NCBI RefSeq assembly: GCF_001618385.1
Contig: NZ_BDCR01000002.1
Span: 186,001-250,000 of the forward strand
Direction: 5' to 3'
Length of the DNA: 64,000 bases
Source: Paludibacter jiangxiensis
Lineage (GTDB): Bacteria; Bacteroidota; Bacteroidia; Bacteroidales; Paludibacteraceae
Positions 1-64,000 of this stretch are shown here, piece after piece (the first letter of the stretch is position 1; every line of letters begins with the position of its first letter). The notes beneath the pieces were generated by a model. The model did not search any database, had not been told where the DNA came from, and worked only from the letters and a program-made list of their open reading frames with translations. Both the position numbers and the translations under genes were made by a program.

Positions 1-585
1 ATTGCCAACTCTGAACGTCGTACAGGAGAACGTATTCTGGGAACGGATCCGAAAACCGGACGTCAGGTGTCCGTGCGTATCGGTCGCTTTGGTCCGATGG
101 TGCAGATCGGGACCAAGGAAGAAGAAGATAAACCTCAGTTTGCCTCGCTCACAAAAGGGCAAATGATTGACACCATTACGTTGGAAGAAGCGCTGGAACT
201 GTTTAAATTGCCACGCAGTCTGGGCGAATTTGAAGGAAAGGAAATGATTGCGGCGATCGGTCGTTTTGGGGCCTATGTGCGTCACAATTCCGTGTTTACC
301 TCTCTGCCGAAGACGGAAGATCCGATGAGCATCACTGCCGAAAGAGCCATCGAACTTATTCTTGCGAAGCGTGAAGCTGACAAAAACAAGATCATCAAAA
401 CGTTTGAACAGGATGCTGACCTGAAAGTGTTGAATGGACGTTACGGCCCCTATATCGCATATCAAAAAAAGAACTTCAAAATCCCGGCAAAGACAGAACC
501 TGCATCGCTTACGTTCGAAGCATGCATGGAAATAGTCAATGCCGAACCGAAAGAAACTAAAAAAACTACCCGTAAGAAAAAGTAG
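1..585 (+). CDS. topA: DNA topoisomerase I, C-terminal end (partial)
   Basis: The reading frame is open from the first base, so this is the 3' end of a longer gene. It encodes three copies of the topoisomerase I C-terminal repeat, each built around a Gly-Arg-(Phe/Tyr)-Gly-Pro/Ala-(Met/Tyr)-(Val/Ile) core (GRFGPMVQI, GRFGAYVRH, GRYGPYIAY). The protein ends in a Lys-rich tail (TKKTTRKKK), common at the end of bacterial TopA and probably involved in DNA or RNA polymerase contact. The catalytic Toprim and Tyr domains lie outside the window. Topoisomerase I relaxes negative supercoils. Confidence 0.93.
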   Translation: MANSERRTGERILGTDPKTGRQVSVRIGRFGPMVQIGTKEEEDKPQFASLTKGQMIDTITLEEALELFKLPRSLGEFEGKEMIAAIGRFGAYVRHNSVFTSLPKTEDPMSITAERAIELILAKREADKNKIIKTFEQDADLKVLNGRYGPYIAYQKKNFKIPAKTEPASLTFEACMEIVNAEPKETKKTTRKKK

Positions 586-644
586 TTGCAGCAGGAATCA
601 AATATATCATTGTTGATTATATTTGCTATATAAAAATCACCAGT

Positions 645-1235
645 ATGTATCTCGATTCCTCGTTTCTTACCATTGATGCGGGTTTTCAGCCTTCCGTAGG
701 TCGGCTGTTAGTTGCAGAGCCATTTATGAACGAGCCATATTTTGGCCGTTCGGTGATTCTGCTTACCCAGCATTCCAACCTTGGTAGTATGGGGCTGGTG
801 CTCAATAAACCACTCAAATTATACCTTCACGAAATCTTAGAGGGCGTCAAAGTAGAGGAGAATATTCCTGTTTTTTGTGGCGGCCCTGTAGGATCAAAAT
901 CTCTTTTCTATTTGCACAATTTGTCAGAGGTTCCTCAAAGTTTTCAGATTACTAAAAACCTCTATCTGGGGGGCGATTTTGAATGGTTGATGGATAACCT
1001 TAATGCAGGACTGGGAGCTGCGGCTAAAGTACGGTTCTTTCTTGGTTATGCGGGATGGGATGAGGGTCAGTTGCAGGACGAAATAAAACACCAGTCATGG
1101 TTGGTGACCAAACTGGCGACAGACGAAATTCTGCATATGCCGGGGTACGAATCACTCTGGAGTCGTTCTATGCAGTCGCTGGGCGGTAAGTACAAGCGTT
1201 GGGCCGAATTTCCTCAAAACCCCAATCTTAACTGA
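645..1235 (+). CDS. YqgE/AlgH family protein (UPF0301)
   Basis: This 196-residue protein matches the YqgE/AlgH family in length and motifs. The N-terminal part has RLLVAEPFMNEPYFGRSVIL followed by GSMGLVLNKP, and the centre has FCGGPVGSKSLFYLH and a late GYAGWDEGQL, all family hallmarks. It has no signal peptide or membrane segment and is expected in the cytoplasm. The biochemical role of the family is not settled. It follows topA by 59 bp on the same strand and may be read from it or from its own promoter. Confidence 0.9.
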   Translation: MYLDSSFLTIDAGFQPSVGRLLVAEPFMNEPYFGRSVILLTQHSNLGSMGLVLNKPLKLYLHEILEGVKVEENIPVFCGGPVGSKSLFYLHNLSEVPQSFQITKNLYLGGDFEWLMDNLNAGLGAAAKVRFFLGYAGWDEGQLQDEIKHQSWLVTKLATDEILHMPGYESLWSRSMQSLGGKYKRWAEFPQNPNLN

Positions 1236-1278
1236 ATTGTTTTTCAGATAATTAAATGCTAGAGATATAGAAGATAGG

Positions 1279-1476
1279 AGGCTGTCTCAAAAGGCAATGT
1301 TGTTATTGATAACTTACAAGCTGAAAAGTTTTTTTACCCCTATATCCCCTAAAGGGGACTTTTACGCCAATAAAAACAGCAGATTTGTAGCCCCTTCAGG
1401 GGTTTGGGGTGAAAAAATAAAGATCTATTGTTGAATCGTAAGTTATTGTAAATCAATATACCTTTTGAGACAGCCT
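1279..1476. mobile_element. MITE-like element with terminal inverted repeats
   Basis: A 16-bp sequence (AGGCTGTCTCAAAAGG) at 1279-1294 is repeated exactly in inverse orientation at 1461-1476. The similarity extends inward, with ATAACTTAC at 1309-1317 matching GTAAGTTAT at 1438-1446. The roughly 165 bp between the repeats hold no gene but carry CCCCTAAAGGGG-like and CCCCTTCAGGGG-like palindromes. GGCTGTCTCAAAA-type ends occur on several insertion sequences, so this looks like a non-autonomous or internally deleted element. No clear target duplication is visible. Confidence 0.65.
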
Positions 1477-1486
1477 TTCCTTTGTA

Positions 1487-2164
1487 TCAAGCCATTTGGG
1501 CTTCAAATGCTTTCCATAGGTTATCGTCAGGAACCGGAGCAGTAATCTCGATTTCCTGTTTGGACACTGGATGTACAAATGACAGTAATCGGGCGTGGAG
1601 TGAAATTCCGCCGTCGGGATTTGACCGGGCAAAACCGTACTTCAGATCGCCTTTTATGGGACAACCTATTTTTGCAAGCTGGCAACGGATCTGATGGTGA
1701 CGGCCTGTTTGTAGATCAATCTCCAGCAAGTAGTAATTGTCGGATGTACCAATGATACGGTAGTGCAAAATGGCTTTTTTGCTGTCTTTGCGCTCTTCGT
1801 CGTAGGCGTATGATTTGTTCTGCTTTTCGTTACGAACCAAATAATGCGTTAAAGTTGCTTCCGGTGCAATATCGGCCTTTTTGACAATCGCCCAATAGAA
1901 TTTCTTTACCTCGTGGTTCTGGAACATCGCATTCAGCCGTGATAACGATTTACTTGTCTTTGCAAACAGCGTTACCCCGCTTACGGGTCGGTCGAGGCGA
2001 TGCGTCACACCGACAAACACATTCCCGGGTTTGTTATATTTCTCTTTCAGGTAAACTTTCAGGAGTTCCGAAAGAGGTTTATCTCCGGTTTTGTCGCCCT
2101 GTACAATTTCCGAACAGGTCTTGTTAACCGCAATTACGTGATTGTCTTCGTAAAGTATTGTCAT
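1487..2164 (-). CDS. RluA-family RNA pseudouridine synthase
   Basis: This 225-residue protein isomerises uridine to pseudouridine in rRNA or tRNA. The family motif HRLDRPVSG is at residues 55-63, with the catalytic Asp at 58. Later family segments include YLLEIDLQTGRHHQIRCQL and ISLHARLLSFVHP. An open frame extends 26 codons further upstream, but the start at 2164 (MTILYEDN) is preferred. It begins the conserved domain and lies just downstream of a good promoter whose -7 element is at 2183-2190. No S4 domain is present, so it is a short, single-domain member. The exact target uridine cannot be read from the sequence. Confidence 0.88.
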   Translation of the reverse strand: MTILYEDNHVIAVNKTCSEIVQGDKTGDKPLSELLKVYLKEKYNKPGNVFVGVTHRLDRPVSGVTLFAKTSKSLSRLNAMFQNHEVKKFYWAIVKKADIAPEATLTHYLVRNEKQNKSYAYDEERKDSKKAILHYRIIGTSDNYYLLEIDLQTGRHHQIRCQLAKIGCPIKGDLKYGFARSNPDGGISLHARLLSFVHPVSKQEIEITAPVPDDNLWKAFEAQMA

Positions 2165-2182
2165 GTATGAAAATTTGAGGTG

Positions 2183-2213
2183 CAAAGTTAGGTGAAAATA
2201 TGCCAACACCCAA
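2183..2213 (-). promoter_or_regulatory. Bacteroidetes-type promoter for the pseudouridine synthase
   Basis: Read on the minus strand, TTG (2213-2211) is followed after 20 nt by TAACTTTG (2190-2183). This fits the Bacteroidetes consensus TTTG / TAnnTTTG. Transcription should start about 10-15 nt upstream of the chosen ATG at 2164. Confidence 0.65.
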
Positions 2214-2363
2214 TCGCTACCTCTCTTTTTGTCATAGCCCAAATATCGCCGAATTTTTTGTTCCGTTTACTCGGATGCAGCCTCACAAATCCGTATCTTT
2301 GCATAAATAATCAGGATTGAGTAATTGTTGATTCTACTGCCTGTTTATCAAAGGTGTAGTTGT

Positions 2364-2404
2364 GTTACTCACTACTCGTTACTCACCACTCATTACTAAT
2401 TAAT
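2364..2404 (+). repeat. Heptad tract directly upstream of pyrF
   Basis: Six consecutive 7-nt units run up to the pyrF start codon: GTTACTC, ACTACTC, GTTACTC, ACCACTC, ATTACTA and a 6-nt ATTAAT. A TATCTTTG -7-like element at 2294-2301 lies upstream, so the tract should be in the 5' leader. It belongs to a group of period-7 tracts in this window. Confidence 0.7.
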
Positions 2405-3238
2405 ATGACATCTCAAGAACTTTTTGCAAACATCTGCCGTAAAAAATCATTTCTTTGTGTAGGACTGGATACAGACCTGAAAAAAATTCCACAGCACCTG
2501 TTGAATGAGGAGGATCCTATTTTTGCTTTTAACAAGGCAATTATTGATGCAACCGCAGATCTTTGCGTTGCTTACAAACCGAATCTTGCTTTTTACGAAA
2601 GTCTTGGAGTGACAGGTTGGCAGGCGCTCGAAAAAACGGTAAACTATATTCGCGAAAACTATCCCGATCAGTTCCTCATTGCTGATGCCAAGCGCGGCGA
2701 TATTGGGAATACTTCAGAAATGTATGCGCGTACGTTCTTCCAGCATTTCAACTTCGATTCGGTGACTGTGGCGCCTTACATGGGTGAAGATTCGGTCAAA
2801 CCGTTTCTGGGTTACGAAGGGAAATGGGTCATTTTGCTGGCATTGACTTCAAACAAAGGATCGCACGATTTTCAGTTCACACAGGATGAGGGAGGTGAAC
2901 GCCTTTTTGAAAAAGTGCTTCGTAAATCGCAGGAGTGGGGCAGTACAGACACATTGATGTATGTGGTCGGTGCGACACAGGGAAGCATGTTTGCTGATAT
3001 CCGCAAAGTGGCTCCCGAACATTTTCTACTGGTTCCCGGTGTGGGAGCTCAGGGCGGCGATTTGAATGAAGTGTGCAAATACGGGTTGAACAGTAAATGC
3101 GGTCTTATTGTAAACTCTTCTCGTCAGATTTTGTACGCTGCGAAAGATGAAACTTTTGCAGAAGCAGCACGTTGTGAAGCCGGAAAAGTACAGGCCGACA
3201 TGGAGGCTATTCTCCGTAGTAACAATCTGATCGGATAA
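2405..3238 (+). CDS. pyrF: Orotidine 5'-phosphate decarboxylase
   Basis: This 277-residue enzyme converts OMP to UMP, the last step of de novo pyrimidine synthesis. The active-site motif DAKRGDIG is at residues 94-101, with catalytic Lys96. The early [13 protein letters not shown] segment and the late [11 protein letters not shown] segment bind substrate and phosphate. Length and motif are those of the long, type 2 PyrF subfamily. The start at 2405 is chosen because the family begins here, whereas the longer open frame would translate a repeat tract. It stands alone, separate from other pyr genes. Confidence 0.95.
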
Positions 3239-3364
3239 TTTGTCTGTTTACAGCCTTTTACGATTCTTCTGCTTTTTTATAACTGCCAAATTTGCAGTTG
3301 GCTTACCATTTGCAGATATTTGTAAGTAAGAAGAAATTCTTTGTAAACGTAAAAATATAACGCT

Positions 3365-4048
3365 ATGATGATTTATGTGATTTTTGGTGTCTTTGCGCTC
3401 ATAAGCTGGATAGTACAGCAAAGCCTTCAATCGAAATTCAAAAAGTATTCGCAAATTCCTATTCCCAACGGTATGACCGGAAAGGATGTGGCAGAACGCA
3501 TGCTGCGCGAAAACGGGATTTATGATGTAAAGGTTATTTCTGTTGAAGGAGAACTGACCGACCACTATAATCCGGCTAATAAAACGGTAAACCTGAGCGA
3601 ACCTGTTTTTATGAGTAACAGCGTTGCGGCAGCAGCTGTGGCAGCTCACGAATGCGGACACGCTGTGCAACATGCAACGGCCTATGCTCCGTTAAAGATG
3701 CGTTCGGCATTAGTACCTGTTGTGAGCTTTGCTTCCAATTGGGTGCAATGGGTGTTGCTGGGCGGTATCCTGCTGGTGCATACATTTCCGGCGTTGTTGT
3801 TGTTCGGTATCGTTCTTTTTGCCATGACGACTTTGTTCAGCGTGATTACATTGCCGGTGGAAATCAACGCCAGTGCCCGTGCATTGGCATGGCTTAACCG
3901 TTCGGGAATCACCAACGTTTCTACTTACGAACCGGCTAAAGATGCTTTGAAGACGGCGGCTTATACCTATGTGGTGGCAGCCCTCAGCTCTCTGGCAACC
4001 CTTTTCTACTACATTATGATCTTTATGGGTGGCAACCGTCGGGATTAA
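3365..4048 (+). CDS. Neutral zinc metallopeptidase, YugP type
   Basis: This 227-residue membrane protein belongs to the Zn_protease_2/YugP family. A first hydrophobic helix spans about residues 3-20. The zinc-binding motif HECGH is at residues 95-99, with Glu96 as the expected catalytic base. Two or three further membrane helices follow, at about 115-165 and 195-220. The member here is complete and of normal length. Family members are membrane-bound peptidases of unknown physiological substrate. A strong terminator follows at 4072-4113. The overlapping minus-strand frames are shadows. Confidence 0.88.
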   Translation: MMIYVIFGVFALISWIVQQSLQSKFKKYSQIPIPNGMTGKDVAERMLRENGIYDVKVISVEGELTDHYNPANKTVNLSEPVFMSNSVAAAAVAAHECGHAVQHATAYAPLKMRSALVPVVSFASNWVQWVLLGGILLVHTFPALLLFGIVLFAMTTLFSVITLPVEINASARALAWLNRSGITNVSTYEPAKDALKTAAYTYVVAALSSLATLFYYIMIFMGGNRRD

Positions 4049-4071
4049 GCTCTGATCGCTGAAAAAATAGT

Positions 4072-4113
4072 AGCGGCCTTGCAAGCAATACGTTTGCAAG
4101 GCCGCTTTTTTTT
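4072..4113 (+). terminator. Rho-independent terminator after the metallopeptidase gene
   Basis: A 13-bp perfect stem (4072-4084 with 4094-4106, AGCGGCCTTGCAA) closes a 9-nt loop and is followed by eight T. Confidence 0.9.
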
Positions 4114-4223
4114 ATTTGGTGGAAAAACCATTACATTTGAAGAGATTTGTAACACAGCAATCTATGTCGAACAGAATAAGTATGTCTATCAATGAGTCAA
4201 TGCGTAATTAACGTTTACAAAAG

Positions 4224-4637
4224 ATGAGAAAACTGATGTTATTGGCAATGATTTGTTTTTTATCTTGTTCGAAAAACAATAATCAAAAAGAGTTTTTCTT
4301 GACAAATGGAAGCCGTAAATTTTGGAATGTTGTTTATGATTCCCATTTTTATGATAAAAAAAACAGCAAAATATATCCTTTATATTGCTACGTATTTGAT
4401 AAAGATCATAAGTGGCTTTTTTGTGAATATAGACAAGGGGCTTGTGTTTTGTATGATAATGGCGATATTGAGATTCCACCGATCTGGAATTTAGAAGCTG
4501 ATAACTCTATTATACTTGGTTTAAGGTATTGTAAAATAATTAAATTAACGAGGGATTCTCTTATATATGTTTGGAATAGAACCGATAGTGTAGTATTAGC
4601 AAAGAGTTGTAATATTCCAGTTTTACGGATAAAATAA
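4224..4637 (+). CDS. Orphan small lipoprotein
   Basis: I do not recognise this 137-residue protein. It starts with a short lipoprotein-type signal (MRKLMLLAMICFLSCSKN) whose likely lipidated Cys is residue 15, so it is probably anchored in the inner or outer membrane. The rest is rich in Tyr, Asn and Lys and has no known domain that I can see. The DNA is markedly more AT-rich than the flanking housekeeping genes, which suggests recent acquisition. A possible -7 element TACATTTG lies at 4132-4139. The secreted-protein gene at 4712 follows 74 bp downstream and may be co-transcribed. Confidence 0.6.
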   Translation: MRKLMLLAMICFLSCSKNNNQKEFFLTNGSRKFWNVVYDSHFYDKKNSKIYPLYCYVFDKDHKWLFCEYRQGACVLYDNGDIEIPPIWNLEADNSIILGLRYCKIIKLTRDSLIYVWNRTDSVVLAKSCNIPVLRIK

Positions 4638-4711
4638 TTTATTTTCGGAGTTTCCCCTTGGTGTAAGTAAAACAGTGATCTGGAATTTCCAGATATTTCA
4701 ATAAAAATAGA

Positions 4712-5521
4712 ATGCAATTAACCCTAAATAAGATATTAGTTACCATTGTTGTATGGGGTTTGATCTCGATGCAATTGTTTGCCCAATTCGATAAGTTTTG
4801 CATTGAATTTCATCCTTCTTTTTTAACTGGGTCGAAATTGCAAGTTGACAAAGCAGATGATGGTTACACAATGTGCTTTCAAAGCAATGGGATAAACCAA
4901 CAATGTGCTGTGCCCGATTCTTTTGCTGTTGTGCTGGAGGATTTTTTATCAAGCTATCAATGTACAAACAAAACAATGATAAATACCATTCTGCATAAAA
5001 GTGTGCTGCAGAATGGAGATACCATCACAGAGCGTGAAATATGTATTGGAACAGACGGGATTACAGTAGCCGGAGAGATTCAGTTTGCAGGACAGATAAA
5101 ACCATTTCAATTTTGGTCACCCAGGAAAAATGATAAAAATCATGAGTTGGTGGCTTTGCTGTTTTCACTGATGAACAATAGCCTTACAGATACGGTGATA
5201 GTAAACTATCAGGAGCGGCTGGAACAATATTTCGATTTTGGTCTGGGATTGAAAAAGATAAGCGATAAGCCTTTGCAGTATAAATTGTATGGCGGTATTT
5301 CCGAAGATAAGTCGAAACAATTACTTAACTTTTTTGAGAAATTGCCGAAAAACAAATATGTATATATTGACATGTCCAATTTTGAAGGTATGGGAACAAT
5401 GTTTGATGATGATTTTCTCGAAGTAACAGAGGAACACAAGCATCTGTTTTGGATAAAATGTTCTCCGATTGCAAAGAAATCGCTTGAAAGAGCAGAAATT
5501 GCCTCGAATAGAATTCAATAG
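4712..5521 (+). CDS. Orphan secreted protein
   Basis: This 269-residue protein is not recognised. An N-terminal signal peptide ends near LFAQ at residues 22-25 (cleavage after Ala24), so the mature protein should be periplasmic or outer-membrane associated. The remainder has alternating polar and hydrophobic stretches and no clear catalytic motif. The C-terminal part has a short run that could be helical (LERAEIASNRIQ). It follows the lipoprotein gene at 4224 on the same strand, and both are AT-rich, so they may have arrived together. No terminator is visible directly after it. Confidence 0.6.
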   Translation: MQLTLNKILVTIVVWGLISMQLFAQFDKFCIEFHPSFLTGSKLQVDKADDGYTMCFQSNGINQQCAVPDSFAVVLEDFLSSYQCTNKTMINTILHKSVLQNGDTITEREICIGTDGITVAGEIQFAGQIKPFQFWSPRKNDKNHELVALLFSLMNNSLTDTVIVNYQERLEQYFDFGLGLKKISDKPLQYKLYGGISEDKSKQLLNFFEKLPKNKYVYIDMSNFEGMGTMFDDDFLEVTEEHKHLFWIKCSPIAKKSLERAEIASNRIQ

Positions 5522-5550
5522 AATAAATATGATCGTCGCTGACTGCTGAA

Positions 5551-5655
5551 AATCTGTGTAAGTTAAGCATTCTATATGAGTTTGATATAAGGAATTTTGC
5601 GAATTCCAATTCGCAAAATTCGTGGGTGCGGCGACCTTCGAGTAGCCGGTTATGC
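5551..5655. repeat. Dispersed repeat family B, copy 1
   Basis: The segment around GAGTTTGATATAA (5578-5590) with the following GCGAATT matches 12786-12813. The GTGGGTGCGGCGACCTTCGA part (5622-5641) matches similar stretches at 12590, 12858 and 14825. Unlike the other copies it contains the perfect inverted repeat GAATTTTGCGAATT (5592-5605 against 5608-5621). Confidence 0.5.
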
Positions 5656-5810
5656 TAAGTATATACTACAACGAATTGGTTAGTATTGCATCCGGCATAC
5701 GAGCGCGATATTTTACTTTTACTTTTCTTTTGGGGAAATCACCTGTTTTTATCATTCTACAAAGTAATCGCTGGTGCGCTTTTGTAAAGCGTGTTTTTGT
5801 TATGATGCAT

Positions 5811-5850
5811 CGGAGAAAGATCTATATTTCGGATATTTCTCCGCTTTTTT
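5811..5850 (+). terminator. Terminator-like hairpin upstream of the first sigma factor gene
   Basis: CGGAGAAA (5811-5818) pairs with TTTCTCCG (5836-5843), followed by C and six T. The loop is long (17 nt), so termination efficiency is uncertain. Confidence 0.4.
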
Positions 5851-5914
5851 GTGGTGCAAAATGTGATTTTTCAGTTTGTTGTGCGAATAATGATATGAAG
5901 TAACAATCATACAG

Positions 5915-6436
5915 ATGGAGATGCCGAATAAAAAAAGAGAGTTTCTGGCTCTCATTCAGGAAAACAAAAGGCTTATATTTAAGATTTGCAATACCTATTG
6001 CAGCAACAGGGAGGATCGGGAAGATCTTGCGCAGGAGATTGTGTATCAGCTATGGCGATCGGAACATACGTACGATGCCGGATATAAATTCTCAACATGG
6101 ATGTACCGGGTAGCCCTCAATGTGGCTATCTCTTTTTACAGAAGTCATGCCAACACAGGTTCGATGGTCTCTTTCGATGATTGTGCAAACGATGTGGAAA
6201 ACGCAATTGCAGAGGATACGGAGTATGAAAATGAGATAGAAAAGAATAGGCAGTTGCTGTATCGGCTTATAGGCGAACTCAAAGAACTGGACAGGATGCT
6301 GATACTTCTCTTTCTGGAAGCAAAAAGTTATAAGGAAATAGCTGAAATTGCAGGTATTACCGAAACAAATGTAGCGACCAGAATCAATCGTATTAAGGAA
6401 AAACTGAAGCAACAAATTACCTACTCAAATAATTGA
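5915..6436 (+). CDS. ECF RNA polymerase sigma factor
   Basis: This 173-residue protein is a sigma-70 family ECF factor. Region 2 covers about residues 18-70, including REDREDLAQEIVYQLWRS and STWMYRVALN (core binding and -10 recognition). Region 4 covers about 125-170, with the helix-turn-helix KSYKEIAEIAGITETNVATR (-35 recognition). The acidic linker between them is typical. It is followed after only 4 bp by a membrane protein gene (6441), which is the usual place for an anti-sigma or sensing partner, so the two are probably one unit. The target genes cannot be deduced. Confidence 0.92.
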   Translation: MEMPNKKREFLALIQENKRLIFKICNTYCSNREDREDLAQEIVYQLWRSEHTYDAGYKFSTWMYRVALNVAISFYRSHANTGSMVSFDDCANDVENAIAEDTEYENEIEKNRQLLYRLIGELKELDRMLILLFLEAKSYKEIAEIAGITETNVATRINRIKEKLKQQITYSNN

Positions 6437-6440
6437 ATGT

Positions 6441-7112
6441 ATGCAAGACGATTATTTAATGAAAATCTGGCAGGTGAACGATTCGCAGATAGATCATTTT
6501 TTGGAAATAGACGAACCTGCTTTTGAAAAGCTGCAACATGAGAAAGCAAAATTGCAACTCAATAAATTAATTGTGCCCAAGCTGACCGGCATTTTGCTCG
6601 GGTTAGGATGGATAGCTTTTATGATACTGCTTATTTCTCTGAGTATGCGTTACTCTCCCGTCTCTTCGGGAAAAATATTTTTTATCGGATCGCTTGGTGT
6701 TATAGCTGTAACTACTGCCATCGCCGTGTTTTTGTATGTCAAAGACCTGTACACTATCAGACAAATCGGGTATGAAGATAGCGTGGTTGCTATTCAGCAG
6801 AAACTGGCTGAATTGCAGTGTTCTGTCATTAAGTCGGTGCGGATCATGTGGCTGCAACTTCCGTTTTATACCACCTGGTATTTGAATTACGACATGCTTC
6901 TGCACGGGTCTGTTCTGTTTCGTATCGTTCAGTTTCTGGTTACCGGAGGGGCGGTGTGGCTGTCGGTCTGGTTATTCCGAAACATCCGCTACGAGAATCG
7001 ACATAAAAAACGGGTGTGGGGCTTTATGCGTGGGTATGGTTTCTCTTCTGTCTCCCGAGCCATTGAGTTTATGAACGAAATTGAGCATTTCAAAGCACAA
7101 CCGGAGAATTAA
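6441..7112 (+). CDS. Membrane protein partner of the ECF sigma factor
   Basis: This 223-residue protein has a cytoplasmic N-terminal region of about 45 residues with charged helices (FLEIDEPAFEKLQHEKAKLQ). Membrane helices follow at roughly 48-68, 78-98, 135-155 and 160-178, then a basic C-terminal tail. It starts 4 bp after the ECF sigma factor stop and is surely co-transcribed. The arrangement suggests an anti-sigma or sensory role, but no anti-sigma domain (such as a zinc-binding HxxxCxxC) can be seen. The assignment therefore rests on context only. Confidence 0.7.
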   Translation: MQDDYLMKIWQVNDSQIDHFLEIDEPAFEKLQHEKAKLQLNKLIVPKLTGILLGLGWIAFMILLISLSMRYSPVSSGKIFFIGSLGVIAVTTAIAVFLYVKDLYTIRQIGYEDSVVAIQQKLAELQCSVIKSVRIMWLQLPFYTTWYLNYDMLLHGSVLFRIVQFLVTGGAVWLSVWLFRNIRYENRHKKRVWGFMRGYGFSSVSRAIEFMNEIEHFKAQPEN

Positions 7113-7395
7113 ACAAGATAAATATCTTTGTCTCCTGTGCCGCGTAAGTTCAGTTAGTCGTGCCCACACGGTTATTAGCTGCTGCTGATTTCCGGTTGCC
7201 AGTCACTCCCTCCGTTCTCTGTAGCCTGTCAAACTGATTGAGGTTCGGTGTATGGCTCTGCCTACGTCGGATAGAATAGCAAGGCTCCCGCCTTGCAACT
7301 CTCAAAGTAGGAGCTTCTTCTCTCCTGCCGATTTGTAATTAGCTCGCTAATCTTCGATTCCGACAGGACGGGAGAGAGTTGCTAATTGCTGTCAA
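7113..7395. other. Intergenic stretch holding repeat family A copy 1
   Basis: No gene is visible. A TATCTTTG -7-like element is at 7123-7130 and the family A repeat occupies about 7242-7369. A decayed integrase frame starts close to its right end. Confidence 0.5.
7242..7369. repeat. Dispersed repeat family A, copy 1
   Basis: The core 7254-7314 matches 12467-12527 at 57 of 61 positions by eye. It includes a hairpin GCAAGGC...GCCTTGC. Similarity continues through AATTAGCT and GATTCCGACAGGA to about 7369. Confidence 0.7.
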
Positions 7396-7698
7396 AGCAC
7401 CACTTCCAAATACATCAGGAACTTTGGAAAGATCATCCGGATTTGCCTGACAAATGGCTGGCTTCAAAAAAATCCGTTTATCAACTACAAAGCACCCACA
7501 GGTAGTCAATCCGACAAATATTTACCTATTCTGAGCAATCAAGGAATGAATTCCTCTCTAAAATAAACAGCAGATGCCTTTGTTATAAACAAGGAGCTGA
7601 CTTCCCAAATTGCCCGACACACCTTCTCTTTTACCGTCACGCTTTCAAACGGTGTCCCGATCGAAAGTGCTTACACAATGCCCGGACTAAAATCTTAA
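7396..7698 (+). pseudogene. Remnant of a Bacteroidetes tyrosine recombinase (integrase)
   Basis: One frame reads, in order, SKYIRNFGKIIRICLTNGWL and KNPFINYK (the SAM-like core-binding domain), YLPILSNQGMN, an in-frame TAA at 7564-7566, and then INKELTSQIARHTFSFTV with LSNGVPIES. The last stretch is the catalytic H-x-x-R-like box (here ARHTF) of phage-type integrases. About 100 residues between the two domains, including the first catalytic Arg, are missing, and so is the C-terminal catalytic Tyr. The gene is therefore deleted internally, stopped and truncated, and cannot be active. It abuts the right end of a family A repeat and marks an old mobile element. Confidence 0.75.
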
Positions 7699-7732
7699 AG
7701 CTAACGCAGAGATTCATAAATAAAAAATATTC

Positions 7733-7740
7733 TATATTTG
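7733..7740 (+). promoter_or_regulatory. -7 promoter element of the second sigma factor operon
   Basis: TATATTTG fits TAnnTTTG and lies 35 bp before the ATG at 7776. No clear -33 TTG is seen at the right distance. Confidence 0.45.
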
Positions 7741-7775
7741 AAGTATTATTTTTTATTAGTCGTCTTCCAAAATAT

Positions 7776-8348
7776 ATGGAAAACTTAAATGCATCTTCAG
7801 ACACTACCAAACATCAATCTGTATTGTATGCAGTGCAGAATTATGGAAAGCGGTTATATCGTTTTATACGGAGTCGTGTAAACAATGATGAAGACGCTGA
7901 AGATATTTTGCAGGATGTCTGGTACCAGTTGAGTAGTATTATCGACACCGAGCCCATCGATCAGATGAGCGGATGGCTGTATAGGGTAAGCAAAAACAAA
8001 ATAATTGACCGGAACAAGAAACACAAAACCTTGTCGCTGGAAGATTTTGCTTATGAAGCTGAAGATGGGCAACTGGTATTTCCGGATGTCATTCTAAGTG
8101 ATGCGTTGGATGCCGGAGTTAAAATGGATACCGCATTACTTCGGGAACTCTTTTTTAAGGCACTGGATGAATTACCCGAAAAACAACGTCAGGTATTTGT
8201 ATGGAACGAAATGGAAGATATGACCCTTCAGCAAATTGCTGACCAAACGGGCGAGAGTATTAAAACGATTATTTCAAGGAAAAGATATGCAGTTGCCCGA
8301 TTGAGAGAGCAACTGCAAGATATATATGATGAATTACTAACAAAATAA
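7776..8348 (+). CDS. ECF RNA polymerase sigma factor heading an ABC exporter operon
   Basis: This 190-residue ECF sigma factor has region 2 at about residues 25-75 (NNDEDAEDILQDVWYQLSS and GWLYRVSKNKIIDRNKK). Region 4 is at about 130-185 (LDELPEKQRQVFVWNEMED then LQQIADQTGESIKTIISRKR). It is not closely similar to the sigma factor at 5915. It is followed by a small membrane protein (8358, 9 bp away), an ABC ATPase and a permease on the same strand. This suggests that it controls, or is co-produced with, that exporter. A TATATTTG element lies upstream. Confidence 0.92.
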   Translation: MENLNASSDTTKHQSVLYAVQNYGKRLYRFIRSRVNNDEDAEDILQDVWYQLSSIIDTEPIDQMSGWLYRVSKNKIIDRNKKHKTLSLEDFAYEAEDGQLVFPDVILSDALDAGVKMDTALLRELFFKALDELPEKQRQVFVWNEMEDMTLQQIADQTGESIKTIISRKRYAVARLREQLQDIYDELLTK

Positions 8349-8357
8349 GTAACGAAA

Positions 8358-8738
8358 ATGAGAACAGAAATGAATTTAGAACCCAGACAGAGAAGCCGCT
8401 TCAGGAGTAGAAGAGTTTTTTTTATCCCCATCATTGTGGTTGGTATCTTTATATTTAGCGGAGTTGTAATGCTCCTGTGGAACGCTGTACTGCCTGCAGC
8501 CATAACCGGTGTGCATGCAATAACCTACTGGCAGGCCATGGGCATACTGGTATTAGCAAAACTTCTTTTCGGTGGCTTCAGAGGCATGCATCATCATGGT
8601 CACCTGCATCACCGCCACATGGAAAGGGATTTGAGGGAAAAGTGGATGCAAATGGATCCTCAGGAAAGAGAAAAGATAAGAGGTGAATTGAAAAATGAAT
8701 GGAGGCAACGTTTTGGTCACATCGATAGACCTGAATAA
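8358..8738 (+). CDS. Small membrane protein with a His-rich segment
   Basis: This 126-residue protein has an Arg-rich N-terminus, two predicted membrane helices (about residues 20-41 and 52-72), a His-rich stretch at about 78-87 and a charged amphipathic C-terminal helix (REKWMQMDPQEREKIRGELK). It sits between an ECF sigma factor and an ABC exporter. The His cluster could bind a metal, and the C-terminal helix recalls proteins that sense or buffer membrane stress, but I see no named domain. A role as regulator or accessory of the sigma/ABC unit is inference. Confidence 0.65.
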   Translation: MRTEMNLEPRQRSRFRSRRVFFIPIIVVGIFIFSGVVMLLWNAVLPAAITGVHAITYWQAMGILVLAKLLFGGFRGMHHHGHLHHRHMERDLREKWMQMDPQEREKIRGELKNEWRQRFGHIDRPE

Positions 8739-8796
8739 AAAGAAAAGGAACTAAAAATTGTTCTAACTATTGTGTAGAATAGAAAGGAGTTATGAA

Positions 8797-9714
8797 GTGA
8801 AAACAAACAGCATTGAGGTGAGAAACCTCACTAAAAAATTCGGTGATTTTACGGCCGTGGATAATATCTCGTTCGATGTGGAACAGGGAACGATCTTTGC
8901 CTTTCTGGGTCCCAATGGAGCCGGTAAAAGTACCACAATCAACACCCTTTGTACCATACTGGAAAAGACGGAAGGGATATTGAAGATAAACGGAAACGAT
9001 GTATCCAGACAAAAAGATCTTGTAAGGAATGATATAGGAATTGTTTTTCAGGATTCAACCATGGACGGAAAACTCACGGTGGAAGAAAACCTGAAATTGC
9101 ATTGTGATTTCTACAAAGTTCCCAAAACGGAAGTAAAAGAACGCATTGACTTTGTGCTCGATCTGGTAGATATAAAAAACAGAAAAAAATCACCTGTTGA
9201 CAGTCTTTCGGGCGGTATGAAAAGGCGAGCTGAAATTGCCCGCGGATTGGTGCATTTCCCAAAGGTCCTTTTTCTGGACGAGCCCACCACCGGTTTGGAT
9301 CCGCAAACACGGGCAAACGTGTGGGATTATATTCACAAATTACAGAAACAAAAGAACATTACCATTTTTCTGACTACTCACTACATGGATGAAGCGGAAA
9401 TATGCAATCAGGTAGCCATTATCGATGGTGGGAAAATTGTGGCACACGACACCCCCGCAAACCTGAAGAAAAAATACACTAACACCACCATGAAACTGAT
9501 GACGAATGATAGCGACAACCTGAAAGCATATCTGACGGAACGTTCCATTAAACACAGTGCTGATAGGGATGTGGTAACTATTTATGCAACCGACACGGCT
9601 GATGTGCTGGATATTACCAACACGTTCAGAGAATCGATAGAAGATATAGAAATTAATAAAGGCACCCTGAACGACGTGTTTATTGCCATAACCGGAAAGG
9701 AGATAAGAGAATGA
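8797..9714 (+). CDS. ABC-2 type exporter, ATP-binding subunit
   Basis: This 305-residue ATPase energises the membrane subunit encoded next. Walker A GPNGAGKST is at 38-46, the signature LSGGM at 137-141, Walker B KVLFLDEP at 156-163 and the switch His in TTHYMDEA just after 190. The C-terminal extension of about 80 residues is typical of DrrA/NodI-type exporters. A GTG start at 8797 is chosen because AAAGGAGT (8783-8790) sits at Shine-Dalgarno distance. A nearer ATG at 8792 is out of frame and stops after two codons. The stop overlaps the permease start by 4 bp (ATGA). Confidence 0.88.
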   Translation: MKTNSIEVRNLTKKFGDFTAVDNISFDVEQGTIFAFLGPNGAGKSTTINTLCTILEKTEGILKINGNDVSRQKDLVRNDIGIVFQDSTMDGKLTVEENLKLHCDFYKVPKTEVKERIDFVLDLVDIKNRKKSPVDSLSGGMKRRAEIARGLVHFPKVLFLDEPTTGLDPQTRANVWDYIHKLQKQKNITIFLTTHYMDEAEICNQVAIIDGGKIVAHDTPANLKKKYTNTTMKLMTNDSDNLKAYLTERSIKHSADRDVVTIYATDTADVLDITNTFRESIEDIEINKGTLNDVFIAITGKEIRE

Positions 9715-10538
9715 TACGACCCATTAAAGCAATCATGTTACGTAACCTGCTTAAATTGCAAAGAGACCGCATGAAGCTGTTTATGAATCTTTTTATGTCG
9801 GGTCTGTTCCTGTTTATATTTTCATTTATAATGAAATCGGCGGCTCCGGGCATGGATCATCCGATGAACTACCTGATTTCCGGCATTATCATCATGACGG
9901 TCTTTCAATCGGCACTGAGTAATTCGATGAACATACTGGAAGATATTACTTCGGGGGTAATGAAAGAAATTCTGGTTGCACCCATTACCCGTTGGCAAAT
10001 TGCCATCGGACACGTACTCTCGGCTATGGTAGTGTCTGTCATACAAGGTTTAATCATTGTAATTATCGGCATGTTTATGGGGCTTACGCTAAGTTTTCTA
10101 TCTGCAATAGCCATGGTTGGACTTATGCTTCTGGTTGGTTTGACATTCAGTACGCTGGGACTCTACCTGGCTACATTATCCAAAGAATCCAGTAATTTTC
10201 AACTGCTTATCGCCATCCTTTCGTTTCCGTTGACCTTTCTTTCGGGCGCGTATATCCCTACCATGGCATTGCCAACAATATTAATGCCTCTTGTATATCT
10301 GAATCCGTTGACCTACACGACAGCCGCTTTTCGGTTTGTCACTTTACACATGGAAGGAACACCGGTGTCAGGATTGGTTAACGCTGGTGTGGCTTTCGAT
10401 GTCAATGGATTTATTATTACCCCGTTATTGAGTTTATTATTCATTGGTTTACTGTGTGCCCTGTTTTTTGTCCTGTGTGTGAATCGCTTTAATTCAGCCG
10501 ATTTCTCTAGGGTAAAGACTTTCAAACATGTTCGTTAA
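9711..10538 (+). CDS. ABC-2 type exporter, permease subunit
   Basis: This 275-residue protein has six predicted membrane helices typical of the ABC-2 family. It also has the family's cytoplasmic stretch SNSMNILEDITSGVMKEILVAP and the late SFPLTFLSGAYIPT loop. It overlaps the ATPase gene by 4 bp, so translation is probably coupled. Proteins of this type (DrrB/NodJ class) export drugs, lipids or polysaccharide. The substrate cannot be told from sequence. It is the last gene of the sigma factor operon, and the AraC gene downstream runs on the opposite strand. Confidence 0.88.
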   Translation: MIRPIKAIMLRNLLKLQRDRMKLFMNLFMSGLFLFIFSFIMKSAAPGMDHPMNYLISGIIIMTVFQSALSNSMNILEDITSGVMKEILVAPITRWQIAIGHVLSAMVVSVIQGLIIVIIGMFMGLTLSFLSAIAMVGLMLLVGLTFSTLGLYLATLSKESSNFQLLIAILSFPLTFLSGAYIPTMALPTILMPLVYLNPLTYTTAAFRFVTLHMEGTPVSGLVNAGVAFDVNGFIITPLLSLLFIGLLCALFFVLCVNRFNSADFSRVKTFKHVR

Positions 10539-10631
10539 ATTACCAGAACCTACCTACTACGGTATCAACTACCTGCGCTGCCCCTCCTCACAAACGAAGG
10601 GCAGTTGCTATGTATAAGAACTTGGTTTCTT

Positions 10632-11600
10632 TTAATGCTTCGCCTTACTATATTGTTTCGGTTTCAACCCAATATGTTCCTCAAAAACCCGTGAGAAATG
10701 ACTTAGGTTGGTAAATCCCATCCGGTAACCCGCATCCGAAACCGATAGTTTTTCCTCTATCAGCAGGCGGGCGGCTTCCTGTATCCTGAATTGCTGATAA
10801 TAACTGAAAATGCTGTTTCCGAAAATTTGTTTGAATAATCGTTTCAGTTTAGTAGGACTCATGCAGGCATATTTCGCCAATTCATTTATCACCGGTGGAG
10901 TTTCCAACTGGTTAAGCATTTGCTCCTTTACTTTGTATAGGGCTTGTATGTCGTGTGCATTCAAAGAGTAAAGCTGTTGCTCGTCCCGTTTTTCCAATTC
11001 CATCAACAACCGACAAATCAGCTCTTCGGCCTTTACCCTTTGGAAAAACGATTCAAAAGCGGGATCAACCTGTTCTGTTACAATTTCATCCACAATTTTT
11101 TGTAACGAAGGATAAATCATTTGTTCGAAGAGTAATGGTTGTGTGTTTTGTAACAGACTTTGCAAAACTGGTGATTTTTCAGATAATTCAAACAATTCGT
11201 TCAAATAAGTTGCATCTACTTCTATATTAACGACCTCGGTATTTGTATGAATTAAAATAAGGTCATCGGTATTTATCGTGCTGGTCGCAACTAATACGGA
11301 AGGTACTCCTGTTACGTGCCTTTTTGCTATGACTGTTTCTTTCTTTGGGAATATGTTCTGAAACTTGAAAAATATCATTCTCTTTGAAGCATCGATATCC
11401 TGATTTTCCACCACCAAATCTTCATTGAGTTCATAATTGCTGATGATCATTCGGATATGCTCATTGAAGACATATCCTGCGCAGTAGCCCTTTCCATATC
11501 TTTCAGGAATTTCTAATCTTCTACCCTTTATTTCCGTTTGCAACAACTGAGCAAGATTTTGTATGATATTCGGTATAGTTTGTTGTATGTCTTTTTCCAT
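10632..11600 (-). CDS. AraC-family transcriptional regulator
   Basis: This 322-residue protein has an N-terminal sensing region of about 220 residues with no domain I can name. A C-terminal double helix-turn-helix of the AraC/XylS type spans about 225-320 (INELAKYACMSPTKLKRLF, RIQEAARLLIEEKLSVSDAG and the closing SHFSRVFEEHIGLKPKQY). Such regulators bind a small effector and control nearby genes. It is divergent from the acyltransferase gene at 11702, with a minus-strand TACATTTG element at 11629-11636, and convergent with the ABC operon. Either neighbour could be its target. Confidence 0.88.
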   Translation of the reverse strand: MEKDIQQTIPNIIQNLAQLLQTEIKGRRLEIPERYGKGYCAGYVFNEHIRMIISNYELNEDLVVENQDIDASKRMIFFKFQNIFPKKETVIAKRHVTGVPSVLVATSTINTDDLILIHTNTEVVNIEVDATYLNELFELSEKSPVLQSLLQNTQPLLFEQMIYPSLQKIVDEIVTEQVDPAFESFFQRVKAEELICRLLMELEKRDEQQLYSLNAHDIQALYKVKEQMLNQLETPPVINELAKYACMSPTKLKRLFKQIFGNSIFSYYQQFRIQEAARLLIEEKLSVSDAGYRMGFTNLSHFSRVFEEHIGLKPKQYSKAKH

Positions 11601-11661
11601 GATTTGTCTTTTGCGACTATTTTTAGGGCAAATGTAGTTATTTTATCTCTTGAGAAGCCGA

Positions 11662-11669
11662 TATTTTTG
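11662..11669 (+). promoter_or_regulatory. -7 promoter element of the acyltransferase gene
   Basis: TATTTTTG fits TAnnTTTG, 32 bp before the ATG at 11702. Its minus-strand counterpart for the AraC gene is at 11629-11636, so the two promoters are divergent and close. Confidence 0.4.
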
Positions 11670-11701
11670 CATCATTATTTATACAGAGTAAAGAATGAGT
11701 C

Positions 11702-12232
11702 ATGTATATGTTTGACAAACTATTAGAAAGTAATTGCTATTCTAACAATAAGATAATCAGGAAAGCAGCCGGTAACTTACTGGAAAAATTTTATTGCTGC
11801 GAAATCAATTGTACTAATATAGACAAAAGCGTACGGTTCGCCCACCATGCACGTGGATGCACAATTATTGCTGCGCAAATTTGCGAAAACGTTGTAATTT
11901 TTCAAAACGTAACAATTGGTTCCAATATGCGGTACAACAAACTAACCGGCGAATGGGAAAATGTAGGTACTCCGATAATTTGTAAAAACGTTGTGGTTGC
12001 CGATGGAGCAAAGATTTTAGGCCCCATAATAATCGGTGAAAATACGGTTGTAGCGGCCGGCTCAATAATTACAAAAGATGTCCCCGCCAACAGTATAGCT
12101 TATGGTGTGAATCAATTCAGGATAAAAGATACCAACTATGACTTTGTATTTAACGCAGCCGGAATAAACCCTGAGAAAATTATTGAAGCCAATAATGACT
12201 TGATAACAAGATTTGAAATAAATGAAAGATGA
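11702..12232 (+). CDS. Left-handed beta-helix acetyltransferase, serine acetyltransferase-like
   Basis: This 176-residue protein has a short helical N-terminus and then hexapeptide repeats (about residues 50-150: ARGCTIIAAQI, NVVIFQNVTIGSN, IGENTVVAAGSIITKDVPAN), as in CysE-like O-acetyltransferases. The His in FAHHARGCTI may be the catalytic one. It is shorter than true CysE because the N-terminal helical domain is mostly missing, so serine as substrate is uncertain. Its stop overlaps the ATG of the broken flavin reductase (12229) by 4 bp. An alternative start is Met3. Confidence 0.78.
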   Translation: MYMFDKLLESNCYSNNKIIRKAAGNLLEKFYCCEINCTNIDKSVRFAHHARGCTIIAAQICENVVIFQNVTIGSNMRYNKLTGEWENVGTPIICKNVVVADGAKILGPIIIGENTVVAAGSIITKDVPANSIAYGVNQFRIKDTNYDFVFNAAGINPEKIIEANNDLITRFEINER

Positions 12233-12435
12233 AAACAACAGAACCTATCAATATCAAAACGATGAATTTTAATCAATTATTCAAGCAAATATCTCCTGAA
12301 GAAATATCCGACAATGTATTCGCGTTAGTCGGTAAAGAATTTTATGTTATTACTGCTGGTAAGTACGATCATTATAATTCGATGACAGCAAGTGGGGGCG
12401 GTATGGGACTACTTTTCAAGAAACCCTCCATCTAG
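12229..12435 (+). pseudogene. Truncated flavin reductase-like gene
   Basis: Sixty-eight residues match only the N-terminal part of the flavin reductase domain, with FALVGKEFYVITAGK and the FMN-binding-type NSMTASGGGMGLLFKKPS. Intact members are about 160-200 residues. The stop is a TAG where the family usually has a Trp codon. A few more codons of plausible homology follow before the family A repeat begins at about 12456. The gene overlaps the acyltransferase by 4 bp, so the pair was once coupled. It is probably inactive. Confidence 0.7.
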
Positions 12436-12455
12436 TGTGTTTTTCAAACAACCCC

Positions 12456-12581
12456 GGTTCAGTGTAGGCTCTGCCTACGCCGGATAGAATAGCAAGGCTC
12501 CTGCCTTGCAACACTCAAATTAGGAGCCTTTTCCGTTTTATCGACTGCAATTAGCTTCACTGATCGTTGATTCCGACAGGA
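12456..12581. repeat. Dispersed repeat family A, copy 2
   Basis: This is the partner of the copy at 7242-7369, with 57 of 61 core positions identical by eye, including the GCAAGGC/GCCTTGC hairpin. It starts about 20 bp after the stop in the flavin reductase remnant. Confidence 0.7.
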
Positions 12582-12582
12582 A

Positions 12583-12690
12583 GACCTGTGGATGCGGTGA
12601 CCTCTGAGTCGCCGGGAATCTCAGATGTATTTTGTAGAGTAAATATCCGGCAAAAATGGAAGAGCCAAAATATTTCCGTAAGTTTGTAAT
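12583..12690. repeat. Dispersed repeat family B, copy 2
   Basis: It shares GATGCGGTGACC...GTCGCCGGG with copies 1, 3 and 4. It shares GAGCC(A/G)AAATA and GTAAGTTTG(C/T)AA with copy 4 near 14875-14903. It ends in TAAGTTTG (12679-12686), a TAnnTTTG match. Confidence 0.5.
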
Positions 12691-12756
12691 GAATATAGGG
12701 ATGAGAAACGAAGCTGTTTTCAGTGACACAATAAATACGATACCAACAGACCACCG

Positions 12757-12892
12757 ACAAACTGTACAAGCTAAGTGTATTTGTATGGGTTTGATATAAA
12801 GTATTCTGCGAATTTAAATCAATTTCTTTCCGTCGTTCAGCGATATTTCGCACTACCCATGGACGCGGCGAACTTTGTGTTGTCGGGTAGAC
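12757..12892. repeat. Dispersed repeat family B, copy 3
   Basis: Its left half matches copy 1 (GGGTTTGATATAA and TGCGAATT). Its right half matches copy 4 (TCGTTCA(G/A)CGAT and CCATGG(A/T).GCGG). It thus links the members of the family. Confidence 0.55.
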
Positions 12893-12930
12893 CAACGCTT
12901 CTATGATAAAGTCCCACGAACGGGCGATGA

Positions 12931-12938
12931 TACATTTG
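12931..12938 (+). promoter_or_regulatory. -7 promoter element of the esterase-propeller gene
   Basis: TACATTTG fits TAnnTTTG and lies 43 bp before the ATG at 12982, just after a family B repeat. Confidence 0.4.
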
Positions 12939-12981
12939 TAAAACGGTTAATTAAATAAAGCATTGTAAAGTCAGAATTAAA

Positions 12982-14727
12982 ATGGGGAAATTGTTTCTTG
13001 TTGTAATCTTTGCATTGGGCGGGTTGGTCGCAATGGCTCAAAATATACCTAATTCTGCTTATCCGTACGATCCGGCAACAAAACCAAATCAGCATATAAC
13101 TCCAGGTGAAATCATCGAAAAAGAGTTCTCTGCATCTAAAATATATCCGGGTACGAGCCGTAAATATTGGATTTATATTCCTGCCGGCTATACGCCTGCA
13201 AAACCGGCTTGCCTTTATGTCAGCATGGATGGAATTTTGCTTAATGCACCCACTGTTTTTGATAATTTAATAGCCTCGGGCCAAATGCCCGTTACAATAG
13301 GTATTTTTGTCGGTCCCGGCGAGGTTAAAGATAATGACAATAATACTTTACGGTTTAATCGCAGCAATGAATTCGACAAAACAGATGGCACCTTTGTTCG
13401 TTTTTTGTTGGAAGAATTACTTCCTGAGGTGGAAAAGCAAAAAACGAAAGATGGCCGGACTATTCTTTTTTCCGAAGATGCAAACGACCGGGCAATTGCC
13501 GGACTCAGCAGCGGTGCTATTTGTGCGTTTACGGCCGCATGGCAACGTCCCGACAAATTTAGTCGCGTATTTAGTGCTGTTGGAACTTATGTTGCGATGA
13601 GAGGAGGAAATGAATATCCAGCATTAATCCGGAAAACAGAACCGAAACCAATACGAATCTTCTTGCAGGATGGTATTAACGATGTCTGGAATCCGTTGTT
13701 TGGTCATTGGTATGAATCGAATTTGCTGATGGAGTCGGCATTAGATTTTGCAGGTTACGAAGTAGAACATAATTGGGGTCGCGGTAAACATGATGTTATT
13801 CATGCATCCAAAATATTCCCCGATGTAATGCGTTGGTTGTGGAAAGGATATCCTGCGAGAGTTCAAAAAGGAAACTCTCTGAACGATATGTTGGCCTCTA
13901 TCCTTTTGCCGGACTCTGACTGGAAAGAGATCGACTCCCGAATTTCTCCTTCCGGTCAACTCTTTACCGATGAGGCAGGGAATGTCATTTTTCAAAATCA
14001 GGAAGGATTTGTTTGTAAAGTAGATTCCAGCCATGCCATTACATCACGGTTAAAACTATCCAATGATGAGAGATTAATTGGCACCGATGGTAACGAACTG
14101 TTTATTGCTACTTCTAACGGAACAATTAAGAAGGGATCCACAACGAAAAAGAATATTATCGCAAAAGGAATTCCGCATGTCAAAGAGCTTCTGGTAACTT
14201 CTGAAAAAGATATTTACCTGTTGCAGGAGAACTCCCAAAATGACAATAATTTATATTTGATTCGACACAATAAAATTACAAGGATAAAAAACAATCAGCC
14301 TGGTTTGGGAAGTGAAATCGCCATTAGTCCGGATCATAAATTGTTGATGCAGAATGAAAAGAATTCGCAATGGATTTACAGTTCTATGATTGATGCAGAA
14401 GGCAATCTGCTGTACGGGCAACGTTTTTATTGGTTGCATAATACGGATAATTTTGATTTTACGGAAAATGGGAATATTACATTCGATATCAACGGCAACC
14501 TCTATGTCGCCACTAAAATGGGAATTCAGGTTTGTGACATGAATGGTCGTGTCCGGGCAATATTGTCGTTGCCTTCTGGTCGTGTTTCTTCAGTCATATT
14601 TGGAGGTAAAAATCATGCTGTTTTGTATGCTGTATCAAACGGTAAGCTTTTCTATCGTAAAATGAATGTGTCCGGATCAGCACCATGGATGTCGCCTATC
14701 AAACTGAAATCACAAGGCGCAGGATAA
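12982..14727 (+). CDS. Secreted esterase fused to an SMP-30-like beta-propeller
   Basis: This 581-residue protein starts with a signal peptide (cleavage near residue 19-20, VAMAQ). Residues about 40-285 form an enterochelin-esterase-like alpha/beta hydrolase. The nucleophile elbow is GLSSG at 174-178 (Ser176), and a late GKHDVIH segment supplies the expected catalytic His. Residues about 300-575 look like a gluconolactonase/SMP-30 beta-propeller, with repeated short strands and FDINGNLYVATKMGIQVCD near the end. The protein is probably periplasmic or outer-membrane and hydrolyses an ester, perhaps from plant cell walls. The substrate is unknown. A promoter-like TACATTTG lies 43 bp upstream. 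Confidence 0.8.
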   Translation: MGKLFLVVIFALGGLVAMAQNIPNSAYPYDPATKPNQHITPGEIIEKEFSASKIYPGTSRKYWIYIPAGYTPAKPACLYVSMDGILLNAPTVFDNLIASGQMPVTIGIFVGPGEVKDNDNNTLRFNRSNEFDKTDGTFVRFLLEELLPEVEKQKTKDGRTILFSEDANDRAIAGLSSGAICAFTAAWQRPDKFSRVFSAVGTYVAMRGGNEYPALIRKTEPKPIRIFLQDGINDVWNPLFGHWYESNLLMESALDFAGYEVEHNWGRGKHDVIHASKIFPDVMRWLWKGYPARVQKGNSLNDMLASILLPDSDWKEIDSRISPSGQLFTDEAGNVIFQNQEGFVCKVDSSHAITSRLKLSNDERLIGTDGNELFIATSNGTIKKGSTTKKNIIAKGIPHVKELLVTSEKDIYLLQENSQNDNNLYLIRHNKITRIKNNQPGLGSEIAISPDHKLLMQNEKNSQWIYSSMIDAEGNLLYGQRFYWLHNTDNFDFTENGNITFDINGNLYVATKMGIQVCDMNGRVRAILSLPSGRVSSVIFGGKNHAVLYAVSNGKLFYRKMNVSGSAPWMSPIKLKSQGAG

Positions 14728-14794
14728 TGGGACGATAAAGTCAGGCGTTGCTGAATAGTGCTTTCCTGCAGTTGTGAGTTGGAATTAACTCCTT

Positions 14795-14900
14795 TTAGTC
14801 GTTCAACGATGTTTTGCATGCTCCATGGTTGCGGTTGCCTCCGGGTTGGCGGGTGTGCTGAATGATAATAGGGCGGAGCCGAAATAATTCAGTAAGTTTG
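14795..14900. repeat. Dispersed repeat family B, copy 4
   Basis: TCGTTCAACGAT and CCATGGTTGCGG match copy 3, and GAGCCGAAATA plus GTAAGTTTGCAA match copy 2. Its right end carries TAAGTTTG at 14893-14900, 16 bp before the ATG of the radical SAM gene. Confidence 0.5.
14893..14900 (+). promoter_or_regulatory. -7 promoter element of the radical SAM gene, at the end of a repeat
   Basis: TAAGTTTG fits TAnnTTTG and lies 16 bp upstream of the start at 14917. No -33 TTG is seen at 19-21 nt. The same motif ends repeat copy 2 at 12679-12686. Confidence 0.4.
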
Positions 14901-14916
14901 CAAAAAATATTTCCGC

Positions 14917-16704
14917 ATGAAGATTCTGCTTGTTACTCCTCCGCTTACTCAACTCAATACACCATATCCAGCTACCTGTCATTTACAGGGTTTTCTCCGA
15001 TCACGTGGAATTGATGCCGGACAGATGGATTTGAGTATTGAACTAATTGAGCATCTTTTTACAAGAGAACAGCTTAGCCGGATTTTCCAGGCCGATTTTT
15101 CGGGTAGAAAACTATCCCGACAATCTAAAAATATACTGGAGCAATACGGGTTTTATATACAAACCATTGAACCGGTAATGCGGTTTCTGAGTGGTCGCGA
15201 CAGTAGTCTTGCGCAACGTTTCAGCGATCTTGATTTTTGGCCGCAAAGCAAACGTTTTCCATCGGAAGACGATCTCGAATGGGCTTTTGGTGTTATTGGA
15301 AATCATGATCGGGCAACACACCTCTGCACGCTCTTTCTGAAAGATTTGTGCGATTTTATCAACCAAAACCTTGATCCGAATTTTGAACTGATTCGTTACG
15401 CAGAGTCACTTTGTCTGCGCTTGCCAGAGTTCGTTTCTTTGCAACAAACTTTGCAACAGCCTCCGTCTTTAATCGACCAATTGATGCTGGATGTCTTTGC
15501 GCAAAAGATCAGGGCGTGCAATCCCGAAATGGTTGGTTTTTGCATTCCGTTCCCGGGAAATTTGTATGCCGGTTTGCGTTGCGCGCAATGGCTGCGGAAG
15601 GAATTTCCTTCGGTGAAAATTGTAATGGGAGGGGGCTATGTCAATACCGAATTGCGCAGCATTACCGATCCGACTATTTTTGACTACATTGATTACCTGA
15701 CTTTCGACGATGGCGAGTTACCTTTGTTGCGCCTGATTGAAGGTGGCGAGATGGTGCGGACGCTTTACCGTAACGGAGCTGGCGAGATTGTCAGAGCAAA
15801 TGCTGACAGCAAGGAGAATATTCCGTTTACTGAAACTGCTGCGCCCGATTATGACGGGCTGCTTCACAATAACTATATCAACCTGATAGAGCTGACCAAT
15901 CCGATGCACGCTTTGTGGAGCAACGGGCGCTGGAATAAAATGATGCTGGCGCATGGCTGTTACTGGGGAAAATGTACTTTTTGCGACGGTTCGCTCGATT
16001 ACATCCAACGCTTTGAAATGGCTCCCGTGGAACTGATCGTGGATCGGATGGAAGCCGTGATGCAGCAAACCGGACAGTCGGGATTTCACTTTGTGGATGA
16101 GGCGGCACCTCCGGCTTTATTGCGAAAATTGAGCGAGGAGATTTTGCGTCGCAAACTGACGGTAAGCTATTGGACCAATGTTCGTTTTGAAAAGTCGTAC
16201 ACTCCGGAGCTGTGTTACCTGATGGCAAAATCGGGTTGCATTGCTATTTCGGGAGGATTGGAGGTGGCTTCGCCCCGCATCCTGAAGATGATAAATAAAG
16301 GCATTACCATAGAAACAGCACGCGAAAGCATGAAGAACTTTGCCAACGCCGGCATAATGACGCATGCTTACCTGATGTATGGTTTCCCAACGGAAACGGC
16401 ACAGGAAACGGTAGATTCTCTTGAGGTGGTGCGCGATTTGTTTGCTAACGGCTGGCTGCAATCGGCTTTTTGGCATCGCTACGCAATGACGGCTCACAGT
16501 CCTTCGGGTCTCAACCCCGAAAGTGTAGGGGCAAAGCACGTTAGCATTTCTGCCGGCACTTTTGCCAACAACGAAATTCCTTTTACGACTCCACACGAGA
16601 TTGATCTGGATTATTACGGAGAGGGGCTTAATCTGGCAACCTACAACTATATGCAGGGCGCAGGCTTTGATATGCCGATCAAAAAATGGTTTGTGCGAAA
16701 GTGA
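14917..16704 (+). CDS. B12-binding domain radical SAM protein
   Basis: This 595-residue protein has an N-terminal region that continues into a cobalamin-binding-like Rossmann domain (about residues 200-260, with VKIVMGGGYVNTEL). A radical SAM domain follows. The cluster-binding Cys are at 348, 353 and 356 in HGCYWGKCTFC, spaced CX4CX2C rather than the usual CX3CX2C. Further family segments are SGGLEVASPRILKMINKGIT and AYLMYGFPTET. Such proteins use a [4Fe-4S] cluster, S-adenosylmethionine and often cobalamin for methylation or rearrangement. The substrate is unknown and no partner gene is adjacent. A bidirectional terminator follows. Confidence 0.85.
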   Translation: MKILLVTPPLTQLNTPYPATCHLQGFLRSRGIDAGQMDLSIELIEHLFTREQLSRIFQADFSGRKLSRQSKNILEQYGFYIQTIEPVMRFLSGRDSSLAQRFSDLDFWPQSKRFPSEDDLEWAFGVIGNHDRATHLCTLFLKDLCDFINQNLDPNFELIRYAESLCLRLPEFVSLQQTLQQPPSLIDQLMLDVFAQKIRACNPEMVGFCIPFPGNLYAGLRCAQWLRKEFPSVKIVMGGGYVNTELRSITDPTIFDYIDYLTFDDGELPLLRLIEGGEMVRTLYRNGAGEIVRANADSKENIPFTETAAPDYDGLLHNNYINLIELTNPMHALWSNGRWNKMMLAHGCYWGKCTFCDGSLDYIQRFEMAPVELIVDRMEAVMQQTGQSGFHFVDEAAPPALLRKLSEEILRRKLTVSYWTNVRFEKSYTPELCYLMAKSGCIAISGGLEVASPRILKMINKGITIETARESMKNFANAGIMTHAYLMYGFPTETAQETVDSLEVVRDLFANGWLQSAFWHRYAMTAHSPSGLNPESVGAKHVSISAGTFANNEIPFTTPHEIDLDYYGEGLNLATYNYMQGAGFDMPIKKWFVRK

Positions 16705-16744
16705 AGTGATAATCTGGCAAGCAAGTAATATTGCATGAATAGAT

Positions 16745-16785
16745 AAAAAGCCGGAATGAAGTTCTGAACCTCATTTCGGCTTTTT
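16745..16785. terminator. Bidirectional terminator
   Basis: AAAAAGCCGGAATGA (16745-16759) pairs with TCATTTCGGCTTTTT (16771-16785) with one G-T pair and an 11-nt loop. It serves the radical SAM gene on the plus strand and the small gene at 16804 on the minus strand. Confidence 0.85.
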
Positions 16786-16803
16786 ATTCCATTGAGAGAA
16801 GAG

Positions 16804-16923
16804 TTATTTCTTCTTCAGATCGTCAACAGTTTTTGTTTCTGTTTCGAGCTGATACGATGGAACGTGTTTGGCATGTTTGCCTGACTTTACTTTCTTGGGC
16901 TGTTTGTTTCCAGATGCTCCCAT
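16804..16923 (-). CDS. Small basic protein of 39 residues with a strong ribosome binding site
   Basis: The frame from 16923 encodes 39 residues rich in Lys, starting MGASGNKQPKKVKSG and ending DDLKKK. A longer frame exists, but this start is chosen because TAGGAGG lies 6 nt upstream, a near-perfect Shine-Dalgarno sequence that is rare in this phylum. It ends close to a good terminator. I do not recognise the protein. Its charge suggests nucleic acid or ribosome binding, which is inference only. Confidence 0.6.
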   Translation of the reverse strand: MGASGNKQPKKVKSGKHAKHVPSYQLETETKTVDDLKKK

Positions 16924-17155
16924 ATTAAAACCTCCTATTTTATAAATAAAACATTGTATAATATGGAGTCGCGTTCGGTTATGAATCATAGCTGGACTGT
17001 GCTCCGTGGCTATTTAAAGCAAAAAACAAGCCATATCGAAAAGGTGTAAAATAGGCAGAAAAATGGCGTCATAATGACGCACTATTGTCAAATGGGCACA
17101 GGTTTGCCGATACATGCATGACGATTTTTTGTGTCGGGAAACAGATCATTTTATC

Positions 17156-17163
17156 TATTTTTG
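17156..17163 (+). promoter_or_regulatory. -7 promoter element of the YjbQ gene
   Basis: TATTTTTG fits TAnnTTTG and lies 25 bp before the chosen ATG at 17189. This argues against the longer open frame that starts at 17114. Confidence 0.45.
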
Positions 17164-17188
17164 TGCGTCACTAAAATCGTTTTGTTTT

Positions 17189-17599
17189 ATGGTCTCTCAA
17201 ACTGAATTTTCATTGCGCCCCAAATCCCGTGGGTTTCATCTGGTAACGGACGAAATTGTGCGAAATCTTCCTCCTCTGCCCGAAAGCGGCTTGCTGCACC
17301 TGTTTATTCAGCATACTTCGGCAGCGCTTACCATCAACGAGAATGCCGATCCCGATGTGCAGGTGGATATGGGACGTATTTTTGATCGTTTGGTAAAAGA
17401 AAGCGAGCCTTACTACGAACACACTTTGGAGGGCGATGATGATATGCCTGCTCACGCTAAAACGACACTGGCGGGAGTAGGACTTACGATTCCTATCTCC
17501 CGCCAGCGGTTGAATATCGGTATTTGGCAGGGAATTTATCTCTGCGAATTTCGTAATCACGGCGGAGCACGCCGGATTGTGGCAACGGTATTGAGCTGA
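17189..17599 (+). CDS. YjbQ/UPF0047 family protein
   Basis: This 136-residue single-domain protein matches the YjbQ family, with RGFHLVTDEI at the start, LHLFIQHTSAALTINENADP in the middle and HAKTTLAGVGLTIPIS plus GIYLCEFRNHGG at the end. The conserved His and Asp/Asn residues are present. E. coli YjbQ has weak thiamine phosphate synthase activity, but the true role of the family is not known. The start at 17189 is supported by the promoter and by the family length. It converges on the DUF4197 gene with only 11 bp between the two stops. Confidence 0.88.
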   Translation: MVSQTEFSLRPKSRGFHLVTDEIVRNLPPLPESGLLHLFIQHTSAALTINENADPDVQVDMGRIFDRLVKESEPYYEHTLEGDDDMPAHAKTTLAGVGLTIPISRQRLNIGIWQGIYLCEFRNHGGARRIVATVLS

Positions 17600-17610
17600 A
17601 TTACTTTCGC

Positions 17611-18498
17611 TTATTTTTTATCCAGCAGTCCGAATACGCTTTGGAGGACACTGGTTACACGGGCAGCCGGGTTTTCGCGTATTTTCATCTCCTCGTTGCC
17701 GACAGTTGTAAACAGTCCGTTAAGCGCCTGCTCTGTAACATAACCGCTAAGGTTGGTGTTGACCGGAGCAAGGTTATAGGCGCTTCCTACCAGCGAATTG
17801 GCTACTTTATTATACGCCTTTGTTAGTTTTGCCCATGCATCTGTGGTGGACATGGTGCCAACCAGATTTTTATTCAATGAGGCTTCAACTTTGGGTTGAT
17901 AAGCGGCCGTAAGTTGACTGTATGTGCTCTTTTTTAGATAGTTGGTTGCTCCTGTTTTGTCGCTACCAAACAAAATGGATGTGGCATCAGTAATGCTCAT
18001 ACCTGTAATGGCATTTACGAAAATGGGTTTTGCTTCACCGGCAGCATCTTCTGCAGCACGATTGAGTCGCAGTACCACATCATCAAGAAGGCTTTGGCCA
18101 CCGGGAATCAGTTTGATATTGTTCACCAGGGGATCGGCTTCTTTGGGAAGAAGAATCTTCAATAGAGAATTTCCGAAATATCCGTTTTCTTTATTCAGTG
18201 ATAGAACAGCATTGGTAACACCGGTTACAAGCGCTTCTTTCAGACCTGAAGCAGCGTTACTGTTTGAAGTCGCGGCAGTTGTTGCTGGTGTCGTAGCAGA
18301 AGCTACGTCTGTTTTTGTGGTGGCTGTACTTTTGCTTGTTGTACTGGTGGTTTTTGCTTTGGTAGTCGTTTTTGCAGTCGTGGTTTTTTTAGTGACTTTA
18401 GTAGTCGCTTCCGACTGGCAGAAAGGCATGCCGGCAATGAAAAGGCAAGTGATTGCAAACGCAATCATTTTTTTGAATGTGTTCATTCTGTTGTCCAT
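17611..18498 (-). CDS. DUF4197 protein with a Thr/Lys-rich linker
   Basis: With the start at 18498 the protein has 295 residues. Met5 (18486) is an equally possible start. A signal peptide ends near CQSEA, followed by a low-complexity linker of about 45 residues made mostly of Thr, Lys, Ser and Ala. The DUF4197 domain then fills the rest, with ALVTGVTNAVLSLNKENGYF at its beginning and GNEEMKIRENPAARVTSVLQ at its end. Function is unknown, and the domain is probably periplasmic or outer-membrane attached. A minus-strand TATCTTTG element at 18580-18573 supports the downstream start over the longer frame. Confidence 0.85.
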   Translation of the reverse strand: MDNRMNTFKKMIAFAITCLFIAGMPFCQSEATTKVTKKTTTAKTTTKAKTTSTTSKSTATTKTDVASATTPATTAATSNSNAASGLKEALVTGVTNAVLSLNKENGYFGNSLLKILLPKEADPLVNNIKLIPGGQSLLDDVVLRLNRAAEDAAGEAKPIFVNAITGMSITDATSILFGSDKTGATNYLKKSTYSQLTAAYQPKVEASLNKNLVGTMSTTDAWAKLTKAYNKVANSLVGSAYNLAPVNTNLSGYVTEQALNGLFTTVGNEEMKIRENPAARVTSVLQSVFGLLDKK

Positions 18499-18624
18499 GT
18501 TTAAAAAGCAGGAGGGAATCAAATTGTTTCCCGGTTGCTTCGTGTTTGTGATTTTATTTCTCTTTATGAAGACAAAGATAAAGAAATATTTTGTCAGAAT
18601 GGAGCTTTGAACCGATTGAGGCAA

Positions 18625-19079
18625 TAACCCTTGCCATGTATTGTTCGTACAGCATGTTAAGAATAGCAGAGATTGCGTATTAAATATATAGGCAAAAATA
18701 GCGGCTTAATTTGGAAAGAATGCTACGTCAGATTAGGATTGGCATTGTCCGGTGAGCCAAAAAACAAGAGAGGCAAGCGTAAAATTGTCCATTGTTTGAA
18801 GCTCCTGACGAAAGGAAGGGGCAAGTTTGGACAATTTAGCTTGACGAGCGCCGGTTTTTTGAGCGAAGCGGGCATAGCCTTGGCTTTTTTGCTTCCTTTT
18901 TGTGACAAGACAAAAAGGAAGTCGGGGTTATAGGGGCGGAAGCCCCTTATATAATTCTTCGAATGCGTAGTTCCTGTTAAGAATATGCGACAACTGTTTT
19001 TTATTGAGTTTTTTGCGTAATTTTGCACGCCCGTTTCGGATGAATGGGTTGAATAGCTAACCGTAAGAATAATAGAAAG
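18625..19079. other. Intergenic region with a double-hairpin repeat-like element
   Basis: Overlapping frames exist on both strands but none looks like a gene. The main structure is the pair of hairpins at 18892-18947. A TAATTTTG -7-like element for the TcdA gene lies at 19018-19025. Confidence 0.5.
18892..18947. repeat. Two adjacent hairpins, probably a dispersed repeat
   Basis: CTTCCTTTTTGT (18892-18903) pairs perfectly with ACAAAAAGGAAG (18910-18921). Ten nt later AGGGGC (18932-18937) pairs with GCCCCT (18942-18947) around a GGAA loop. From memory, sequences like this recur in Bacteroidetes intergenic DNA. Only one copy is in the window. Confidence 0.45.
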
Positions 19080-19904
19080 ATGGGTATTGAAAAAGGATTG
19101 TTTCAGCGTACGGAGTTATTGCTGGGTGATGATGTGATGGAGCGTATGGCCAATGCGCGGGTGATTATTTTTGGCGTTGGAGGAGTAGGAAGCTGGTGTG
19201 CCGAGAGTTTGGTACGAACCGGCATTAGGCATCTAACCATCGTCGATTCCGACCGTGTTTGCATGACCAACATCAACCGGCAGTTGCATGCTACCACCAA
19301 AACGGTGGGTGCAGTAAAGACCGAAGTGTTGAAACAGCGCCTCCTCGAAATTAATCCCAAAGCCGAAATTACAGCGATCCAACGTATTTACAACGAAGAA
19401 ACATCCGATTCTTTCGATTTAGCATCCTATCATTTTGTGATCGATGCGATTGATAGCCTTGGCAGTAAAGCCCATCTTATTCGTACCGTTACCCGCACCA
19501 ATGCGGTTCTTTTCTCTTCCATGGGAGCTTCGCTCAAATTGGATCCTACCCGTATTAAGATTGCTGAATTCTGGAAAGTAAACGGCTGTCCTCTTGGGTC
19601 GGCGCTTCGCAAGAAAATCCGTAAGGGAGAGAAACCGGCCAAGAAATTTCTCTGCGTTTATAGCGACGAGCTGCTTCAAAATCGCGGGCAAAAAGCAACC
19701 TGCGGCACCGAAAAATGCCTTTGCCCGAAGGCAGAGGTTGGCCCCGGCGATCCCGAACTGGTGAATCACGAATGGTGCAGCATGAAGGCTCAAATCAACG
19801 GAACGGCTGCGCATATCACGGCTATCTTTGGTTTTACGTTGGCTGGACTGGTAGTTCAGGCTATTAATAGTCAGCAGTACTCAATCGGCAGTGATCAGGA
19901 GTAG
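19080..19904 (+). CDS. tcdA: tRNA threonylcarbamoyladenosine dehydratase
   Basis: This 274-residue ThiF/E1-like enzyme cyclises t6A to ct6A at position 37 of ANN-decoding tRNAs, using ATP. The nucleotide-binding GVGGVGSW is at residues 32-39. The TcdA-type continuation is SWCAESLVRTGIRHLTIVDS and NINRQLHA. The C-terminal half holds the Cys-rich segment (ATCGTEKCLCPKAE) and a final hydrophobic stretch typical of TcdA/CsdL. Length and motif order separate it from ThiF and MoeB. It has its own -7 element and stands alone. Confidence 0.9.
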   Translation: MGIEKGLFQRTELLLGDDVMERMANARVIIFGVGGVGSWCAESLVRTGIRHLTIVDSDRVCMTNINRQLHATTKTVGAVKTEVLKQRLLEINPKAEITAIQRIYNEETSDSFDLASYHFVIDAIDSLGSKAHLIRTVTRTNAVLFSSMGASLKLDPTRIKIAEFWKVNGCPLGSALRKKIRKGEKPAKKFLCVYSDELLQNRGQKATCGTEKCLCPKAEVGPGDPELVNHEWCSMKAQINGTAAHITAIFGFTLAGLVVQAINSQQYSIGSDQE

Positions 19905-19993
19905 AATTAATTGTCTTTTATTGCATAATTCTACAAATCAATATTTTAAGTTGGTTGTTGGCTGCTATTTGCCAATAATCTTTCAGTTGTTCA

Positions 19994-20024
19994 TTGTTCA
20001 AATAAAAAAATAGCAGTACCTTTG
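19994..20024 (+). promoter_or_regulatory. Promoter of the btuB-btuG operon
   Basis: TTG (19994-19996) and TACCTTTG (20017-20024) are separated by 20 nt, a full match to the Bacteroidetes promoter layout. It is placed just upstream of the riboswitch. Confidence 0.75.
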
Positions 20025-20037
20025 TCGTCGCATTGGT

Positions 20038-20270
20038 TCGCTTGTCCGGGTTCCCGGCAGGTGATGAAAAGGGAATCAGGTGTAAGTCCTGAACAGACCC
20101 GCTACTGTAAGTCCTATGCAACGTTTTGGCGCTACTTTAGCCACTGTTTTCAGTCGACAGTACACAGTCGACAGTACACAGATTAATTTCTGAATACTGA
20201 ATACTGAGTACTGAATACTAATTGACGGGAAGGCTGTCCGAAACGGGGATAAGTCAGGAGACCTGCCATG
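20038..20270 (+). ncRNA. Cobalamin riboswitch
   Basis: The conserved segments occur in order: GATGAAAAGGGAAT at 20063-20076, GGTGTAAGTCCTGAACAG shortly after, CCCGCTACTGTAAG at 20098-20111, AGCCACTG at 20139-20146, GGGAAGGC at 20227-20234 and the closing GTCAGGAGACCTGCC at 20253-20267. This is the B12 box layout. It should bind adenosylcobalamin or a related form and lower expression of the downstream uptake genes when B12 is plentiful. The peripheral loop between AGCCACTG and GGGAAGGC is enlarged to about 80 nt by tandem repeats. Confidence 0.92.
20152..20217 (+). repeat. Heptad tandem repeats inside the riboswitch
   Basis: A 14-nt unit (AGTCGACAGTACAC, two related heptads) occurs twice exactly at 20152-20165 and 20166-20179. 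After a 10-nt spacer, four 7-nt units follow at 20190-20217 (CTGAATA, CTGAATA, CTGAGTA, CTGAATA). Confidence 0.85.
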
Positions 20271-20382
20271 CAGTTCACAGTTTAGGCTTTCGAGGAAAGA
20301 GCTTACAACCAAATGAGAATCGGCATAGTTTCCATTTGATTTTTTGCACAACCGCGAAGCTGTTTGTAATTCAAGCAGTTTT

Positions 20383-22401
20383 ATGTTTTTACGTTCTCTT
20401 TGTATCCGTACCTTTTTGCTACGTTCCGGAATTAAATGTTTGGGAATAATGGCGTTGCTGGCGTTTTGTGCTCCGCTTTTTGCCCAGCTCGATTCCGTTC
20501 AGCGCATCCGTGAAGTGGTGGTTACGGCTACTCCTATGCCGCATATCAGCCAAACAGTGACTCCCGTTCAGGTTTTCGATAAAAATTCTATTCAACAATT
20601 CAATGTTCTTCAGCTTTCGGATGTGGTGAAACATTTTACCGGCGTGACGGTGAAGGACTACGGAGGAGTAGGGGGCTTAAAGACTGTTTCCATCCGAGGA
20701 TTGGGCGCTACGCATACCGGTGTGAGTTACGATGGGGTAATGATGGGCGATATCCAAAACGGGCAGGTAGATTTGGGCCGCATGAACCTTTCGAATGTTG
20801 ACGAAGTAGCGCTGGCCAATGGCAGCAATGCCGATTTGCTGCAAAGCGCAAGAGCTATGTCGGCCGGAGGTTTGCTAACGGTACAGAGTGCAAAACCGAA
20901 ACTGGACAGCCTTCATCTGATGAAAACAGATGTTTCGCTCACGGCCGGTTCTTTCGGGTTGTTGCATCCGGCAATAGTGGTGCAGAACAGGCTGTCTGGT
21001 AAACTTCTTTCTTCGGTAATCGCCGATTATCAGTGCACCAACGGACGTTACCCGTTTACGTTTCAAAATGGAAATTTGCTGGAGCATTACAAACGAGCCA
21101 ACAGCGACGTAAAGACTTTTCACGGGGAAGCCAATCTCTATTATCAGCCGGCTGAGGGTCGCGACTGGACATTCAAAGGCTATGCCTATACCAGCACGCG
21201 GGGATTGCCGGGAGCGGTCATTCTCTATAATCCGTTTGCAGCTGCCGGTCAGCGTTTGTGGGAAAACGATTATTTTATGCAATTGCAGTATAAGGTTGCG
21301 CTCTCTTCCACAACCCAATGGAAAACAAGCCTGAAAGCGGATTATTCGGATACCCGTTATGTGGATCCGTATTTCCTGAACTCTACCGGCGGTCTTGATG
21401 ATCGCTACTACCAACAGGAGTATTACCTGACATCTTCTCTTTTCAAAAAAATATCAGACCGGTTGAACGCTTCAGCGGCACTGGATGCTCAATTGAATCA
21501 TCTGACCTCTAATATGACAGACTTCCCGACACCGACCCGTTTTACCGGTTACGGACATGTCACAGGGCGTTATACGTCATCGGCTCTTAAAGTAGAGGCC
21601 TCTTTGCTGGCAACAACGCTTACCGAACATGTTGAACAGGGGACGGCGGCCAATGGGCACAATCGCCTTTCTCCACTGGTTTCTGTTGCATGGCTACCTT
21701 TTAAGGATGACCGCTTGCAATTGCGCGGATTCTATAAGGAGACTTTCCGAATGCCCACGTTCAATGATCTTTATTACAGTAGCATTGGGAACAAGGATTT
21801 GAAGCCCGAAACTGCCCGTCAGTGGAATGCCGGTATCTCTTATCAGAAAAAAACGCCGGATGGTTATTTGGCTTTGTCGCTCGACGGTTATTACAACCGG
21901 GTGTTGAACAAAATTATTGCGGTGCCGGCCAAAGACTTATTTGTGTGGTCGATGCTGAATCTCGGACTGGTAGAGACTACCGGCGCCGATGTGTCGGCGC
22001 GTGGCGGGTATAACTGCTCCCGTTCGTTGCACCTGACGATGGACGTGTCGTACACCTATCAACATGCCGTGGATAAAAGCAATCTGGTCAGCTCCTCGTA
22101 CGGTCAGCTGATAGCGTATAGTCCCGAGCATTCGGGCGTGGCTACCCTCGGCGTACTTACTCCGTTGGTGAACGGTTCTGTCAATTGCATTTTCTCCGGT
22201 TATCGTTATGATTTGAGCCATTCAGTTATTGATGGTTATGCCGAAACCAGTGTGGCGCTCTGGCGTTCGTTTGTGCTGCACCACCTGACTACAGATCTGA
22301 AACTGGAGGTGCTGAACCTGACTGACGAACAGTATGTAATCGTGAAAAATTATCCGATGCCGGGCCGTTCGTGGCGCGTGAGTGTTGGAGTGAAGTTCTG
22401 A
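20383..22401 (+). CDS. btuB: TonB-dependent vitamin B12 outer-membrane receptor
   Basis: The protein has 672 residues from the chosen ATG. A signal peptide ends near CAPLFAQ. The TonB box-like REVVVTATP follows, then the plug domain (VQVFDKNSIQQFNVLQLSDV, TVSIRGLGATHTGVSYDG) and a 22-strand barrel ending in a C-terminal aromatic (WRVSVGVKF). Overall similarity is to BtuB-type receptors, and the cobalamin riboswitch upstream identifies the substrate. It imports corrinoids into the periplasm with TonB energy. A TTG at 20344 or the later Met at 20449 are less likely starts. It is followed after 30 bp by a BtuG-like lipoprotein gene. Confidence 0.9.
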   Translation: MFLRSLCIRTFLLRSGIKCLGIMALLAFCAPLFAQLDSVQRIREVVVTATPMPHISQTVTPVQVFDKNSIQQFNVLQLSDVVKHFTGVTVKDYGGVGGLKTVSIRGLGATHTGVSYDGVMMGDIQNGQVDLGRMNLSNVDEVALANGSNADLLQSARAMSAGGLLTVQSAKPKLDSLHLMKTDVSLTAGSFGLLHPAIVVQNRLSGKLLSSVIADYQCTNGRYPFTFQNGNLLEHYKRANSDVKTFHGEANLYYQPAEGRDWTFKGYAYTSTRGLPGAVILYNPFAAAGQRLWENDYFMQLQYKVALSSTTQWKTSLKADYSDTRYVDPYFLNSTGGLDDRYYQQEYYLTSSLFKKISDRLNASAALDAQLNHLTSNMTDFPTPTRFTGYGHVTGRYTSSALKVEASLLATTLTEHVEQGTAANGHNRLSPLVSVAWLPFKDDRLQLRGFYKETFRMPTFNDLYYSSIGNKDLKPETARQWNAGISYQKKTPDGYLALSLDGYYNRVLNKIIAVPAKDLFVWSMLNLGLVETTGADVSARGGYNCSRSLHLTMDVSYTYQHAVDKSNLVSSSYGQLIAYSPEHSGVATLGVLTPLVNGSVNCIFSGYRYDLSHSVIDGYAETSVALWRSFVLHHLTTDLKLEVLNLTDEQYVIVKNYPMPGRSWRVSVGVKF

Positions 22402-22431
22402 AATTAGAAATCAATTAAATAAAAGTGTGTT

Positions 22432-23496
22432 ATGCAACAATTTAAACTCTTCTTTTTCTTTTTAGCGGCAGTAAGTAGCCTGGCGCTGACTTCGTGTACC
22501 AAAGACGAAACTACGGTGGCCTCCAATGGTAGCGTCTACGTGTTGAATCAGGGAACAATGAACTACAACAACAGTACGGTAACCTCTTACAATATTGACA
22601 AGGCAACCTCTACTATCGACTGGTACAAAGCTCAAAACGGAGTCGGGCTGGGTGATACAGGTAATGATATGGCAGTGTATGGGGGTAAAATCTACATTGT
22701 GGTAAATGTTTCGAGTGTGTTGACGGTTACCGACCTGAATGGAAAGTTCCTGAAAACGATCAGTTTTCAAAACGGCAGCTCTGCCCGTCAGCCCCGTTGT
22801 ATTGCTTTCAATAAAAACAAAGCGTATGTATGCTCTTTCGATGGTTCGGTTGCCCGTATCGACACCACAAGTTTGAGCATTGAAGCCTATGCCACTGCCG
22901 GAGAAAATCCGGATGGTATTTGTGTTGCAAATAATAACCTGTATGTCTCTAACTCCGGCGGCATGAACTATATGACAGGTAACTATGGAACTACAGTGTC
23001 TGTTATTAATATCAGTTCATTTACCGAGACCCAGAAAATTACTGTAAATATGAATCCATTTACCATTCATACAGGCGACGATGGCAATGTTTATGTTCTT
23101 TCGCACGGTAACTATGGTTCTATCGGATCAGAGATACAAATGATTAATCCGCAAACCAATACGGTCGCTAAGACCTATGACAATTCTTCTGCCGCTGATT
23201 TTGCGCTTTCAGGCTCGAAACTCTTCTTCTGCAACTACGATTATGCGGCAAATGCTTCGGTTGTAAAAGTAATGAATGTTTCAACCGGTGCGATTAGCAA
23301 TTTTATTACAGATGGAACCACAGTGCCGTCAGCAAGCAGTATTGCAGTCAATCCGTCCAATGGCGATGTATATGTGACTTCATCTGCCGCCGACTACGTT
23401 TCTAACGGAACGGTTTATTGCTTCGGTTCGACAGGTAAACTGAAATTCTCTTTCGCCAGCGGTGTCAATCCCTGGAAAGTAGTATTTGTGAGATAA
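22432..23496 (+). CDS. btuG: BtuG-like surface lipoprotein, beta-propeller
   Basis: This 354-residue protein has a lipoprotein signal with lipidated Cys22 (LALTSCTKDE). The rest reads as a YncE-like seven-bladed beta-propeller with regular blade motifs (GNDMAVYGGKIYIVVNVSS, CIAFNKNKAYVCSFDGSVAR, GICVANNNLYVSNSGG, SIAVNPSNGDVYVTSS). Bacteroides BtuG2 is a surface propeller lipoprotein that binds cobalamin very tightly and sits on BtuB. The same gene order, signal type and riboswitch control support that role here. The name rests on context plus fold, since propellers are hard to tell apart. A terminator follows at 23610-23637. Confidence 0.78.
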   Translation: MQQFKLFFFFLAAVSSLALTSCTKDETTVASNGSVYVLNQGTMNYNNSTVTSYNIDKATSTIDWYKAQNGVGLGDTGNDMAVYGGKIYIVVNVSSVLTVTDLNGKFLKTISFQNGSSARQPRCIAFNKNKAYVCSFDGSVARIDTTSLSIEAYATAGENPDGICVANNNLYVSNSGGMNYMTGNYGTTVSVINISSFTETQKITVNMNPFTIHTGDDGNVYVLSHGNYGSIGSEIQMINPQTNTVAKTYDNSSAADFALSGSKLFFCNYDYAANASVVKVMNVSTGAISNFITDGTTVPSASSIAVNPSNGDVYVTSSAADYVSNGTVYCFGSTGKLKFSFASGVNPWKVVFVR

Positions 23497-23609
23497 AACT
23501 TATTGCCGGAATGCACAGAAAACCGGCTAAAAATATTTTTGTTTAGTGTTGATGGGTTGTCTGTTGTGAAACAAACGCTTATCGCCCGGACTTGCTCCGG
23601 TGTAAATAG

Positions 23610-23637
23610 AAAAGGATGCCCAACCGGCATCCTTTTT
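23610..23637 (+). terminator. Terminator of the btuB-btuG operon
   Basis: AAAAGGATGCC (23610-23620) pairs with GGCATCCTTTT (23626-23636) around a 5-nt loop, and the T-run continues beyond it. Confidence 0.85.
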
Positions 23638-23749
23638 TTATGGGACAAGCGACATCCCTATCGCTTGATGTTTAGATTTTACAGAATATTCCAGTACCGT
23701 CATGATGGAAAGAAATCCTCATTTGTTGTGTTGTTTTATGCACTGAGCC

Positions 23750-24778
23750 TTACTTAGATTCTTGTTTATATGACTCTTCATACCCAACTAAATAATAGAA
23801 AATGGGTCCAACCAAACTTGCAGCGGTCTTGTGTTGTTGTTTCCAAACCTCATATTTTTCTAAATTCAGTTTTAGGTTGCTTGGTAGCAATAAAATGCCA
23901 TTGTATTGATCGTAAATGAATTCATCTAAAAATCCATTGTCTCGGATTAGTGACAATTCATTAAAATACTTTTGAAACCTAGTATTCTGTTTTTTTGCAT
24001 TTTCCCATCTATCTAGCATATCTGTAAGAGCTCTTTTTTGCTCTTCAAAATAAAGGCTTGGAAATCCTGAACATTTTTCTAGCGAATCTACTTCTTCATT
24101 TGCCCACTTACTTTTTGCAAGTGCAGCTGCCATAATTGGTGCAAAGCCTATTGTGTCTTCTATTACTGCCGGAGCTACGTGGATTGTTGTTCCTGGTTTT
24201 AAAGGTTGGTGTTTTACAATTTCTGTTGGAGAAAACCGTTCAATCAATTTGTTTGAGATTGCCCTAAGCGTGCTCGTGTCTGACTTATTGGAAGAAATGC
24301 GATATTTCATAAAATATTTACCACATTCAAAAAGCATTAGCACTGTGTTAGAATTTGCTTGTTGAGCAGATGCTGATATTGCCATAAGCTTATAGTTGTC
24401 TTTTGAAATCTTGCTTACTTTTGCGGAAAAGTCTATTCCTTGCTTTGTGGTATTGACGATGGATTGTAAACATGTAAAATACTCATCTCTCAGTCGATAC
24501 TCCATAGCAGGTGGTGCAGGATAGACATAAATCGAAATAGTAGTCTCTTTTTGTTTGTCTTGGTAATTTACTCCGATATTGGTTTTTCCCTTATTGAAAG
24601 CATAGATGTCTTGTCGTAAATATGTTTCGAACTGTTCTGGAAATGCTGTCATGGTTTGACAATGGATGTAATCTCCTTTTGCTCTTATCTTTTTAGGTTT
24701 CGTTACTTCTTGTGCGAGCAGTATGTTTCCACAGTATATACAGAGAATTGCAATAAGAATATTTGTCTTCATAATCAT
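23750..24778 (-). CDS. Secreted protein of unknown function
   Basis: This 342-residue protein is not recognised. An N-terminal signal peptide (about residues 1-22, ending NILLAQ) directs it out of the cytoplasm. The first half looks like a globular alpha/beta domain (YLRQDIYAFNKGKTNIGVNY, TTISIYVYPAP). The second half is helical and charged (KRALTDMLDRWENAKKQNTR). No catalytic motif is visible. Met3 (24772) is an equally good start. It stands alone between the btuG terminator and the ABC permease and may be a lone accessory gene. Confidence 0.6.
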   Translation of the reverse strand: MIMKTNILIAILCIYCGNILLAQEVTKPKKIRAKGDYIHCQTMTAFPEQFETYLRQDIYAFNKGKTNIGVNYQDKQKETTISIYVYPAPPAMEYRLRDEYFTCLQSIVNTTKQGIDFSAKVSKISKDNYKLMAISASAQQANSNTVLMLFECGKYFMKYRISSNKSDTSTLRAISNKLIERFSPTEIVKHQPLKPGTTIHVAPAVIEDTIGFAPIMAAALAKSKWANEEVDSLEKCSGFPSLYFEEQKRALTDMLDRWENAKKQNTRFQKYFNELSLIRDNGFLDEFIYDQYNGILLLPSNLKLNLEKYEVWKQQHKTAASLVGPIFYYLVGYEESYKQESK

Positions 24779-24863
24779 GCTTTCAGGTTAGTGCTACGTG
24801 TAAAGCTTCACACATAGGTCTTATTATGTTAAAAACCGGATCGATTCTGTCTTGTCTGATCTT

Positions 24864-26174
24864 TTAATTCTTATATCTCAGCCATTTCCACATCTCTTTC
24901 CACGAGGGTTTTTTGCCGTACATCAGGATGCCGGTGCGGTAGATCTTTCCGGCCAGCCAGGTGGTGCCGATAAAAGTAATCACCAACAGGCCTACAGATA
25001 GCAGTTTTTCCCATAAAGGAACGTCGAACGGAAGGCGCACCATCATCACAATGGGCGAGGTGAAGGGTATCAGCGAGCACCAGAATGCCAGTGGTCCGTC
25101 GGGGTTTTCGATGCTGTAGATGGCAGCATAAAAGGCAAACAGGATGGGAATGGTGATGGGCATCATAAATTGTTGCGTGTCGGTTTCGTTGTCAACCGCC
25201 GAGCCGACGGCAGCAAATAGTGAGGCGTAGAGCAAATATCCTCCCAGAAAATAGAAGATGAAGTACGAAACGATTTCTACCAGATTGATTCCCTGCAAGC
25301 CCTGAAAAACTGTCATCATTGCCTGCTGAGCTCCACTGGTGGAGGCGCCTTGTAGCTGTGCACCTGCCTGCAGGTTGCTAATGCTGGTGCCGAAGAGCGC
25401 AAAACCGGCAATGTTTGAAATAATCAGCGTGAGTACTATCCAGAGCAGAAATTGCGTGAGCCCCACCAAAGCGATACCGATGATTTTGCCCATCATCAGC
25501 TCAAAAGGTTTGACGGAAGAGATAATCACCTCCACGATGCGGTTGGTCTTTTCTTCCACTACGCCCCGCATCACCTGCACTCCGTACATGAAAATAAACA
25601 TGTAGATAAGGAATGTGGAGAGGCCTCCGATAATGGTGGCAACAATCGACGAAGTTACTTTGGAGTTTCCCTTCTCGTCCAGTTTGATGGTGGTTACGTC
25701 GATCTTGGTACGTGCTTTTTCTACCATTTGCTTGATATTTGCCACATGGTAAGCATCCAGTTTCTTATTTTCCACGTATTCGCTCAGTTGCCGCGAAACT
25801 GTCGATTCGAGTTCTATCCCCACCTGTTTTTCAGAATAGAGAGTGGCTGCCGTGGAATCTCTGACTAAGTCTCCTTTAATCAGCAGGACGGCGTAGAAAT
25901 CCTTCTTTAGTTGTGAGTTCCCAATGTTTTGTACACGTTCCTGCACCGGCACAAACACGTATTGCTTGTCCGATTTCAGCACCTTGCCATACTCGTTGGT
26001 AAAATCGACAACGGCAATTTTTTTGCTCTCGTTGTCCTTGATACCCGATAGCCAGAGCGGAACCATGATAAGCGCCGCAAAGAGGAGCGGCGACAGGAAA
26101 GTCATAATGATGAATGACTTCTTGGCAACACGGGTAGTGTATTCCCGGCGGATGATAATTCCTATTTTATTCAT
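24864..26174 (-). CDS. ABC-2 type exporter, permease subunit (NatB-like)
   Basis: This permease has 436 residues from Met at 26174, and a start five codons earlier is possible. It has one N-terminal membrane helix (about 18-42), a large extracytoplasmic domain of about 150 residues, and five further helices after about residue 180, the layout of NatB/ABC2_membrane_3 proteins. The motif VEEKTNRIVEVIISSVKPFELMMGK is typical of that class. It works with the ATPase encoded upstream (27494-26592). A four-helix-bundle gene and a heptad repeat tract lie between the two. The substrate is unknown; NatAB exports sodium, but this cannot be inferred here. Confidence 0.85.
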   Translation of the reverse strand: MNKIGIIIRREYTTRVAKKSFIIMTFLSPLLFAALIMVPLWLSGIKDNESKKIAVVDFTNEYGKVLKSDKQYVFVPVQERVQNIGNSQLKKDFYAVLLIKGDLVRDSTAATLYSEKQVGIELESTVSRQLSEYVENKKLDAYHVANIKQMVEKARTKIDVTTIKLDEKGNSKVTSSIVATIIGGLSTFLIYMFIFMYGVQVMRGVVEEKTNRIVEVIISSVKPFELMMGKIIGIALVGLTQFLLWIVLTLIISNIAGFALFGTSISNLQAGAQLQGASTSGAQQAMMTVFQGLQGINLVEIVSYFIFYFLGGYLLYASLFAAVGSAVDNETDTQQFMMPITIPILFAFYAAIYSIENPDGPLAFWCSLIPFTSPIVMMVRLPFDVPLWEKLLSVGLLVITFIGTTWLAGKIYRTGILMYGKKPSWKEMWKWLRYKN

Positions 26175-26186
26175 AAGGCTAAATAT

Positions 26187-26221
26187 CAATGGTTAATTGT
26201 TAATTCTTAATGGTTAATAAG
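26187..26221 (-). repeat. Heptad tract upstream of the ABC permease start
   Basis: Five 7-nt units read on the plus strand: CAATGGT, TAATTGT, TAATTCT, TAATGGT and TAATAAG. The tract ends 12 nt upstream of the permease ATG (minus strand). TTAATGGTTAAT at 26207-26218 is the exact reverse complement of 26591-26602. Confidence 0.8.
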
Positions 26222-26227
26222 AAACCA

Positions 26228-26599
26228 TTACTGTAGGTTTGATTTGGTTGTTTTGAGAATGCTTGTTATCAGTTTGATAAGTTCAATCGCATCGTTATTG
26301 ATGCTATTGAATTGTTCGGAGCTAATATAATCGGTCGCATGTAACAGTTCTAACCAATAAATGGTCTCATTAATTTCTTTTTGAGCTATTGCCATTTTGT
26401 GTTTAAAGTCATTTTTCGTTTCAGCATGTTCGGCTTCGCGAATCATGGCACCAACACTCGTTCCGCTACGTAATAACTGTTTGGATAACACAGATTCCTT
26501 CTTATTTTCAATAAGATACCGCCTGAGATTTACAATTCTTATAGCAAAAACAAAGCTCTTGTCTTTTACGATATTCTCTTTCATATCTTCATTAACCAT
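26228..26599 (-). CDS. Four-helix-bundle protein (S23/IVP family)
   Basis: This 123-residue protein belongs to the four-helix-bundle family first seen in 23S rRNA intervening sequences. Family signatures are SFVFAIRIVNLRRYLIENKK, LSKQLLRSGTSVGAMIREAE, FKHKMAIAQKEINETIYWLE and a late LIKLITSILKT. Its ATG overlaps the last codons of the ABC ATPase gene, and Met6 is an alternative start. It separates the ATPase from its permease and is bordered by 12-bp inverted repeats, so it looks inserted into the operon. The cellular role of the family is unknown. Confidence 0.88.
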   Translation of the reverse strand: MVNEDMKENIVKDKSFVFAIRIVNLRRYLIENKKESVLSKQLLRSGTSVGAMIREAEHAETKNDFKHKMAIAQKEINETIYWLELLHATDYISSEQFNSINNDAIELIKLITSILKTTKSNLQ

Positions 26600-26608
26600 T
26601 AACAGTTT
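26588..26608 (-). repeat. Short heptad tract at the ABC ATPase / four-helix junction
   Basis: On the plus strand the units are TTCATTA, ACCATTA and ACAGTTT. ATTAACCATTAA (26591-26602) is the inverse of 26207-26218. The tract encodes the final residues of the ATPase and holds the start codon of the four-helix-bundle gene. Confidence 0.6.
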
Positions 26609-27494
26609 TGATAAAGATTTCGTTCATGCTGGGTAGTAATTCTTCGAAGGCCACAATAGAATGTCTTTCCATAATCGATTTCAGGCATTCGTTGGCTGAT
26701 AATCCGGTAGATTGAATGCGCAATTCGGTATTACGGTTCTTCTGTTCGTTGGCCAGAATCTCGAAAGGTAAGCGGGCAATGTCAGCATGTTCGGTTCCTG
26801 TAATGGTAACCTTGTAGATGTGCGACCGGAATTGCTCCCTGATTTCATGAACGTTGCCCTGAAGTACCACCTGCGATTTATTGATGAGGGAAATGTCGTC
26901 GCAAAGCGCTTCTACCGATTCCATGTTGTGAGTGGAGAAGATAATGGTGGCACCTTTGTCACGGAGAGCCAGCATTTCGCGTTTCAGTAGATCTGCATTC
27001 ACCGGGTCGAAACCGCTGAAAGGTTCGTCGAAAATCAATAGTTCCGGTTCGTGCAATACGGTGGTGATGAACTGCACCTTCTGCTGCATTCCTTTCGAGA
27101 GCTCCTCCACTTTTTTGTTCCACCATGCCTGTATCTCGAATTTCTCGAACCACATTTTTAGTCGGGCCATGGCATCGTGTTTCGAAAGTCCTTTTAGTTG
27201 AGCCAGATAAAGCGCTTGTTCGCCCACTTTCATCTTTTTGTAGAGACCTCTTTCCTCCGGCAGGTAACCGATACGATTGATGTCGCCGACGTGAAGGCGT
27301 TTTCCGTCAAGGAGAATCTCTCCGCTGTCGGGTGCCGTGATGCAGTTGATAATACGAATCAGGGTGGTTTTGCCCGCACCGTTTGGCCCGAGCAGTCCGT
27401 AAACAGAGTGTTGTTCAATGTTCATGCTCACTGCATCGAGCGCTTTGTACCCTGAGTACTCTTTGGTTACATGATGAATTTCCAGAAATGACAT
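26592..27494 (-). CDS. ABC-2 type exporter, ATP-binding subunit (NatA-like)
   Basis: This 300-residue ATPase has Walker A GPNGAGKTT at 36-44, a signature written LSKGM, Walker B LLIFDEP and the switch His in FSTHNMES. The C-terminal part (from about 210) matches the extended NatA type. It is the partner of the permease at 24864-26174 although a four-helix-bundle gene lies between. Its last codons fall inside a heptad repeat tract, so its C-terminus may have been changed by an insertion. A full promoter lies upstream at 27555-27584, divergent from recF. Confidence 0.88.
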   Translation of the reverse strand: MSFLEIHHVTKEYSGYKALDAVSMNIEQHSVYGLLGPNGAGKTTLIRIINCITAPDSGEILLDGKRLHVGDINRIGYLPEERGLYKKMKVGEQALYLAQLKGLSKHDAMARLKMWFEKFEIQAWWNKKVEELSKGMQQKVQFITTVLHEPELLIFDEPFSGFDPVNADLLKREMLALRDKGATIIFSTHNMESVEALCDDISLINKSQVVLQGNVHEIREQFRSHIYKVTITGTEHADIARLPFEILANEQKNRNTELRIQSTGLSANECLKSIMERHSIVAFEELLPSMNEIFIKTVNG

Positions 27495-27554
27495 ATTTGC
27501 AGGGAAAAGAGGTAAATAAATATCTTAACTTAAAAAATATACGAAAACATTGAA

Positions 27555-27584
27555 CAAAGATAGGCGAATTACTTTTAGTAGCAA
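27555..27584 (-). promoter_or_regulatory. Promoter of the NatAB-like operon
   Basis: On the minus strand TTG (27584-27582) is followed after 19 nt by TATCTTTG (27562-27555). A divergent TAATTTTG element for recF is at 27614-27621. Confidence 0.65.
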
Positions 27585-27637
27585 AGATGCTTACCTATGC
27601 CGGTAAAAATTTGTAATTTTGGATTCAAATTTATCTT

Positions 27638-28729
27638 ATGCAACTGACAGCGCTTTCGATACTCAATTATAAAAACCTGACACAAGCCGATTTGTCATTT
27701 TCGTCCAAAATTAATTGTTTTATTGGGAACAATGGGATGGGAAAGACTAATCTGCTGGATGCCATCTACTATCTTTCGTTTTGCAAGAGCTTTACCAATC
27801 CGGTCGACATGCAGAATGTGAAGCATGATGCTGATTTTTTTGTCTTGCAGGGACATTATCAACGGGGTAACAGCGATGAGGCGGTCTATTGCGGACTGAA
27901 GCGGCGGCAAAAAAAACAATTCAAGCTTAATAAAAAAGAGTACGAAAGGCTTTCGGATCACATCGGTTTTTTGCCTCTGGTAATTATTTCACCTGCCGAC
28001 GGTGCACTGATCAGTGAGGGGAGCGACGAGCGCAGACGGTTTATCGACAGTGTAATTTCGCAGTACAACAAGCGTTACCTGAATGAATTGATTCGTTACA
28101 ATAAGGCTTTGATGCAACGCAATACCCTATTAAAAGGTGACATGCACGACGAGATGGTGTATGATATTTGGGAAGAACAGCTGGCCGAAGCCGGGGTCTA
28201 TATTTTTGAAACACGGAAAGCTTTTGTTGATGAGTTTATCCCGATTTTTCAATCACGTTTCAATTTTATAACGGATGAAAACGAGCGTGTCAGTATCCGT
28301 TACCAGTCGCAGCTTGCGGAAAGAAACTTCAAAGAGTCGTTGCAACGTTCGCGCGAGCGTGACCGAATTCTTGGTTATACCACGGTAGGAACTCACAAGG
28401 ATGACCTTGAAATGCTTTTAGGTGATTATCCCATCAAGAGGGTAGGGTCTCAGGGTCAAAACAAGTCGTTTCTGGTTTCGCTCAAATTTGCCCAGTTCGA
28501 TTTCCTTAAACGGGCTTCCGATCTTACTCCCATATTGCTCCTCGACGATATATTTGATAAGCTCGATGCTAACCGGGTTTCGCGTATTCTTTCTCTTGTC
28601 TCCGGCGATTCTTTCGGTCAGATATTTATCACCGACACCAATCGCGAGCATATCGACCATCTGTTATCCGAAACAGGTTGTGAAGTGAAGTTTTTCTTCG
28701 TCGATAACGGGGAAGTTACTACTCTTTAG
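27638..28729 (+). CDS. recF: DNA replication and repair protein RecF
   Basis: This 363-residue SMC-like ATPase loads RecA at gaps with RecOR. The Walker A GNNGMGKTN is at residues 30-38. The RecF-type LVIISPADGALISEGSDERRR follows in the middle, the signature VGSQGQNKSFLVSLKFAQ comes later, and Walker B ILLLDDIFDKLD is near the end. The length is normal. Its stop overlaps the stop of the convergent PorP-like gene by 3-4 bp. A TAATTTTG -7 element lies only 17 bp before the start, so the leader is very short. Confidence 0.94.
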   Translation: MQLTALSILNYKNLTQADLSFSSKINCFIGNNGMGKTNLLDAIYYLSFCKSFTNPVDMQNVKHDADFFVLQGHYQRGNSDEAVYCGLKRRQKKQFKLNKKEYERLSDHIGFLPLVIISPADGALISEGSDERRRFIDSVISQYNKRYLNELIRYNKALMQRNTLLKGDMHDEMVYDIWEEQLAEAGVYIFETRKAFVDEFIPIFQSRFNFITDENERVSIRYQSQLAERNFKESLQRSRERDRILGYTTVGTHKDDLEMLLGDYPIKRVGSQGQNKSFLVSLKFAQFDFLKRASDLTPILLLDDIFDKLDANRVSRILSLVSGDSFGQIFITDTNREHIDHLLSETGCEVKFFFVDNGEVTTL

Positions 28730-29628
28730 AAACAGGAGTAACAAACCGGTCCTTTCTTCAGTTTGTATACAATCATGATTTCGTGGGTACCCAAAGAGTG
28801 GTGTTTTATACTATTCGTGTTGTATTCGTAGCTGTAAAACACAGACAAAGCCTTGCTGATATTCACTCCTGCAATGGCACCTATTTGCCCGGGAGTCCGA
28901 TAGAAAGCTCCCACCTGAAATTTATCCGGTTCATCTTTCATCGTTTTAAAATATGCCGTTGCATTGAATTCCGTCTGAATCATTCGGCTGTATTGGATAC
29001 CGCAAGCTCCCACTCCAAAATCAACAGGGTTTTCTGTAAAGGTTCTAAAAGCCCCGTATAAGAAATTGGTGTTCACCAGTGCATTGTTTTTGTTGAACAG
29101 AGAAGCGAAATTTTGACTGGCAACTCCAATCCTTAATGACCGGCTGGCAAGTTCAGCCCCAATATCTGTATTGAAAGATGTCTCGGGTTGAAGATTGTTG
29201 AATGCTTCATTGTCGGAATTATTATCCAGAATAATTTTTGAAGCATCGTAGGAGAGTCTTTGGTAAACACCCGCTACGCCCAGTTGTAGCCGCCATGTCT
29301 CGTTTAGAGTCACCGCATAAGTGTATGACAGAGATAAATTGGTGGTGGAGGTGTACCCGATTTGATCCTGAAAGATTTTTGCGCCAAACTGAGAGTTCAT
29401 CTCTTCGGAATAAAGATTGGCAGTGGCAATGAAAGTGGTGGGAGCTCCGTCAAATGTGACCCATTGTTTGCGGCCGGCCATGCTAAATACGGCCGGATAT
29501 TGCGTGTTGATGTAAGCCGGGGTGATATAATATGGATTTTCCCAATAATGGTTCAGTCGGATGTTAGACTGTGCCATGCAGGATAATGATATAAAAATGA
29601 GTACAATGAGTTGTATGATTTTTTTCAT
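28726..29628 (-). CDS. PorP/SprF family type IX secretion membrane protein, first copy
   Basis: This 300-residue protein has a signal peptide (cleavage near CMAQ) and the PorP/SprF hallmarks SNIRLNHYWENPYYITPAYIN near the start, AGRKQWVTFDGAPTTF, and repeated beta-strand segments of an outer-membrane barrel. It ends in CYSC. Such proteins are needed for surface display of a specific type IX cargo encoded beside them. Here the cargo is the 735-residue CTD protein directly upstream (31905-29698). It shares its overall plan with the second copy at 32343-33278. Confidence 0.88.
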   Translation of the reverse strand: MKKIIQLIVLIFISLSCMAQSNIRLNHYWENPYYITPAYINTQYPAVFSMAGRKQWVTFDGAPTTFIATANLYSEEMNSQFGAKIFQDQIGYTSTTNLSLSYTYAVTLNETWRLQLGVAGVYQRLSYDASKIILDNNSDNEAFNNLQPETSFNTDIGAELASRSLRIGVASQNFASLFNKNNALVNTNFLYGAFRTFTENPVDFGVGACGIQYSRMIQTEFNATAYFKTMKDEPDKFQVGAFYRTPGQIGAIAGVNISKALSVFYSYEYNTNSIKHHSLGTHEIMIVYKLKKGPVCYSCF

Positions 29629-29697
29629 GACATGATGCTTTGCCGGAGTGTAAAGGGCTTTTGTTGAGGCTTTGTTTTATTGCTTTTTTAATGCAGG

Positions 29698-31905
29698 CTA
29701 TTTCTTCGCGACAACAACATAACCCTCTTTTGTTTTTGTTTCAGTTGCATATTCATAATAGACTATATAAAAATAAGTGTCTCGTGCAACCGGTCTTCCA
29801 TTAAACTTTCCATCCCAACCGTCATATCCTTCGTGGAGCAGTAACCCGTTTCGGTTGTATATTTTAACGTGGAGTCCTTTCAGAAAGATGTCATTAACGC
29901 CATCGCCATTAGGAGAAATGGTATTAGCAATGACCGATGTATACAAGTGAGACACAATCACACTGTCGCATCCGTCAATAGTTTTGAAAGTGTCAGTATA
30001 GTCTCCGTTATCGGCATATATATGTCCGTTAATTTTATAAGAATCTCCTTTGAACATGCGCAGCGTCTGTTCTTTGTAATAAACAGGTAACTCTTTTAAT
30101 ACCAATGTGGCAGCGCTATCGCACCCTACAGAATTTGTGAGATGTACAAGATAAGTCCCGGCTGCATTGTAGGCAAATCCGGCAAACATATACGTATCGC
30201 CCCGGCAATATGAAGCATTAGTCGTTGAGCTGGATGGCTCCCGAAGAGATAATTCCAGAACGGCAGCACTGTCGCAACCTACTGCATTTGTGAGATGTGC
30301 AATAAATGTGCCGGCTGCTGTATAATTGACTCCGTTAAATTTATAGGTATCTCCCCGGCATATTGAGGCTTTTGTTGTAGAGGTGGTTGGTTCTTTGATT
30401 GTCAGAATAAGTGTTGCCGCGCTGTCGCATCCGACGCTATTGGTCAGATGAGCTGTGTAATTGCCGGCAAGTTTATAAGTTTTCCCGTTGAAAGTGTACG
30501 ACTCTCCCTTGCATATTGCAACCTTGGTGGTGGATGAGGTCGGTTCTTTGATTGACAGGATAAGTGTTGCAGTGCTATCGCATCCGGAAACATTGGTGAT
30601 GTGGGCTATATAAGTCCCTGCTGAACGATATTTTATGCCATTAAAGTTACAACTATCACCTCTGCATATAGATGTACGGGTCGTTGAAAAGTTGGGTTGG
30701 CCTACTTTAATTTTTATTTCCGTAGTTCCACTGGTAGTTACCGGAGAGCATTCTGTTGAGGCAGTTATTTTGCAGGAAAGAATATCATTGTTTGCTAATG
30801 AATTTGTAGAGAAAGTATTACTGTTTGTGCCTACAATAGTTTCATTGATTTTCCATTCGTAAACCGGGCTTATTGTTTTTACAAGAGAGACTGCGGTATA
30901 GGTTACGCTATCTCCCGGGCAAACAGATAATTTTGATGCATTGATGTTTAATCCGAGATTTGTAGCCACTAATGCTTTTTCAAGGTCTTCTGAATTAAGT
31001 ATATAAGCGTATGCAAATGTTGTGGATTCGTTGGGTTTTAAGGTTCCAATCCTGAAAGCAACAGATATTGCCTTGTCTTCATAAGCATTTGTGCCTTTTT
31101 GAGATAATTCATAATTCGAGCATGTCCAGATTTCTTTAGCGCTTCTATTGCTAAAGCCTCCTCTTGTGACCTTTGCTCTGGCATCCATGGATCCCAACCC
31201 GAGGTATTCGCCGCTACCATTTTTTGTGGTGGCTGATGCCAATACCTTTCCACATTCGTTAGGTGTTTGATAGATTATGCTATTGTAAGTATAATAGGAA
31301 TAACTACTCCCCGGAGTGTTTACGCCCTGATCCGGGTCTACATTCCGCATGTAATATATACTATCAATGGGAGATAATGTAGTGTTGGTGAGAGTGACTT
31401 TTGTGACAAAATAAATTGCACCAGAGGGAATGTATGTTTTGGCTCTAATCGCTAATCCGTTTATTGATCCTTGCCAGGTGGCAGATTGTTCCTGAAGTGT
31501 GGATTGAACAGCAATTATGCTTCCACTTATGTCATTTCTTGAGCATATCTGGTTGTTATTGTAATTGTAAGCTCCAATGGAAAGGCCAAATCCTTCTTCG
31601 GGTGTTCCCGGAAGAAAATAATCACCGATATAGTTTATCCAGTTGTCTTTTGCCGGATTGGCAACGAAACCTAACTGTCCGGATCTGCTGTTCATGCCAC
31701 TTCCTCTTGGATGAAAGCCTTTAGGGGCGTCTATGGTTGAGGCAAAGTTGCCACAAGGCCCCACAGCAACTTCTACGTAATCACTTTGAAGGAAGGCATT
31801 TCCGTTGAGTAATTGAGTTTTGAATGAGTCGGCTGCAGAAATGTTATGAATGCAATATAGATTGAACATTAATACAACAACGATTCTGACTGGATTCATA
31901 CGCAC
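29698..31905 (-). CDS. Type IX exported protein with Cys repeats and gliding-type CTD (735 aa)
   Basis: A signal peptide (about 1-25) is followed by a domain of about 300 residues of unknown type. Then five tandem repeats of about 50 residues follow (about 415-655), each with a CxGDxYxFNG-like opening, a GTY segment and a Gly-Cys-Asp-Ser end (SVGCDSAATL). The last 75 residues form a gliding-motility-associated CTD (SPNGDGVNDIFLKGLHVKIY and GWDGKFNGRPVARDTYFYIV), a type B sorting signal for the type IX system. The protein should be surface exposed. The 150-bp DNA repeats that encode the tandem domain are coding, not CRISPR. A PorP/SprF gene follows. Confidence 0.85.
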   Translation of the reverse strand: MRMNPVRIVVVLMFNLYCIHNISAADSFKTQLLNGNAFLQSDYVEVAVGPCGNFASTIDAPKGFHPRGSGMNSRSGQLGFVANPAKDNWINYIGDYFLPGTPEEGFGLSIGAYNYNNNQICSRNDISGSIIAVQSTLQEQSATWQGSINGLAIRAKTYIPSGAIYFVTKVTLTNTTLSPIDSIYYMRNVDPDQGVNTPGSSYSYYTYNSIIYQTPNECGKVLASATTKNGSGEYLGLGSMDARAKVTRGGFSNRSAKEIWTCSNYELSQKGTNAYEDKAISVAFRIGTLKPNESTTFAYAYILNSEDLEKALVATNLGLNINASKLSVCPGDSVTYTAVSLVKTISPVYEWKINETIVGTNSNTFSTNSLANNDILSCKITASTECSPVTTSGTTEIKIKVGQPNFSTTRTSICRGDSCNFNGIKYRSAGTYIAHITNVSGCDSTATLILSIKEPTSSTTKVAICKGESYTFNGKTYKLAGNYTAHLTNSVGCDSAATLILTIKEPTTSTTKASICRGDTYKFNGVNYTAAGTFIAHLTNAVGCDSAAVLELSLREPSSSTTNASYCRGDTYMFAGFAYNAAGTYLVHLTNSVGCDSAATLVLKELPVYYKEQTLRMFKGDSYKINGHIYADNGDYTDTFKTIDGCDSVIVSHLYTSVIANTISPNGDGVNDIFLKGLHVKIYNRNGLLLHEGYDGWDGKFNGRPVARDTYFYIVYYEYATETKTKEGYVVVAKK

Positions 31906-32342
31906 ATGATTTGATTAGAAGGTCGTATAACTTGGCCAACTTGTAATTTGCCTGAGCTAATTTGATTTTGGTAGTTTTTGCTGGTGTTTGAAAAGTATTT
32001 ATATCCCGGTTATTATAAGCTTGAGAGACAAAGAGTGTTAAATTTCAAACAACATAAAAATTTTAAAAAATGCAGGTCAAAGTTAAATATATAATTTAGG
32101 TCAACAAGTTTGATCGTTTGAAAAACAATTAAAATTAAATTAATATATGTTTTTGATTTTGAATGGACTATTTGGTAATAAATAAAGAAACTGCTTCGAA
32201 AGAAAAAGAGACAGTCTCTTTATGTGTTCAAACTAAAATCCAATTCTTTCTTGTCCGTAAAAATTTGAATGGGACTCCGAGATTGGCTGTTAACATCGCA
32301 TGGAATGTTGATTTCAGTGAGTTGCTGGTATTACTGCCATGA
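31906..32342. other. AT-rich intergenic region between the two CTD/PorP pairs
   Basis: I see no gene in these 437 bp. A weak terminator-like hairpin lies at 32203-32223, and the part nearest 31905 should contain the promoter for the 735-residue protein, although no full match is evident. Confidence 0.5.
32203..32223 (-). terminator. Weak terminator-like hairpin after the second PorP gene
   Basis: On the minus strand AAAGAG and CTCTTT form a short stem around ACTGT, followed by T residues. The stem is short, so this is tentative. Confidence 0.3.
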
Positions 32343-33278
32343 TCAATAGCAAGTGTGACACTCTTCGTCTTTGTTGATGTGCAGGATAAGCATTAGTTCG
32401 TGTGTTCCGGAAGAACTGCGGCTGATGCCACCCACATTATAGTTGTAGCTGTACGAGAGAAATAGTGATTTGTTGACGTTATATCCAATGGTTGCTCCCA
32501 TTTCATTGGGGGTACGGTAAAACAGTCCGGCCTGAAATAAGTCTTCCTGATCGATTGTTTTGAAATAGGCAGTTCCGTTTAATTCCATTTGATAAAGATT
32601 GTGGTTTCTGATTCCGCAAATACCACCTCCAAGATCTATCCGACTGTCTTCTGTGAAGTTTCTGTAAGTGGCGTAAATGAAATTAGAACTGGCAATGTCC
32701 TGATTATTATTTCGGAACATTGAGAAGATATTCTGTGTGGAGATTCCGATTCTTAACGATTTACTGGCAAGTTCAGCCCCCAGATCGGCATTGTAGTGGT
32801 GTGAATTGGCCAATTTCTCATAAAGCATTGGATCGGTTTGGTACTCAACCCTGATTTTGTCCATATCGTACCAAAGACTCTGAAATGAAGCTGCAATGCC
32901 AAGATGTAACCTCCAGTCTTCGTTGATGTTGACTGCATAGGTGTATGATACAGAGACGGATGAACTGTTCGTGTATCCGATTATGTCCTGGTAAGCTTTT
33001 ATGCCGAATTGTGTATTGAGTTTGTCAAGCACGATAGTGCCGGTTGCCATATAGGTAGTGGGTGCTCCCGGAAAACCTAACCACTGTTTTCTCGTTGATA
33101 AGCTTAATGTACTGAGATATTTGTTTGATAAATACGCCGGATTGATGGAGTATAAGTTGTTCCAAAAATCTGTCAGTCGAATGTTTGACTGAGCCTGTAA
33201 CCGTGAGGTTGTACTTATCAAAGTCAGGCTGATCACCAGATATGCGATGATTGTTTTTTTATCTAACCACTGTGACAT
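32343..33278 (-). CDS. PorP/SprF family type IX secretion membrane protein, second copy
   Basis: From Met at 33278 the protein has 311 residues. A signal peptide ends near RLQAQ, then SNIRLTDFWNNLYSINPAYLS, STRKQWLGFPGAPTTYMATG and the barrel segments follow, with a CHTC end, parallel to the copy at 28726. It overlaps the stop of the 2460-residue adhesin gene by 20 bp, so translation is probably coupled. This fits a dedicated partner for that adhesin, as SprF is for SprB. An upstream ATG at 33323 would make a longer overlap and is less likely. Confidence 0.88.
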   Translation of the reverse strand: MSQWLDKKTIIAYLVISLTLISTTSRLQAQSNIRLTDFWNNLYSINPAYLSNKYLSTLSLSTRKQWLGFPGAPTTYMATGTIVLDKLNTQFGIKAYQDIIGYTNSSSVSVSYTYAVNINEDWRLHLGIAASFQSLWYDMDKIRVEYQTDPMLYEKLANSHHYNADLGAELASKSLRIGISTQNIFSMFRNNNQDIASSNFIYATYRNFTEDSRIDLGGGICGIRNHNLYQMELNGTAYFKTIDQEDLFQAGLFYRTPNEMGATIGYNVNKSLFLSYSYNYNVGGISRSSSGTHELMLILHINKDEECHTCY

Positions 33279-36200
33279 AGCCTTCTTTTGTTTTTGTGCC
33301 GTTTGCTGACATGTAATAGACAATATAAAAATAGGTATCCGGAGATACTAGTTTTCCCTTGTAAGTTCCGTCCCAGCCATTGTTGCCTTCGTAAACCAAT
33401 ACTCCATTTCTGTTGTACACTTTTATGTGCCAGCCTTTCAGGAATATATCGTTGTAGCCGTCGTTATTCGGAGTAAAGGTATTCAGATCGGTATCGTTGA
33501 TAATCCATACCCGTTTGCTTGTCGTCGATTTACAACCATACATGTCAGTTGTATTCAGCAGAATGTCATAATATCCATCTTTGGCAATGTTGTACGTGTG
33601 CGTTTGCTTCCAACCACCTGCACTGGAGCTGTCACCAAAATTCCACAGATAATACAGTGCCGGGTGGTCGTCACTCCACAGGTTGATTGTCGGGTCTTTA
33701 AGTGTTACGTTATTTTTATCGCTTAGTATCGGATATTCATGAGATGGATAATACGTTGCAGTGAATGCAAGAGTGTTGTAGCATCCGGCTGTCGTCATGC
33801 CTTTTACGCTGTAGTCGCCATCTCGTCTGATGACGAGTGAGTCCGATACAGAACCGTCATTCCATTTGAAAATGTCAGCACCGCTGGCTTGAATTGTTAT
33901 GGAATCGCCCTTGCAGAGCTTTGGTTCCGGTGCTATTGTAAGTGTCGGAATTGCCTCTACCATGATTGCTTTGGAGTAGATATTGGTACATGACTTTCCC
34001 GTCACGGTTAATTGTACGTTATATATTCCTGCAGACGAGAATTGATGTTGTACTGATTGGGTAGTTGCAGTAGATCCGTCTCCGAACTTCCATAAGTAAC
34101 TATAATTTTCGGTGGCTTCATTGACGATTAAAGCGTCAAACTGATAAGATTTCTTGTTGCAATCGATTAGTTTGTAAGAAATACCAAGTTCAGGAATAAC
34201 TGACGAGGTAGAGACATTTGCGCTGCAACCCCGGCTATCTTTTACGGTGACCGATATCAACCCCGATTGATCGGTGGTGACTGAAGTTCCTGTAGCGTCT
34301 GGCGATCCGCTCGACCAGGTAATTTGATATGGAGGAATACCTCCTGATGTTTTGGCGGTGAAAACCTGATAAAGATGATGTTCAGTACAATTGTAGTCGT
34401 AAGCAGCATTAATTGAAATATTAATCGGATCAGGTCGCATTACGGTAAATTGTTTGGTTAAGTTGCAATTGTTTGCGTCTGAAACGATCACATTATAATT
34501 TCCGGCCTGAATGTTTGTAATGTCTTGCGTCGAAGCATTATTCGACCAGATAAAGTTGTAGGGCGTGGTTCCTCCGGAGACGGTTAATGCTATGGACCCG
34601 CTGTTGACAGTCGAACAATCGAGGGCGTCAGTCACATGGCCGACAACCAATAAGGGTTGTGGTTCCGTGATGATAAAGGTTTTGTCGATGATACAGGGTG
34701 AACCGTCACTGATTTTTACCGAGTAGGTACCGGGTTTCAGATTGTTTCGCTCGTTTCCGGCTGTCGAACCGTCACTCCATACAACGGAGATAGGCTTGCC
34801 TTTGATATTCAACTTGATGCTTCCGTCGTTCGCTCCATAGCAGGATACGTTTTTGACAACCGGCACTATCGTGAAAACGGGAGGCGGAGCAATGGTGACA
34901 GTAGCGCTTTTTTGACAGTTATTAGCATCAGTGACTGTAATAATATAGTCGCCGGGAGATAAATTATCCTGTGCAGTACCTGTCGCAAGATTACTCCATG
35001 CTGTTTTGTAGGGTGCTGTTCCGCCCGAAATGGTCAGTTTGATAGATGCATTATCGGCGCCATAACAAGTAACTGGTGTTGTGGCTGCTTCTATAACAAT
35101 ATCCGGATTTTGGGTGAGATCCCTCTCCAATATGGCAATGCAGCCATTTTGATCTGTAACGTTCAGCGTATAATGACCGGCTTTAAGATCTGTGATGTTT
35201 TGGTTGGTGCTTGTATAGCCGTCAGGTCCCGACCATAAATAATTGTACCCTAATACTCCCGGAGATGTTTTTATTGGAGTTCCACCGGTGGCAGTTACCG
35301 AAACGGCTCCGGTAGCAGAACCATAACATAAAATATTTGTTTGACTTACAAGAGTGACTGTTAACTCTGTCGGTTCTTCAATTTTATATGACATTGTTTT
35401 GGGACCACAATGGTTTGCGTCACTGACAGTCACTTCGTATTTTCCAGGAGACAAATTGGATATATCTTCGGAGGTGGCATAAGAAATTCCGTCTTTTATC
35501 CAGACGAAAGAGTAGGGCAGAGTTCCTCCTTTCAAAGAGATGGAAACAGATCCATTGTGAGCACCATGGCAGGTAATGTCTTTTTTACTATCGGTAGAAA
35601 TCACAATGTCGTCCGGCTCTGTGATCGTATAAGTGTTTGCAAACTGGCATGGGCTGTTATCGCTTACAACAAGAGAATATGTTCCCGGTTTCAGGTTTGA
35701 AATGTTGGTTGTGGTCGCGGTAAATCCATCAGGGCCAGTCCATGCAATGTTTTGGGGAGAACCTGATGAGAAAGGAACACCTCCCGAAATAGTGCAGTTT
35801 ATTGCACCGTTATTACTGCCATAACAGGTGCAGTGGCTGATGTCGGCAACCACCTTGATGGATGGATTGACGGTTACGACGATAGAGAACGGATTTCCGG
35901 TACATGAGCCGGATGTCGGTGTGACGGTATATGTTGCCGTGGCCGGTGTAGTCCCTGTGTTTGTCAGCAGTTGGCTGATTATTGTCTGAGGAGCGGCTTG
36001 CGCTGAAGTGCCTGTAATTGCTCCCGAAGGAGAAATAACCGGATTTGTCCACATATAGGTAGTGCCTGTAGGAACTATGTCGGGAGACTTGTCTTCCGGA
36101 GAAACTGTGAAGCTAGTGCCACTGCAAATCAGTGCTGCTTTTGTTGCAATGACAGCTTTGGGGTTTACCGTAATTTGAGCTGGTTTCGATACGAGATTTG

Positions 36201-39200
36201 AACATCCGTCTATAGTGAATGTTATTGTGCAATAATAGTAAACGGTTCCGGGGGCATTCGTGGCGGGCTTGTATTTGCTATCGGTAGCTCCCGGAATTGC
36301 CGTGCCGGAGGTGTTGTCATTGTTTATAGTACTATACCACTGGTAATCAGGAGTACCTGCCCCGTCCTGATAAGCAACGGTGAGGTCGGCTGCCGTTTCG
36401 CCAATGCAATAAGTGGCTTGTTTAGGCTCATCTGTAAATGAAGCTTTCTTCTTTACGGTTACAACTGCGGTGTTGCTGGTAGCGTCACATCCCACTCCGT
36501 CTTGTGTGATTTTGCAGTAATAATACGTGATGCCGGTGGCTGCGGAAGGAGGCATATATGTCGCATCGGTAGCGCCAGTGATGCTGCTTCCCGAAGAGGT
36601 GTTGTCTGTTGTGTTGCTGTACCATTGGTAATAAAACGCGCCGATGCCATCTTTGGCTTCAACCTGTAATGCTGTCGGATTCCCGTTTTGACACACCGTT
36701 TGCGGGGTCAAAGGCTGTGTGGTGATTGTGGGGTCGTCAACAATAATCATTTTTGCAAGATCGCTTGTCATAGATCCGCAATTGTTGCCCGACAGTTTTA
36801 TTGCTACATAGTAATATTTTGTGCCGGCAGAAGTAAATGGCGACGGAGTATAAGAAGCACCTGTTGCTCCCGGAATTGCAGTGCCGCCACTGTTTGATTC
36901 AGTGGAATTTTCATACCATTGGTAAGATGCGGTACCGGCACCTCCTGTATATGTTGCCGTAAGAGGCTGGCTTGATCCTCCCACGCAAATTTTTTGCTCT
37001 GGAATCGGTTGCTTGTCAATTGTAGGTATAGCATTCACTACCACTGTGGCTGTTGTCGATTTTAATGTAGAGCATCCACCCGAGGGTAAATCTATTTGGC
37101 AGTAATAATACTTGGTACCAACTTCATTGGTAGGTGGTATGTAACTGTCGGTTGTCGCATAGTCAATTGAGGCCGAGCTTGTCCCGTCTGCGTTTGTGGA
37201 GTACCATTTATAAGTTGGAGTGCCCACTCCGTTTTGATACTTAACGGAAAGAGGTGTCGCAATCCCGTTCATACATACTTCGCTCGATTGTGGTTGTTCA
37301 ATAATCTCCGCAGCTTCATTCACGATGACGGTTGCTATATCGCTGGTGACATAGCAGCCGGCGCCATCCGGCTGAGTAACCAGGCAATAATAGTATAACG
37401 TACCGACGGCTGAGGTAGCCGGATTGTAAGTGCTTGATGTTGCTCCGTCAATCGGAGTACCTGATCCAATGACATTGGTTGTGCATTTATACCATTGATA
37501 AGCAAATACATTAATGCCTCCATTGGCAACCACAGTGAGTGGGTCTGGTGTTGCTTTCTTGCAGAGTGTTTGGCTAGCTTTAGGTTGAGTGGTGATAGTG
37601 GGCTTGTCTACCACTTTAACATTTGCGGTGTTACTTGTTACCGGGGCACATCCGCTACCTTCCGATTGTACAATTACGTAATAGGAATAGGTGTCCGGTA
37701 TGGTAGATGGTGGAGGTGTGTAAGTCGAACCGGTAGCCAATGTTCCCGGGGTAGATTCCGGGGTGGAATGCCATTGATACGAATAAAAACCGTCGCCGCC
37801 GGTGACACTAACCGATAGAGGGGTAGTGATGATTCCATCAACACATAGTGGTTTAGAGTCTTTGGGTTGCAATACGATGGATACTTTGTCGTAAATCGTC
37901 ACGGCAGCTGGGATTGTAGCTAATTCAGAGCATCCTCCCTCAAAACTAATCTTACAATAGTAGAATTTTGTCCCCGCAGGTGTTCCCGGAGGATTAAAAG
38001 TTGATGACTTCTCTTCTGTAAGTTCTGTGCCTCCACTGTTACTACTGCTCGTGTTGCTGTACCATTGATAAGCAGGAGTGCCGGTAAAGTTGCTTGCCGT
38101 TACGCTAAGTGCCGCCGGGGTATCTCCGATACATGCCTTGCCTGATTTCGGCTGATCGCTGATTGAAGGTCCGGGGTTCACCGTGATTGTATAAGTTACA
38201 GGAGTGCCATCGCAACCACCCAAAGAAGGCGTAATGGTGTAGCTTAGCGTTTGTGGGTTCGTACTTACGTTAGTGATTGTCTGAATTGGGATAGCGCTTG
38301 CCGTACCGTTGGTAATGTAATTCTTTAGATTGTTATTGATGGTAGCGCTCCATTTGAAGGTCGTTCCTGGAATATCAGGTATTAAAGTAACAGCGGTTGT
38401 CGGTTGACCGGAACAGGTAGTCTGCGACAAATCTGTATTGTTGATCTTTGGAACCGGTTTTACGGTAACCGTTTGTGTGGATGTTGCCGATGTTCCACAT
38501 TCATTAGTTACCGACAAAGAGACAGTCCCTGAGTTGTTATAGGCAATAGCCCCTGGATTTGACTGGGTTGACGTGGCAGGTGTTCCGCCCGGGAAAGTCC
38601 AGTTGTAAGTTGGTTGATCCGTGTCGGGAGTCCCTTTTTCTAATGTATAAATGGATGGAGTTACTGACCCCGGACCACAGATACTTGCAATAGGACTGAT
38701 AGAAACACTGGGCACCCCTTTTACAATAATCTCTTTGGTATCGGAAGTTATGCTGCCGCATGCACTTGTTACGGTAAGCGATAAACGATAAGTTCCCGGT
38801 GTAGTAAATGTAAATGTTGGAGTCGCAACAGTCAGACTATTGTAAGTGTACTGGGCAGGATAGGTTCCTCCGAATCCCGGAGTATATGAAATTTTCCATA
38901 AGTAAGTAGGTGTGCTGCATGTATTACTGGTAATCGTATTAGTCACTTTGCTGGTTAACGGAGAGCAGCCGGTTGTTTTATCTACATCAAATGTGGGTTT
39001 TGTTGGGGTTGGTTCAACACAGATGGTTTGTGTCTTTTGATCGATGCCACAGTTACTACCTTCTTTTAATGTAATTGTATATGTTCCTGCAATGGTAAAA
39101 ACGGGGCATATGGAAAAGCTTCCTGATGTCCATGTGTTTGTGTTGTCAGAGCCTCTGTCATTACCTAGGGAACCACTATTTAAAACGACTCCGTCAGAAG

Positions 39201-40641
39201 GTGTAATACTCCAGATGACTTTTGGCCCGCTACATCCATTAGAGCTTGCTTGTGAACCATCCGTAGAGTTGTTTGAGAGACAAATAGGTGTGTTAATGCA
39301 AGTTTGTGTCGACGGGAGCGTGTAGTTGGCTTTTGGCGGAGTAGAAATATATATGGGTACGACACTTACAGCAGATGTTCCACAGGGATTGGTAGCTACA
39401 ATTTTAGCATAAAATGAATCAGAATATGTCGTAGAACCGTCAGAGCTTGATGTTCCACAGGACGATTTCAAGAAAGTGTGTGTTACCTGAGATGGTGCTG
39501 GATGATTGAATACCTCAGGAGAAGAACCGTCATTAAATGTAACAGTATAGGTGGTACCTGGTGGGTTATTTTCTGTTCCGGTAATAGGGAAAGTTAAAGG
39601 ACTCGTTATACAAATGTCTGTATTCCCAGGGTTTCCTAGTGAAACCGCCGGATTAGAGCCTACAAAGACAATATATTTCTGAATTGCGATACAACCATTT
39701 GATCCGGTGATTTTATAGGTTAAATTCCATAAACCAGCTGGATAAGTGTGTTTTACGGTGCTCCAGGCTGCGTTTTGAGATAAGGGAGCAGAACCATCCC
39801 CCCATATTATCTCATAAGTGGAGTTAATTGCTGGCGTTGTGGAAAGGTTAGTAAATGTAATTTCTGTAGTTGAATTACTACACGTTTTGAAAGTCTGAAT
39901 GCCATTAAATGTTGTTGATGTTTTATCTGATGTAAGACTGGCATCTGGTATTTTATTTACAGATATTGTTTTAGTAGATATTTGACTGCAGGTTGTTCCA
40001 TTGTCCGTTACCGTTAATTTAACATCGAAATTTTGAGTGTAACTTCCGAATGCCATAAAGGTATGAGAGGGATTTGATTCCGAAGAAGTTGAGCCATCAC
40101 CAAAATTCCAAGAGTACTTATAAGAGCCGGTTCCTGGTGCCGAGGGAGTGAACAGAACCCCATTTCCGGTACATTGATTATCCGTAAAAGCGAAATCCAC
40201 AGTTGGGTTTGCATATACGTTTACAGTAACAGCTTGCGAACTTATATCCACAGGATTATTGTCTTTGTCGGTAACTTTCTTGAGGGTATAAGTGGATATG
40301 CCTGGAGTAGATGTTGGTACATTCAGGGTTACTGTTTCTGTGCCGGATGTTGTAATCGTTAAGTCAGCCCCAGTGTTGATGGTGTATGTGAAAGTGTAGG
40401 GTGCCCCACCTCCTGTCCCTGAGAACGTAATTACAGGCGATACCCCGTTTTGACAGACCGAATTTGAGTTAGCAGATATGCTCGCCGATAATGCTGTTGT
40501 TTGCGCAGAGCTTTTGCTGGTCTGTGTTTGCTTTTGTTTGAAAGATTTCCCGGATGATGATACCCTGTTTATTGCTTGCGTGAGTGTGCTGTAGAGGAAG
40601 ATACAGAGTACAAGATAAATGAGTCTGGCCGGGGATTTCAT
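33259..40641 (-). CDS. Giant SprB-like type IX adhesin (2460 aa)
   Basis: After a signal peptide (about 1-23) come PKD-like domains in the first 800 residues (for example YKYSWNFGDGSTSSESNPSH). Seven Ig-like repeats of about 93 residues follow (about 827-1484), each with QP...C, a YQWYS-type strand and an YYYC-type strand. Then come six clear and one degenerate SprB repeats (about 1600-2150; CYG...G, ISGG, LKPGTYSLVVSD), two more PKD-like domains, and the type B CTD at about 2386-2460 (PNNDGYNDIFLKGWHIKVYN). It should be a long, surface-bound adhesin exported by SprA. A TAACTTTG element at 40804-40797 (minus) may be its promoter. Confidence 0.9.
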   Translation of the reverse strand: MKSPARLIYLVLCIFLYSTLTQAINRVSSSGKSFKQKQTQTSKSSAQTTALSASISANSNSVCQNGVSPVITFSGTGGGAPYTFTYTINTGADLTITTSGTETVTLNVPTSTPGISTYTLKKVTDKDNNPVDISSQAVTVNVYANPTVDFAFTDNQCTGNGVLFTPSAPGTGSYKYSWNFGDGSTSSESNPSHTFMAFGSYTQNFDVKLTVTDNGTTCSQISTKTISVNKIPDASLTSDKTSTTFNGIQTFKTCSNSTTEITFTNLSTTPAINSTYEIIWGDGSAPLSQNAAWSTVKHTYPAGLWNLTYKITGSNGCIAIQKYIVFVGSNPAVSLGNPGNTDICITSPLTFPITGTENNPPGTTYTVTFNDGSSPEVFNHPAPSQVTHTFLKSSCGTSSSDGSTTYSDSFYAKIVATNPCGTSAVSVVPIYISTPPKANYTLPSTQTCINTPICLSNNSTDGSQASSNGCSGPKVIWSITPSDGVVLNSGSLGNDRGSDNTNTWTSGSFSICPVFTIAGTYTITLKEGSNCGIDQKTQTICVEPTPTKPTFDVDKTTGCSPLTSKVTNTITSNTCSTPTYLWKISYTPGFGGTYPAQYTYNSLTVATPTFTFTTPGTYRLSLTVTSACGSITSDTKEIIVKGVPSVSISPIASICGPGSVTPSIYTLEKGTPDTDQPTYNWTFPGGTPATSTQSNPGAIAYNNSGTVSLSVTNECGTSATSTQTVTVKPVPKINNTDLSQTTCSGQPTTAVTLIPDIPGTTFKWSATINNNLKNYITNGTASAIPIQTITNVSTNPQTLSYTITPSLGGCDGTPVTYTITVNPGPSISDQPKSGKACIGDTPAALSVTASNFTGTPAYQWYSNTSSSNSGGTELTEEKSSTFNPPGTPAGTKFYYCKISFEGGCSELATIPAAVTIYDKVSIVLQPKDSKPLCVDGIITTPLSVSVTGGDGFYSYQWHSTPESTPGTLATGSTYTPPPSTIPDTYSYYVIVQSEGSGCAPVTSNTANVKVVDKPTITTQPKASQTLCKKATPDPLTVVANGGINVFAYQWYKCTTNVIGSGTPIDGATSSTYNPATSAVGTLYYYCLVTQPDGAGCYVTSDIATVIVNEAAEIIEQPQSSEVCMNGIATPLSVKYQNGVGTPTYKWYSTNADGTSSASIDYATTDSYIPPTNEVGTKYYYCQIDLPSGGCSTLKSTTATVVVNAIPTIDKQPIPEQKICVGGSSQPLTATYTGGAGTASYQWYENSTESNSGGTAIPGATGASYTPSPFTSAGTKYYYVAIKLSGNNCGSMTSDLAKMIIVDDPTITTQPLTPQTVCQNGNPTALQVEAKDGIGAFYYQWYSNTTDNTSSGSSITGATDATYMPPSAATGITYYYCKITQDGVGCDATSNTAVVTVKKKASFTDEPKQATYCIGETAADLTVAYQDGAGTPDYQWYSTINNDNTSGTAIPGATDSKYKPATNAPGTVYYYCTITFTIDGCSNLVSKPAQITVNPKAVIATKAALICSGTSFTVSPEDKSPDIVPTGTTYMWTNPVISPSGAITGTSAQAAPQTIISQLLTNTGTTPATATYTVTPTSGSCTGNPFSIVVTVNPSIKVVADISHCTCYGSNNGAINCTISGGVPFSSGSPQNIAWTGPDGFTATTTNISNLKPGTYSLVVSDNSPCQFANTYTITEPDDIVISTDSKKDITCHGAHNGSVSISLKGGTLPYSFVWIKDGISYATSEDISNLSPGKYEVTVSDANHCGPKTMSYKIEEPTELTVTLVSQTNILCYGSATGAVSVTATGGTPIKTSPGVLGYNYLWSGPDGYTSTNQNITDLKAGHYTLNVTDQNGCIAILERDLTQNPDIVIEAATTPVTCYGADNASIKLTISGGTAPYKTAWSNLATGTAQDNLSPGDYIITVTDANNCQKSATVTIAPPPVFTIVPVVKNVSCYGANDGSIKLNIKGKPISVVWSDGSTAGNERNNLKPGTYSVKISDGSPCIIDKTFIITEPQPLLVVGHVTDALDCSTVNSGSIALTVSGGTTPYNFIWSNNASTQDITNIQAGNYNVIVSDANNCNLTKQFTVMRPDPINISINAAYDYNCTEHHLYQVFTAKTSGGIPPYQITWSSGSPDATGTSVTTDQSGLISVTVKDSRGCSANVSTSSVIPELGISYKLIDCNKKSYQFDALIVNEATENYSYLWKFGDGSTATTQSVQHQFSSAGIYNVQLTVTGKSCTNIYSKAIMVEAIPTLTIAPEPKLCKGDSITIQASGADIFKWNDGSVSDSLVIRRDGDYSVKGMTTAGCYNTLAFTATYYPSHEYPILSDKNNVTLKDPTINLWSDDHPALYYLWNFGDSSSAGGWKQTHTYNIAKDGYYDILLNTTDMYGCKSTTSKRVWIINDTDLNTFTPNNDGYNDIFLKGWHIKVYNRNGVLVYEGNNGWDGTYKGKLVSPDTYFYIVYYMSANGTKTKEGYVTVVR

Positions 40642-40796
40642 CTGAAATAATACGTTTTAATTGTAATGCTAAATTCATAAAATGAAGAATTTTTGCTCGC
40701 AAAAAAACTTCTTTTTTGTGGGATCTACACTATCAAGCAGAAATAGTCTTTCAGCTTTTATATAGTCGGTTAGCGTAGCTTTTATGAAAGAAAAAG

Positions 40797-40804
40797 CAAA
40801 GTTA
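40797..40804 (-). promoter_or_regulatory. -7 promoter element of the adhesin gene
   Basis: TAACTTTG on the minus strand fits TAnnTTTG. It lies about 155 bp before the start at 40641. No -33 TTG is found at 19-21 nt. Confidence 0.4.
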
Positions 40805-40886
40805 CAATTTTATTTTTGTTTTATTTGGTTATGAAAATATTAAGATATGGAAGAGGTATTGAAGTATACTCCGGTCAGATGAAATA

Positions 40887-40920
40887 AAAAATCCGCAATC
40901 AAATCTGAGTGCGGATTTTT
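40887..40920 (-). terminator. Terminator after sprA
   Basis: AAAAATCCGCA (40887-40897) pairs with TGCGGATTTTT (40910-40920) around a 12-nt loop. The stem has T-runs on either strand. Confidence 0.8.
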
Positions 40921-40941
40921 ATATGGGTTGAACACCAATCG

Positions 40942-43900
40942 TTATCTTGTCAGCAAGAACTTGAAAGTAACACCGAAGTTGGTGGTTGACATCGGATAGG
41001 ACGTTGATATAAGAGGGTTGCTCATGTTGCGGTCGTAGTAAAGCTTGATATTGATCATGGAACTGAATACGTAATCGCCTGACACTTTGATGGTCGTTGT
41101 TGTGCCGCCATCCGTAGGCTGAACGTTGTCGCTTTCAATGTTGCGCATCAGGCTCTTGGTGTCACGTACTGAAAAATCGCATCGCAGGGTCAGATCGTTC
41201 TTTACTTTCGATTGCTTATTCTTCATTTTCAAAATCAGGTTGAAGTCCTTAATCATATAGCCGAAGCCAACAACCCATTCTTTACTCAGTATTTCCATGA
41301 TCTGTGCACTGGTAATATTGAGGCTGAGATTGCGCTGTGTGTTATACATCAGGCGTGTAGATAAGCTGTTCTTTAGAGCTGCATCTACACCAATCAAAGG
41401 CATGAAGGCTTCTGTAAGGGTTACCGACCCGATATTGTATTGCGAAGAAGGAATCGGATTGCCGGTGGTGACATCTTTAATGAAACCCATGCTGCCGTTG
41501 CTTGCCCAGTTGGAATATGAAGTGTATGCTGCAATTGTGTAATCACAGTTGTATGCGTGATTTAATGTTAACGATTTCAGGTATTTGGCTACGATTGGAA
41601 TCGTTGATAGTCCGTCGAATGAAATGCGCCAGTTCGGGAGCGACTGTAAAAGCGAAGGGAACAGTCCCAACTTATTGCCCGAAACAGAATGGCCTCCGTA
41701 TGCCGCAAGAAATGCAGGAATCAAAACATCTGCCGAATTCGGATTGACACTCCCGTTTTTCGAATCGTAAGTGGCTCCGGCTAATACATTTCCTTCCATA
41801 AAGCCGGAATTAGGATAACGTTGTCCGGCATATTTCTGCTCAATCAAACGGGCAACTTCAGCTCTGTTGGATTTGAATTTCCGATAGATTTCGGAGCTGA
41901 AACCATTAGTCGCGTTGCCGCTGCTCTTGAAGAATGTTCCAATGGCGATGTAGCTCATGTGGAAACTGCCGGTATAAGTAGTTGGCATTCCTTTATACAT
42001 GAATTCCATCGACGTTTGTCCGGCCTGGAACCATTTCTGGGCAAGGTCGATTTTGAGTCCCGGAAGCGGTTCAAGATTTAAGCGCGCTTCAAAGTCTTTG
42101 GTGGTTGCAAACGTGGCCGGGTTGATTACGGTGTCATTCGAGATTAGCCATCCTCTATCCAGAGCTTTAGAGACAAAACTTTTGTCAAAGAAGCCGAGGC
42201 TGAAGTCAACGCCGGGCGCTGTGCTTCCCATTAGTGTAGACTGGCCGAACCATTTGCTTGTACCCGCAAAACCAGGCAATGTCAGGTTCTGGCTGTACCG
42301 GTAAGAGATGCTCCCTCTGCGTATCATCATTAAAGTACGCACAGCATAATCAACCAATTGACGGGAAACTCCGGCATCATTTGGATTTTGCGTACTGATA
42401 TTGACGCTGGCGTTTACACGTTTAGTCAGTGGAGCTATTTCAATTGTGTTTGCGTCTACCAGTTTGTATTTCAGGTTGACGGGTTTCCCCAGACTGTCCA
42501 TCGCCGTTATAGTGAACTTGGTCGAATTTAACCGGTGCGTCAGCTTTAAAGGCTTGTCTTTTTCGATGGTTATGTTTTGCCTGAAAGATCGGGGCCGAAA
42601 TTGTTGCGCCCTGTTATTGGAGCTGAACTTCTTGTTGATATCGCTCAGAAACTTAATCTTGTTGTAAAGCATCTCAAAATTAAACTGAGCGTCAGACTGT
42701 GTTTGTGCTGTACTGCTGATCGTGTTTCCGACATTCAGCTTGGATGCCGTTGTTACACCGGTTTGCCAGTCATAGTTTGCCGTGTACTGAATTCGCGCAG
42801 TTGTGAAGTCCAGATAGGGCAATTTGTTGATTGGGAGCGTGTAGTTTGCCGTGAACATCTGTTGGTATAACAACGGACGTCCAAGGTTCGCAAGGCTATG
42901 TTTGATCGAGTCTTTCCAAACTTTGTATTCGTCGGGGAAGAGGTTCTTGTCAACCGGAACATATGGCTCGTCGATGCGCGAATTTGTGCTGGATGAGAAT
43001 GTAAATGACAAACCTCTTGTCAGGTCGAGTTTTACGTCAAACCTCCTGTCCCAAAGGAAATCACGGCTAAACGTCAACAAATCTCTCTTGTCTTGTACTC
43101 CTCCGGCATTGATTACGTCATAGTCCCGTGTCTGAGTTTGAGAATAGGTACGGGTAATGCTGGTGTTGTACGCAATCTGGCTCGGAATGAGATTGATATT
43201 AAATTCGCTGATTAGCTTTAATAGAGGCGACCTCAGGGCTTTCACATTTTTGAATGGTTCCCACGGTTTTGGCATCGTGTTGTATATATAGCTGAATGCC
43301 CCTCGGTAATCGTTCGAATAACTGTAAATCACATCAGGACTTTTATCGCTGGAATGATTGTAAGCGTATGAAAATGAGAAGTTGGCCGGGTCGTACAACT
43401 GAGGCGTTTTACTTCTTATGTCAACTCTGGCATTCGTGATGTTAAAGCTCGTTGTGGTATGCCGGGTTTGGGCAAATGATAAGATAGAGTCACGCTGAGC
43501 CTTCGAAATCGCTGATTTCAAAGCGTCAGACAACAAAATGTCGCCATCCAGCGGATTGTATTTCGGTCGTATAATTTCGTTTGACGTAGAGAAGAATACC
43601 GGAATATTCACCTTCGCTTTTTCCGGGAAGAACTTGCCCAGTTGAACGGTGGTGGATATATTGTATTGATACTCATTGTCCAGACTTCGGCCAAGAATAT
43701 TTTGTTCTATACTTCCAAATCCGGCTGTGACGAACTTCCCTGACGCGTTGATCATTCCCAGATCAGAGAGGGCAACTGATGCGTTTGCCGTTCCGGCCCA
43801 GCCTCCACCTTCTTCAAAATCGTTGAGGCTAAATTCATCAAACCAGACTTCTCCGTTCTTTACGGCACGACTGTTATTCCTGATACCAATCATCACAGAC

Positions 43901-46900
43901 TGAACATCTGCAAGGCTCGGATTTCCAAGAACCGTTACTTTGTTCTTCGGATTGGAGGGATCGTAATACGAATAAGGGGTTGTTAATGTTATACCAGCAT
44001 TGGTCCCCCTTTCGGCATTTCTTTGTTTTTTCAGGTTGGTCAATACCTTCAGCGCAATGTCAAACTCATTGTCGGAAGGCCAAACCGTAGCGCGATCTTT
44101 ATCGCTGCTTTGCTGATAATGCCCTGCATCCGTAAGTTTCAGCGGAATTTCATATTCGTAATAGTTGTTCGTGAAGTCAGATCCCAACCTGATAAACGCT
44201 GTCAGTTCGTAATCTTTCAGGTTAGAGTTGTCGTCCGACACCTTTTGAGCGTGGGCAAACATATGAATGCGCTTGTACTGACGCATATCAAAATTGGTGT
44301 TTTTGTAGATGGCGCGTGCATCATTTGTTGCCAGATTGTTAACTTTCAGGGTGACTGATTGCTCATTTTCCTGACGAATCTGTGGCTGGCTTGGGTCAAC
44401 TTGTCGGGTCACACCCGGAGGTAATACGTAGTTTACAGGCACGCGATTAGCATCTTCTTCTATGTTTACGGCTCCCACGTCAAGATCTCCTGAGACAGCA
44501 GGAGTACTGCCCGAAGTGTATAGTTTTTGAGTATAGGTTCTCCAGTCGCCTTTTACCAGATTCAATGTTCCAAAGCGCAGGAAGGTCGAATCTTCGAAAT
44601 TCTTCAGGAACATCCTCATGAAGCGGATGGACTTGAAGTCGCTGATGGAGCCTATTTTTTTCTGATAGTCACGGATAGGAATTTTGAAATGGAACCAGCT
44701 TACTTTGGTCTGTTTTCCATTTTTCAGCGTTACAGTTGGCGTTATTTTATCCACAAGATAATTGCTGCCTACCTGTAAGTCTCCACGACGGAGAGATACT
44801 TTATACTGATAGTAATTTTCATACTGATTCAACGTATTGTCCTGGTTCAAATCCTCTACGTCGGGTAATGAAGTAGCCGCCGAAGAGTAGTTGGTGGTTG
44901 TGCCGTCATCTGTTGAGTTTCCTTCCGTGCCGTTATAATGCTTGTATCGGTTTAATACCGTGGTTTGACTGGCATTGTATGCCGGATTTCGATAACTTCG
45001 ATAGTTATCTCCTGCGGGGTCGTTTATCGGGGAGAATGGATCGTTTTGCCACTGGCGTAACGTTGCAGCCGAAACAACGGTTTTCAACTGGTCAACGTAA
45101 TTTTTGTATGTAGGGAACGAAAACTCACTCGTTGTCGTCAAACCATCAAGTCCCACATCCTGATACTGACGGGCGCTAGAACTGTTGTCAAATGCCAGAA
45201 CCGTCGATTGCAAAGTAGGAACGCGCCCCCAAACGGTTCTTGTAGTATTGGTGGTGTCTCCAAGAGCAGAAAGACCGTTCTCAAAGAATTTTTTGCCGTC
45301 TTTAAGTATGTCTTCCGAAAGATCTCCAAGGTTGAAATAAAGGTCACCGCCCGTACTTTTACTCAGCGTGTCGTTTACGAATGGATCCATCATCCAGAAG
45401 TCTATATATTCGATGTTGGATGATTCAAAATCAGTCGTTTCCAACTTTCGCATTATCCCGCCCCACCGGCTTTTGGGGTCTTTCAGTTTACCGTTGGCGT
45501 CAATACCTTTGCTGTAACTGGTTGGCATTACGTCAACGTTGTAAGGCCCGCGTTCGGTAGGGTAGTACGATATGTTCAGTACCGGCAAATAAGACGTTGT
45601 TCCATACAATGATTCTCTGTTGGGGAAAATTTCCTGTTCAAGAACCTGTCGGGTTAAGTTGTTGGATTGTAAATCTTTGTTGTTTCTGATATAGTCAGGT
45701 GTCAATGAGGAATTTCCTGAAAATACGGTTTGGTCAACCACAAACCAACTCATCATCGCTCTGTTTTTGCCGTAGTTTACATTGTTGTTTAGAGTCGCTT
45801 CCGGAAATAACGCAGAAGAAGACAAATCAAGAGGTGTGCTGGCAAGGAACCAGTTATAGGGATAAGCCAGTTCTATGTCTGTTTTGGTGCCTTCAAAGTC
45901 GTCTATAAACACCTCTCCTTTTTTGGAAACTGAATTGGGATGTCCGGCAATAAGTTGTGCAAATTCAGCATTTACACTCAGGTATGACGGTTTTGTCAGG
46001 TTGAGCAATGGGATTTTATTCAGCAGGTTTGTCAGCCATAAAGACTCTGTTCTGTACGAAGTGTTCAGACCCCAAATTGTATTTGAAATAGGGTCGCTTC
46101 CGTAAGCCACTTTCTGAGTAAGTGGCAACTCGGACAGGTGCATAATAGTTCCTCCGATGGAGAAATCTTTGCTGAAAGCGTATTCCAGATGCGTTCCGAT
46201 AAGGGTTTTGCGTTGCAGGTCAAACATCGATTGATTTTCCAGCTTCACATTGACATTGGTACCGGATGCAAGGATGCTCTGGTTGATAATGTCTACCGTT
46301 CCCATCATATAGTCAACAGTGTAATCCTGATTTTCAACCAGTGTTTTGCCTCCGGCGGTCACCACTACCGATCCTCTCGGGATGTTCATGGCATTCAGCT
46401 GTATTTGAGAACCGGAAGTGCCCTTGTATTCTCCTACCAGCCTGAATTTGTTCTTGGAACTGTATTGTTGAGCCGTTGTAAGGGTAGAGTCGTATAGCTC
46501 CTGATAAACATATTTTTTGGCAATCACAGGGTTCCCTATTTTGGTTGCAAGATAACTGCCGAAGGGCTCTACTACAGGGAAAATAATTCTCCCGCCATCC
46601 GAAACTGCAGTGTATCCTTCCACATAATCGAAGTTGCCATCCGGATGCGCTTCGTTCTTCGAATCGAGGTTGTCTAAGTTTAATACTCGTGTCAGTTGTT
46701 GACCCTTTATGATGCCTTCGTTGATGTAAGAAACATTGATGCCGGTGGAATCGCTCTCATACATCACGTTCAGTTTGAACTTCTCTTTTTGCATTTGAGA
46801 TGCGCCTACGTTGTAAACGTTTTTCATCATCAACTTCCAGAGAGGAACAGCCGGTGACAGGTTGGTGTTTTTAATCAATTTCACCATGAGCGCTTTAGGT

Positions 46901-48384
46901 GCTTCAATCGGGTCGGAAGAGAATTCACCAACCTGATATGTTTTGCCTCCTGCCGTATATTCATAAGCAACAGCCAGAACTTCATCTGCATTAAGGGCAT
47001 TGCGCAAAGAGACGTATCCAAGGCTCTTGTTAATGGTATATTCTGATGCGTCCAGCTTGCGGGCACTTTCAATTTTTTCGTAATCGCGGCTTCCCACAAT
47101 TCCCATTGATCCGTAAGTAGCATCTAAAATAGTGTTGGAGTTTTGGATGTCGCGGATCCCGGAAAGTGCGGTTACTTCTCCGTACAGAGTGTTCGTTGAG
47201 TTTGACGGATATTTAGTGCCGGAGGTTGTCCAGTGCGGGTTCGAAAGGTTTGTCGTTTCTCCCAGATCGGAGAAAGCAACAATGTTTCTGGCCTGAGTAA
47301 AGTCGCTTCGCTTGTTTGTTACCCAAACTTCTATCCTGTTGATGGTTATCCCTGATGTGACATATGGCAGATTGTTCATCCATTTGTCGAAGTTGTTGCG
47401 AAAGTACTGGGACAGGAAGAAATGCCTGTTGGCATCGTATTTGTCGGCAGCAATATTGAATTTTGTTGTTTGTACGCCACCCTTCGAACTTACCGTTTTG
47501 GTTTGCGACTGTTGCTGAGAAGCTACGGCGACCACATTTAATTTGCCGAATTGTAATTCCGTTTTAATCCCGAACAGGGCAGAACTTCCGGTAATAAGGG
47601 AACTGTTGAGAGGAAGGCTTACATTTCCGGCTTCAATTTTTTTTACAATTTCGTCTTCTTTGCCCGTGTACCCTAACTTGATCATTTTCTGATCGAAATC
47701 GAAAGATGATTCTGTATTGTAATTGAGGTTAAGATTGACTTTATCACCGACTTTCCCGTTTACATTCAGCTGTATTTTTTCATTGAAATCGAAAGAGGGA
47801 GACGGCCTGCGCATTCTGTACGGATAAATCGGATTGTCAATCGTGTGGGCGCGAACACCGAATCCAAGTTCTGCCGATCCCTGCATTTTTACCTGAACGC
47901 CGCCGGGGCCAAACAGTTTGTCGGCCGGACCAAGACTGAATTTCATGTCGGTAAGCGCAAACTTGGAGTCCTCGGTTTTTTGTACTGAATCATTGCGTTG
48001 TCTCCAGTACGATTGCATGGATGTTCGTAAGGTATAGTCCTGATATTCCTGAGGCGTCATGGAGATAGGAGTGGCAATGTCCATTGAGCCGACTTTGGTG
48101 TATACCAGGTATAAACCTGTTACCGGATCATATACAACAGTTGATTTGACGTTGTCCGGGTCTTTCAGGTCCATCGGACGCCGATTGTCCATGTCTGCTA
48201 CGCCGATTGCAGATGTCGGTTTCACAGGAAATAATAAAGAAGAATCTTTCCCGTTTTCGTTGTTATGATCACGGGAAACAGAAGACTCTGTTTTTTGTCC
48301 TGATTGTTGCAATCCGGCCACCGGAAGCGCAGAAATGGCAATAAAACAAAGTGTAAATATGAAGAGTAATATTTTTTTGATCAC
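40942..48384 (-). CDS. sprA: Type IX secretion translocon SprA/Sov
   Basis: This 2480-residue protein is of the size and type of SprA (Sov), the very large outer-membrane barrel through which type IX cargo passes. A signal peptide ends near residue 24. Near the N-terminus is VKSTVVYDPVTGLYLVYTKV, and the MRRPSPSFDFNEKIQLNVNG and GFGVRAHTIDNPIYPYRMRR stretches are typical of the family. The C-terminus ends in amphipathic strands with an aromatic (MSTTNFGVTFKFLLTR). It is 37 bp downstream of ruvA on the same strand. The cargo genes at 29698-40641 follow directly. Confidence 0.93.
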   Translation of the reverse strand: MIKKILLFIFTLCFIAISALPVAGLQQSGQKTESSVSRDHNNENGKDSSLLFPVKPTSAIGVADMDNRRPMDLKDPDNVKSTVVYDPVTGLYLVYTKVGSMDIATPISMTPQEYQDYTLRTSMQSYWRQRNDSVQKTEDSKFALTDMKFSLGPADKLFGPGGVQVKMQGSAELGFGVRAHTIDNPIYPYRMRRPSPSFDFNEKIQLNVNGKVGDKVNLNLNYNTESSFDFDQKMIKLGYTGKEDEIVKKIEAGNVSLPLNSSLITGSSALFGIKTELQFGKLNVVAVASQQQSQTKTVSSKGGVQTTKFNIAADKYDANRHFFLSQYFRNNFDKWMNNLPYVTSGITINRIEVWVTNKRSDFTQARNIVAFSDLGETTNLSNPHWTTSGTKYPSNSTNTLYGEVTALSGIRDIQNSNTILDATYGSMGIVGSRDYEKIESARKLDASEYTINKSLGYVSLRNALNADEVLAVAYEYTAGGKTYQVGEFSSDPIEAPKALMVKLIKNTNLSPAVPLWKLMMKNVYNVGASQMQKEKFKLNVMYESDSTGINVSYINEGIIKGQQLTRVLNLDNLDSKNEAHPDGNFDYVEGYTAVSDGGRIIFPVVEPFGSYLATKIGNPVIAKKYVYQELYDSTLTTAQQYSSKNKFRLVGEYKGTSGSQIQLNAMNIPRGSVVVTAGGKTLVENQDYTVDYMMGTVDIINQSILASGTNVNVKLENQSMFDLQRKTLIGTHLEYAFSKDFSIGGTIMHLSELPLTQKVAYGSDPISNTIWGLNTSYRTESLWLTNLLNKIPLLNLTKPSYLSVNAEFAQLIAGHPNSVSKKGEVFIDDFEGTKTDIELAYPYNWFLASTPLDLSSSALFPEATLNNNVNYGKNRAMMSWFVVDQTVFSGNSSLTPDYIRNNKDLQSNNLTRQVLEQEIFPNRESLYGTTSYLPVLNISYYPTERGPYNVDVMPTSYSKGIDANGKLKDPKSRWGGIMRKLETTDFESSNIEYIDFWMMDPFVNDTLSKSTGGDLYFNLGDLSEDILKDGKKFFENGLSALGDTTNTTRTVWGRVPTLQSTVLAFDNSSSARQYQDVGLDGLTTTSEFSFPTYKNYVDQLKTVVSAATLRQWQNDPFSPINDPAGDNYRSYRNPAYNASQTTVLNRYKHYNGTEGNSTDDGTTTNYSSAATSLPDVEDLNQDNTLNQYENYYQYKVSLRRGDLQVGSNYLVDKITPTVTLKNGKQTKVSWFHFKIPIRDYQKKIGSISDFKSIRFMRMFLKNFEDSTFLRFGTLNLVKGDWRTYTQKLYTSGSTPAVSGDLDVGAVNIEEDANRVPVNYVLPPGVTRQVDPSQPQIRQENEQSVTLKVNNLATNDARAIYKNTNFDMRQYKRIHMFAHAQKVSDDNSNLKDYELTAFIRLGSDFTNNYYEYEIPLKLTDAGHYQQSSDKDRATVWPSDNEFDIALKVLTNLKKQRNAERGTNAGITLTTPYSYYDPSNPKNKVTVLGNPSLADVQSVMIGIRNNSRAVKNGEVWFDEFSLNDFEEGGGWAGTANASVALSDLGMINASGKFVTAGFGSIEQNILGRSLDNEYQYNISTTVQLGKFFPEKAKVNIPVFFSTSNEIIRPKYNPLDGDILLSDALKSAISKAQRDSILSFAQTRHTTTSFNITNARVDIRSKTPQLYDPANFSFSYAYNHSSDKSPDVIYSYSNDYRGAFSYIYNTMPKPWEPFKNVKALRSPLLKLISEFNINLIPSQIAYNTSITRTYSQTQTRDYDVINAGGVQDKRDLLTFSRDFLWDRRFDVKLDLTRGLSFTFSSSTNSRIDEPYVPVDKNLFPDEYKVWKDSIKHSLANLGRPLLYQQMFTANYTLPINKLPYLDFTTARIQYTANYDWQTGVTTASKLNVGNTISSTAQTQSDAQFNFEMLYNKIKFLSDINKKFSSNNRAQQFRPRSFRQNITIEKDKPLKLTHRLNSTKFTITAMDSLGKPVNLKYKLVDANTIEIAPLTKRVNASVNISTQNPNDAGVSRQLVDYAVRTLMMIRRGSISYRYSQNLTLPGFAGTSKWFGQSTLMGSTAPGVDFSLGFFDKSFVSKALDRGWLISNDTVINPATFATTKDFEARLNLEPLPGLKIDLAQKWFQAGQTSMEFMYKGMPTTYTGSFHMSYIAIGTFFKSSGNATNGFSSEIYRKFKSNRAEVARLIEQKYAGQRYPNSGFMEGNVLAGATYDSKNGSVNPNSADVLIPAFLAAYGGHSVSGNKLGLFPSLLQSLPNWRISFDGLSTIPIVAKYLKSLTLNHAYNCDYTIAAYTSYSNWASNGSMGFIKDVTTGNPIPSSQYNIGSVTLTEAFMPLIGVDAALKNSLSTRLMYNTQRNLSLNITSAQIMEILSKEWVVGFGYMIKDFNLILKMKNKQSKVKNDLTLRCDFSVRDTKSLMRNIESDNVQPTDGGTTTTIKVSGDYVFSSMINIKLYYDRNMSNPLISTSYPMSTTNFGVTFKFLLTR

Positions 48385-48421
48385 AGTCAGGATTCTGTTA
48401 AGTGAATCTTAAGATGATAGA

Positions 48422-49006
48422 CTATAGCAATTTAAGCGCTTGCTTTATGGCTTGTTCAATTGTCAATGACGGTGAACCGGCAAAGATCTTCTCTAATGCT
48501 TTACTGATAGGTGCCTGTTGAAAACCCAGCATCATCAAAGCCTGAGCAGCCTCTTGTTTTACAGAAGAATACGATTCGGTTCCGGTTGTTTTAGCCTCAC
48601 CGGCTATCCGGCCAATTTTATCTTTCAGGTCAATGATTACCCGTTGCGCTGTTTTCAGGCCGATGCCTTTAATGCTTTTAATCGCTGTTACATTGTCCTG
48701 AGCAATATGCTGCTGAAGTTCAGCGATTGATAGTGAGGATAATATCATTCTTGCAGTATTGGCTCCAATGCCCGATACCGAAATCAATAATAAGAACATT
48801 TCGCGCTCTTCTTTGGTGAAAAAGCCAAAAAGTAAGTGAGCATCTTCTCTGATAGCTTCGTAAACGTAGATTTGAGCGCTATCCTTATTTTCAAGGGATG
48901 AATAGGTCGTCAGGGAAATATGTGTCAGGTAACCGATACCTCCGGTTTCGACTGTGGCCGAAGTGGGGGTTAGTTCTGTTATTTTCCCCTTAATATAATC
49001 AATCAT
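48422..49006 (-). CDS. ruvA: Holliday junction helicase subunit RuvA
   Basis: This 194-residue protein holds the Holliday junction while RuvB drives branch migration. The N-terminal OB-fold starts MIDYIKGKITELTPTSATVE. Two helix-hairpin-helix motifs follow (SVSGIGANTARMILSSL and KSIKGIGLKTAQRVIIDLKD). The C-terminal RuvB-binding domain starts near residue 150 (EAAQALMMLGFQQAPISKAL). The length is normal. It shares a transcript with sprA. A 9-bp inverted repeat lies at 49040-49061, upstream of its start. Confidence 0.95.
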   Translation of the reverse strand: MIDYIKGKITELTPTSATVETGGIGYLTHISLTTYSSLENKDSAQIYVYEAIREDAHLLFGFFTKEEREMFLLLISVSGIGANTARMILSSLSIAELQQHIAQDNVTAIKSIKGIGLKTAQRVIIDLKDKIGRIAGEAKTTGTESYSSVKQEAAQALMMLGFQQAPISKALEKIFAGSPSLTIEQAIKQALKLL

Positions 49007-49315
49007 TGAATTTGGTTCTGAAATTTAAGATGTTGTCTCTTTACAACTTGTTAGTTGTAAACGTAAAAAAAATATTTGTAGTACGTAATGTCTACAAAAA
49101 TAATGGTTTTTTATGATATTCGATCTTAAATAATTGCTTTTTTGTTAAACGGAAAAAACAAATTTAATCCTGATAACTTCTCAGAGGAATGAAACCGGAA
49201 CCGAATGACGATTCCTGAAAGTATCAGCTTTTTTGCTTTAAGGTTATTAGCTCCGGAATGAAAAGGAACGGAATTGAGAATGAGCTGCGTATGTTGATTT
49301 AGTGCGAGAGTCTTG
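49007..49315. other. Intergenic region upstream of ruvA
   Basis: The 309 bp hold a perfect 9-bp inverted repeat (49040-49048/49053-49061) and a minus-strand TATTTTTG element (49102-49095). Nothing else is recognised. Confidence 0.45.
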
Positions 49316-50263
49316 TTACAGCCATTTTTTCCATCTGAAATAGAACAAAATAACGACTACTGTTATGACCATCAGAAAAATACATCCCCAAAAACCATAT
49401 GTCATTTGAGATCCGGGCAGGTGGGCGAAGTTCATGCCGTAGATACTTGCAATTAAAGTTGGAGGCATGAAGATTACCGTCAGGATGGTAAATATTTTAA
49501 TGATCTGATTCTGTTGGGTATTGACAAGCCCCATAAAGGTATCCTGCAGGAAATCAAGACGATCAAAATTGAATCGTGTGTATTCAAACAAAGAATTTAT
49601 GTCTTTGATGATAATGGTTAATTTTGGTTTTAGGTCGGCAGGAAAGATGTTGCTTTTCAGCATGTTGGATACCACTCTTTGTTTATCAATAATGGCCTCA
49701 CGAATCGACATCGTTTTTTCCTGAAGGTTCTTGATGGCAATCAAAACATCTTCTTCTGCATCCGAGTCTGATTTTAGAGTGTTACTTAAAGCGGTGATTT
49801 CCTGAGTGGTGTCCTCTATCATGTCCGCGTCTATTTCAACCCGGGTTTCAAGAATAGCCGCAATAACCTGGTATCCGTTGGTGTAGCTTTTACTATTTGC
49901 GAAGAGTTTTTTTACCGTCTCATTGAACGACTTCAGATTAGCACTTCGGACTGATACCAGAATGTTGTTTTTGAGGATAAACGATACTGCCTCCTGCGTG
50001 TAGTTGTCCAGCAGGAATTTAGAGTTGGCGACAATAGTGTCGGCGGTCTCGATGTATCGTGAGCTTATCTCGATTTCTTCAATTTCTTCTTCTTCCTGAA
50101 TATAAATTTTCAGGAAGTCTTCCAGTTGATCTTCAACCTCTTCGGCTACATCATTGAGGTCAATCCAGATGAAATTTGAAAGAGGAATTGTTTTTAGAGT
50201 ATCAATGTCTTTCGACATTTTGAGTCTTCCGTTTTCATGGTAAAATAATCGAAGTTCTGACAT
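49316..50263 (-). CDS. corA: Magnesium/cobalt transporter CorA
   Basis: This 315-residue protein has a long cytoplasmic N-terminal domain (about 1-250) with the coiled helices typical of CorA. Two C-terminal membrane helices follow, and the first is followed by the signature YGMNF, with Gly-Met-Asn at 276-278 at the pore mouth. The second helix (about 289-309) and a basic tail complete the protein. It forms pentameric Mg2+ channels in the inner membrane. It precedes no obvious partner and runs with rsmA (50318-51091), 54 bp away. Confidence 0.93.
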   Translation of the reverse strand: MSELRLFYHENGRLKMSKDIDTLKTIPLSNFIWIDLNDVAEEVEDQLEDFLKIYIQEEEEIEEIEISSRYIETADTIVANSKFLLDNYTQEAVSFILKNNILVSVRSANLKSFNETVKKLFANSKSYTNGYQVIAAILETRVEIDADMIEDTTQEITALSNTLKSDSDAEEDVLIAIKNLQEKTMSIREAIIDKQRVVSNMLKSNIFPADLKPKLTIIIKDINSLFEYTRFNFDRLDFLQDTFMGLVNTQQNQIIKIFTILTVIFMPPTLIASIYGMNFAHLPGSQMTYGFWGCIFLMVITVVVILFYFRWKKWL

Positions 50264-50317
50264 GATAATAAACGGTTGAAGGTGATTTTTTATAGTATTC
50301 TGACTCCCGGAATTGTC

Positions 50318-51091
50318 TTATTGCTTGGTTGATGCAACCCAGTTGGTGAGTTCAACAAAGGACGCTACGTCCAGCTGTTCCGCTCGTTTTTCCAACAAAG
50401 GATGCGTTGCCTGCGGATTATTTGTTAAAACTCTGAGTGCATTTCGGAGAGTTTTTCGTCGCTGGTTGAATCCGGCTTTCACCACGGCAATAAAGAGCTT
50501 TTCATCGCAGTCGAGCTTTGCTACTTTGTTGCGTTTCAGTCGGATTACCCCTGATTTTACTTTGGGAGGCGGATCGAAGACATGCTCCGATACGGTAAAC
50601 AGGTATTCTATATCGTAATATGCCTGAAGGAAAACGCTCAATATACCGTAACTCTTGTTGCCCGGAGGCGATGCAAGGCGCTCAGCTACTTCTTTCTGCA
50701 ACATGCCGGCAATCACCGGTATGCGATCTTTGTATTCAAGTGCCTTGAAAAATATCTGGCTCGAAATGTTGTAGGGAAAATTACCGATGATACAGAATGG
50801 TTCCCCACCAAAAAGCGAGTCTATGTCATAATTCAGAAAATCGCCTTCGATTAAAGATAGCTGCGGGAAATGTTCTTGTAAGTAAACAACAGATTCTGAG
50901 TCTATTTCAATAGCGGTGAGCTGCATCAGAGGATTCTGAAGCAAAAACTGGGTAAGAACACCGGTACCAGGGCCTATTTCAAGAACATTGGTCGGATTCT
51001 CCGGGGATATACTGGAGGCAATGCGTTGGGCAATAGATAAATCCTTAAGGAAGTGTTGGCCCAAATGTTTTTTTGCTTTTACGTAATTCAT
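50318..51091 (-). CDS. rsmA: 16S rRNA (adenine1518-N6/adenine1519-N6)-dimethyltransferase
   Basis: This 257-residue enzyme (KsgA) dimethylates two adjacent adenosines in helix 45 of 16S rRNA during 30S maturation. The N-terminal KAKKHLGQHFLKD is the family opening. VLEIGPGTGVLTQFLL binds S-adenosylmethionine, and the catalytic NxPY motif is in IIGNFPYNISSQIFF. The C-terminal domain has VFDPPPKVKSGVIRLKR and FNQRRKTLRNALR. The length is normal. It is divergent from the GtrA-like gene and lies upstream of corA on the same strand. Confidence 0.95.
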   Translation of the reverse strand: MNYVKAKKHLGQHFLKDLSIAQRIASSISPENPTNVLEIGPGTGVLTQFLLQNPLMQLTAIEIDSESVVYLQEHFPQLSLIEGDFLNYDIDSLFGGEPFCIIGNFPYNISSQIFFKALEYKDRIPVIAGMLQKEVAERLASPPGNKSYGILSVFLQAYYDIEYLFTVSEHVFDPPPKVKSGVIRLKRNKVAKLDCDEKLFIAVVKAGFNQRRKTLRNALRVLTNNPQATHPLLEKRAEQLDVASFVELTNWVASTKQ

Positions 51092-51140
51092 GAGGAGCTG
51101 CTCCGTGTTAATAAATTAGACTAAAACCGGCAGAAAAGCG

Positions 51141-51148
51141 TATATTTG
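51141..51148 (+). promoter_or_regulatory. -7 promoter element of the GtrA-kdsA unit
   Basis: TATATTTG fits TAnnTTTG, 91 bp before the ATG at 51240. No -33 TTG is found at the usual spacing. Confidence 0.4.
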
Positions 51149-51239
51149 CACACAGTTTCTGGTATGCAAATTTACCCATAAATGATTAGATAACCTAAAG
51201 TTGTGCTAAAAAAGCAAAACGACAATCAAAAGTTTAGAG

Positions 51240-51737
51240 ATGAGGAAAATAGCCATAACGATTCGTAAGTATATCATTCACTTTATTGACTTCTTTTATA
51301 TAAAACCTATTCGGAGGATAATTCCGGAATCGCTTTTTCGGTATTTTTTTTGCGGCTCGGCTAATATGGTGTTTGACTGGTGTCTCTATTTTGTTCTCTA
51401 CAATTTTGTTTTTGCAAAAGAGATATTTCATTTGCCCTTTTTAGCAATTTCTCCGCACATCGCAGCATTTGTATTTTCGTTCCCAGTGTCGTTTGTAACG
51501 GGCTTTTTGTTAGGAAAATATATTAGTTTTCAGGGTTCTTCCCTGCGTGGTCATACGCAACTGATGCGTTATGGAATGGTGACCGGAAGCAATATTCTGA
51601 TAAACTATTTTGGCTTGAAGATACTTGTAGAACAAATGGGTATTTTCCCGACTCCGTCTAAGATGATTGTGTCGTTGGTGTGCACTGTTTTCAGTTATGT
51701 CATGCAGCGTTATTTTACGTTCTCGAAACGATTGTGA
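51240..51737 (+). CDS. GtrA-family membrane protein
   Basis: This 165-residue protein has a basic N-terminus and four membrane helices (about 38-60, 68-92, 108-130 and 140-160) with the GtrA family pattern LFRYFFCGSANMVFDWCLYF at the start and QRYFTFSKRL at the end. GtrA proteins are thought to help flip polyprenyl-linked sugars. The gene lies 22 bp before kdsA, so a role in cell-envelope glycan or lipopolysaccharide assembly is plausible, but the substrate is not shown by the sequence. Confidence 0.85.
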   Translation: MRKIAITIRKYIIHFIDFFYIKPIRRIIPESLFRYFFCGSANMVFDWCLYFVLYNFVFAKEIFHLPFLAISPHIAAFVFSFPVSFVTGFLLGKYISFQGSSLRGHTQLMRYGMVTGSNILINYFGLKILVEQMGIFPTPSKMIVSLVCTVFSYVMQRYFTFSKRL

Positions 51738-51759
51738 TTTCTATTATTGATTGATTACC

Positions 51760-52563
51760 ATGAATATTCCACGTCTGAAAAATTGTGATTCGGGAAATTT
51801 TTTCCTGTTAGCCGGCCCTTGCGTTGTAGAGGGAGAAGAGATGGCTTTGTCTATTGCAGAGCGGATTGTGACTATTTGCGACCGACTCAGGATTCCTTAC
51901 GTTTTTAAAGGGTCTTACAGGAAGGCAAATCGCTCGCGAATTGATTCATTTACAGGAATCGGTGATGAAAAAGCCCTGAAAATACTGCAAAAGGTAGGAC
52001 GGGAATTCGATATTCCGGTGGTGACCGATATTCATACCGAACAAGAGGCCGTATTGGCTGCCGAATACGCTGATGTGCTTCAAATTCCGGCTTTTCTTTG
52101 CAGACAAACAGAGTTGCTGGCAACTGCGGCAAAAACCGGGAAGTGGATCAATATTAAAAAGGGACAGTTTCTTTCTCCTGATGCCATGCAATTTGCAGCC
52201 CAAAAGGTGATTGATTCCGGTAATGATCAAGTGATGTTGACGGAAAGGGGAACAACTTTCGGATATCAGGATTTGGTTGTTGATTTTCGTTCAATTCCGG
52301 TAATGCAAAAGACCGGTTGTCCTGTAATACTGGATATTACCCATTCGTTACAGCAACCCAATCAGTCGTCCGGAGTTACCGGCGGTCAGCCTGAAATGAT
52401 TGAAACGATGGCAAAAGCAGGCGTTGCGGTTGGTGTGGATGGTTTGTTTATTGAAACGCATCCCGAACCCTGGAACGCCAAATCGGATGGTGCGAATATG
52501 CTACAATTGGATAAGCTGGAAGGTTTGCTTGAAAAACTGGTAGCTATCAGGCAGGTAATCTGA
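51760..52563 (+). CDS. kdsA: 3-deoxy-8-phosphooctulonate synthase
   Basis: This 267-residue enzyme condenses arabinose 5-phosphate with phosphoenolpyruvate to make KDO-8-phosphate for lipopolysaccharide. Family segments are FLLAGPCVVEGEEMALSIAE, the substrate-binding FKGSYRKANRSRIDSFTGIG, KKGQFLSPDAM, and the late VDGLFIETHPEPWNAKSDGA. The ATG at 51760 is preferred over the TTG nine bases earlier, since the family starts here. It follows the GtrA-like gene and converges with the LysE exporter at 52566, with only 2 bp between stops. Confidence 0.95.
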   Translation: MNIPRLKNCDSGNFFLLAGPCVVEGEEMALSIAERIVTICDRLRIPYVFKGSYRKANRSRIDSFTGIGDEKALKILQKVGREFDIPVVTDIHTEQEAVLAAEYADVLQIPAFLCRQTELLATAAKTGKWINIKKGQFLSPDAMQFAAQKVIDSGNDQVMLTERGTTFGYQDLVVDFRSIPVMQKTGCPVILDITHSLQQPNQSSGVTGGQPEMIETMAKAGVAVGVDGLFIETHPEPWNAKSDGANMLQLDKLEGLLEKLVAIRQVI

Positions 52564-52565
52564 TT

Positions 52566-53204
52566 TTAGTGGATAAATTCGTCGCCGGCAAGCGTCATTA
52601 TAACACCAATGACCGCGATGATCATGATGATACTGCCGGTGATGATGTTTACCCATCTCAATCCTCTGACGTTGAATTTGTTGCGGAATACATTAACGAT
52701 GCTGGTAAGGAAGAACCACCAGATGCAGGCTCCGACAAGAATGCTCGAAAATCCGACTACAGCTTGTCCGAATTGAGTGGATGCCGTAATGAAGCTGAAA
52801 CGGGCATAAAGAGCCATAAATAAGAAAATAATTACGGGGTTGGTTACCGTCAGAGCAAATGAAGTAACGAAATCCTGCATATAGCTCTCTTTGGCTTCCG
52901 ATGTCTTTGAGAGCTGACGGACAGGATTGCTCCTTGAAAGATAAAATCCGAAGGCGAGCACAAGTATACTCCCTGCAATTTGAATAGCAAATTTGTGTAA
53001 TTGCAGAAAATCAACCACAAAACTCATCCCATATCCGGTTACAATAGCATAAAGCAAGTCAGAGGCAGTTGCTCCTAAGCCGGTAGCGATGCCATAGTAT
53101 TTGCCTCGATTTAAGGTGCGTTGAATACATAATACACCTATAGGACCCATAGGCGCAGATACGCAAATACCGATAATTATGCCTTTCCAGATAATATCAA
53201 ACAT
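52566..53204 (-). CDS. LysE-family amino acid exporter
   Basis: From Met at 53204 the protein has 212 residues and six predicted membrane helices of the LysE/RhtB family. The characteristic opening is GIIIGICVSAPMGPIGVLCI, followed by NRGKYYGIATGLGATASDLL and the third-helix segment with TNPVIIFLFMALYA. A longer frame upstream adds a non-hydrophobic stretch not seen in the family, so 53204 is preferred. Members export amino acids or small metabolites. Which one cannot be told here. Confidence 0.85.
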   Translation of the reverse strand: MFDIIWKGIIIGICVSAPMGPIGVLCIQRTLNRGKYYGIATGLGATASDLLYAIVTGYGMSFVVDFLQLHKFAIQIAGSILVLAFGFYLSRSNPVRQLSKTSEAKESYMQDFVTSFALTVTNPVIIFLFMALYARFSFITASTQFGQAVVGFSSILVGACIWWFFLTSIVNVFRNKFNVRGLRWVNIITGSIIMIIAVIGVIMTLAGDEFIH

Positions 53205-53369
53205 CCTGCAAATATCGGTAATTTTTTGCAATTTTCTGTGGGGTGGGCTAAAAACAATCGTTTTATAATTGTAAATTGGTTTAATAAATTTATTGATAAA
53301 ATGCAATTTTTTCGCTTGTGTTCAGGAGTGTAGAACTTGCAAAATGTTTTAAGTGAGGAGAATTTTTAT

Positions 53370-53852
53370 ATGTCAGAGAGTATTGTAAAACTTGAAGGTG
53401 TTTCGAAATTGAGTCAGTATGAATCGTTGTTCGCACAATTGAAATCCTTGTTGGGAGGAGAAAAGGATGTGATTGCTAACATGGCTAATGCAGCCGCTGC
53501 AATCAAAGAGGTTTTTGGCTTTTTTTGGGTGGGATTTTATATTGTTCGCGAAAATCAGCTCGTACTGGGACCATTTCAGGGGCCAATTGCCTGCACCCGG
53601 ATAGCTTTCGGAAGGGGCGTTTGCGGTACAGCCTGGAAAGAGGCGAGTACGCTTATCGTGCCGGACGTGGATGCCTTTCCGGGGCATATTGCATGTAGCT
53701 CTTTGTCTAAATCGGAAATTGTAGTTCCTCTGATGCATGAGCAAAAGGTGTGGGCAGTGCTCGACGTTGACAGCGATCAGTTGGATACATTTGATGCTGT
53801 TGATAGGGAATTTCTTGAAAAAATAGTAGTTCTTATAAATGAGGAGGAGTGA
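53370..53852 (+). CDS. msrC: Free methionine-(R)-sulfoxide reductase, GAF type
   Basis: This 160-residue GAF-domain enzyme reduces free methionine-R-sulfoxide. The three conserved Cys of the family are Cys75 (QGPIACTRI), Cys85 (GRGVCGTAW) and Cys109 (GHIACSS), as in E. coli MsrC. SEIVVPLMHEQKVWAVLDVD is the family's late segment. The ATG at 53370 is chosen, with AGGAG (53356-53360) in reach, over a TTG at 53337 in the open frame. It defends against oxidation. No thioredoxin gene is adjacent. Confidence 0.92.
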   Translation: MSESIVKLEGVSKLSQYESLFAQLKSLLGGEKDVIANMANAAAAIKEVFGFFWVGFYIVRENQLVLGPFQGPIACTRIAFGRGVCGTAWKEASTLIVPDVDAFPGHIACSSLSKSEIVVPLMHEQKVWAVLDVDSDQLDTFDAVDREFLEKIVVLINEEE

Positions 53853-53908
53853 TGTGATTGTTTGTTGCATCAGTGTGATCGGTCAATTACAAAAAGTGTG
53901 AATTGCTC

Positions 53909-54103
53909 ATGAAAAACTTGCAAAAAAATAACAAAAATAAGCTTCGGATTACTGCAAAGGACTATGTAAAAGCGGTGAAGAAAGCGGATCGGGAGATTGA
54001 ACTTACGCTGCAAGTTGGTTGGAAGTCAATCCATAAGATTCATAAGAGCAAAAAACTGTATGACCGTAAATCGTACAAGAAGAAGCTTGGTGGAGAGGAT
54101 TAA
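53909..54103 (+). CDS. Small basic hypothetical protein (64 aa)
   Basis: This 64-residue protein is rich in Lys (about one quarter of residues), with RITAKDYVKAVKKADREIEL in the first half and KSIHKIHKSKKLYDRKSYKK in the second. No named domain is seen, but the basic, helical composition suggests RNA or DNA binding. It is read on the same strand as msrC, 56 bp downstream. The ATG at 53909 is preferred to a TTG two codons earlier. The call rests on codon pattern and composition. Confidence 0.55.
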   Translation: MKNLQKNNKNKLRITAKDYVKAVKKADREIELTLQVGWKSIHKIHKSKKLYDRKSYKKKLGGED

Positions 54104-54292
54104 TTCGTTAAATAAACTAAAAACACTGATATTTAATAGCTTCTCCTTATGAATGTTGATGTTGTTTGTTTCTTGATATATAGTGGTTTATCTATTCAAT
54201 GTTTGCTTCTTTGATATCTTCGTGTTCGTACACGGTATTGCAGAATAAAAGAAAATAGTATACATTCGCAAATTCAAAATTAACCTGAAACC

Positions 54293-55363
54293 ATGAGTGT
54301 CGATAAAAAGATAACAATCAAAGATATTGCGAAAAAGGCCGGGGTATCTGCCGGAACCGTAGACCGTGTTCTTCATAACCGGGGCGAAGTTTCGGAAAAA
54401 AGTAAAGAAAAAATAAAGGCTACGCTGAAAGAACTCAATTATGAGCCGAACCTTATTGCCAGTTCTTTGTCGGCAAGGAAAACTTACCGTATTATATCCC
54501 TGATCCCTTCTTTTGAGGAAGGTGATTATTGGGAGGCGGTTGACAAAGGAATTGACAGAGCCATCGCCGAGTTTGATAAATTCAATGTAGAGATAGAGAA
54601 ACGATACTTCAACCAGTTTGAAGCTCAATCGTTTTACGGTGCAATCGATGCTTTGGAACATGAGGATTTTCAGGGACTTCTTCTTTCTCCTATTTTGCGG
54701 GATAAAAGTCTGGCATTGTGTGCGACAATGAAAAAAAGAGGCATTCCGGTGGTTTTTGTTGACTCTCAGATCGAGGGTGCCGATTATCTGGCGTATTTCG
54801 GGCAGCCTTCTTTTCAAAGTGGCTTTATCGGAGCCAAATTTGTAACCGCTTCGTTGCCACAGGGGAAAAATATTGTATTGTTCCGGACTTTGCGTAAAGG
54901 CTTTATCGGAGCAAACCAGACTTTGCAGCGTCAGGAGGGTTTCCTGTCGTACCTGAGTGAGTATCGTCCCGATTGTTCGGTGGTAAACGTGGAACTGCAG
55001 GCTGGTAATTTTGAAATGAACGAGTTGCTGATGCGCAGAGCCTTCGATGAACGTAATAATGTCGGAGCTGCTGTGATCTTTAATTCTACAGCTTATAATA
55101 TTGCAGCTTTTTTGGAACGCGAAAAGATAGAAAATGTGACTCTGCTGGGTTACGATGCACTGAGCAAAAATGTGGCTTATCTGAAGCAGGGCAAAATTGC
55201 CATTATCATCGCACAACGTCCCGAAATGCAAACTTATAATGGCATAAAGGCACTGTTCAATAGCATCGTTCTGAAGAAAGAAGTGAAAAAAGTGAATTAT
55301 ATGCCTGTCGATTTGCTGGTGAAAGAAAATGCTGATTATTATACTGATTATAAACCCTTTTGA
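54293..55363 (+). CDS. LacI-family transcriptional regulator
   Basis: This 356-residue protein has an N-terminal LacI helix-turn-helix (ITIKDIAKKAGVSAGTVDRV at 8-27, then a hinge helix near LIASSLSA). A periplasmic-binding-protein-like domain fills about 65-350 (IPSFEEGDYWEAVDKGIDRA, and DALSKNVAYLKQGKIAIIIA late). It lies 65 bp upstream of uxaB on the same strand, so it most likely controls hexuronate use. An imperfect palindrome at 55391-55409, just before uxaB, is a candidate operator. The effector is probably a hexuronate intermediate (inference). Confidence 0.88.
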   Translation: MSVDKKITIKDIAKKAGVSAGTVDRVLHNRGEVSEKSKEKIKATLKELNYEPNLIASSLSARKTYRIISLIPSFEEGDYWEAVDKGIDRAIAEFDKFNVEIEKRYFNQFEAQSFYGAIDALEHEDFQGLLLSPILRDKSLALCATMKKRGIPVVFVDSQIEGADYLAYFGQPSFQSGFIGAKFVTASLPQGKNIVLFRTLRKGFIGANQTLQRQEGFLSYLSEYRPDCSVVNVELQAGNFEMNELLMRRAFDERNNVGAAVIFNSTAYNIAAFLEREKIENVTLLGYDALSKNVAYLKQGKIAIIIAQRPEMQTYNGIKALFNSIVLKKEVKKVNYMPVDLLVKENADYYTDYKPF

Positions 55364-55390
55364 AAGCCCGATAAACTAAAATTATTATAC

Positions 55391-55409
55391 TATTGTCGAT
55401 TTGGCAATA
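55391..55409. promoter_or_regulatory. Candidate operator upstream of uxaB
   Basis: TATTGTC (55391-55397) and GGCAATA (55403-55409) are inverted with one mismatch around GATTT, 20 bp before uxaB. This is the size and spacing of a LacI-family site. Evidence is symmetry and position only. Confidence 0.35.
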
Positions 55410-55428
55410 AACTTCAAAGAATATACAA

Positions 55429-56868
55429 ATGAAAACTCTAAACAGACAAAATGTTCAGGCTAACACATATCCTGAACGCATTATTCAATTTGGTGAAGGA
55501 AATTTCTTGCGCGCTTTCGTAGATTGGATTGTATTCAATATGAATCAGAAAGCCGGATTCAATAGCAGCGTTGTTGTTGTTCAACCTATCGACAAGGGTA
55601 TGGTGGATATGCTTAACGCTCAGGATGGCCTGTATCACGTTAATCTGCAAGGTTTGGACGAGGGTAAAGAAGTTGACTCTATCCAGTTGATCGATGTGAT
55701 TTCGCGTGGTTTGAATCCTTACGCTCAGTTTGACGAATACCTGAAACTGGCAGAAAACCCTGAAATGCGTTTTGTTATTTCAAATACTACCGAAGCCGGT
55801 ATCGCTTTTGATCCTGCCTGCAAACTGGAAGACAAACCGGCAAAATCATATCCCGGTAAATTGACTCAGTTGCTGTACCACCGTTTCAAAACTTTCAATG
55901 GTGCAGCTGACAAAGGTTTTCATATCATGCCATGTGAATTGATTTTTCACAATGGTGTTGAACTGAAAAAATGCATCGAACAATATATCGAACTGTGGCA
56001 GTTGGGTGCTGAGTTCAAAAACTGGTTCGAAACCGCTTGTGGCGTTTATCCTACATTGGTTGACCGTATCGTACCGGGTTATCCGAAAGATACCATCGAT
56101 CAGATTCTGGAAAAAGTGCAGGTAGAAGATAAATTGGTTGTGAAGGGTGAAATTTTCCACTTGTGGGTAATCGAAGCTCCTGCATCGCTTGCTGCCGAAT
56201 TCCCTGCCGATAAAGCCGGTTTGAACGTTTTGTTCGTTCCGAGCGAAAAACCGTACCACGAACGTAAAGTTACTTTATTGAATGGCCCGCACACGGTTCT
56301 CTCACCGGTAGGTTATCTGTCGGGTTTGGATACTGTTCGCGAAATTGTTGAAGATGAAGTAACCGGTAAATTCGTTCGTAAGGTGATGTTCGAAGAGTTG
56401 CTTTCGACCCTCGATTTGCCTCAGGAAGAACTCGAAGCATTTGCCAATGCCGTTCTCGATCGTTTCCGCAACCCGTTTGTAAAACACTTCGTTACCAGCA
56501 TCATGCTGAACTCGTTCCCGAAATTCAAAACCCGCGATCTGCCAGGTTTGAAGATTTATCTGGAACGCAAAGGCGTTTTGCCGGAAGGGATTGTCCTTGG
56601 TTTGGCAGGTATCATTGCTTATTATAAAGGTGGCAAACGTGGTGACGTGGAAATCGTTCCGAACGATGACGCAGCTATCGTTGACCTGTTGAAAAACCTT
56701 TGGGCTACCGGTTCTATTCAGAAAGTAGCTGAAGGTGTTATGGGTGCCGAATTTATCTGGGGTGAAGACCTTAATAAAGTTCCCGGCCTGACCTCTAAAG
56801 TAGCACAGTTCCTTGCTTCTATCGAAGAAAAAGGCATGCTGGCTACCGTGAAGACAATTGTAAGATAA
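55429..56868 (+). CDS. uxaB: Tagaturonate reductase (altronate oxidoreductase)
   Basis: This 479-residue NAD-dependent enzyme reduces tagaturonate to altronate in galacturonate breakdown. The family opening is PERIIQFGEGNFLRAFVDWI, followed by the NAD-binding part. The later LNGPHTVLSPVGYLSGLDTV and KHFVTSIMLNSFPKFKTRDL are typical of the mannitol dehydrogenase/UxaB superfamily. It follows a LacI gene and precedes uxaA on the same strand, which is the expected pathway order. The uxaB-uxaA gap (98 bp) carries inverted heptad repeats. Codon use suggests strong expression. Confidence 0.93.
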   Translation: MKTLNRQNVQANTYPERIIQFGEGNFLRAFVDWIVFNMNQKAGFNSSVVVVQPIDKGMVDMLNAQDGLYHVNLQGLDEGKEVDSIQLIDVISRGLNPYAQFDEYLKLAENPEMRFVISNTTEAGIAFDPACKLEDKPAKSYPGKLTQLLYHRFKTFNGAADKGFHIMPCELIFHNGVELKKCIEQYIELWQLGAEFKNWFETACGVYPTLVDRIVPGYPKDTIDQILEKVQVEDKLVVKGEIFHLWVIEAPASLAAEFPADKAGLNVLFVPSEKPYHERKVTLLNGPHTVLSPVGYLSGLDTVREIVEDEVTGKFVRKVMFEELLSTLDLPQEELEAFANAVLDRFRNPFVKHFVTSIMLNSFPKFKTRDLPGLKIYLERKGVLPEGIVLGLAGIIAYYKGGKRGDVEIVPNDDAAIVDLLKNLWATGSIQKVAEGVMGAEFIWGEDLNKVPGLTSKVAQFLASIEEKGMLATVKTIVR

Positions 56869-56880
56869 TATGTGAGACGC

Positions 56881-56966
56881 AAGAGCCAGGAACCAAGAGT
56901 CAAGATAATCTGAAATTATCGGTTTTTAGTCTTGAATCCTGGTTCTTGATTCTATAATCTTAAATT
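56881..56966 (+). repeat. Inverted heptad tracts between uxaB and uxaA
   Basis: The left tract (56881-56908) has units AAGAGCC, AGGAACC, AAGAGTC and AAGATAA. The right tract (56926-56960) has TTAGTCT, TGAATCC, TGGTTCT, TGATTCT and ATAATCT, ending 6 nt before the uxaA ATG. The two arms are imperfectly complementary (56880-56900 against 56928-56948, about 17 of 21 positions), so the transcript can fold into a hairpin. Confidence 0.75.
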
Positions 56967-58460
56967 ATGACTACTCAATATTTAAAAATAAATCCTGCCG
57001 ATAATGTAGCGGTGGCAATTGCCGAGCTTCCCGAAGGAGAAACCATTCAGGTGGATGGCCAAACCATTACGGTGAAGCAAACGGTTCCTGCCGGTCACAA
57101 AGTAGCTTTGACCTCTTTTGCCGTGAACGACCACGTGGTGAAGTACGGTTTCTCTATCGGTCATGCCATTGTGGCCATCGAAGCTGGCGAATGGGTGAAT
57201 GAGAAGAAGATCAAGACCAACCTCGAAGGTGTGCTCGACTATGAGTACCAACCGAAACTGGTGCAGTTAGATATTCCGAATCGTAATCTGACTTTTAAGG
57301 GCTACAAACGTAAAAACGGCGAAGTGGGTATCCGCAACGAAATTTGGATTATCCCGACCGTGGGTTGCGTTAATGGTATTATCAATCAGTTGGCCGAAGA
57401 TCTGCGTAGCGAAACCGGCGGCAATGGAGTGGATGCTATTGTGGCATTCCCTCACAACTACGGTTGCTCTCAGCTGGGCGACGACCACGAAAATACCCGC
57501 AAAATCCTTCGTGACATGGTGCTCCATCCCAATGCGGGAGGTGTGCTGGTAGTCGGTTTGGGTTGCGAAAACAACCAACCTGCTGCGTTTCGTGAATTTC
57601 TGGGCGACTACGATACAGAGCGTGTGTTGTTTATGGAAACCCAGAAAATTGCCGGTGACGAGCTGGAAGAGGGTATGAAACTGTTGCGCCAGCTCTACGA
57701 CAAAGTGAGCGAAGATGTGCGCGAAGATGTGCCTCTTTCGAGCCTGCGTGTGGGCTTGAAGTGCGGTGGCTCCGACGGTTTCTCCGGTATCACGGCCAAC
57801 CCGTTGCTGGGTGTATTCTCCGACTTTTTGGTGGCTCAGGGTGGTACTACCGTGCTGACGGAAGTTCCCGAAATGTTTGGCGCCGAAACCATTCTGATGA
57901 ACCGTTGCGGAACTCCGGAGCTGTTCGACAAAACGGTACATCTGGTAAACGATTTCAAAGAATATTTCATCAAGAATAACCAACCGGTGTACGAAAATCC
58001 GTCTCCGGGAAATAAAGCCGGCGGTATCTCCACGTTGGAGGAAAAATCGCTGGGATGTACCCAAAAATGTGGTGCGGCAGTCGTTCATGACGTGTTGAAA
58101 TACGGCGACCGTATCAAGACCAATGGCTTGAACCTGCTCAGTGCACCGGGCAACGACCTGGTTGCCAGTACGGCTTTGGGTGCTGCCGGATGCCATATGG
58201 TGTTGTTTACCACCGGTCGTGGTACACCGTTCGGCAGCTTTGTGCCTACGATGAAAATTTCTACCAATTCAACGTTGGCAGCCAATAAACCTCTCTGGAT
58301 CGATTTCAATGCAGGGGTATTGCTCGAAGGAGTGTCGATGGACGAACTGAAAGAGCGTTTCATTGAATACATTCTGAAGGTGGCCAATGGCGAGAAGGTA
58401 AATACGGAAAAGAAGAACTTCCGCGAGATTTCTATATTCAAAACGGGAGTTACTTTGTAA
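56967..58460 (+). CDS. uxaA: Altronate dehydratase
   Basis: This 497-residue enzyme converts altronate to 2-keto-3-deoxygluconate. The N-terminal SAF domain is at about 1-90 (HKVALTSFAVNDHVVKYGFS). The second domain has GYKRKNGEVGIRNEIWIIPT, VGCVNGIINQLAEDLR and the iron-binding-type Cys segments (FPHNYGCSQLGDD, GLGCENNQ, GLKCGGSDGFSGITANP). It completes the UxaB-UxaA step pair controlled by the upstream LacI protein. A terminator follows at 58484-58521. Confidence 0.94.
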   Translation: MTTQYLKINPADNVAVAIAELPEGETIQVDGQTITVKQTVPAGHKVALTSFAVNDHVVKYGFSIGHAIVAIEAGEWVNEKKIKTNLEGVLDYEYQPKLVQLDIPNRNLTFKGYKRKNGEVGIRNEIWIIPTVGCVNGIINQLAEDLRSETGGNGVDAIVAFPHNYGCSQLGDDHENTRKILRDMVLHPNAGGVLVVGLGCENNQPAAFREFLGDYDTERVLFMETQKIAGDELEEGMKLLRQLYDKVSEDVREDVPLSSLRVGLKCGGSDGFSGITANPLLGVFSDFLVAQGGTTVLTEVPEMFGAETILMNRCGTPELFDKTVHLVNDFKEYFIKNNQPVYENPSPGNKAGGISTLEEKSLGCTQKCGAAVVHDVLKYGDRIKTNGLNLLSAPGNDLVASTALGAAGCHMVLFTTGRGTPFGSFVPTMKISTNSTLAANKPLWIDFNAGVLLEGVSMDELKERFIEYILKVANGEKVNTEKKNFREISIFKTGVTL

Positions 58461-58483
58461 GTGTTCGTTTGATAAATGATGGG

Positions 58484-58521
58484 AAAGCGCGACGGGATGT
58501 ATCCTTAGTCGCGCTTTTTTT
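58484..58521 (+). terminator. Terminator of the uxa operon
   Basis: AAAGCGCGAC (58484-58493) pairs with GTCGCGCTTT (58508-58517), followed by a T-run. Confidence 0.9.
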
Positions 58522-58555
58522 GAAAACGCCAGCCTCTACCTCCTGCAATTAAGCT

Positions 58556-58563
58556 TATCTTTG
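58556..58563 (+). promoter_or_regulatory. -7 promoter element of ppnP
   Basis: TATCTTTG fits TAnnTTTG and lies 49 bp before the ppnP ATG. Confidence 0.5.
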
Positions 58564-58612
58564 CATAACATTTCTATTTGGTCAATTTCTTAATCTCTAT
58601 AAATTATATTTT

Positions 58613-58894
58613 ATGTTCAAGACAAATCAGTATTTCGATGGAGAGGTGGTTTCCATCGCATTGGAGTCGGCCGAGGGGAAGGCTACCGTAGGCGTGATGG
58701 CGGCTGGCGAATATGAATTCGGTACGGCAACTATCGAGTTGATGACCGTTATCTCGGGACAGTTGACTGTTCAATTGCCCGGCGAAACCGAGTGGAAAAC
58801 TTATAAAAAGTTCGAAACTTTCGTGGTTCCAAAGGATGTTAAGTTTAAAGTGAAGGCAACGGAAGATACTCCCTATTTGTGTTTGTATAAATAA
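58613..58894 (+). CDS. ppnP: Pyrimidine/purine nucleoside phosphorylase
   Basis: This 93-residue cupin of the DUF1255/PpnP family splits nucleosides with phosphate to give a base and ribose 1-phosphate. The length matches E. coli PpnP. Family segments are NQYFDGEVVSIALE near the start, GVMAAGEYEFGTATIELMTV and ISGQLTVQLPG in the centre, and the late FVVPKDVKFKVKA. It is a single gene between two terminators, with its own -7 element. Confidence 0.9.
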   Translation: MFKTNQYFDGEVVSIALESAEGKATVGVMAAGEYEFGTATIELMTVISGQLTVQLPGETEWKTYKKFETFVVPKDVKFKVKATEDTPYLCLYK

Positions 58895-58917
58895 CCGGCA
58901 AACTGCATAAATATTTG

Positions 58918-58953
58918 AAAATGGGTAAGGCAACCGCGCTTTGCCCATTTTTC
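58918..58953 (+). terminator. Terminator after ppnP
   Basis: AAAATGGGTAAGGC (58918-58931) pairs with GCTTTGCCCATTTT (58938-58951), with two G-U pairs and a 6-nt loop, then T residues. Confidence 0.85.
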
Positions 58954-59011
58954 TTATTGTATTATAGATAAATATGCAGTTGTGACGATTCGGTCGAAAA
59001 GTGCTTTTTTG

Positions 59012-59042
59012 TTGTTAATCAGCTTGGATTGTCGTAACTTTG
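59012..59042 (+). promoter_or_regulatory. Promoter of thiL
   Basis: TTG (59012-59014) and TAACTTTG (59035-59042) are separated by 20 nt. The predicted start of transcription is about 90 bp before the thiL ATG, so the heptad tract at 59104-59138 lies in the leader. Confidence 0.65.
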
Positions 59043-59103
59043 CACTCTCTTTTGGAAATAGGAAAATGAGTTTGGATCATTATTGTGTGATCCTTATCTG
59101 TCA

Positions 59104-59145
59104 TTTGTCTTTATTCCTTGTTCTTTACTCTTTGTTCTGAAATAT
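59104..59145 (+). repeat. Heptad tract directly upstream of thiL
   Basis: Five units (TTTGTCT, TTATTCC, TTGTTCT, TTACTCT, TTGTTCT) and a sixth, GAAATAT, run in phase to the ATG at 59146. TTGTTCTTTACTCTTTG at 59118-59134 recurs exactly at 60198-60214, downstream of thiL. Confidence 0.85.
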
Positions 59146-60180
59146 ATGCCTCAACGTACAGAAATAGCTACTCTTGGAGAGTTCGGATTAATCGATCATC
59201 TCACCAAACAGTTTTCAATCACTAATCCTTCGACCGAAAAAGGGGTGGGGGACGATGCCGCCGTGCTGTCGTATCCCGATAAGAAGGTGTTGGTGACTAC
59301 CGATCTGTTGCTTGAAGGGATTCATTTCGATCTGGTTTACGTCCCCCTGAAACATTTGGGGTACAAAGCTGCCGTGGTCAATTTTTCCGATATTTATGCA
59401 ATGAACGGAGCTCCGAAGCAACTTACGGTTTCGATGGGGATTTCCAAACGCTTTTCGGTGGAAGATATCGATGATTTTTATGCCGGATTGAAATTAGCCT
59501 GCGAACGTTACGGCGTCGATTTGGTGGGAGGCGATACCTCGGCATCGGTAACCGGTCTTTCCATTTCCATTACTTGTGTGGGAGAGGTCGACTCCGATAA
59601 AGTTGTTTACAGAAACACGGCCAATGAAAACGATATTATTTGCGTAACCGGCGATCTGGGTGCAGCCTACATGGGCTTGCAACTGCTCGAACGCGAAAAA
59701 ATAGCTTTTAGTGGTCAGGAAGATTTTCAACCAGACTTCAAGGGAAAAGATTATCTTCTCGAACGTCAGTTGAAACCGGAAGCCCGCAAAGAAATCATTG
59801 AAGCTCTTGCTAATAAAAATGTTGTGCCGACTTCGATGATTGATATTTCGGATGGCCTGTCGTCGGACATGTTGCATATCTGTACCCAAAGCAAAAAAGG
59901 ATGCCGCATTTACGAAGACCGTCTGCCGATCGATTATCAGACAGCCGTGATGGCCGAAGAGCTCAATATGAACCTGACCACCGCTGCCATGAACGGAGGT
60001 GAAGATTATGAACTGTTGTTTACCGTTCCGGCATCTCAACATGATGATGTAGTTGCCATCGAAGGGGTAAAAGTAATCGGATATATAGCCAAAGAAGATT
60101 TGGGTTGCGCTCTGATAACCCGCGATGGTCAGGAATTTCCCATCAAAGCCCAAGGATGGAATATCAATGATGCAATTTGA
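59146..60180 (+). CDS. thiL: Thiamine-phosphate kinase
   Basis: This 344-residue enzyme phosphorylates thiamine monophosphate to thiamine diphosphate. The N-terminal LGEFGLIDHLTKQF is the family opening, VGDDAAVL binds Mg-ATP, and TTDLLLEGIHFDL plus GGDTSASVTGLSISITCVGE follow. SMIDISDGLSSDM and NGGEDYELLF close the active site. The ATG at 59146 is used because the longer frame would translate a repeat tract. It has its own promoter and is flanked on both sides by the same heptad repeat. No thi operon is adjacent. Confidence 0.94.
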   Translation: MPQRTEIATLGEFGLIDHLTKQFSITNPSTEKGVGDDAAVLSYPDKKVLVTTDLLLEGIHFDLVYVPLKHLGYKAAVVNFSDIYAMNGAPKQLTVSMGISKRFSVEDIDDFYAGLKLACERYGVDLVGGDTSASVTGLSISITCVGEVDSDKVVYRNTANENDIICVTGDLGAAYMGLQLLEREKIAFSGQEDFQPDFKGKDYLLERQLKPEARKEIIEALANKNVVPTSMIDISDGLSSDMLHICTQSKKGCRIYEDRLPIDYQTAVMAEELNMNLTTAAMNGGEDYELLFTVPASQHDDVVAIEGVKVIGYIAKEDLGCALITRDGQEFPIKAQGWNINDAI

Positions 60181-60194
60181 TATATCTTTAATTG

Positions 60195-60229
60195 TCTTTG
60201 TTCTTTACTCTTTGATCTTTGTTCTAATA
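60195..60229 (+). repeat. Heptad tract downstream of thiL
   Basis: Five units read TCTTTGT, TCTTTAC, TCTTTGA, TCTTTGT and TCTAATA. The tract shares a 17-bp exact match with the tract upstream of thiL. Confidence 0.85.
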
Positions 60230-60250
60230 AAAAAATATGAAATGAACATG

Positions 60251-60308
60251 TTGCTTTGCAAAGCCAGCAACAACGAGGGAGCTTTGTAGTAACATGGAAT
60301 TCCATGTG
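60251..60308. repeat. Two palindromes between thiL and rpiB
   Basis: GCTTTGCAAAGC (60254-60265) is a perfect 12-bp palindrome within a longer GTTGCT...AGCAAC stem. ACATGGAATTCCATGT (60293-60308) is a perfect 16-bp palindrome. Together they may fold in the rpiB leader. Confidence 0.55.
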
Positions 60309-60334
60309 ACCTTTAAAAAACGAATTATATTCAC

Positions 60335-60781
60335 ATGAAACCTTTAAACGAACTGAAAATTGGAATTGCTTCCGACCACGCAGGCTTCGAACGCAAAGGC
60401 GCTGTTGCCGAATGGTTAGTCGATCAGGTAGCCGAATTGCACGATTTTGGCACCGATTCAACGGCAAGTGCCGACTATGCTGATTATGCTCATCCGCTGG
60501 CTCAAGCAGTTGAAAACGGCGAATTCGATCTCGGAATCGCTATCTGCGGAAGCGGTAACGGAATCAATATCACGGTCAATAAACACCAGGGGATTCGTGG
60601 TGCACTGTGCTGGAAACCCGAACTGGCAGCGCTTGCCCGTCAACACAACAATGCCAATATTTTGTCTCTTCCTGGTCGTTTCATTACCGACGAAGAAGCT
60701 ATCGAAATGGTACAAATATTCCTGACCACCGATTTTGAAGGCGGTCGTCATCAGACCCGCATCGACAAAATTCCGTGTTGA
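60335..60781 (+). CDS. rpiB: Ribose 5-phosphate isomerase B
   Basis: This 148-residue enzyme interconverts ribose 5-phosphate and ribulose 5-phosphate. The family opening IGIASDHAGFERK is at the start, the active-site Cys is in IAICGSGNGINI, and the motif RHQTRIDKIP ends the protein. DYADYAHPLAQAVENGE and LARQHNNANILSLPGRF are further RpiB segments. The length is normal. It lies downstream of thiL, with a palindrome-rich gap of 154 bp. Confidence 0.95.
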   Translation: MKPLNELKIGIASDHAGFERKGAVAEWLVDQVAELHDFGTDSTASADYADYAHPLAQAVENGEFDLGIAICGSGNGINITVNKHQGIRGALCWKPELAALARQHNNANILSLPGRFITDEEAIEMVQIFLTTDFEGGRHQTRIDKIPC

Positions 60782-60792
60782 TTCAAATTTGT

Positions 60793-60953
60793 GTAGAGAC
60801 GCATTGCATGCGTCGTTGTATATAATCGTATTTGTGCGTTTCGTCATTTAGAACGCAAGGTTGTGATTCTGATTGGCGTATGAGACGCATGCAATGCGTC
60901 TCTACGGGAATTGGACACACGGCCTAAACCAGACGCATGCAATGCGTCTTTAC
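60793..60953. repeat. Three REP-like palindromes before the aminotransferase gene
   Basis: The palindromic core GACGCATGCAATGCGTC, or its close variant, occurs at 60793-60814, 60878-60905 and 60931-60953. The middle copy is the longest and has GTATGAGACGC...GCGTCTCTAC arms. GTAGAGACG...CGTCTCTAC-type palindromes are widespread in Bacteroidetes and cyanobacteria and probably arise by mobile REP-like elements. Confidence 0.7.
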
Positions 60954-60979
60954 ATTGTGTAATTTGTAAATTTTAAACA

Positions 60980-62104
60980 ATGAAACCATTCGACGTATAT
61001 CCTCTTTTCGATATAGAAATTGTAAAAGGCGAAGGGTGTTACACCTACGATGCGCAGGGTAACAAATACCTCGACCTTTATGGTGGTCATGCCGTCATTT
61101 CGATCGGGCATACCCATCCGCATTATGTGAAGCGTGTAACCGACCAGTTGAATAAACTGGGCTTTTATTCCAATTCGGTGCAAAACAGTTTGCAGGTTCA
61201 CTTGGCTGAAAAGCTGGGTAAGGCATCCGGTTACGAAGATTATGATCTGTTTATGATTAATACCGGTGCCGAAGCCAACGAAAATGCACTGAAACTGGCC
61301 TCTTTCTACAATGGAAAGAAGCGAATTGTTTCGTTCGGCAAAAGCTTTCATGGTCGTACCTCGGCGGCCGTTCGTGTAACCGATAATCCTAAAATTGTAG
61401 CTCCCGTCAATAGCGGAATGGAGGTGACATTTCTTCCGTTGGACGATATAGATGCTGTAAAAGCAGAATTAGCCAAAGGTGATGTGAGTTCGGTGATTAT
61501 AGAAGGTATTCAGGGCGTTGGTGGTATTCGTATTCCCGATGATAACTTTTTGAAACAGTTGCGTCAGGTGTGTGACGGAACCGATACAGTGTTGATTCTG
61601 GACGAAATTCAGTCGGGTTACGGACGTAGCGGAAAGTTTTTTGCTCACCAGTATGCCGGCATTCGTCCCGATATGATTACGGTGGCAAAAGGTATCGGAA
61701 ACGGCTTTCCGATCGGCGCGGTGCTGATCGCTCCCAAGTTCAAGGCGGTTCACGGACAGTTGGGAACAACGTTCGGAGGAAATCACCTGGCTTGTGCAGC
61801 TGCTTTAGCGGTGCTCGAAGTGATGGGAGTAGAAAAACTGGTTGAAAATGCAGCTGAGGTCGGCGATTTCCTGATGGTTGAACTGAAGAAGATTTCGGGC
61901 ATTAAAGAGGTACGCGGGCGCGGTTTGATGATCGGTATCGAGTTTGAAGAATCGGCAGCAGCTATCCGTCGCAAACTGTTATTCGAAGAAAAAGTTTTCA
62001 CCGGAGCCAGCGGAACCAATGTAATACGTCTGTTACCACCACTTTGTTTGACGAAAAATGAGGCCGAAATATTCCTCGAACGCTTTAAAAAAGTATTGAA
62101 ATAA
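60980..62104 (+). CDS. argD: Acetylornithine/succinylornithine aminotransferase-like protein
   Basis: This 374-residue protein belongs to the class III, PLP-dependent aminotransferases. The PLP Lys is Lys237 in TVAKGIGNGFPIGA, and the Asp that binds the ring nitrogen is Asp209 in LILDEIQSGYGRSGKFFAHQ. NTGAEANENALKLA and the early LDLYGGHAVISIGHTHPHYV are typical of ArgD. Bacteroidetes use succinylated intermediates in arginine synthesis, so the substrate may be N-succinylornithine. No other arg genes are near, so the precise role is inferred from family alone. Confidence 0.85.
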   Translation: MKPFDVYPLFDIEIVKGEGCYTYDAQGNKYLDLYGGHAVISIGHTHPHYVKRVTDQLNKLGFYSNSVQNSLQVHLAEKLGKASGYEDYDLFMINTGAEANENALKLASFYNGKKRIVSFGKSFHGRTSAAVRVTDNPKIVAPVNSGMEVTFLPLDDIDAVKAELAKGDVSSVIIEGIQGVGGIRIPDDNFLKQLRQVCDGTDTVLILDEIQSGYGRSGKFFAHQYAGIRPDMITVAKGIGNGFPIGAVLIAPKFKAVHGQLGTTFGGNHLACAAALAVLEVMGVEKLVENAAEVGDFLMVELKKISGIKEVRGRGLMIGIEFEESAAAIRRKLLFEEKVFTGASGTNVIRLLPPLCLTKNEAEIFLERFKKVLK

Positions 62105-62281
62105 TCCGTTTGCGCGAAAAGATTTAGTAACGAAAATTTCATCCTCTTTTAGTGTGAGGAAAACACGTGCTAAGTTAGTGTAAATGAAAATCTTTTTTGA
62201 GCAGGAGTTTGATTTTATTAGCCTGATAATTAGGTAATTAAAAATTAGAGAAATAATTCTTTAATTTAAGAAATAAAAGCA

Positions 62282-62311
62282 TTGTTCGCACGAAAAAAAT
62301 AACTACCTTTG
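62282..62311 (+). promoter_or_regulatory. Promoter of gapA
   Basis: TTG (62282-62284) and TACCTTTG (62304-62311) are separated by 19 nt, a full match to the Bacteroidetes promoter layout, 35 bp before the gapA ATG. Confidence 0.75.
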
Positions 62312-62334
62312 TGCGACTTTTAATGAACTATTAA

Positions 62335-63348
<1,014 letters not shown>

Positions 63349-63369
63349 TCGGAACCCGATATAAATAGT

Positions 63370-63406
63370 GAAGCCGCTTCGAAAGAGGCGGCTTCCTCTT
63401 TTTTTA
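63370..63406 (+). terminator. Terminator after gapA
   Basis: GAAGCCGC (63370-63377) pairs with GCGGCTTC (63388-63395), followed by CTC and a run of T. Confidence 0.85.
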
Positions 63407-63556
63407 GAGAAGAAATTTCTTGACAGGTTTTGAAATAAACCGAAACACACCTACCTCTTTATGATGTCCTTTTTCAGTAGTGCCATCCGTGCAGAAAACT
63501 CTTGAAAACAGGGCAATTTTTTATGCAATAATATTCATAAAACCAATAGAATATAG

Positions 63557-63564
63557 TACCTTTG
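63557..63564 (+). promoter_or_regulatory. -7 promoter element of mutA
   Basis: TACCTTTG fits TAnnTTTG, 77 bp before the mutA ATG. No -33 TTG is seen at the usual spacing. Confidence 0.5.
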
Positions 63565-63641
63565 CATCGCTTTGTCAGTAGTTAATACTGATTCCAAAAT
63601 AGAGCGTAACATTCAATCTATCAATAACTAAACAAATAAGT

Positions 63642-64000
63642 ATGAGCAACAAACAAAAATTGTTCACCGAGTTTCCTGCTGTTTCAACTCAGGAATGGAT
63701 GGACAAAGCAATTGCCGACCTTAAAGGGGCCGACTTTGAGAAAAAGCTTGTTTGGCGTACCAATGAAGGATTCAACGTCAAACCTTTTCACCGTGAAGAA
63801 GACCTGGCTGGCCTGAAAACTACAGGTTCGGTTCCTGGTCATTTTCCTTATGTGCGTGGTACAAAGGCTGATAACAGCTGGTTGATTCGTCAGGATATTG
63901 ACGTTTGCAACGACTGTTTGGCTGCCGCAAATGCAAAAGCAGTTGATTTGCTGACTAAAGGTGTTACTTCTCTCGGTTTCGTTATCGATCGTGAAGCTGT
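63642..64000 (+). CDS. mutA: Methylmalonyl-CoA mutase small subunit, N-terminal part (partial)
   Basis: The frame starts at 63642 and is open to the end of the window, giving the first 119 residues. They match the N-terminus of the mutase small (beta) subunit: EWMDKAIADLKGADFEKKLV, then WRTNEGFNVKPFHREEDLAG, and GHFPYVRGTKADNSWLIRQD. This enzyme interconverts succinyl-CoA and methylmalonyl-CoA, which in Bacteroidetes leads to propionate, and the large subunit that holds B12 should follow outside the window. The B12 need fits the riboswitch-controlled uptake genes at 20-23 kb. Confidence 0.9.
   Translation, partial: MSNKQKLFTEFPAVSTQEWMDKAIADLKGADFEKKLVWRTNEGFNVKPFHREEDLAGLKTTGSVPGHFPYVRGTKADNSWLIRQDIDVCNDCLAAANAKAVDLLTKGVTSLGFVIDREA

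What the first reader, a model, noticed from the sequence alone, without database searches (positions are those of the whole stretch)
2364..60229. Period-7 degenerate tandem repeats placed right before start codons
At least seven tracts in this window (2364-2404, 20152-20217, 26187-26221, 26588-26608, 56881-56960, 59104-59145, 60195-60229) differ in unit sequence but all have a 7-nt period and usually 4-6 units. In four cases (pyrF, uxaA, thiL, ABC permease) the tract ends 0-12 nt from an ATG, so it lies in the 5' leader. Upstream units often share a nnTCnnn pattern. This resembles the architecture of heptanucleotide STRR repeats of heterocystous cyanobacteria. It might be a translation-related leader element, or a mobile or slippage-prone repeat, in a phylum with few Shine-Dalgarno sites.
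Basis: partly seen in the sequence, partly recalled or inferred. Interest (0 to 1): 0.72.

Follow-up and report, generated by a model that had tools for sequence, protein, structure and literature searches.

The report
Seven-base repeats framing IVS-type elements
The short seven-base repeats sitting between genes appear to be the paired arms, or left-over arms, of small hairpin elements built around one protein gene, and the same pairing of repeats and gene occurs in several distant bacterial groups.

Summary
The period-7 tracts are real. In a 404-kb sample of the genome, intergenic repeats pile up at lags 7 and 8 and their multiples, and end near start codons more often than random placement (18 of 38 against 6.4). 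They are not primarily leader elements. The tract at 26177-26218 is one arm of an element whose short other arm is 26585-26608 and whose loop holds a PF05635 gene (23S rRNA intervening-sequence protein, S23p). All six PF05635 genes of the genome, 59 of 69 in this and related genomes (control genes: 28 of 309) and 19 of 20 fetched plasmid loci from five phyla have period-7 or -8 flanks, often inverted complements; units differ between loci. ORF-less hairpins (one inside a cobalamin riboswitch, absent from three relatives) and single tracts share units with these arms. Elements are present, absent, decayed or replaced as wholes at the same junctions. Arms hold about five units whether the period is 7 or 8; S23p is reported as a homopentamer. 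I read this as an IVS-type element outside rRNA and a likely source of STRR-like heptamer arrays; how it moves is unknown.

The parts
26177..26218 (-).
   Evidence: TRF; lag-7 score 14; an inverted match within 700 nt that none of 60 random windows reached; same site in G001 and G003
26228..26584 (-). PF05635 / TIGR02436 gene (23S rRNA intervening-sequence protein, S23p, four-helix bundle) in the loop; the in-frame ATG at 26584 is my choice, the ORF opens at 26599
   Evidence: Pfam E 7e-27, NCBIfam 92.8 bits, PDB 2rld E 7e-42 with five chains
26585..26608 (-). short 5' (left) arm, about two heptads; it overlaps the stop codon of the upstream ORF 26592-27494
   Evidence: sequence, ORF list; complementarity 14 to the right flank with ATG at 26584, but 8, at control level, with the ORF start at 26599
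20151..20219 (+). ORF-less heptad hairpin (arms 20151-20181 and 20190-20219) inside a cobalamin riboswitch
   Evidence: TRF; RNA fold z -4.1 for 20136-20232; units differ between G000, G006 and the G001/G003 pair, absent in G004, G005 and G007
20017..20283 (+). cobalamin riboswitch that hosts the hairpin
   Evidence: RF00174, 85.1 bits
56881..56960 (+). ORF-less hairpin with degenerate heptad arms (CAAGAGC / CTTGATTC) before the 56967 ORF; other repeats stand at this place in G001 and L022 (by eye)
   Evidence: RNA fold z -4.6 for 56876-56966; the same unit family frames the IVP gene of L142
2364..2405 (+). single heptad tract (right-arm type) ending at the start codon at 2405
   Evidence: TRF; best match to arms of IVP locus L137 in the same genome, score 25; changed in the same position of nearly every unit in G001; not seen in G004, G005 and G007
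59104..59145 (+). single heptad tract (CTTTGTT/CTTTACTC) ending just before the start codon at 59146
   Evidence: TRF; best match to arms of IVP locus L143 of G001, score 23, own-genome best only 12; mainly point changes in relatives
60195..60229 (+). single heptad tract of the same unit family, 14 nt after a stop codon
   Evidence: TRF; L143 arms score 23, own-genome best only 10; octads in G001 and other heptads in L022 at this place, by eye

Best explanation
The period-7 (and period-8) tracts are the arms, or left-over arms, of small IVS-type elements: an array of about five units, a PF05635/S23p gene, and the inverted array. The whole sits between two protein genes instead of inside 23S rRNA. 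ORF-less hairpins and single arms are non-autonomous or decayed members. Shown here: the anatomy, its recurrence in several phyla, whole-element presence and absence at the same junction, one decayed copy with arms and a gene remnant, replacement of the whole block between conserved neighbours, and unit sharing between ORF-less tracts and arms. Inferred: the arms pair in the transcript and are cut like the stem of rRNA IVSs (RNase III), which makes insertion tolerable; the homopentameric S23p ring binds the array one unit per subunit, which would fix the period and the unit number; element spread gives dispersed arrays, and rapid unit turnover (slippage within an arm, copying between arms) makes every locus look different. 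The route of insertion is not known.
For: All 6 PF05635 genes of the genome have flanking repeat arms (output partly cut, the arms were in view; five period 7, one period 8). 69 loci from 21 genomes (77 matches; 7 weak or partial ones not taken, one without a stop codon dropped): 42 period 7, 17 period 8, 10 without call; the same rule of 309 own genes period 7 or 8. Flank segments of 12 or more: lag 7 27/24 (up/down), lag 8 12/13, others 0-2 apart from multiples. Inverted score of 18 or more: 38 of 69 IVP loci against 0 of 309 called genes; above the 99% swapped-partner control: 24 of 69. Plasmids: lag 7 in 17 of 20 upstream and 18 of 20 downstream flanks against 11 of 240 control windows in the same loci. 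Same junction filled in some species, empty in others, decayed in one; riboswitch hairpin present in 4 and absent in 3 of the 7 loci that could be read, 3 further loci not parsed. Block replacement with sharp edges. ORF-less tracts match own-genome arms best on average: 13.97 against 12.59 (G001), 11.95 (G006), 11.09 (G008), 10.95 (farther). Arm lengths differ between period 7 and 8 in nt (p 0.003) but not in units (medians 4.7 and 4.9, p 0.45). Tract density rises with PF05635 copy number (rho 0.46, p 0.0008; p 0.002). A 23S IVS of this protein family also has tandem heptamers before the gene, and S23p of Xanthomonas is reported as a toroidal homopentamer (PMC4990558, passages).
Against: 10 of 69 loci get no period-7 or -8 call (one has period 10) and 1 of 20 plasmid loci has a plain inverted repeat instead. 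The window's own element is a weak case: its left arm is about two units and its inverted score is 8 or 14 depending on the start codon chosen. In 30 phylum-wide loci (the best matches, not a random draw) the signal is weaker: lag 7 in 9 up and 6 down, 10 of 30 inverted above the 99% control. Unit sequence follows protein similarity only above about 55% identity; the overall correlation is weak (0.11; permuted sd 0.06, maximum 0.17). Arms agree within a locus more than between species in only 18 of 31 same-site pairs. 16 of 36 plasmid arms are 53 nt or longer, up to 357. The second density test is confounded by G+C (39% against 53%) and the first rests on few segments, four of them from one locus. 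GxxExxY genes also have inverted arms, so arms are not unique to PF05635. No insertion event, binding or RNA cleavage was observed.
Confidence: 0.75

Rival explanations
1. Slippage only: DNA polymerase slippage with a preferred 7-nt step makes degenerate arrays in unconstrained intergenic DNA; the PF05635 gene is an incidental passenger.
For: Period-7 and -8 arrays are nearly confined to intergenic DNA; heptamers are the most abundant category of such repeats in most repeat-rich genomes and a polymerase footprint was proposed (Mrazek et al., as cited in PMC4679880, passage); concerted change in the pyrF tract fits array turnover.
Against: Inverted flanks in 38 of 69 IVP loci and 0 of 309 other genes; the tie recurs across phyla; whole-element empty sites; in genomes without PF05635 tract density is at the level of control lags (10.9 per Mb) or lag 7 is absent (0 in 360 kb).
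Confidence: 0.1
2. Leader or translation element: arrays upstream of start codons are selected as unstructured or protein-binding leaders (S1, cold-shock or CsrA-type proteins), as proposed for TAACTGA repeats of Beggiatoaceae.
For: Start-codon enrichment (18 of 38 against 6.4); the pyrF and thiL tracts do not fold; earlier proposal in PMC4679880 (abstract and passages).
Against: Arms also follow stop codons and pair with an inverted partner; the hairpin in the riboswitch; units and even period change between species at one gene; no tract seen before pyrF in G004, G005 and G007.
Confidence: 0.08
3. Host-domesticated regulator: S23p is a chromosomal RNA-binding protein and dispersed heptad arrays are its regulon; elements are kept for regulation rather than being selfish.
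For: Some IVP genes are kept at one site across genera or families with 56-72% identity (L137/L196, L189/L195); ORF-less tracts share units with own-genome arms.
Against: Sister species swap or lack elements at the same sites. Functions of the neighbouring genes were not tested systematically.
Confidence: 0.12

Closest known systems
23S rRNA intervening sequences (IVS) with an S23p/PF05635 ORF, e.g. that of Coxiella burnetii (PMC4990558; abstract and passages seen)
   Same: PF05635 ORF in the loop of a hairpin, described there as a selfish element; tandem heptamers before the ORF; scattered distribution
   Different: Here between protein genes, or ORF-less in a riboswitch, not in rRNA; several copies per genome; heptads or octads in both arms; ORF-less relatives dispersed
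STRR heptanucleotide repeats of heterocystous cyanobacteria (name and units recalled; only search listings seen)
   Same: Heptamer tandem arrays, intergenic, scattered; arrays of this type frame PF05635 genes on Nostoc-group plasmids
   Different: As I recall, STRRs are described by fixed unit sequences and without a partner gene; here the unit differs per locus and the partner gene is the constant
TAACTGA repeats of Beggiatoaceae, cyanobacteria and five Bacteroidetes including Paludibacter propionicigenes (PMC4679880; abstract, section 12 and passages)
   Same: Heptamer direct repeats, in one genome mostly close to start codons; few SD sites; indels mostly in 7-nt steps between two strains
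   Different: One fixed unit; no link to PF05635 in what I read
GGGAATC heptamers of Xanthomonas and GGGGA(C/T)T of Nostoc (PMC4692102; passages)
   Same: Most common array size is four units; 70 and 75 cases of two arrays in convergent, inverted orientation close together
   Different: Studied there as G-quadruplex repeats; no partner gene named in the passages seen
REP/BIME sequences with RAYT transposases (recalled)
   Same: Dispersed hairpins in intergenic DNA linked to one protein family
   Different: Conserved palindrome and catalytic transposase; here no conserved unit and a four-helix bundle without known catalysis

Membership tests
23S rRNA IVS element | encodes PF05635/S23p protein in the loop | tested here: met
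23S rRNA IVS element | ends complementary, forming a stem | tested here: met
   met for the class (inverted flanks; ORF-less hairpin folds); weak for the window element itself
23S rRNA IVS element | inserted in a helix of 23S (or 16S) rRNA | tested here: not met
   protein-gene junction; the only Rfam match in the window is a riboswitch
23S rRNA IVS element | excised from the transcript by RNase III | not testable with these tools
   needs RNA data
STRR heptamer repeats | tandem heptamers in intergenic DNA at many places of one genome | tested here: met
STRR heptamer repeats | a fixed unit sequence shared by all arrays | tested here: not met
   several unit families per genome
TAACTGA repeats | unit TAACTGA | tested here: not met
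   units listed are mainly others
REP/RAYT system | Y1 transposase (TnpA-REP) beside conserved palindromes | not tested
   partner gene is PF05635; no search for TnpA-REP was made
Diversity-generating retroelement | reverse transcriptase with template and variable repeats beside Avd | not tested
   PF05635 resembles Avd according to PMC10053308 (passages); no RT search was made

The most novel reading that the evidence does not exclude
Bacterial heptamer arrays (STRR-like, TAACTGA, GGGAATC and others) are largely produced and spread by one small pentameric protein family, PF05635/S23p: each ring binds about five tandem units, one per subunit, on the RNA or single-stranded DNA of a hairpin element, and the element is copied into gene junctions and RNA hairpin loops without a classical transposase. 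Period (7, 8, perhaps 10) is set by the protein subfamily, unit sequence is free to drift, and ORF-less arrays are its non-autonomous offspring. A parallel system uses GxxExxY nuclease-fold proteins with arms of another period.
Probability: 0.3. Interest if true: 0.92.

Novelty: new variant of a known kind. Interest (0 to 1): 0.8.

Why it matters
Heptanucleotide arrays have been reported in cyanobacteria, Beggiatoaceae, Xanthomonas and others (PMC4679880, PMC4692102, passages) without, as far as I saw, an agreed origin, and S23p proteins are said to have no known function (PMC4990558). Tying the two together gives the arrays a candidate agent and the protein a candidate substrate, both testable with one purified protein and one oligonucleotide. 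It would also mean that IVSs are not rRNA oddities but the visible tip of a genome-wide element class that settles in operons and riboswitches and may cut their transcripts.

Tried and rejected
Translation-leader reading: tested by start-codon placement and relatives, kept only as a minor rival.

Slippage-only reading: rejected as sufficient because of the PF05635 tie and inverted pairing.

Helical phasing: periods 7 and 8 without a peak at 10 or 11 do not fit the DNA helix.

A strict unit-to-protein code: not supported (weak correlation).

Concerted change of both arms as a universal rule: only 18 of 31 same-site pairs. For the most different pairs whole-element replacement explains it better, since IVP identity is 57-66% where both flanking genes are nearly identical.

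GxxExxY (PF13366) genes: inverted arms too (mean 17.5 against 9.4 for swapped partners, 12 of 28 above the 99% control; direct similarity is also high, 15.0), but lag 7 reaches 12 in none of 28 on either side. 28 of 31 matches analysed: one gave no locus, two halves of one broken copy left out.

PF05635 counts over the cut-off were counted by hand. Density test 2 used 19 stretches from genomes with five or more copies and 18 without any; a 17-base and a 1778-base stretch were dropped and one stretch did not exist. In that test lag 13 was also higher (4 against 0).

The tree test of period against protein used 62 of 69 proteins; the label is clustered (period 8 needs 7 changes, shuffled mean 12.1), but near-copies help this.

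Junctions that were not simply filled or empty: in G006 the first ABC-exporter junction holds another gene, not an element; in G001 the third holds a decayed element.

Three lists were cut (20 of 109, 20 of 82, 10 of 106). Eight papers were opened, by passages or abstract only, with one section of PMC4679880; none was read whole.


Full report
1. The tracts. TRF on the window lists period-7 or -14 arrays at five of the seven places. A segment scan of lags 4-24 at a strict threshold finds lag 7 or 14 at four of them, plus a single lag-12 segment elsewhere. To see whether this is a genome trait I took 17 stretches of 20 kb (the whole genome was not available as a file). In 404 kb with 326 called genes, intergenic segments appear at lags 7 (18), 8 (6), 14 (15), 15 (5), 16 (3) and 21 (5), at other lags from 5 to 22 at most 2; in coding DNA the main peaks are multiples of three. 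After merging (lower threshold) there are 38 intergenic tracts, of which 18 end within 40 nt upstream of a start codon; the null is 6.4 with a maximum of 13 in 300.

2. The partner gene. The tract at 26177-26218 has a short inverted partner at 26585-26608, and between them on the minus strand lies a PF05635 gene, also TIGR02436 'four helix bundle protein' and a close match of PDB 2rld, which has five chains. The window element is itself a weak example: its left arm has about two units, and the complementarity of its flanks is 8 (control mean 9.1) or 14 (control 95% level) depending on which start codon is taken. The genome holds six PF05635 genes; reading the six loci showed repeat arms on both sides, with several different unit families (output partly cut; one search calls five period 7 and one period 8). 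Across 21 genomes the family search gave 77 matches in 17 genomes. I analysed 69 loci, own six included (7 weak or partial matches not taken, one without a stop codon dropped). The flanks have segments of 12 or more at lag 7 in 27 upstream and 24 downstream cases and at lag 8 in 12 and 13; lags 14, 16 and 21 follow, other lags have 0-2. By locus: 42 period 7, 17 period 8, 10 without call, one of them with a lag-10 signal; the same rule applied to 309 called genes of the own genome gives 23 period 7, 5 period 8 and 10 of other periods. Upstream flanks are complementary to downstream flanks: mean score 18.8 against 9.1 for swapped partners, 24 of 69 above the 99% control, 4 of 69 for direct similarity; 38 of 69 reach 18, against 0 of 309 called genes.

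3. Other phyla. tblastn of the window protein against plasmids gave 26 records, 21 of them cyanobacterial. I fetched 20: 15 cyanobacterial, 2 Chloroflexota, one each labelled Bernardetia, Treponema and Monoglobus. Lag 7 reaches 12 in 17 upstream and 18 downstream flanks, lag 14 in 16 and 14, lag 12 in one, no other lag from 4 to 17; inverted mean 27.6 against 12.0. Control windows in the same loci: 11 of 240. One locus (L242) has a plain long inverted repeat without period 7. The genes often split an operon: hsdS|IVP|hsdR, drmD|IVP|mmeI, DUF1156|IVP|Swt1, and, on the opposite strand, cas2|IVP|cas1 (annotations). In 50 kb of one Nostoc plasmid lag 7 has nine segments, other lags mostly 0-1, with 4 at lag 14 and 2 at lag 21. 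A phylum-wide draw (118 genomes, 87 with a match over cut-off) gave the 30 loci that the tool hands out for the best matches: lag 7 in 9 and 6, lag 8 in 4 and 4, otherwise only lags 14 and 16 and one lag 6; inverted 15.5 against 9.1, 10 of 30 above the 99% control. The signal is weaker there but of the same kind.

4. Presence, absence and replacement. Same-site comparison and reading of the sites show one ABC-exporter operon with three junctions. The first carries an element in G005 and G007 and none in G001 and G008 (in G006 another gene lies there). The second has it in G006 and G001, is empty in G007 and G008, and has an ORF-less repeat tract in G005. The third has it in G006 and G008, has a spacer without repeats in G007, has stop and start codon two bases apart in G005, and in G001 has a decayed element: both arms and only a short remnant of the gene. 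That last case is a direct intermediate between element and ORF-less tract. The cobalamin riboswitch carries the heptad hairpin in G000, G001, G003 and G006 (units differ between G000, G006 and the G001/G003 pair), while G004, G005 and G007 have a short plain loop at that place; three further loci could not be parsed. The pyrF tract is present in G000, G001 and G003, weak in G006, not seen in G004, G005 and G007, and G008 shows another heptad run there by eye. At 56881 and 60195 the relatives hold other arrays, octads among them, by eye. Between G000 and G001 at one site (glyA and phoH by my reading, no call) the flanking genes are mostly 86-96% identical in DNA, the arms about 30-50%, the IVP proteins 65%, and the period changes from 7 to 8, with edges at the stop and the start codon; G003 and G001 at a second site show 90-100% flanks and 57% IVP identity. 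The G003 protein there is closer (72%) to that of G020, a different family, than to its sister species. Orthologues at other sites in the same species pairs keep 88-100%. So blocks seem to be swapped, not only mutated; I cannot exclude very fast local divergence in single cases.

5. ORF-less tracts belong to the same families. The 37 tracts other than the arm 26177 match arms of own-genome IVP loci best on average (13.97), then G001 (12.59), G006 (11.95), G008 (11.09) and farther genomes (10.95); shuffled tracts give 7.7. The pyrF tract goes with L137; among own arms the riboswitch hairpin goes with L133; the thiL and 60195 tracts fit no own arm (12 and 10) but L143 of G001 (23 and 23). Tract density follows PF05635 number: 10.9 per Mb with none (the same as control lags 10 plus 11), 30 with one to three, 75 with four or more (50 genomes, rho 0.46, p 0.0008; control lags 10, 11 and 13: 0.16, not significant). 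In a second set lag 7 has 13 segments in 380 kb against 0 in 360 kb, p 0.002 for lags 7 plus 8, but G+C differs between the sets.

6. Mechanism. Shown: anatomy, inverted arms, presence, absence, decay and swap, shared units. The two ORF-less hairpins of the window fold with z -4.1 and -4.6; the pyrF and thiL tracts do not fold. Period-7 arms have a median of 33 nt (n 64) and period-8 arms 39 nt (n 29): different in length (p 0.003), alike in unit number (4.7 and 4.9, p 0.45). Arms were sought within 150 nt of the gene and needed a score of 10, which limits both ends of the range. S23p of Xanthomonas is reported as a toroidal homopentamer, a 23S IVS carries tandem heptamers before its S23p gene, and the RNase III site lies at the first of them (PMC4990558, passages). 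From this I infer a ring that reads one unit per subunit and a stem cut in the transcript. Not shown: binding, cutting, or how the element is copied. Long cyanobacterial arrays (16 of 36 plasmid arms of 53 nt or more) need either several rings or free growth by slippage.

7. Known or new. The protein family, rRNA IVSs and heptamer arrays are each known. What I did not find in the held papers (searches, partly cut lists) is the link: PF05635 genes outside rRNA framed by heptamer arrays, and arrays as offspring of such elements. The defining site of an IVS (rRNA) was tested and not met, so I call it IVS-type, a new variant, not an rRNA IVS. Independent hints: paired inverted heptamer arrays in Xanthomonas (PMC4692102) and heptamers in Paludibacter propionicigenes (PMC4679880), a genus named among the close relatives here.

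8. Limits.

Recounting raised the number of cyanobacterial plasmid loci from 13 to 15, added the control for the period rule, the weak score of the window element and the decayed copy. These changes cut both ways and I left the odds as they were.

Noticed in passing
L014:12082-12486 (G000:C3) and L206-L235: GxxExxY (PF13366, PD-(D/E)XK fold) genes also sit between inverted quasi-repeat arms, without period 7; at one junction the own genome has a GxxExxY gene where G006 has a PF05635 gene.
   Followed up: partly
L188 (G006:C1:161926-162243): A divergent, longer PF05635 protein whose flanks show period 10 instead of 7 or 8.
   Followed up: no
L181:1595-2207 (G001:C6, reverse strand): A decayed element: both heptad arms remain, with only a short remnant of the PF05635 gene and other sequence between them.
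   Followed up: partly
L241, L250: In Nostoc plasmids the PF05635 gene stands before XisH/XisI (or XisI alone) and an integrase gene; XisH/XisI were earlier noted to have a distribution similar to that of TAACTGA repeats.
   Followed up: no
window 33259-40641 and 40942-48384: Two very long neighbouring ORFs (2460 and 2480 aa); in G001 the aligned sequence lacks the first one.
   Followed up: no
window 60241-60330: A further short palindromic insert before the 60335 ORF, absent in G001 and L022; a stretch that looks similar by eye lies beside L185 in G006.
   Followed up: no
window 59060-59100: A small hairpin in the thiL leader that, by eye, keeps pairing while its letters change in L022 and L023.
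   Followed up: no
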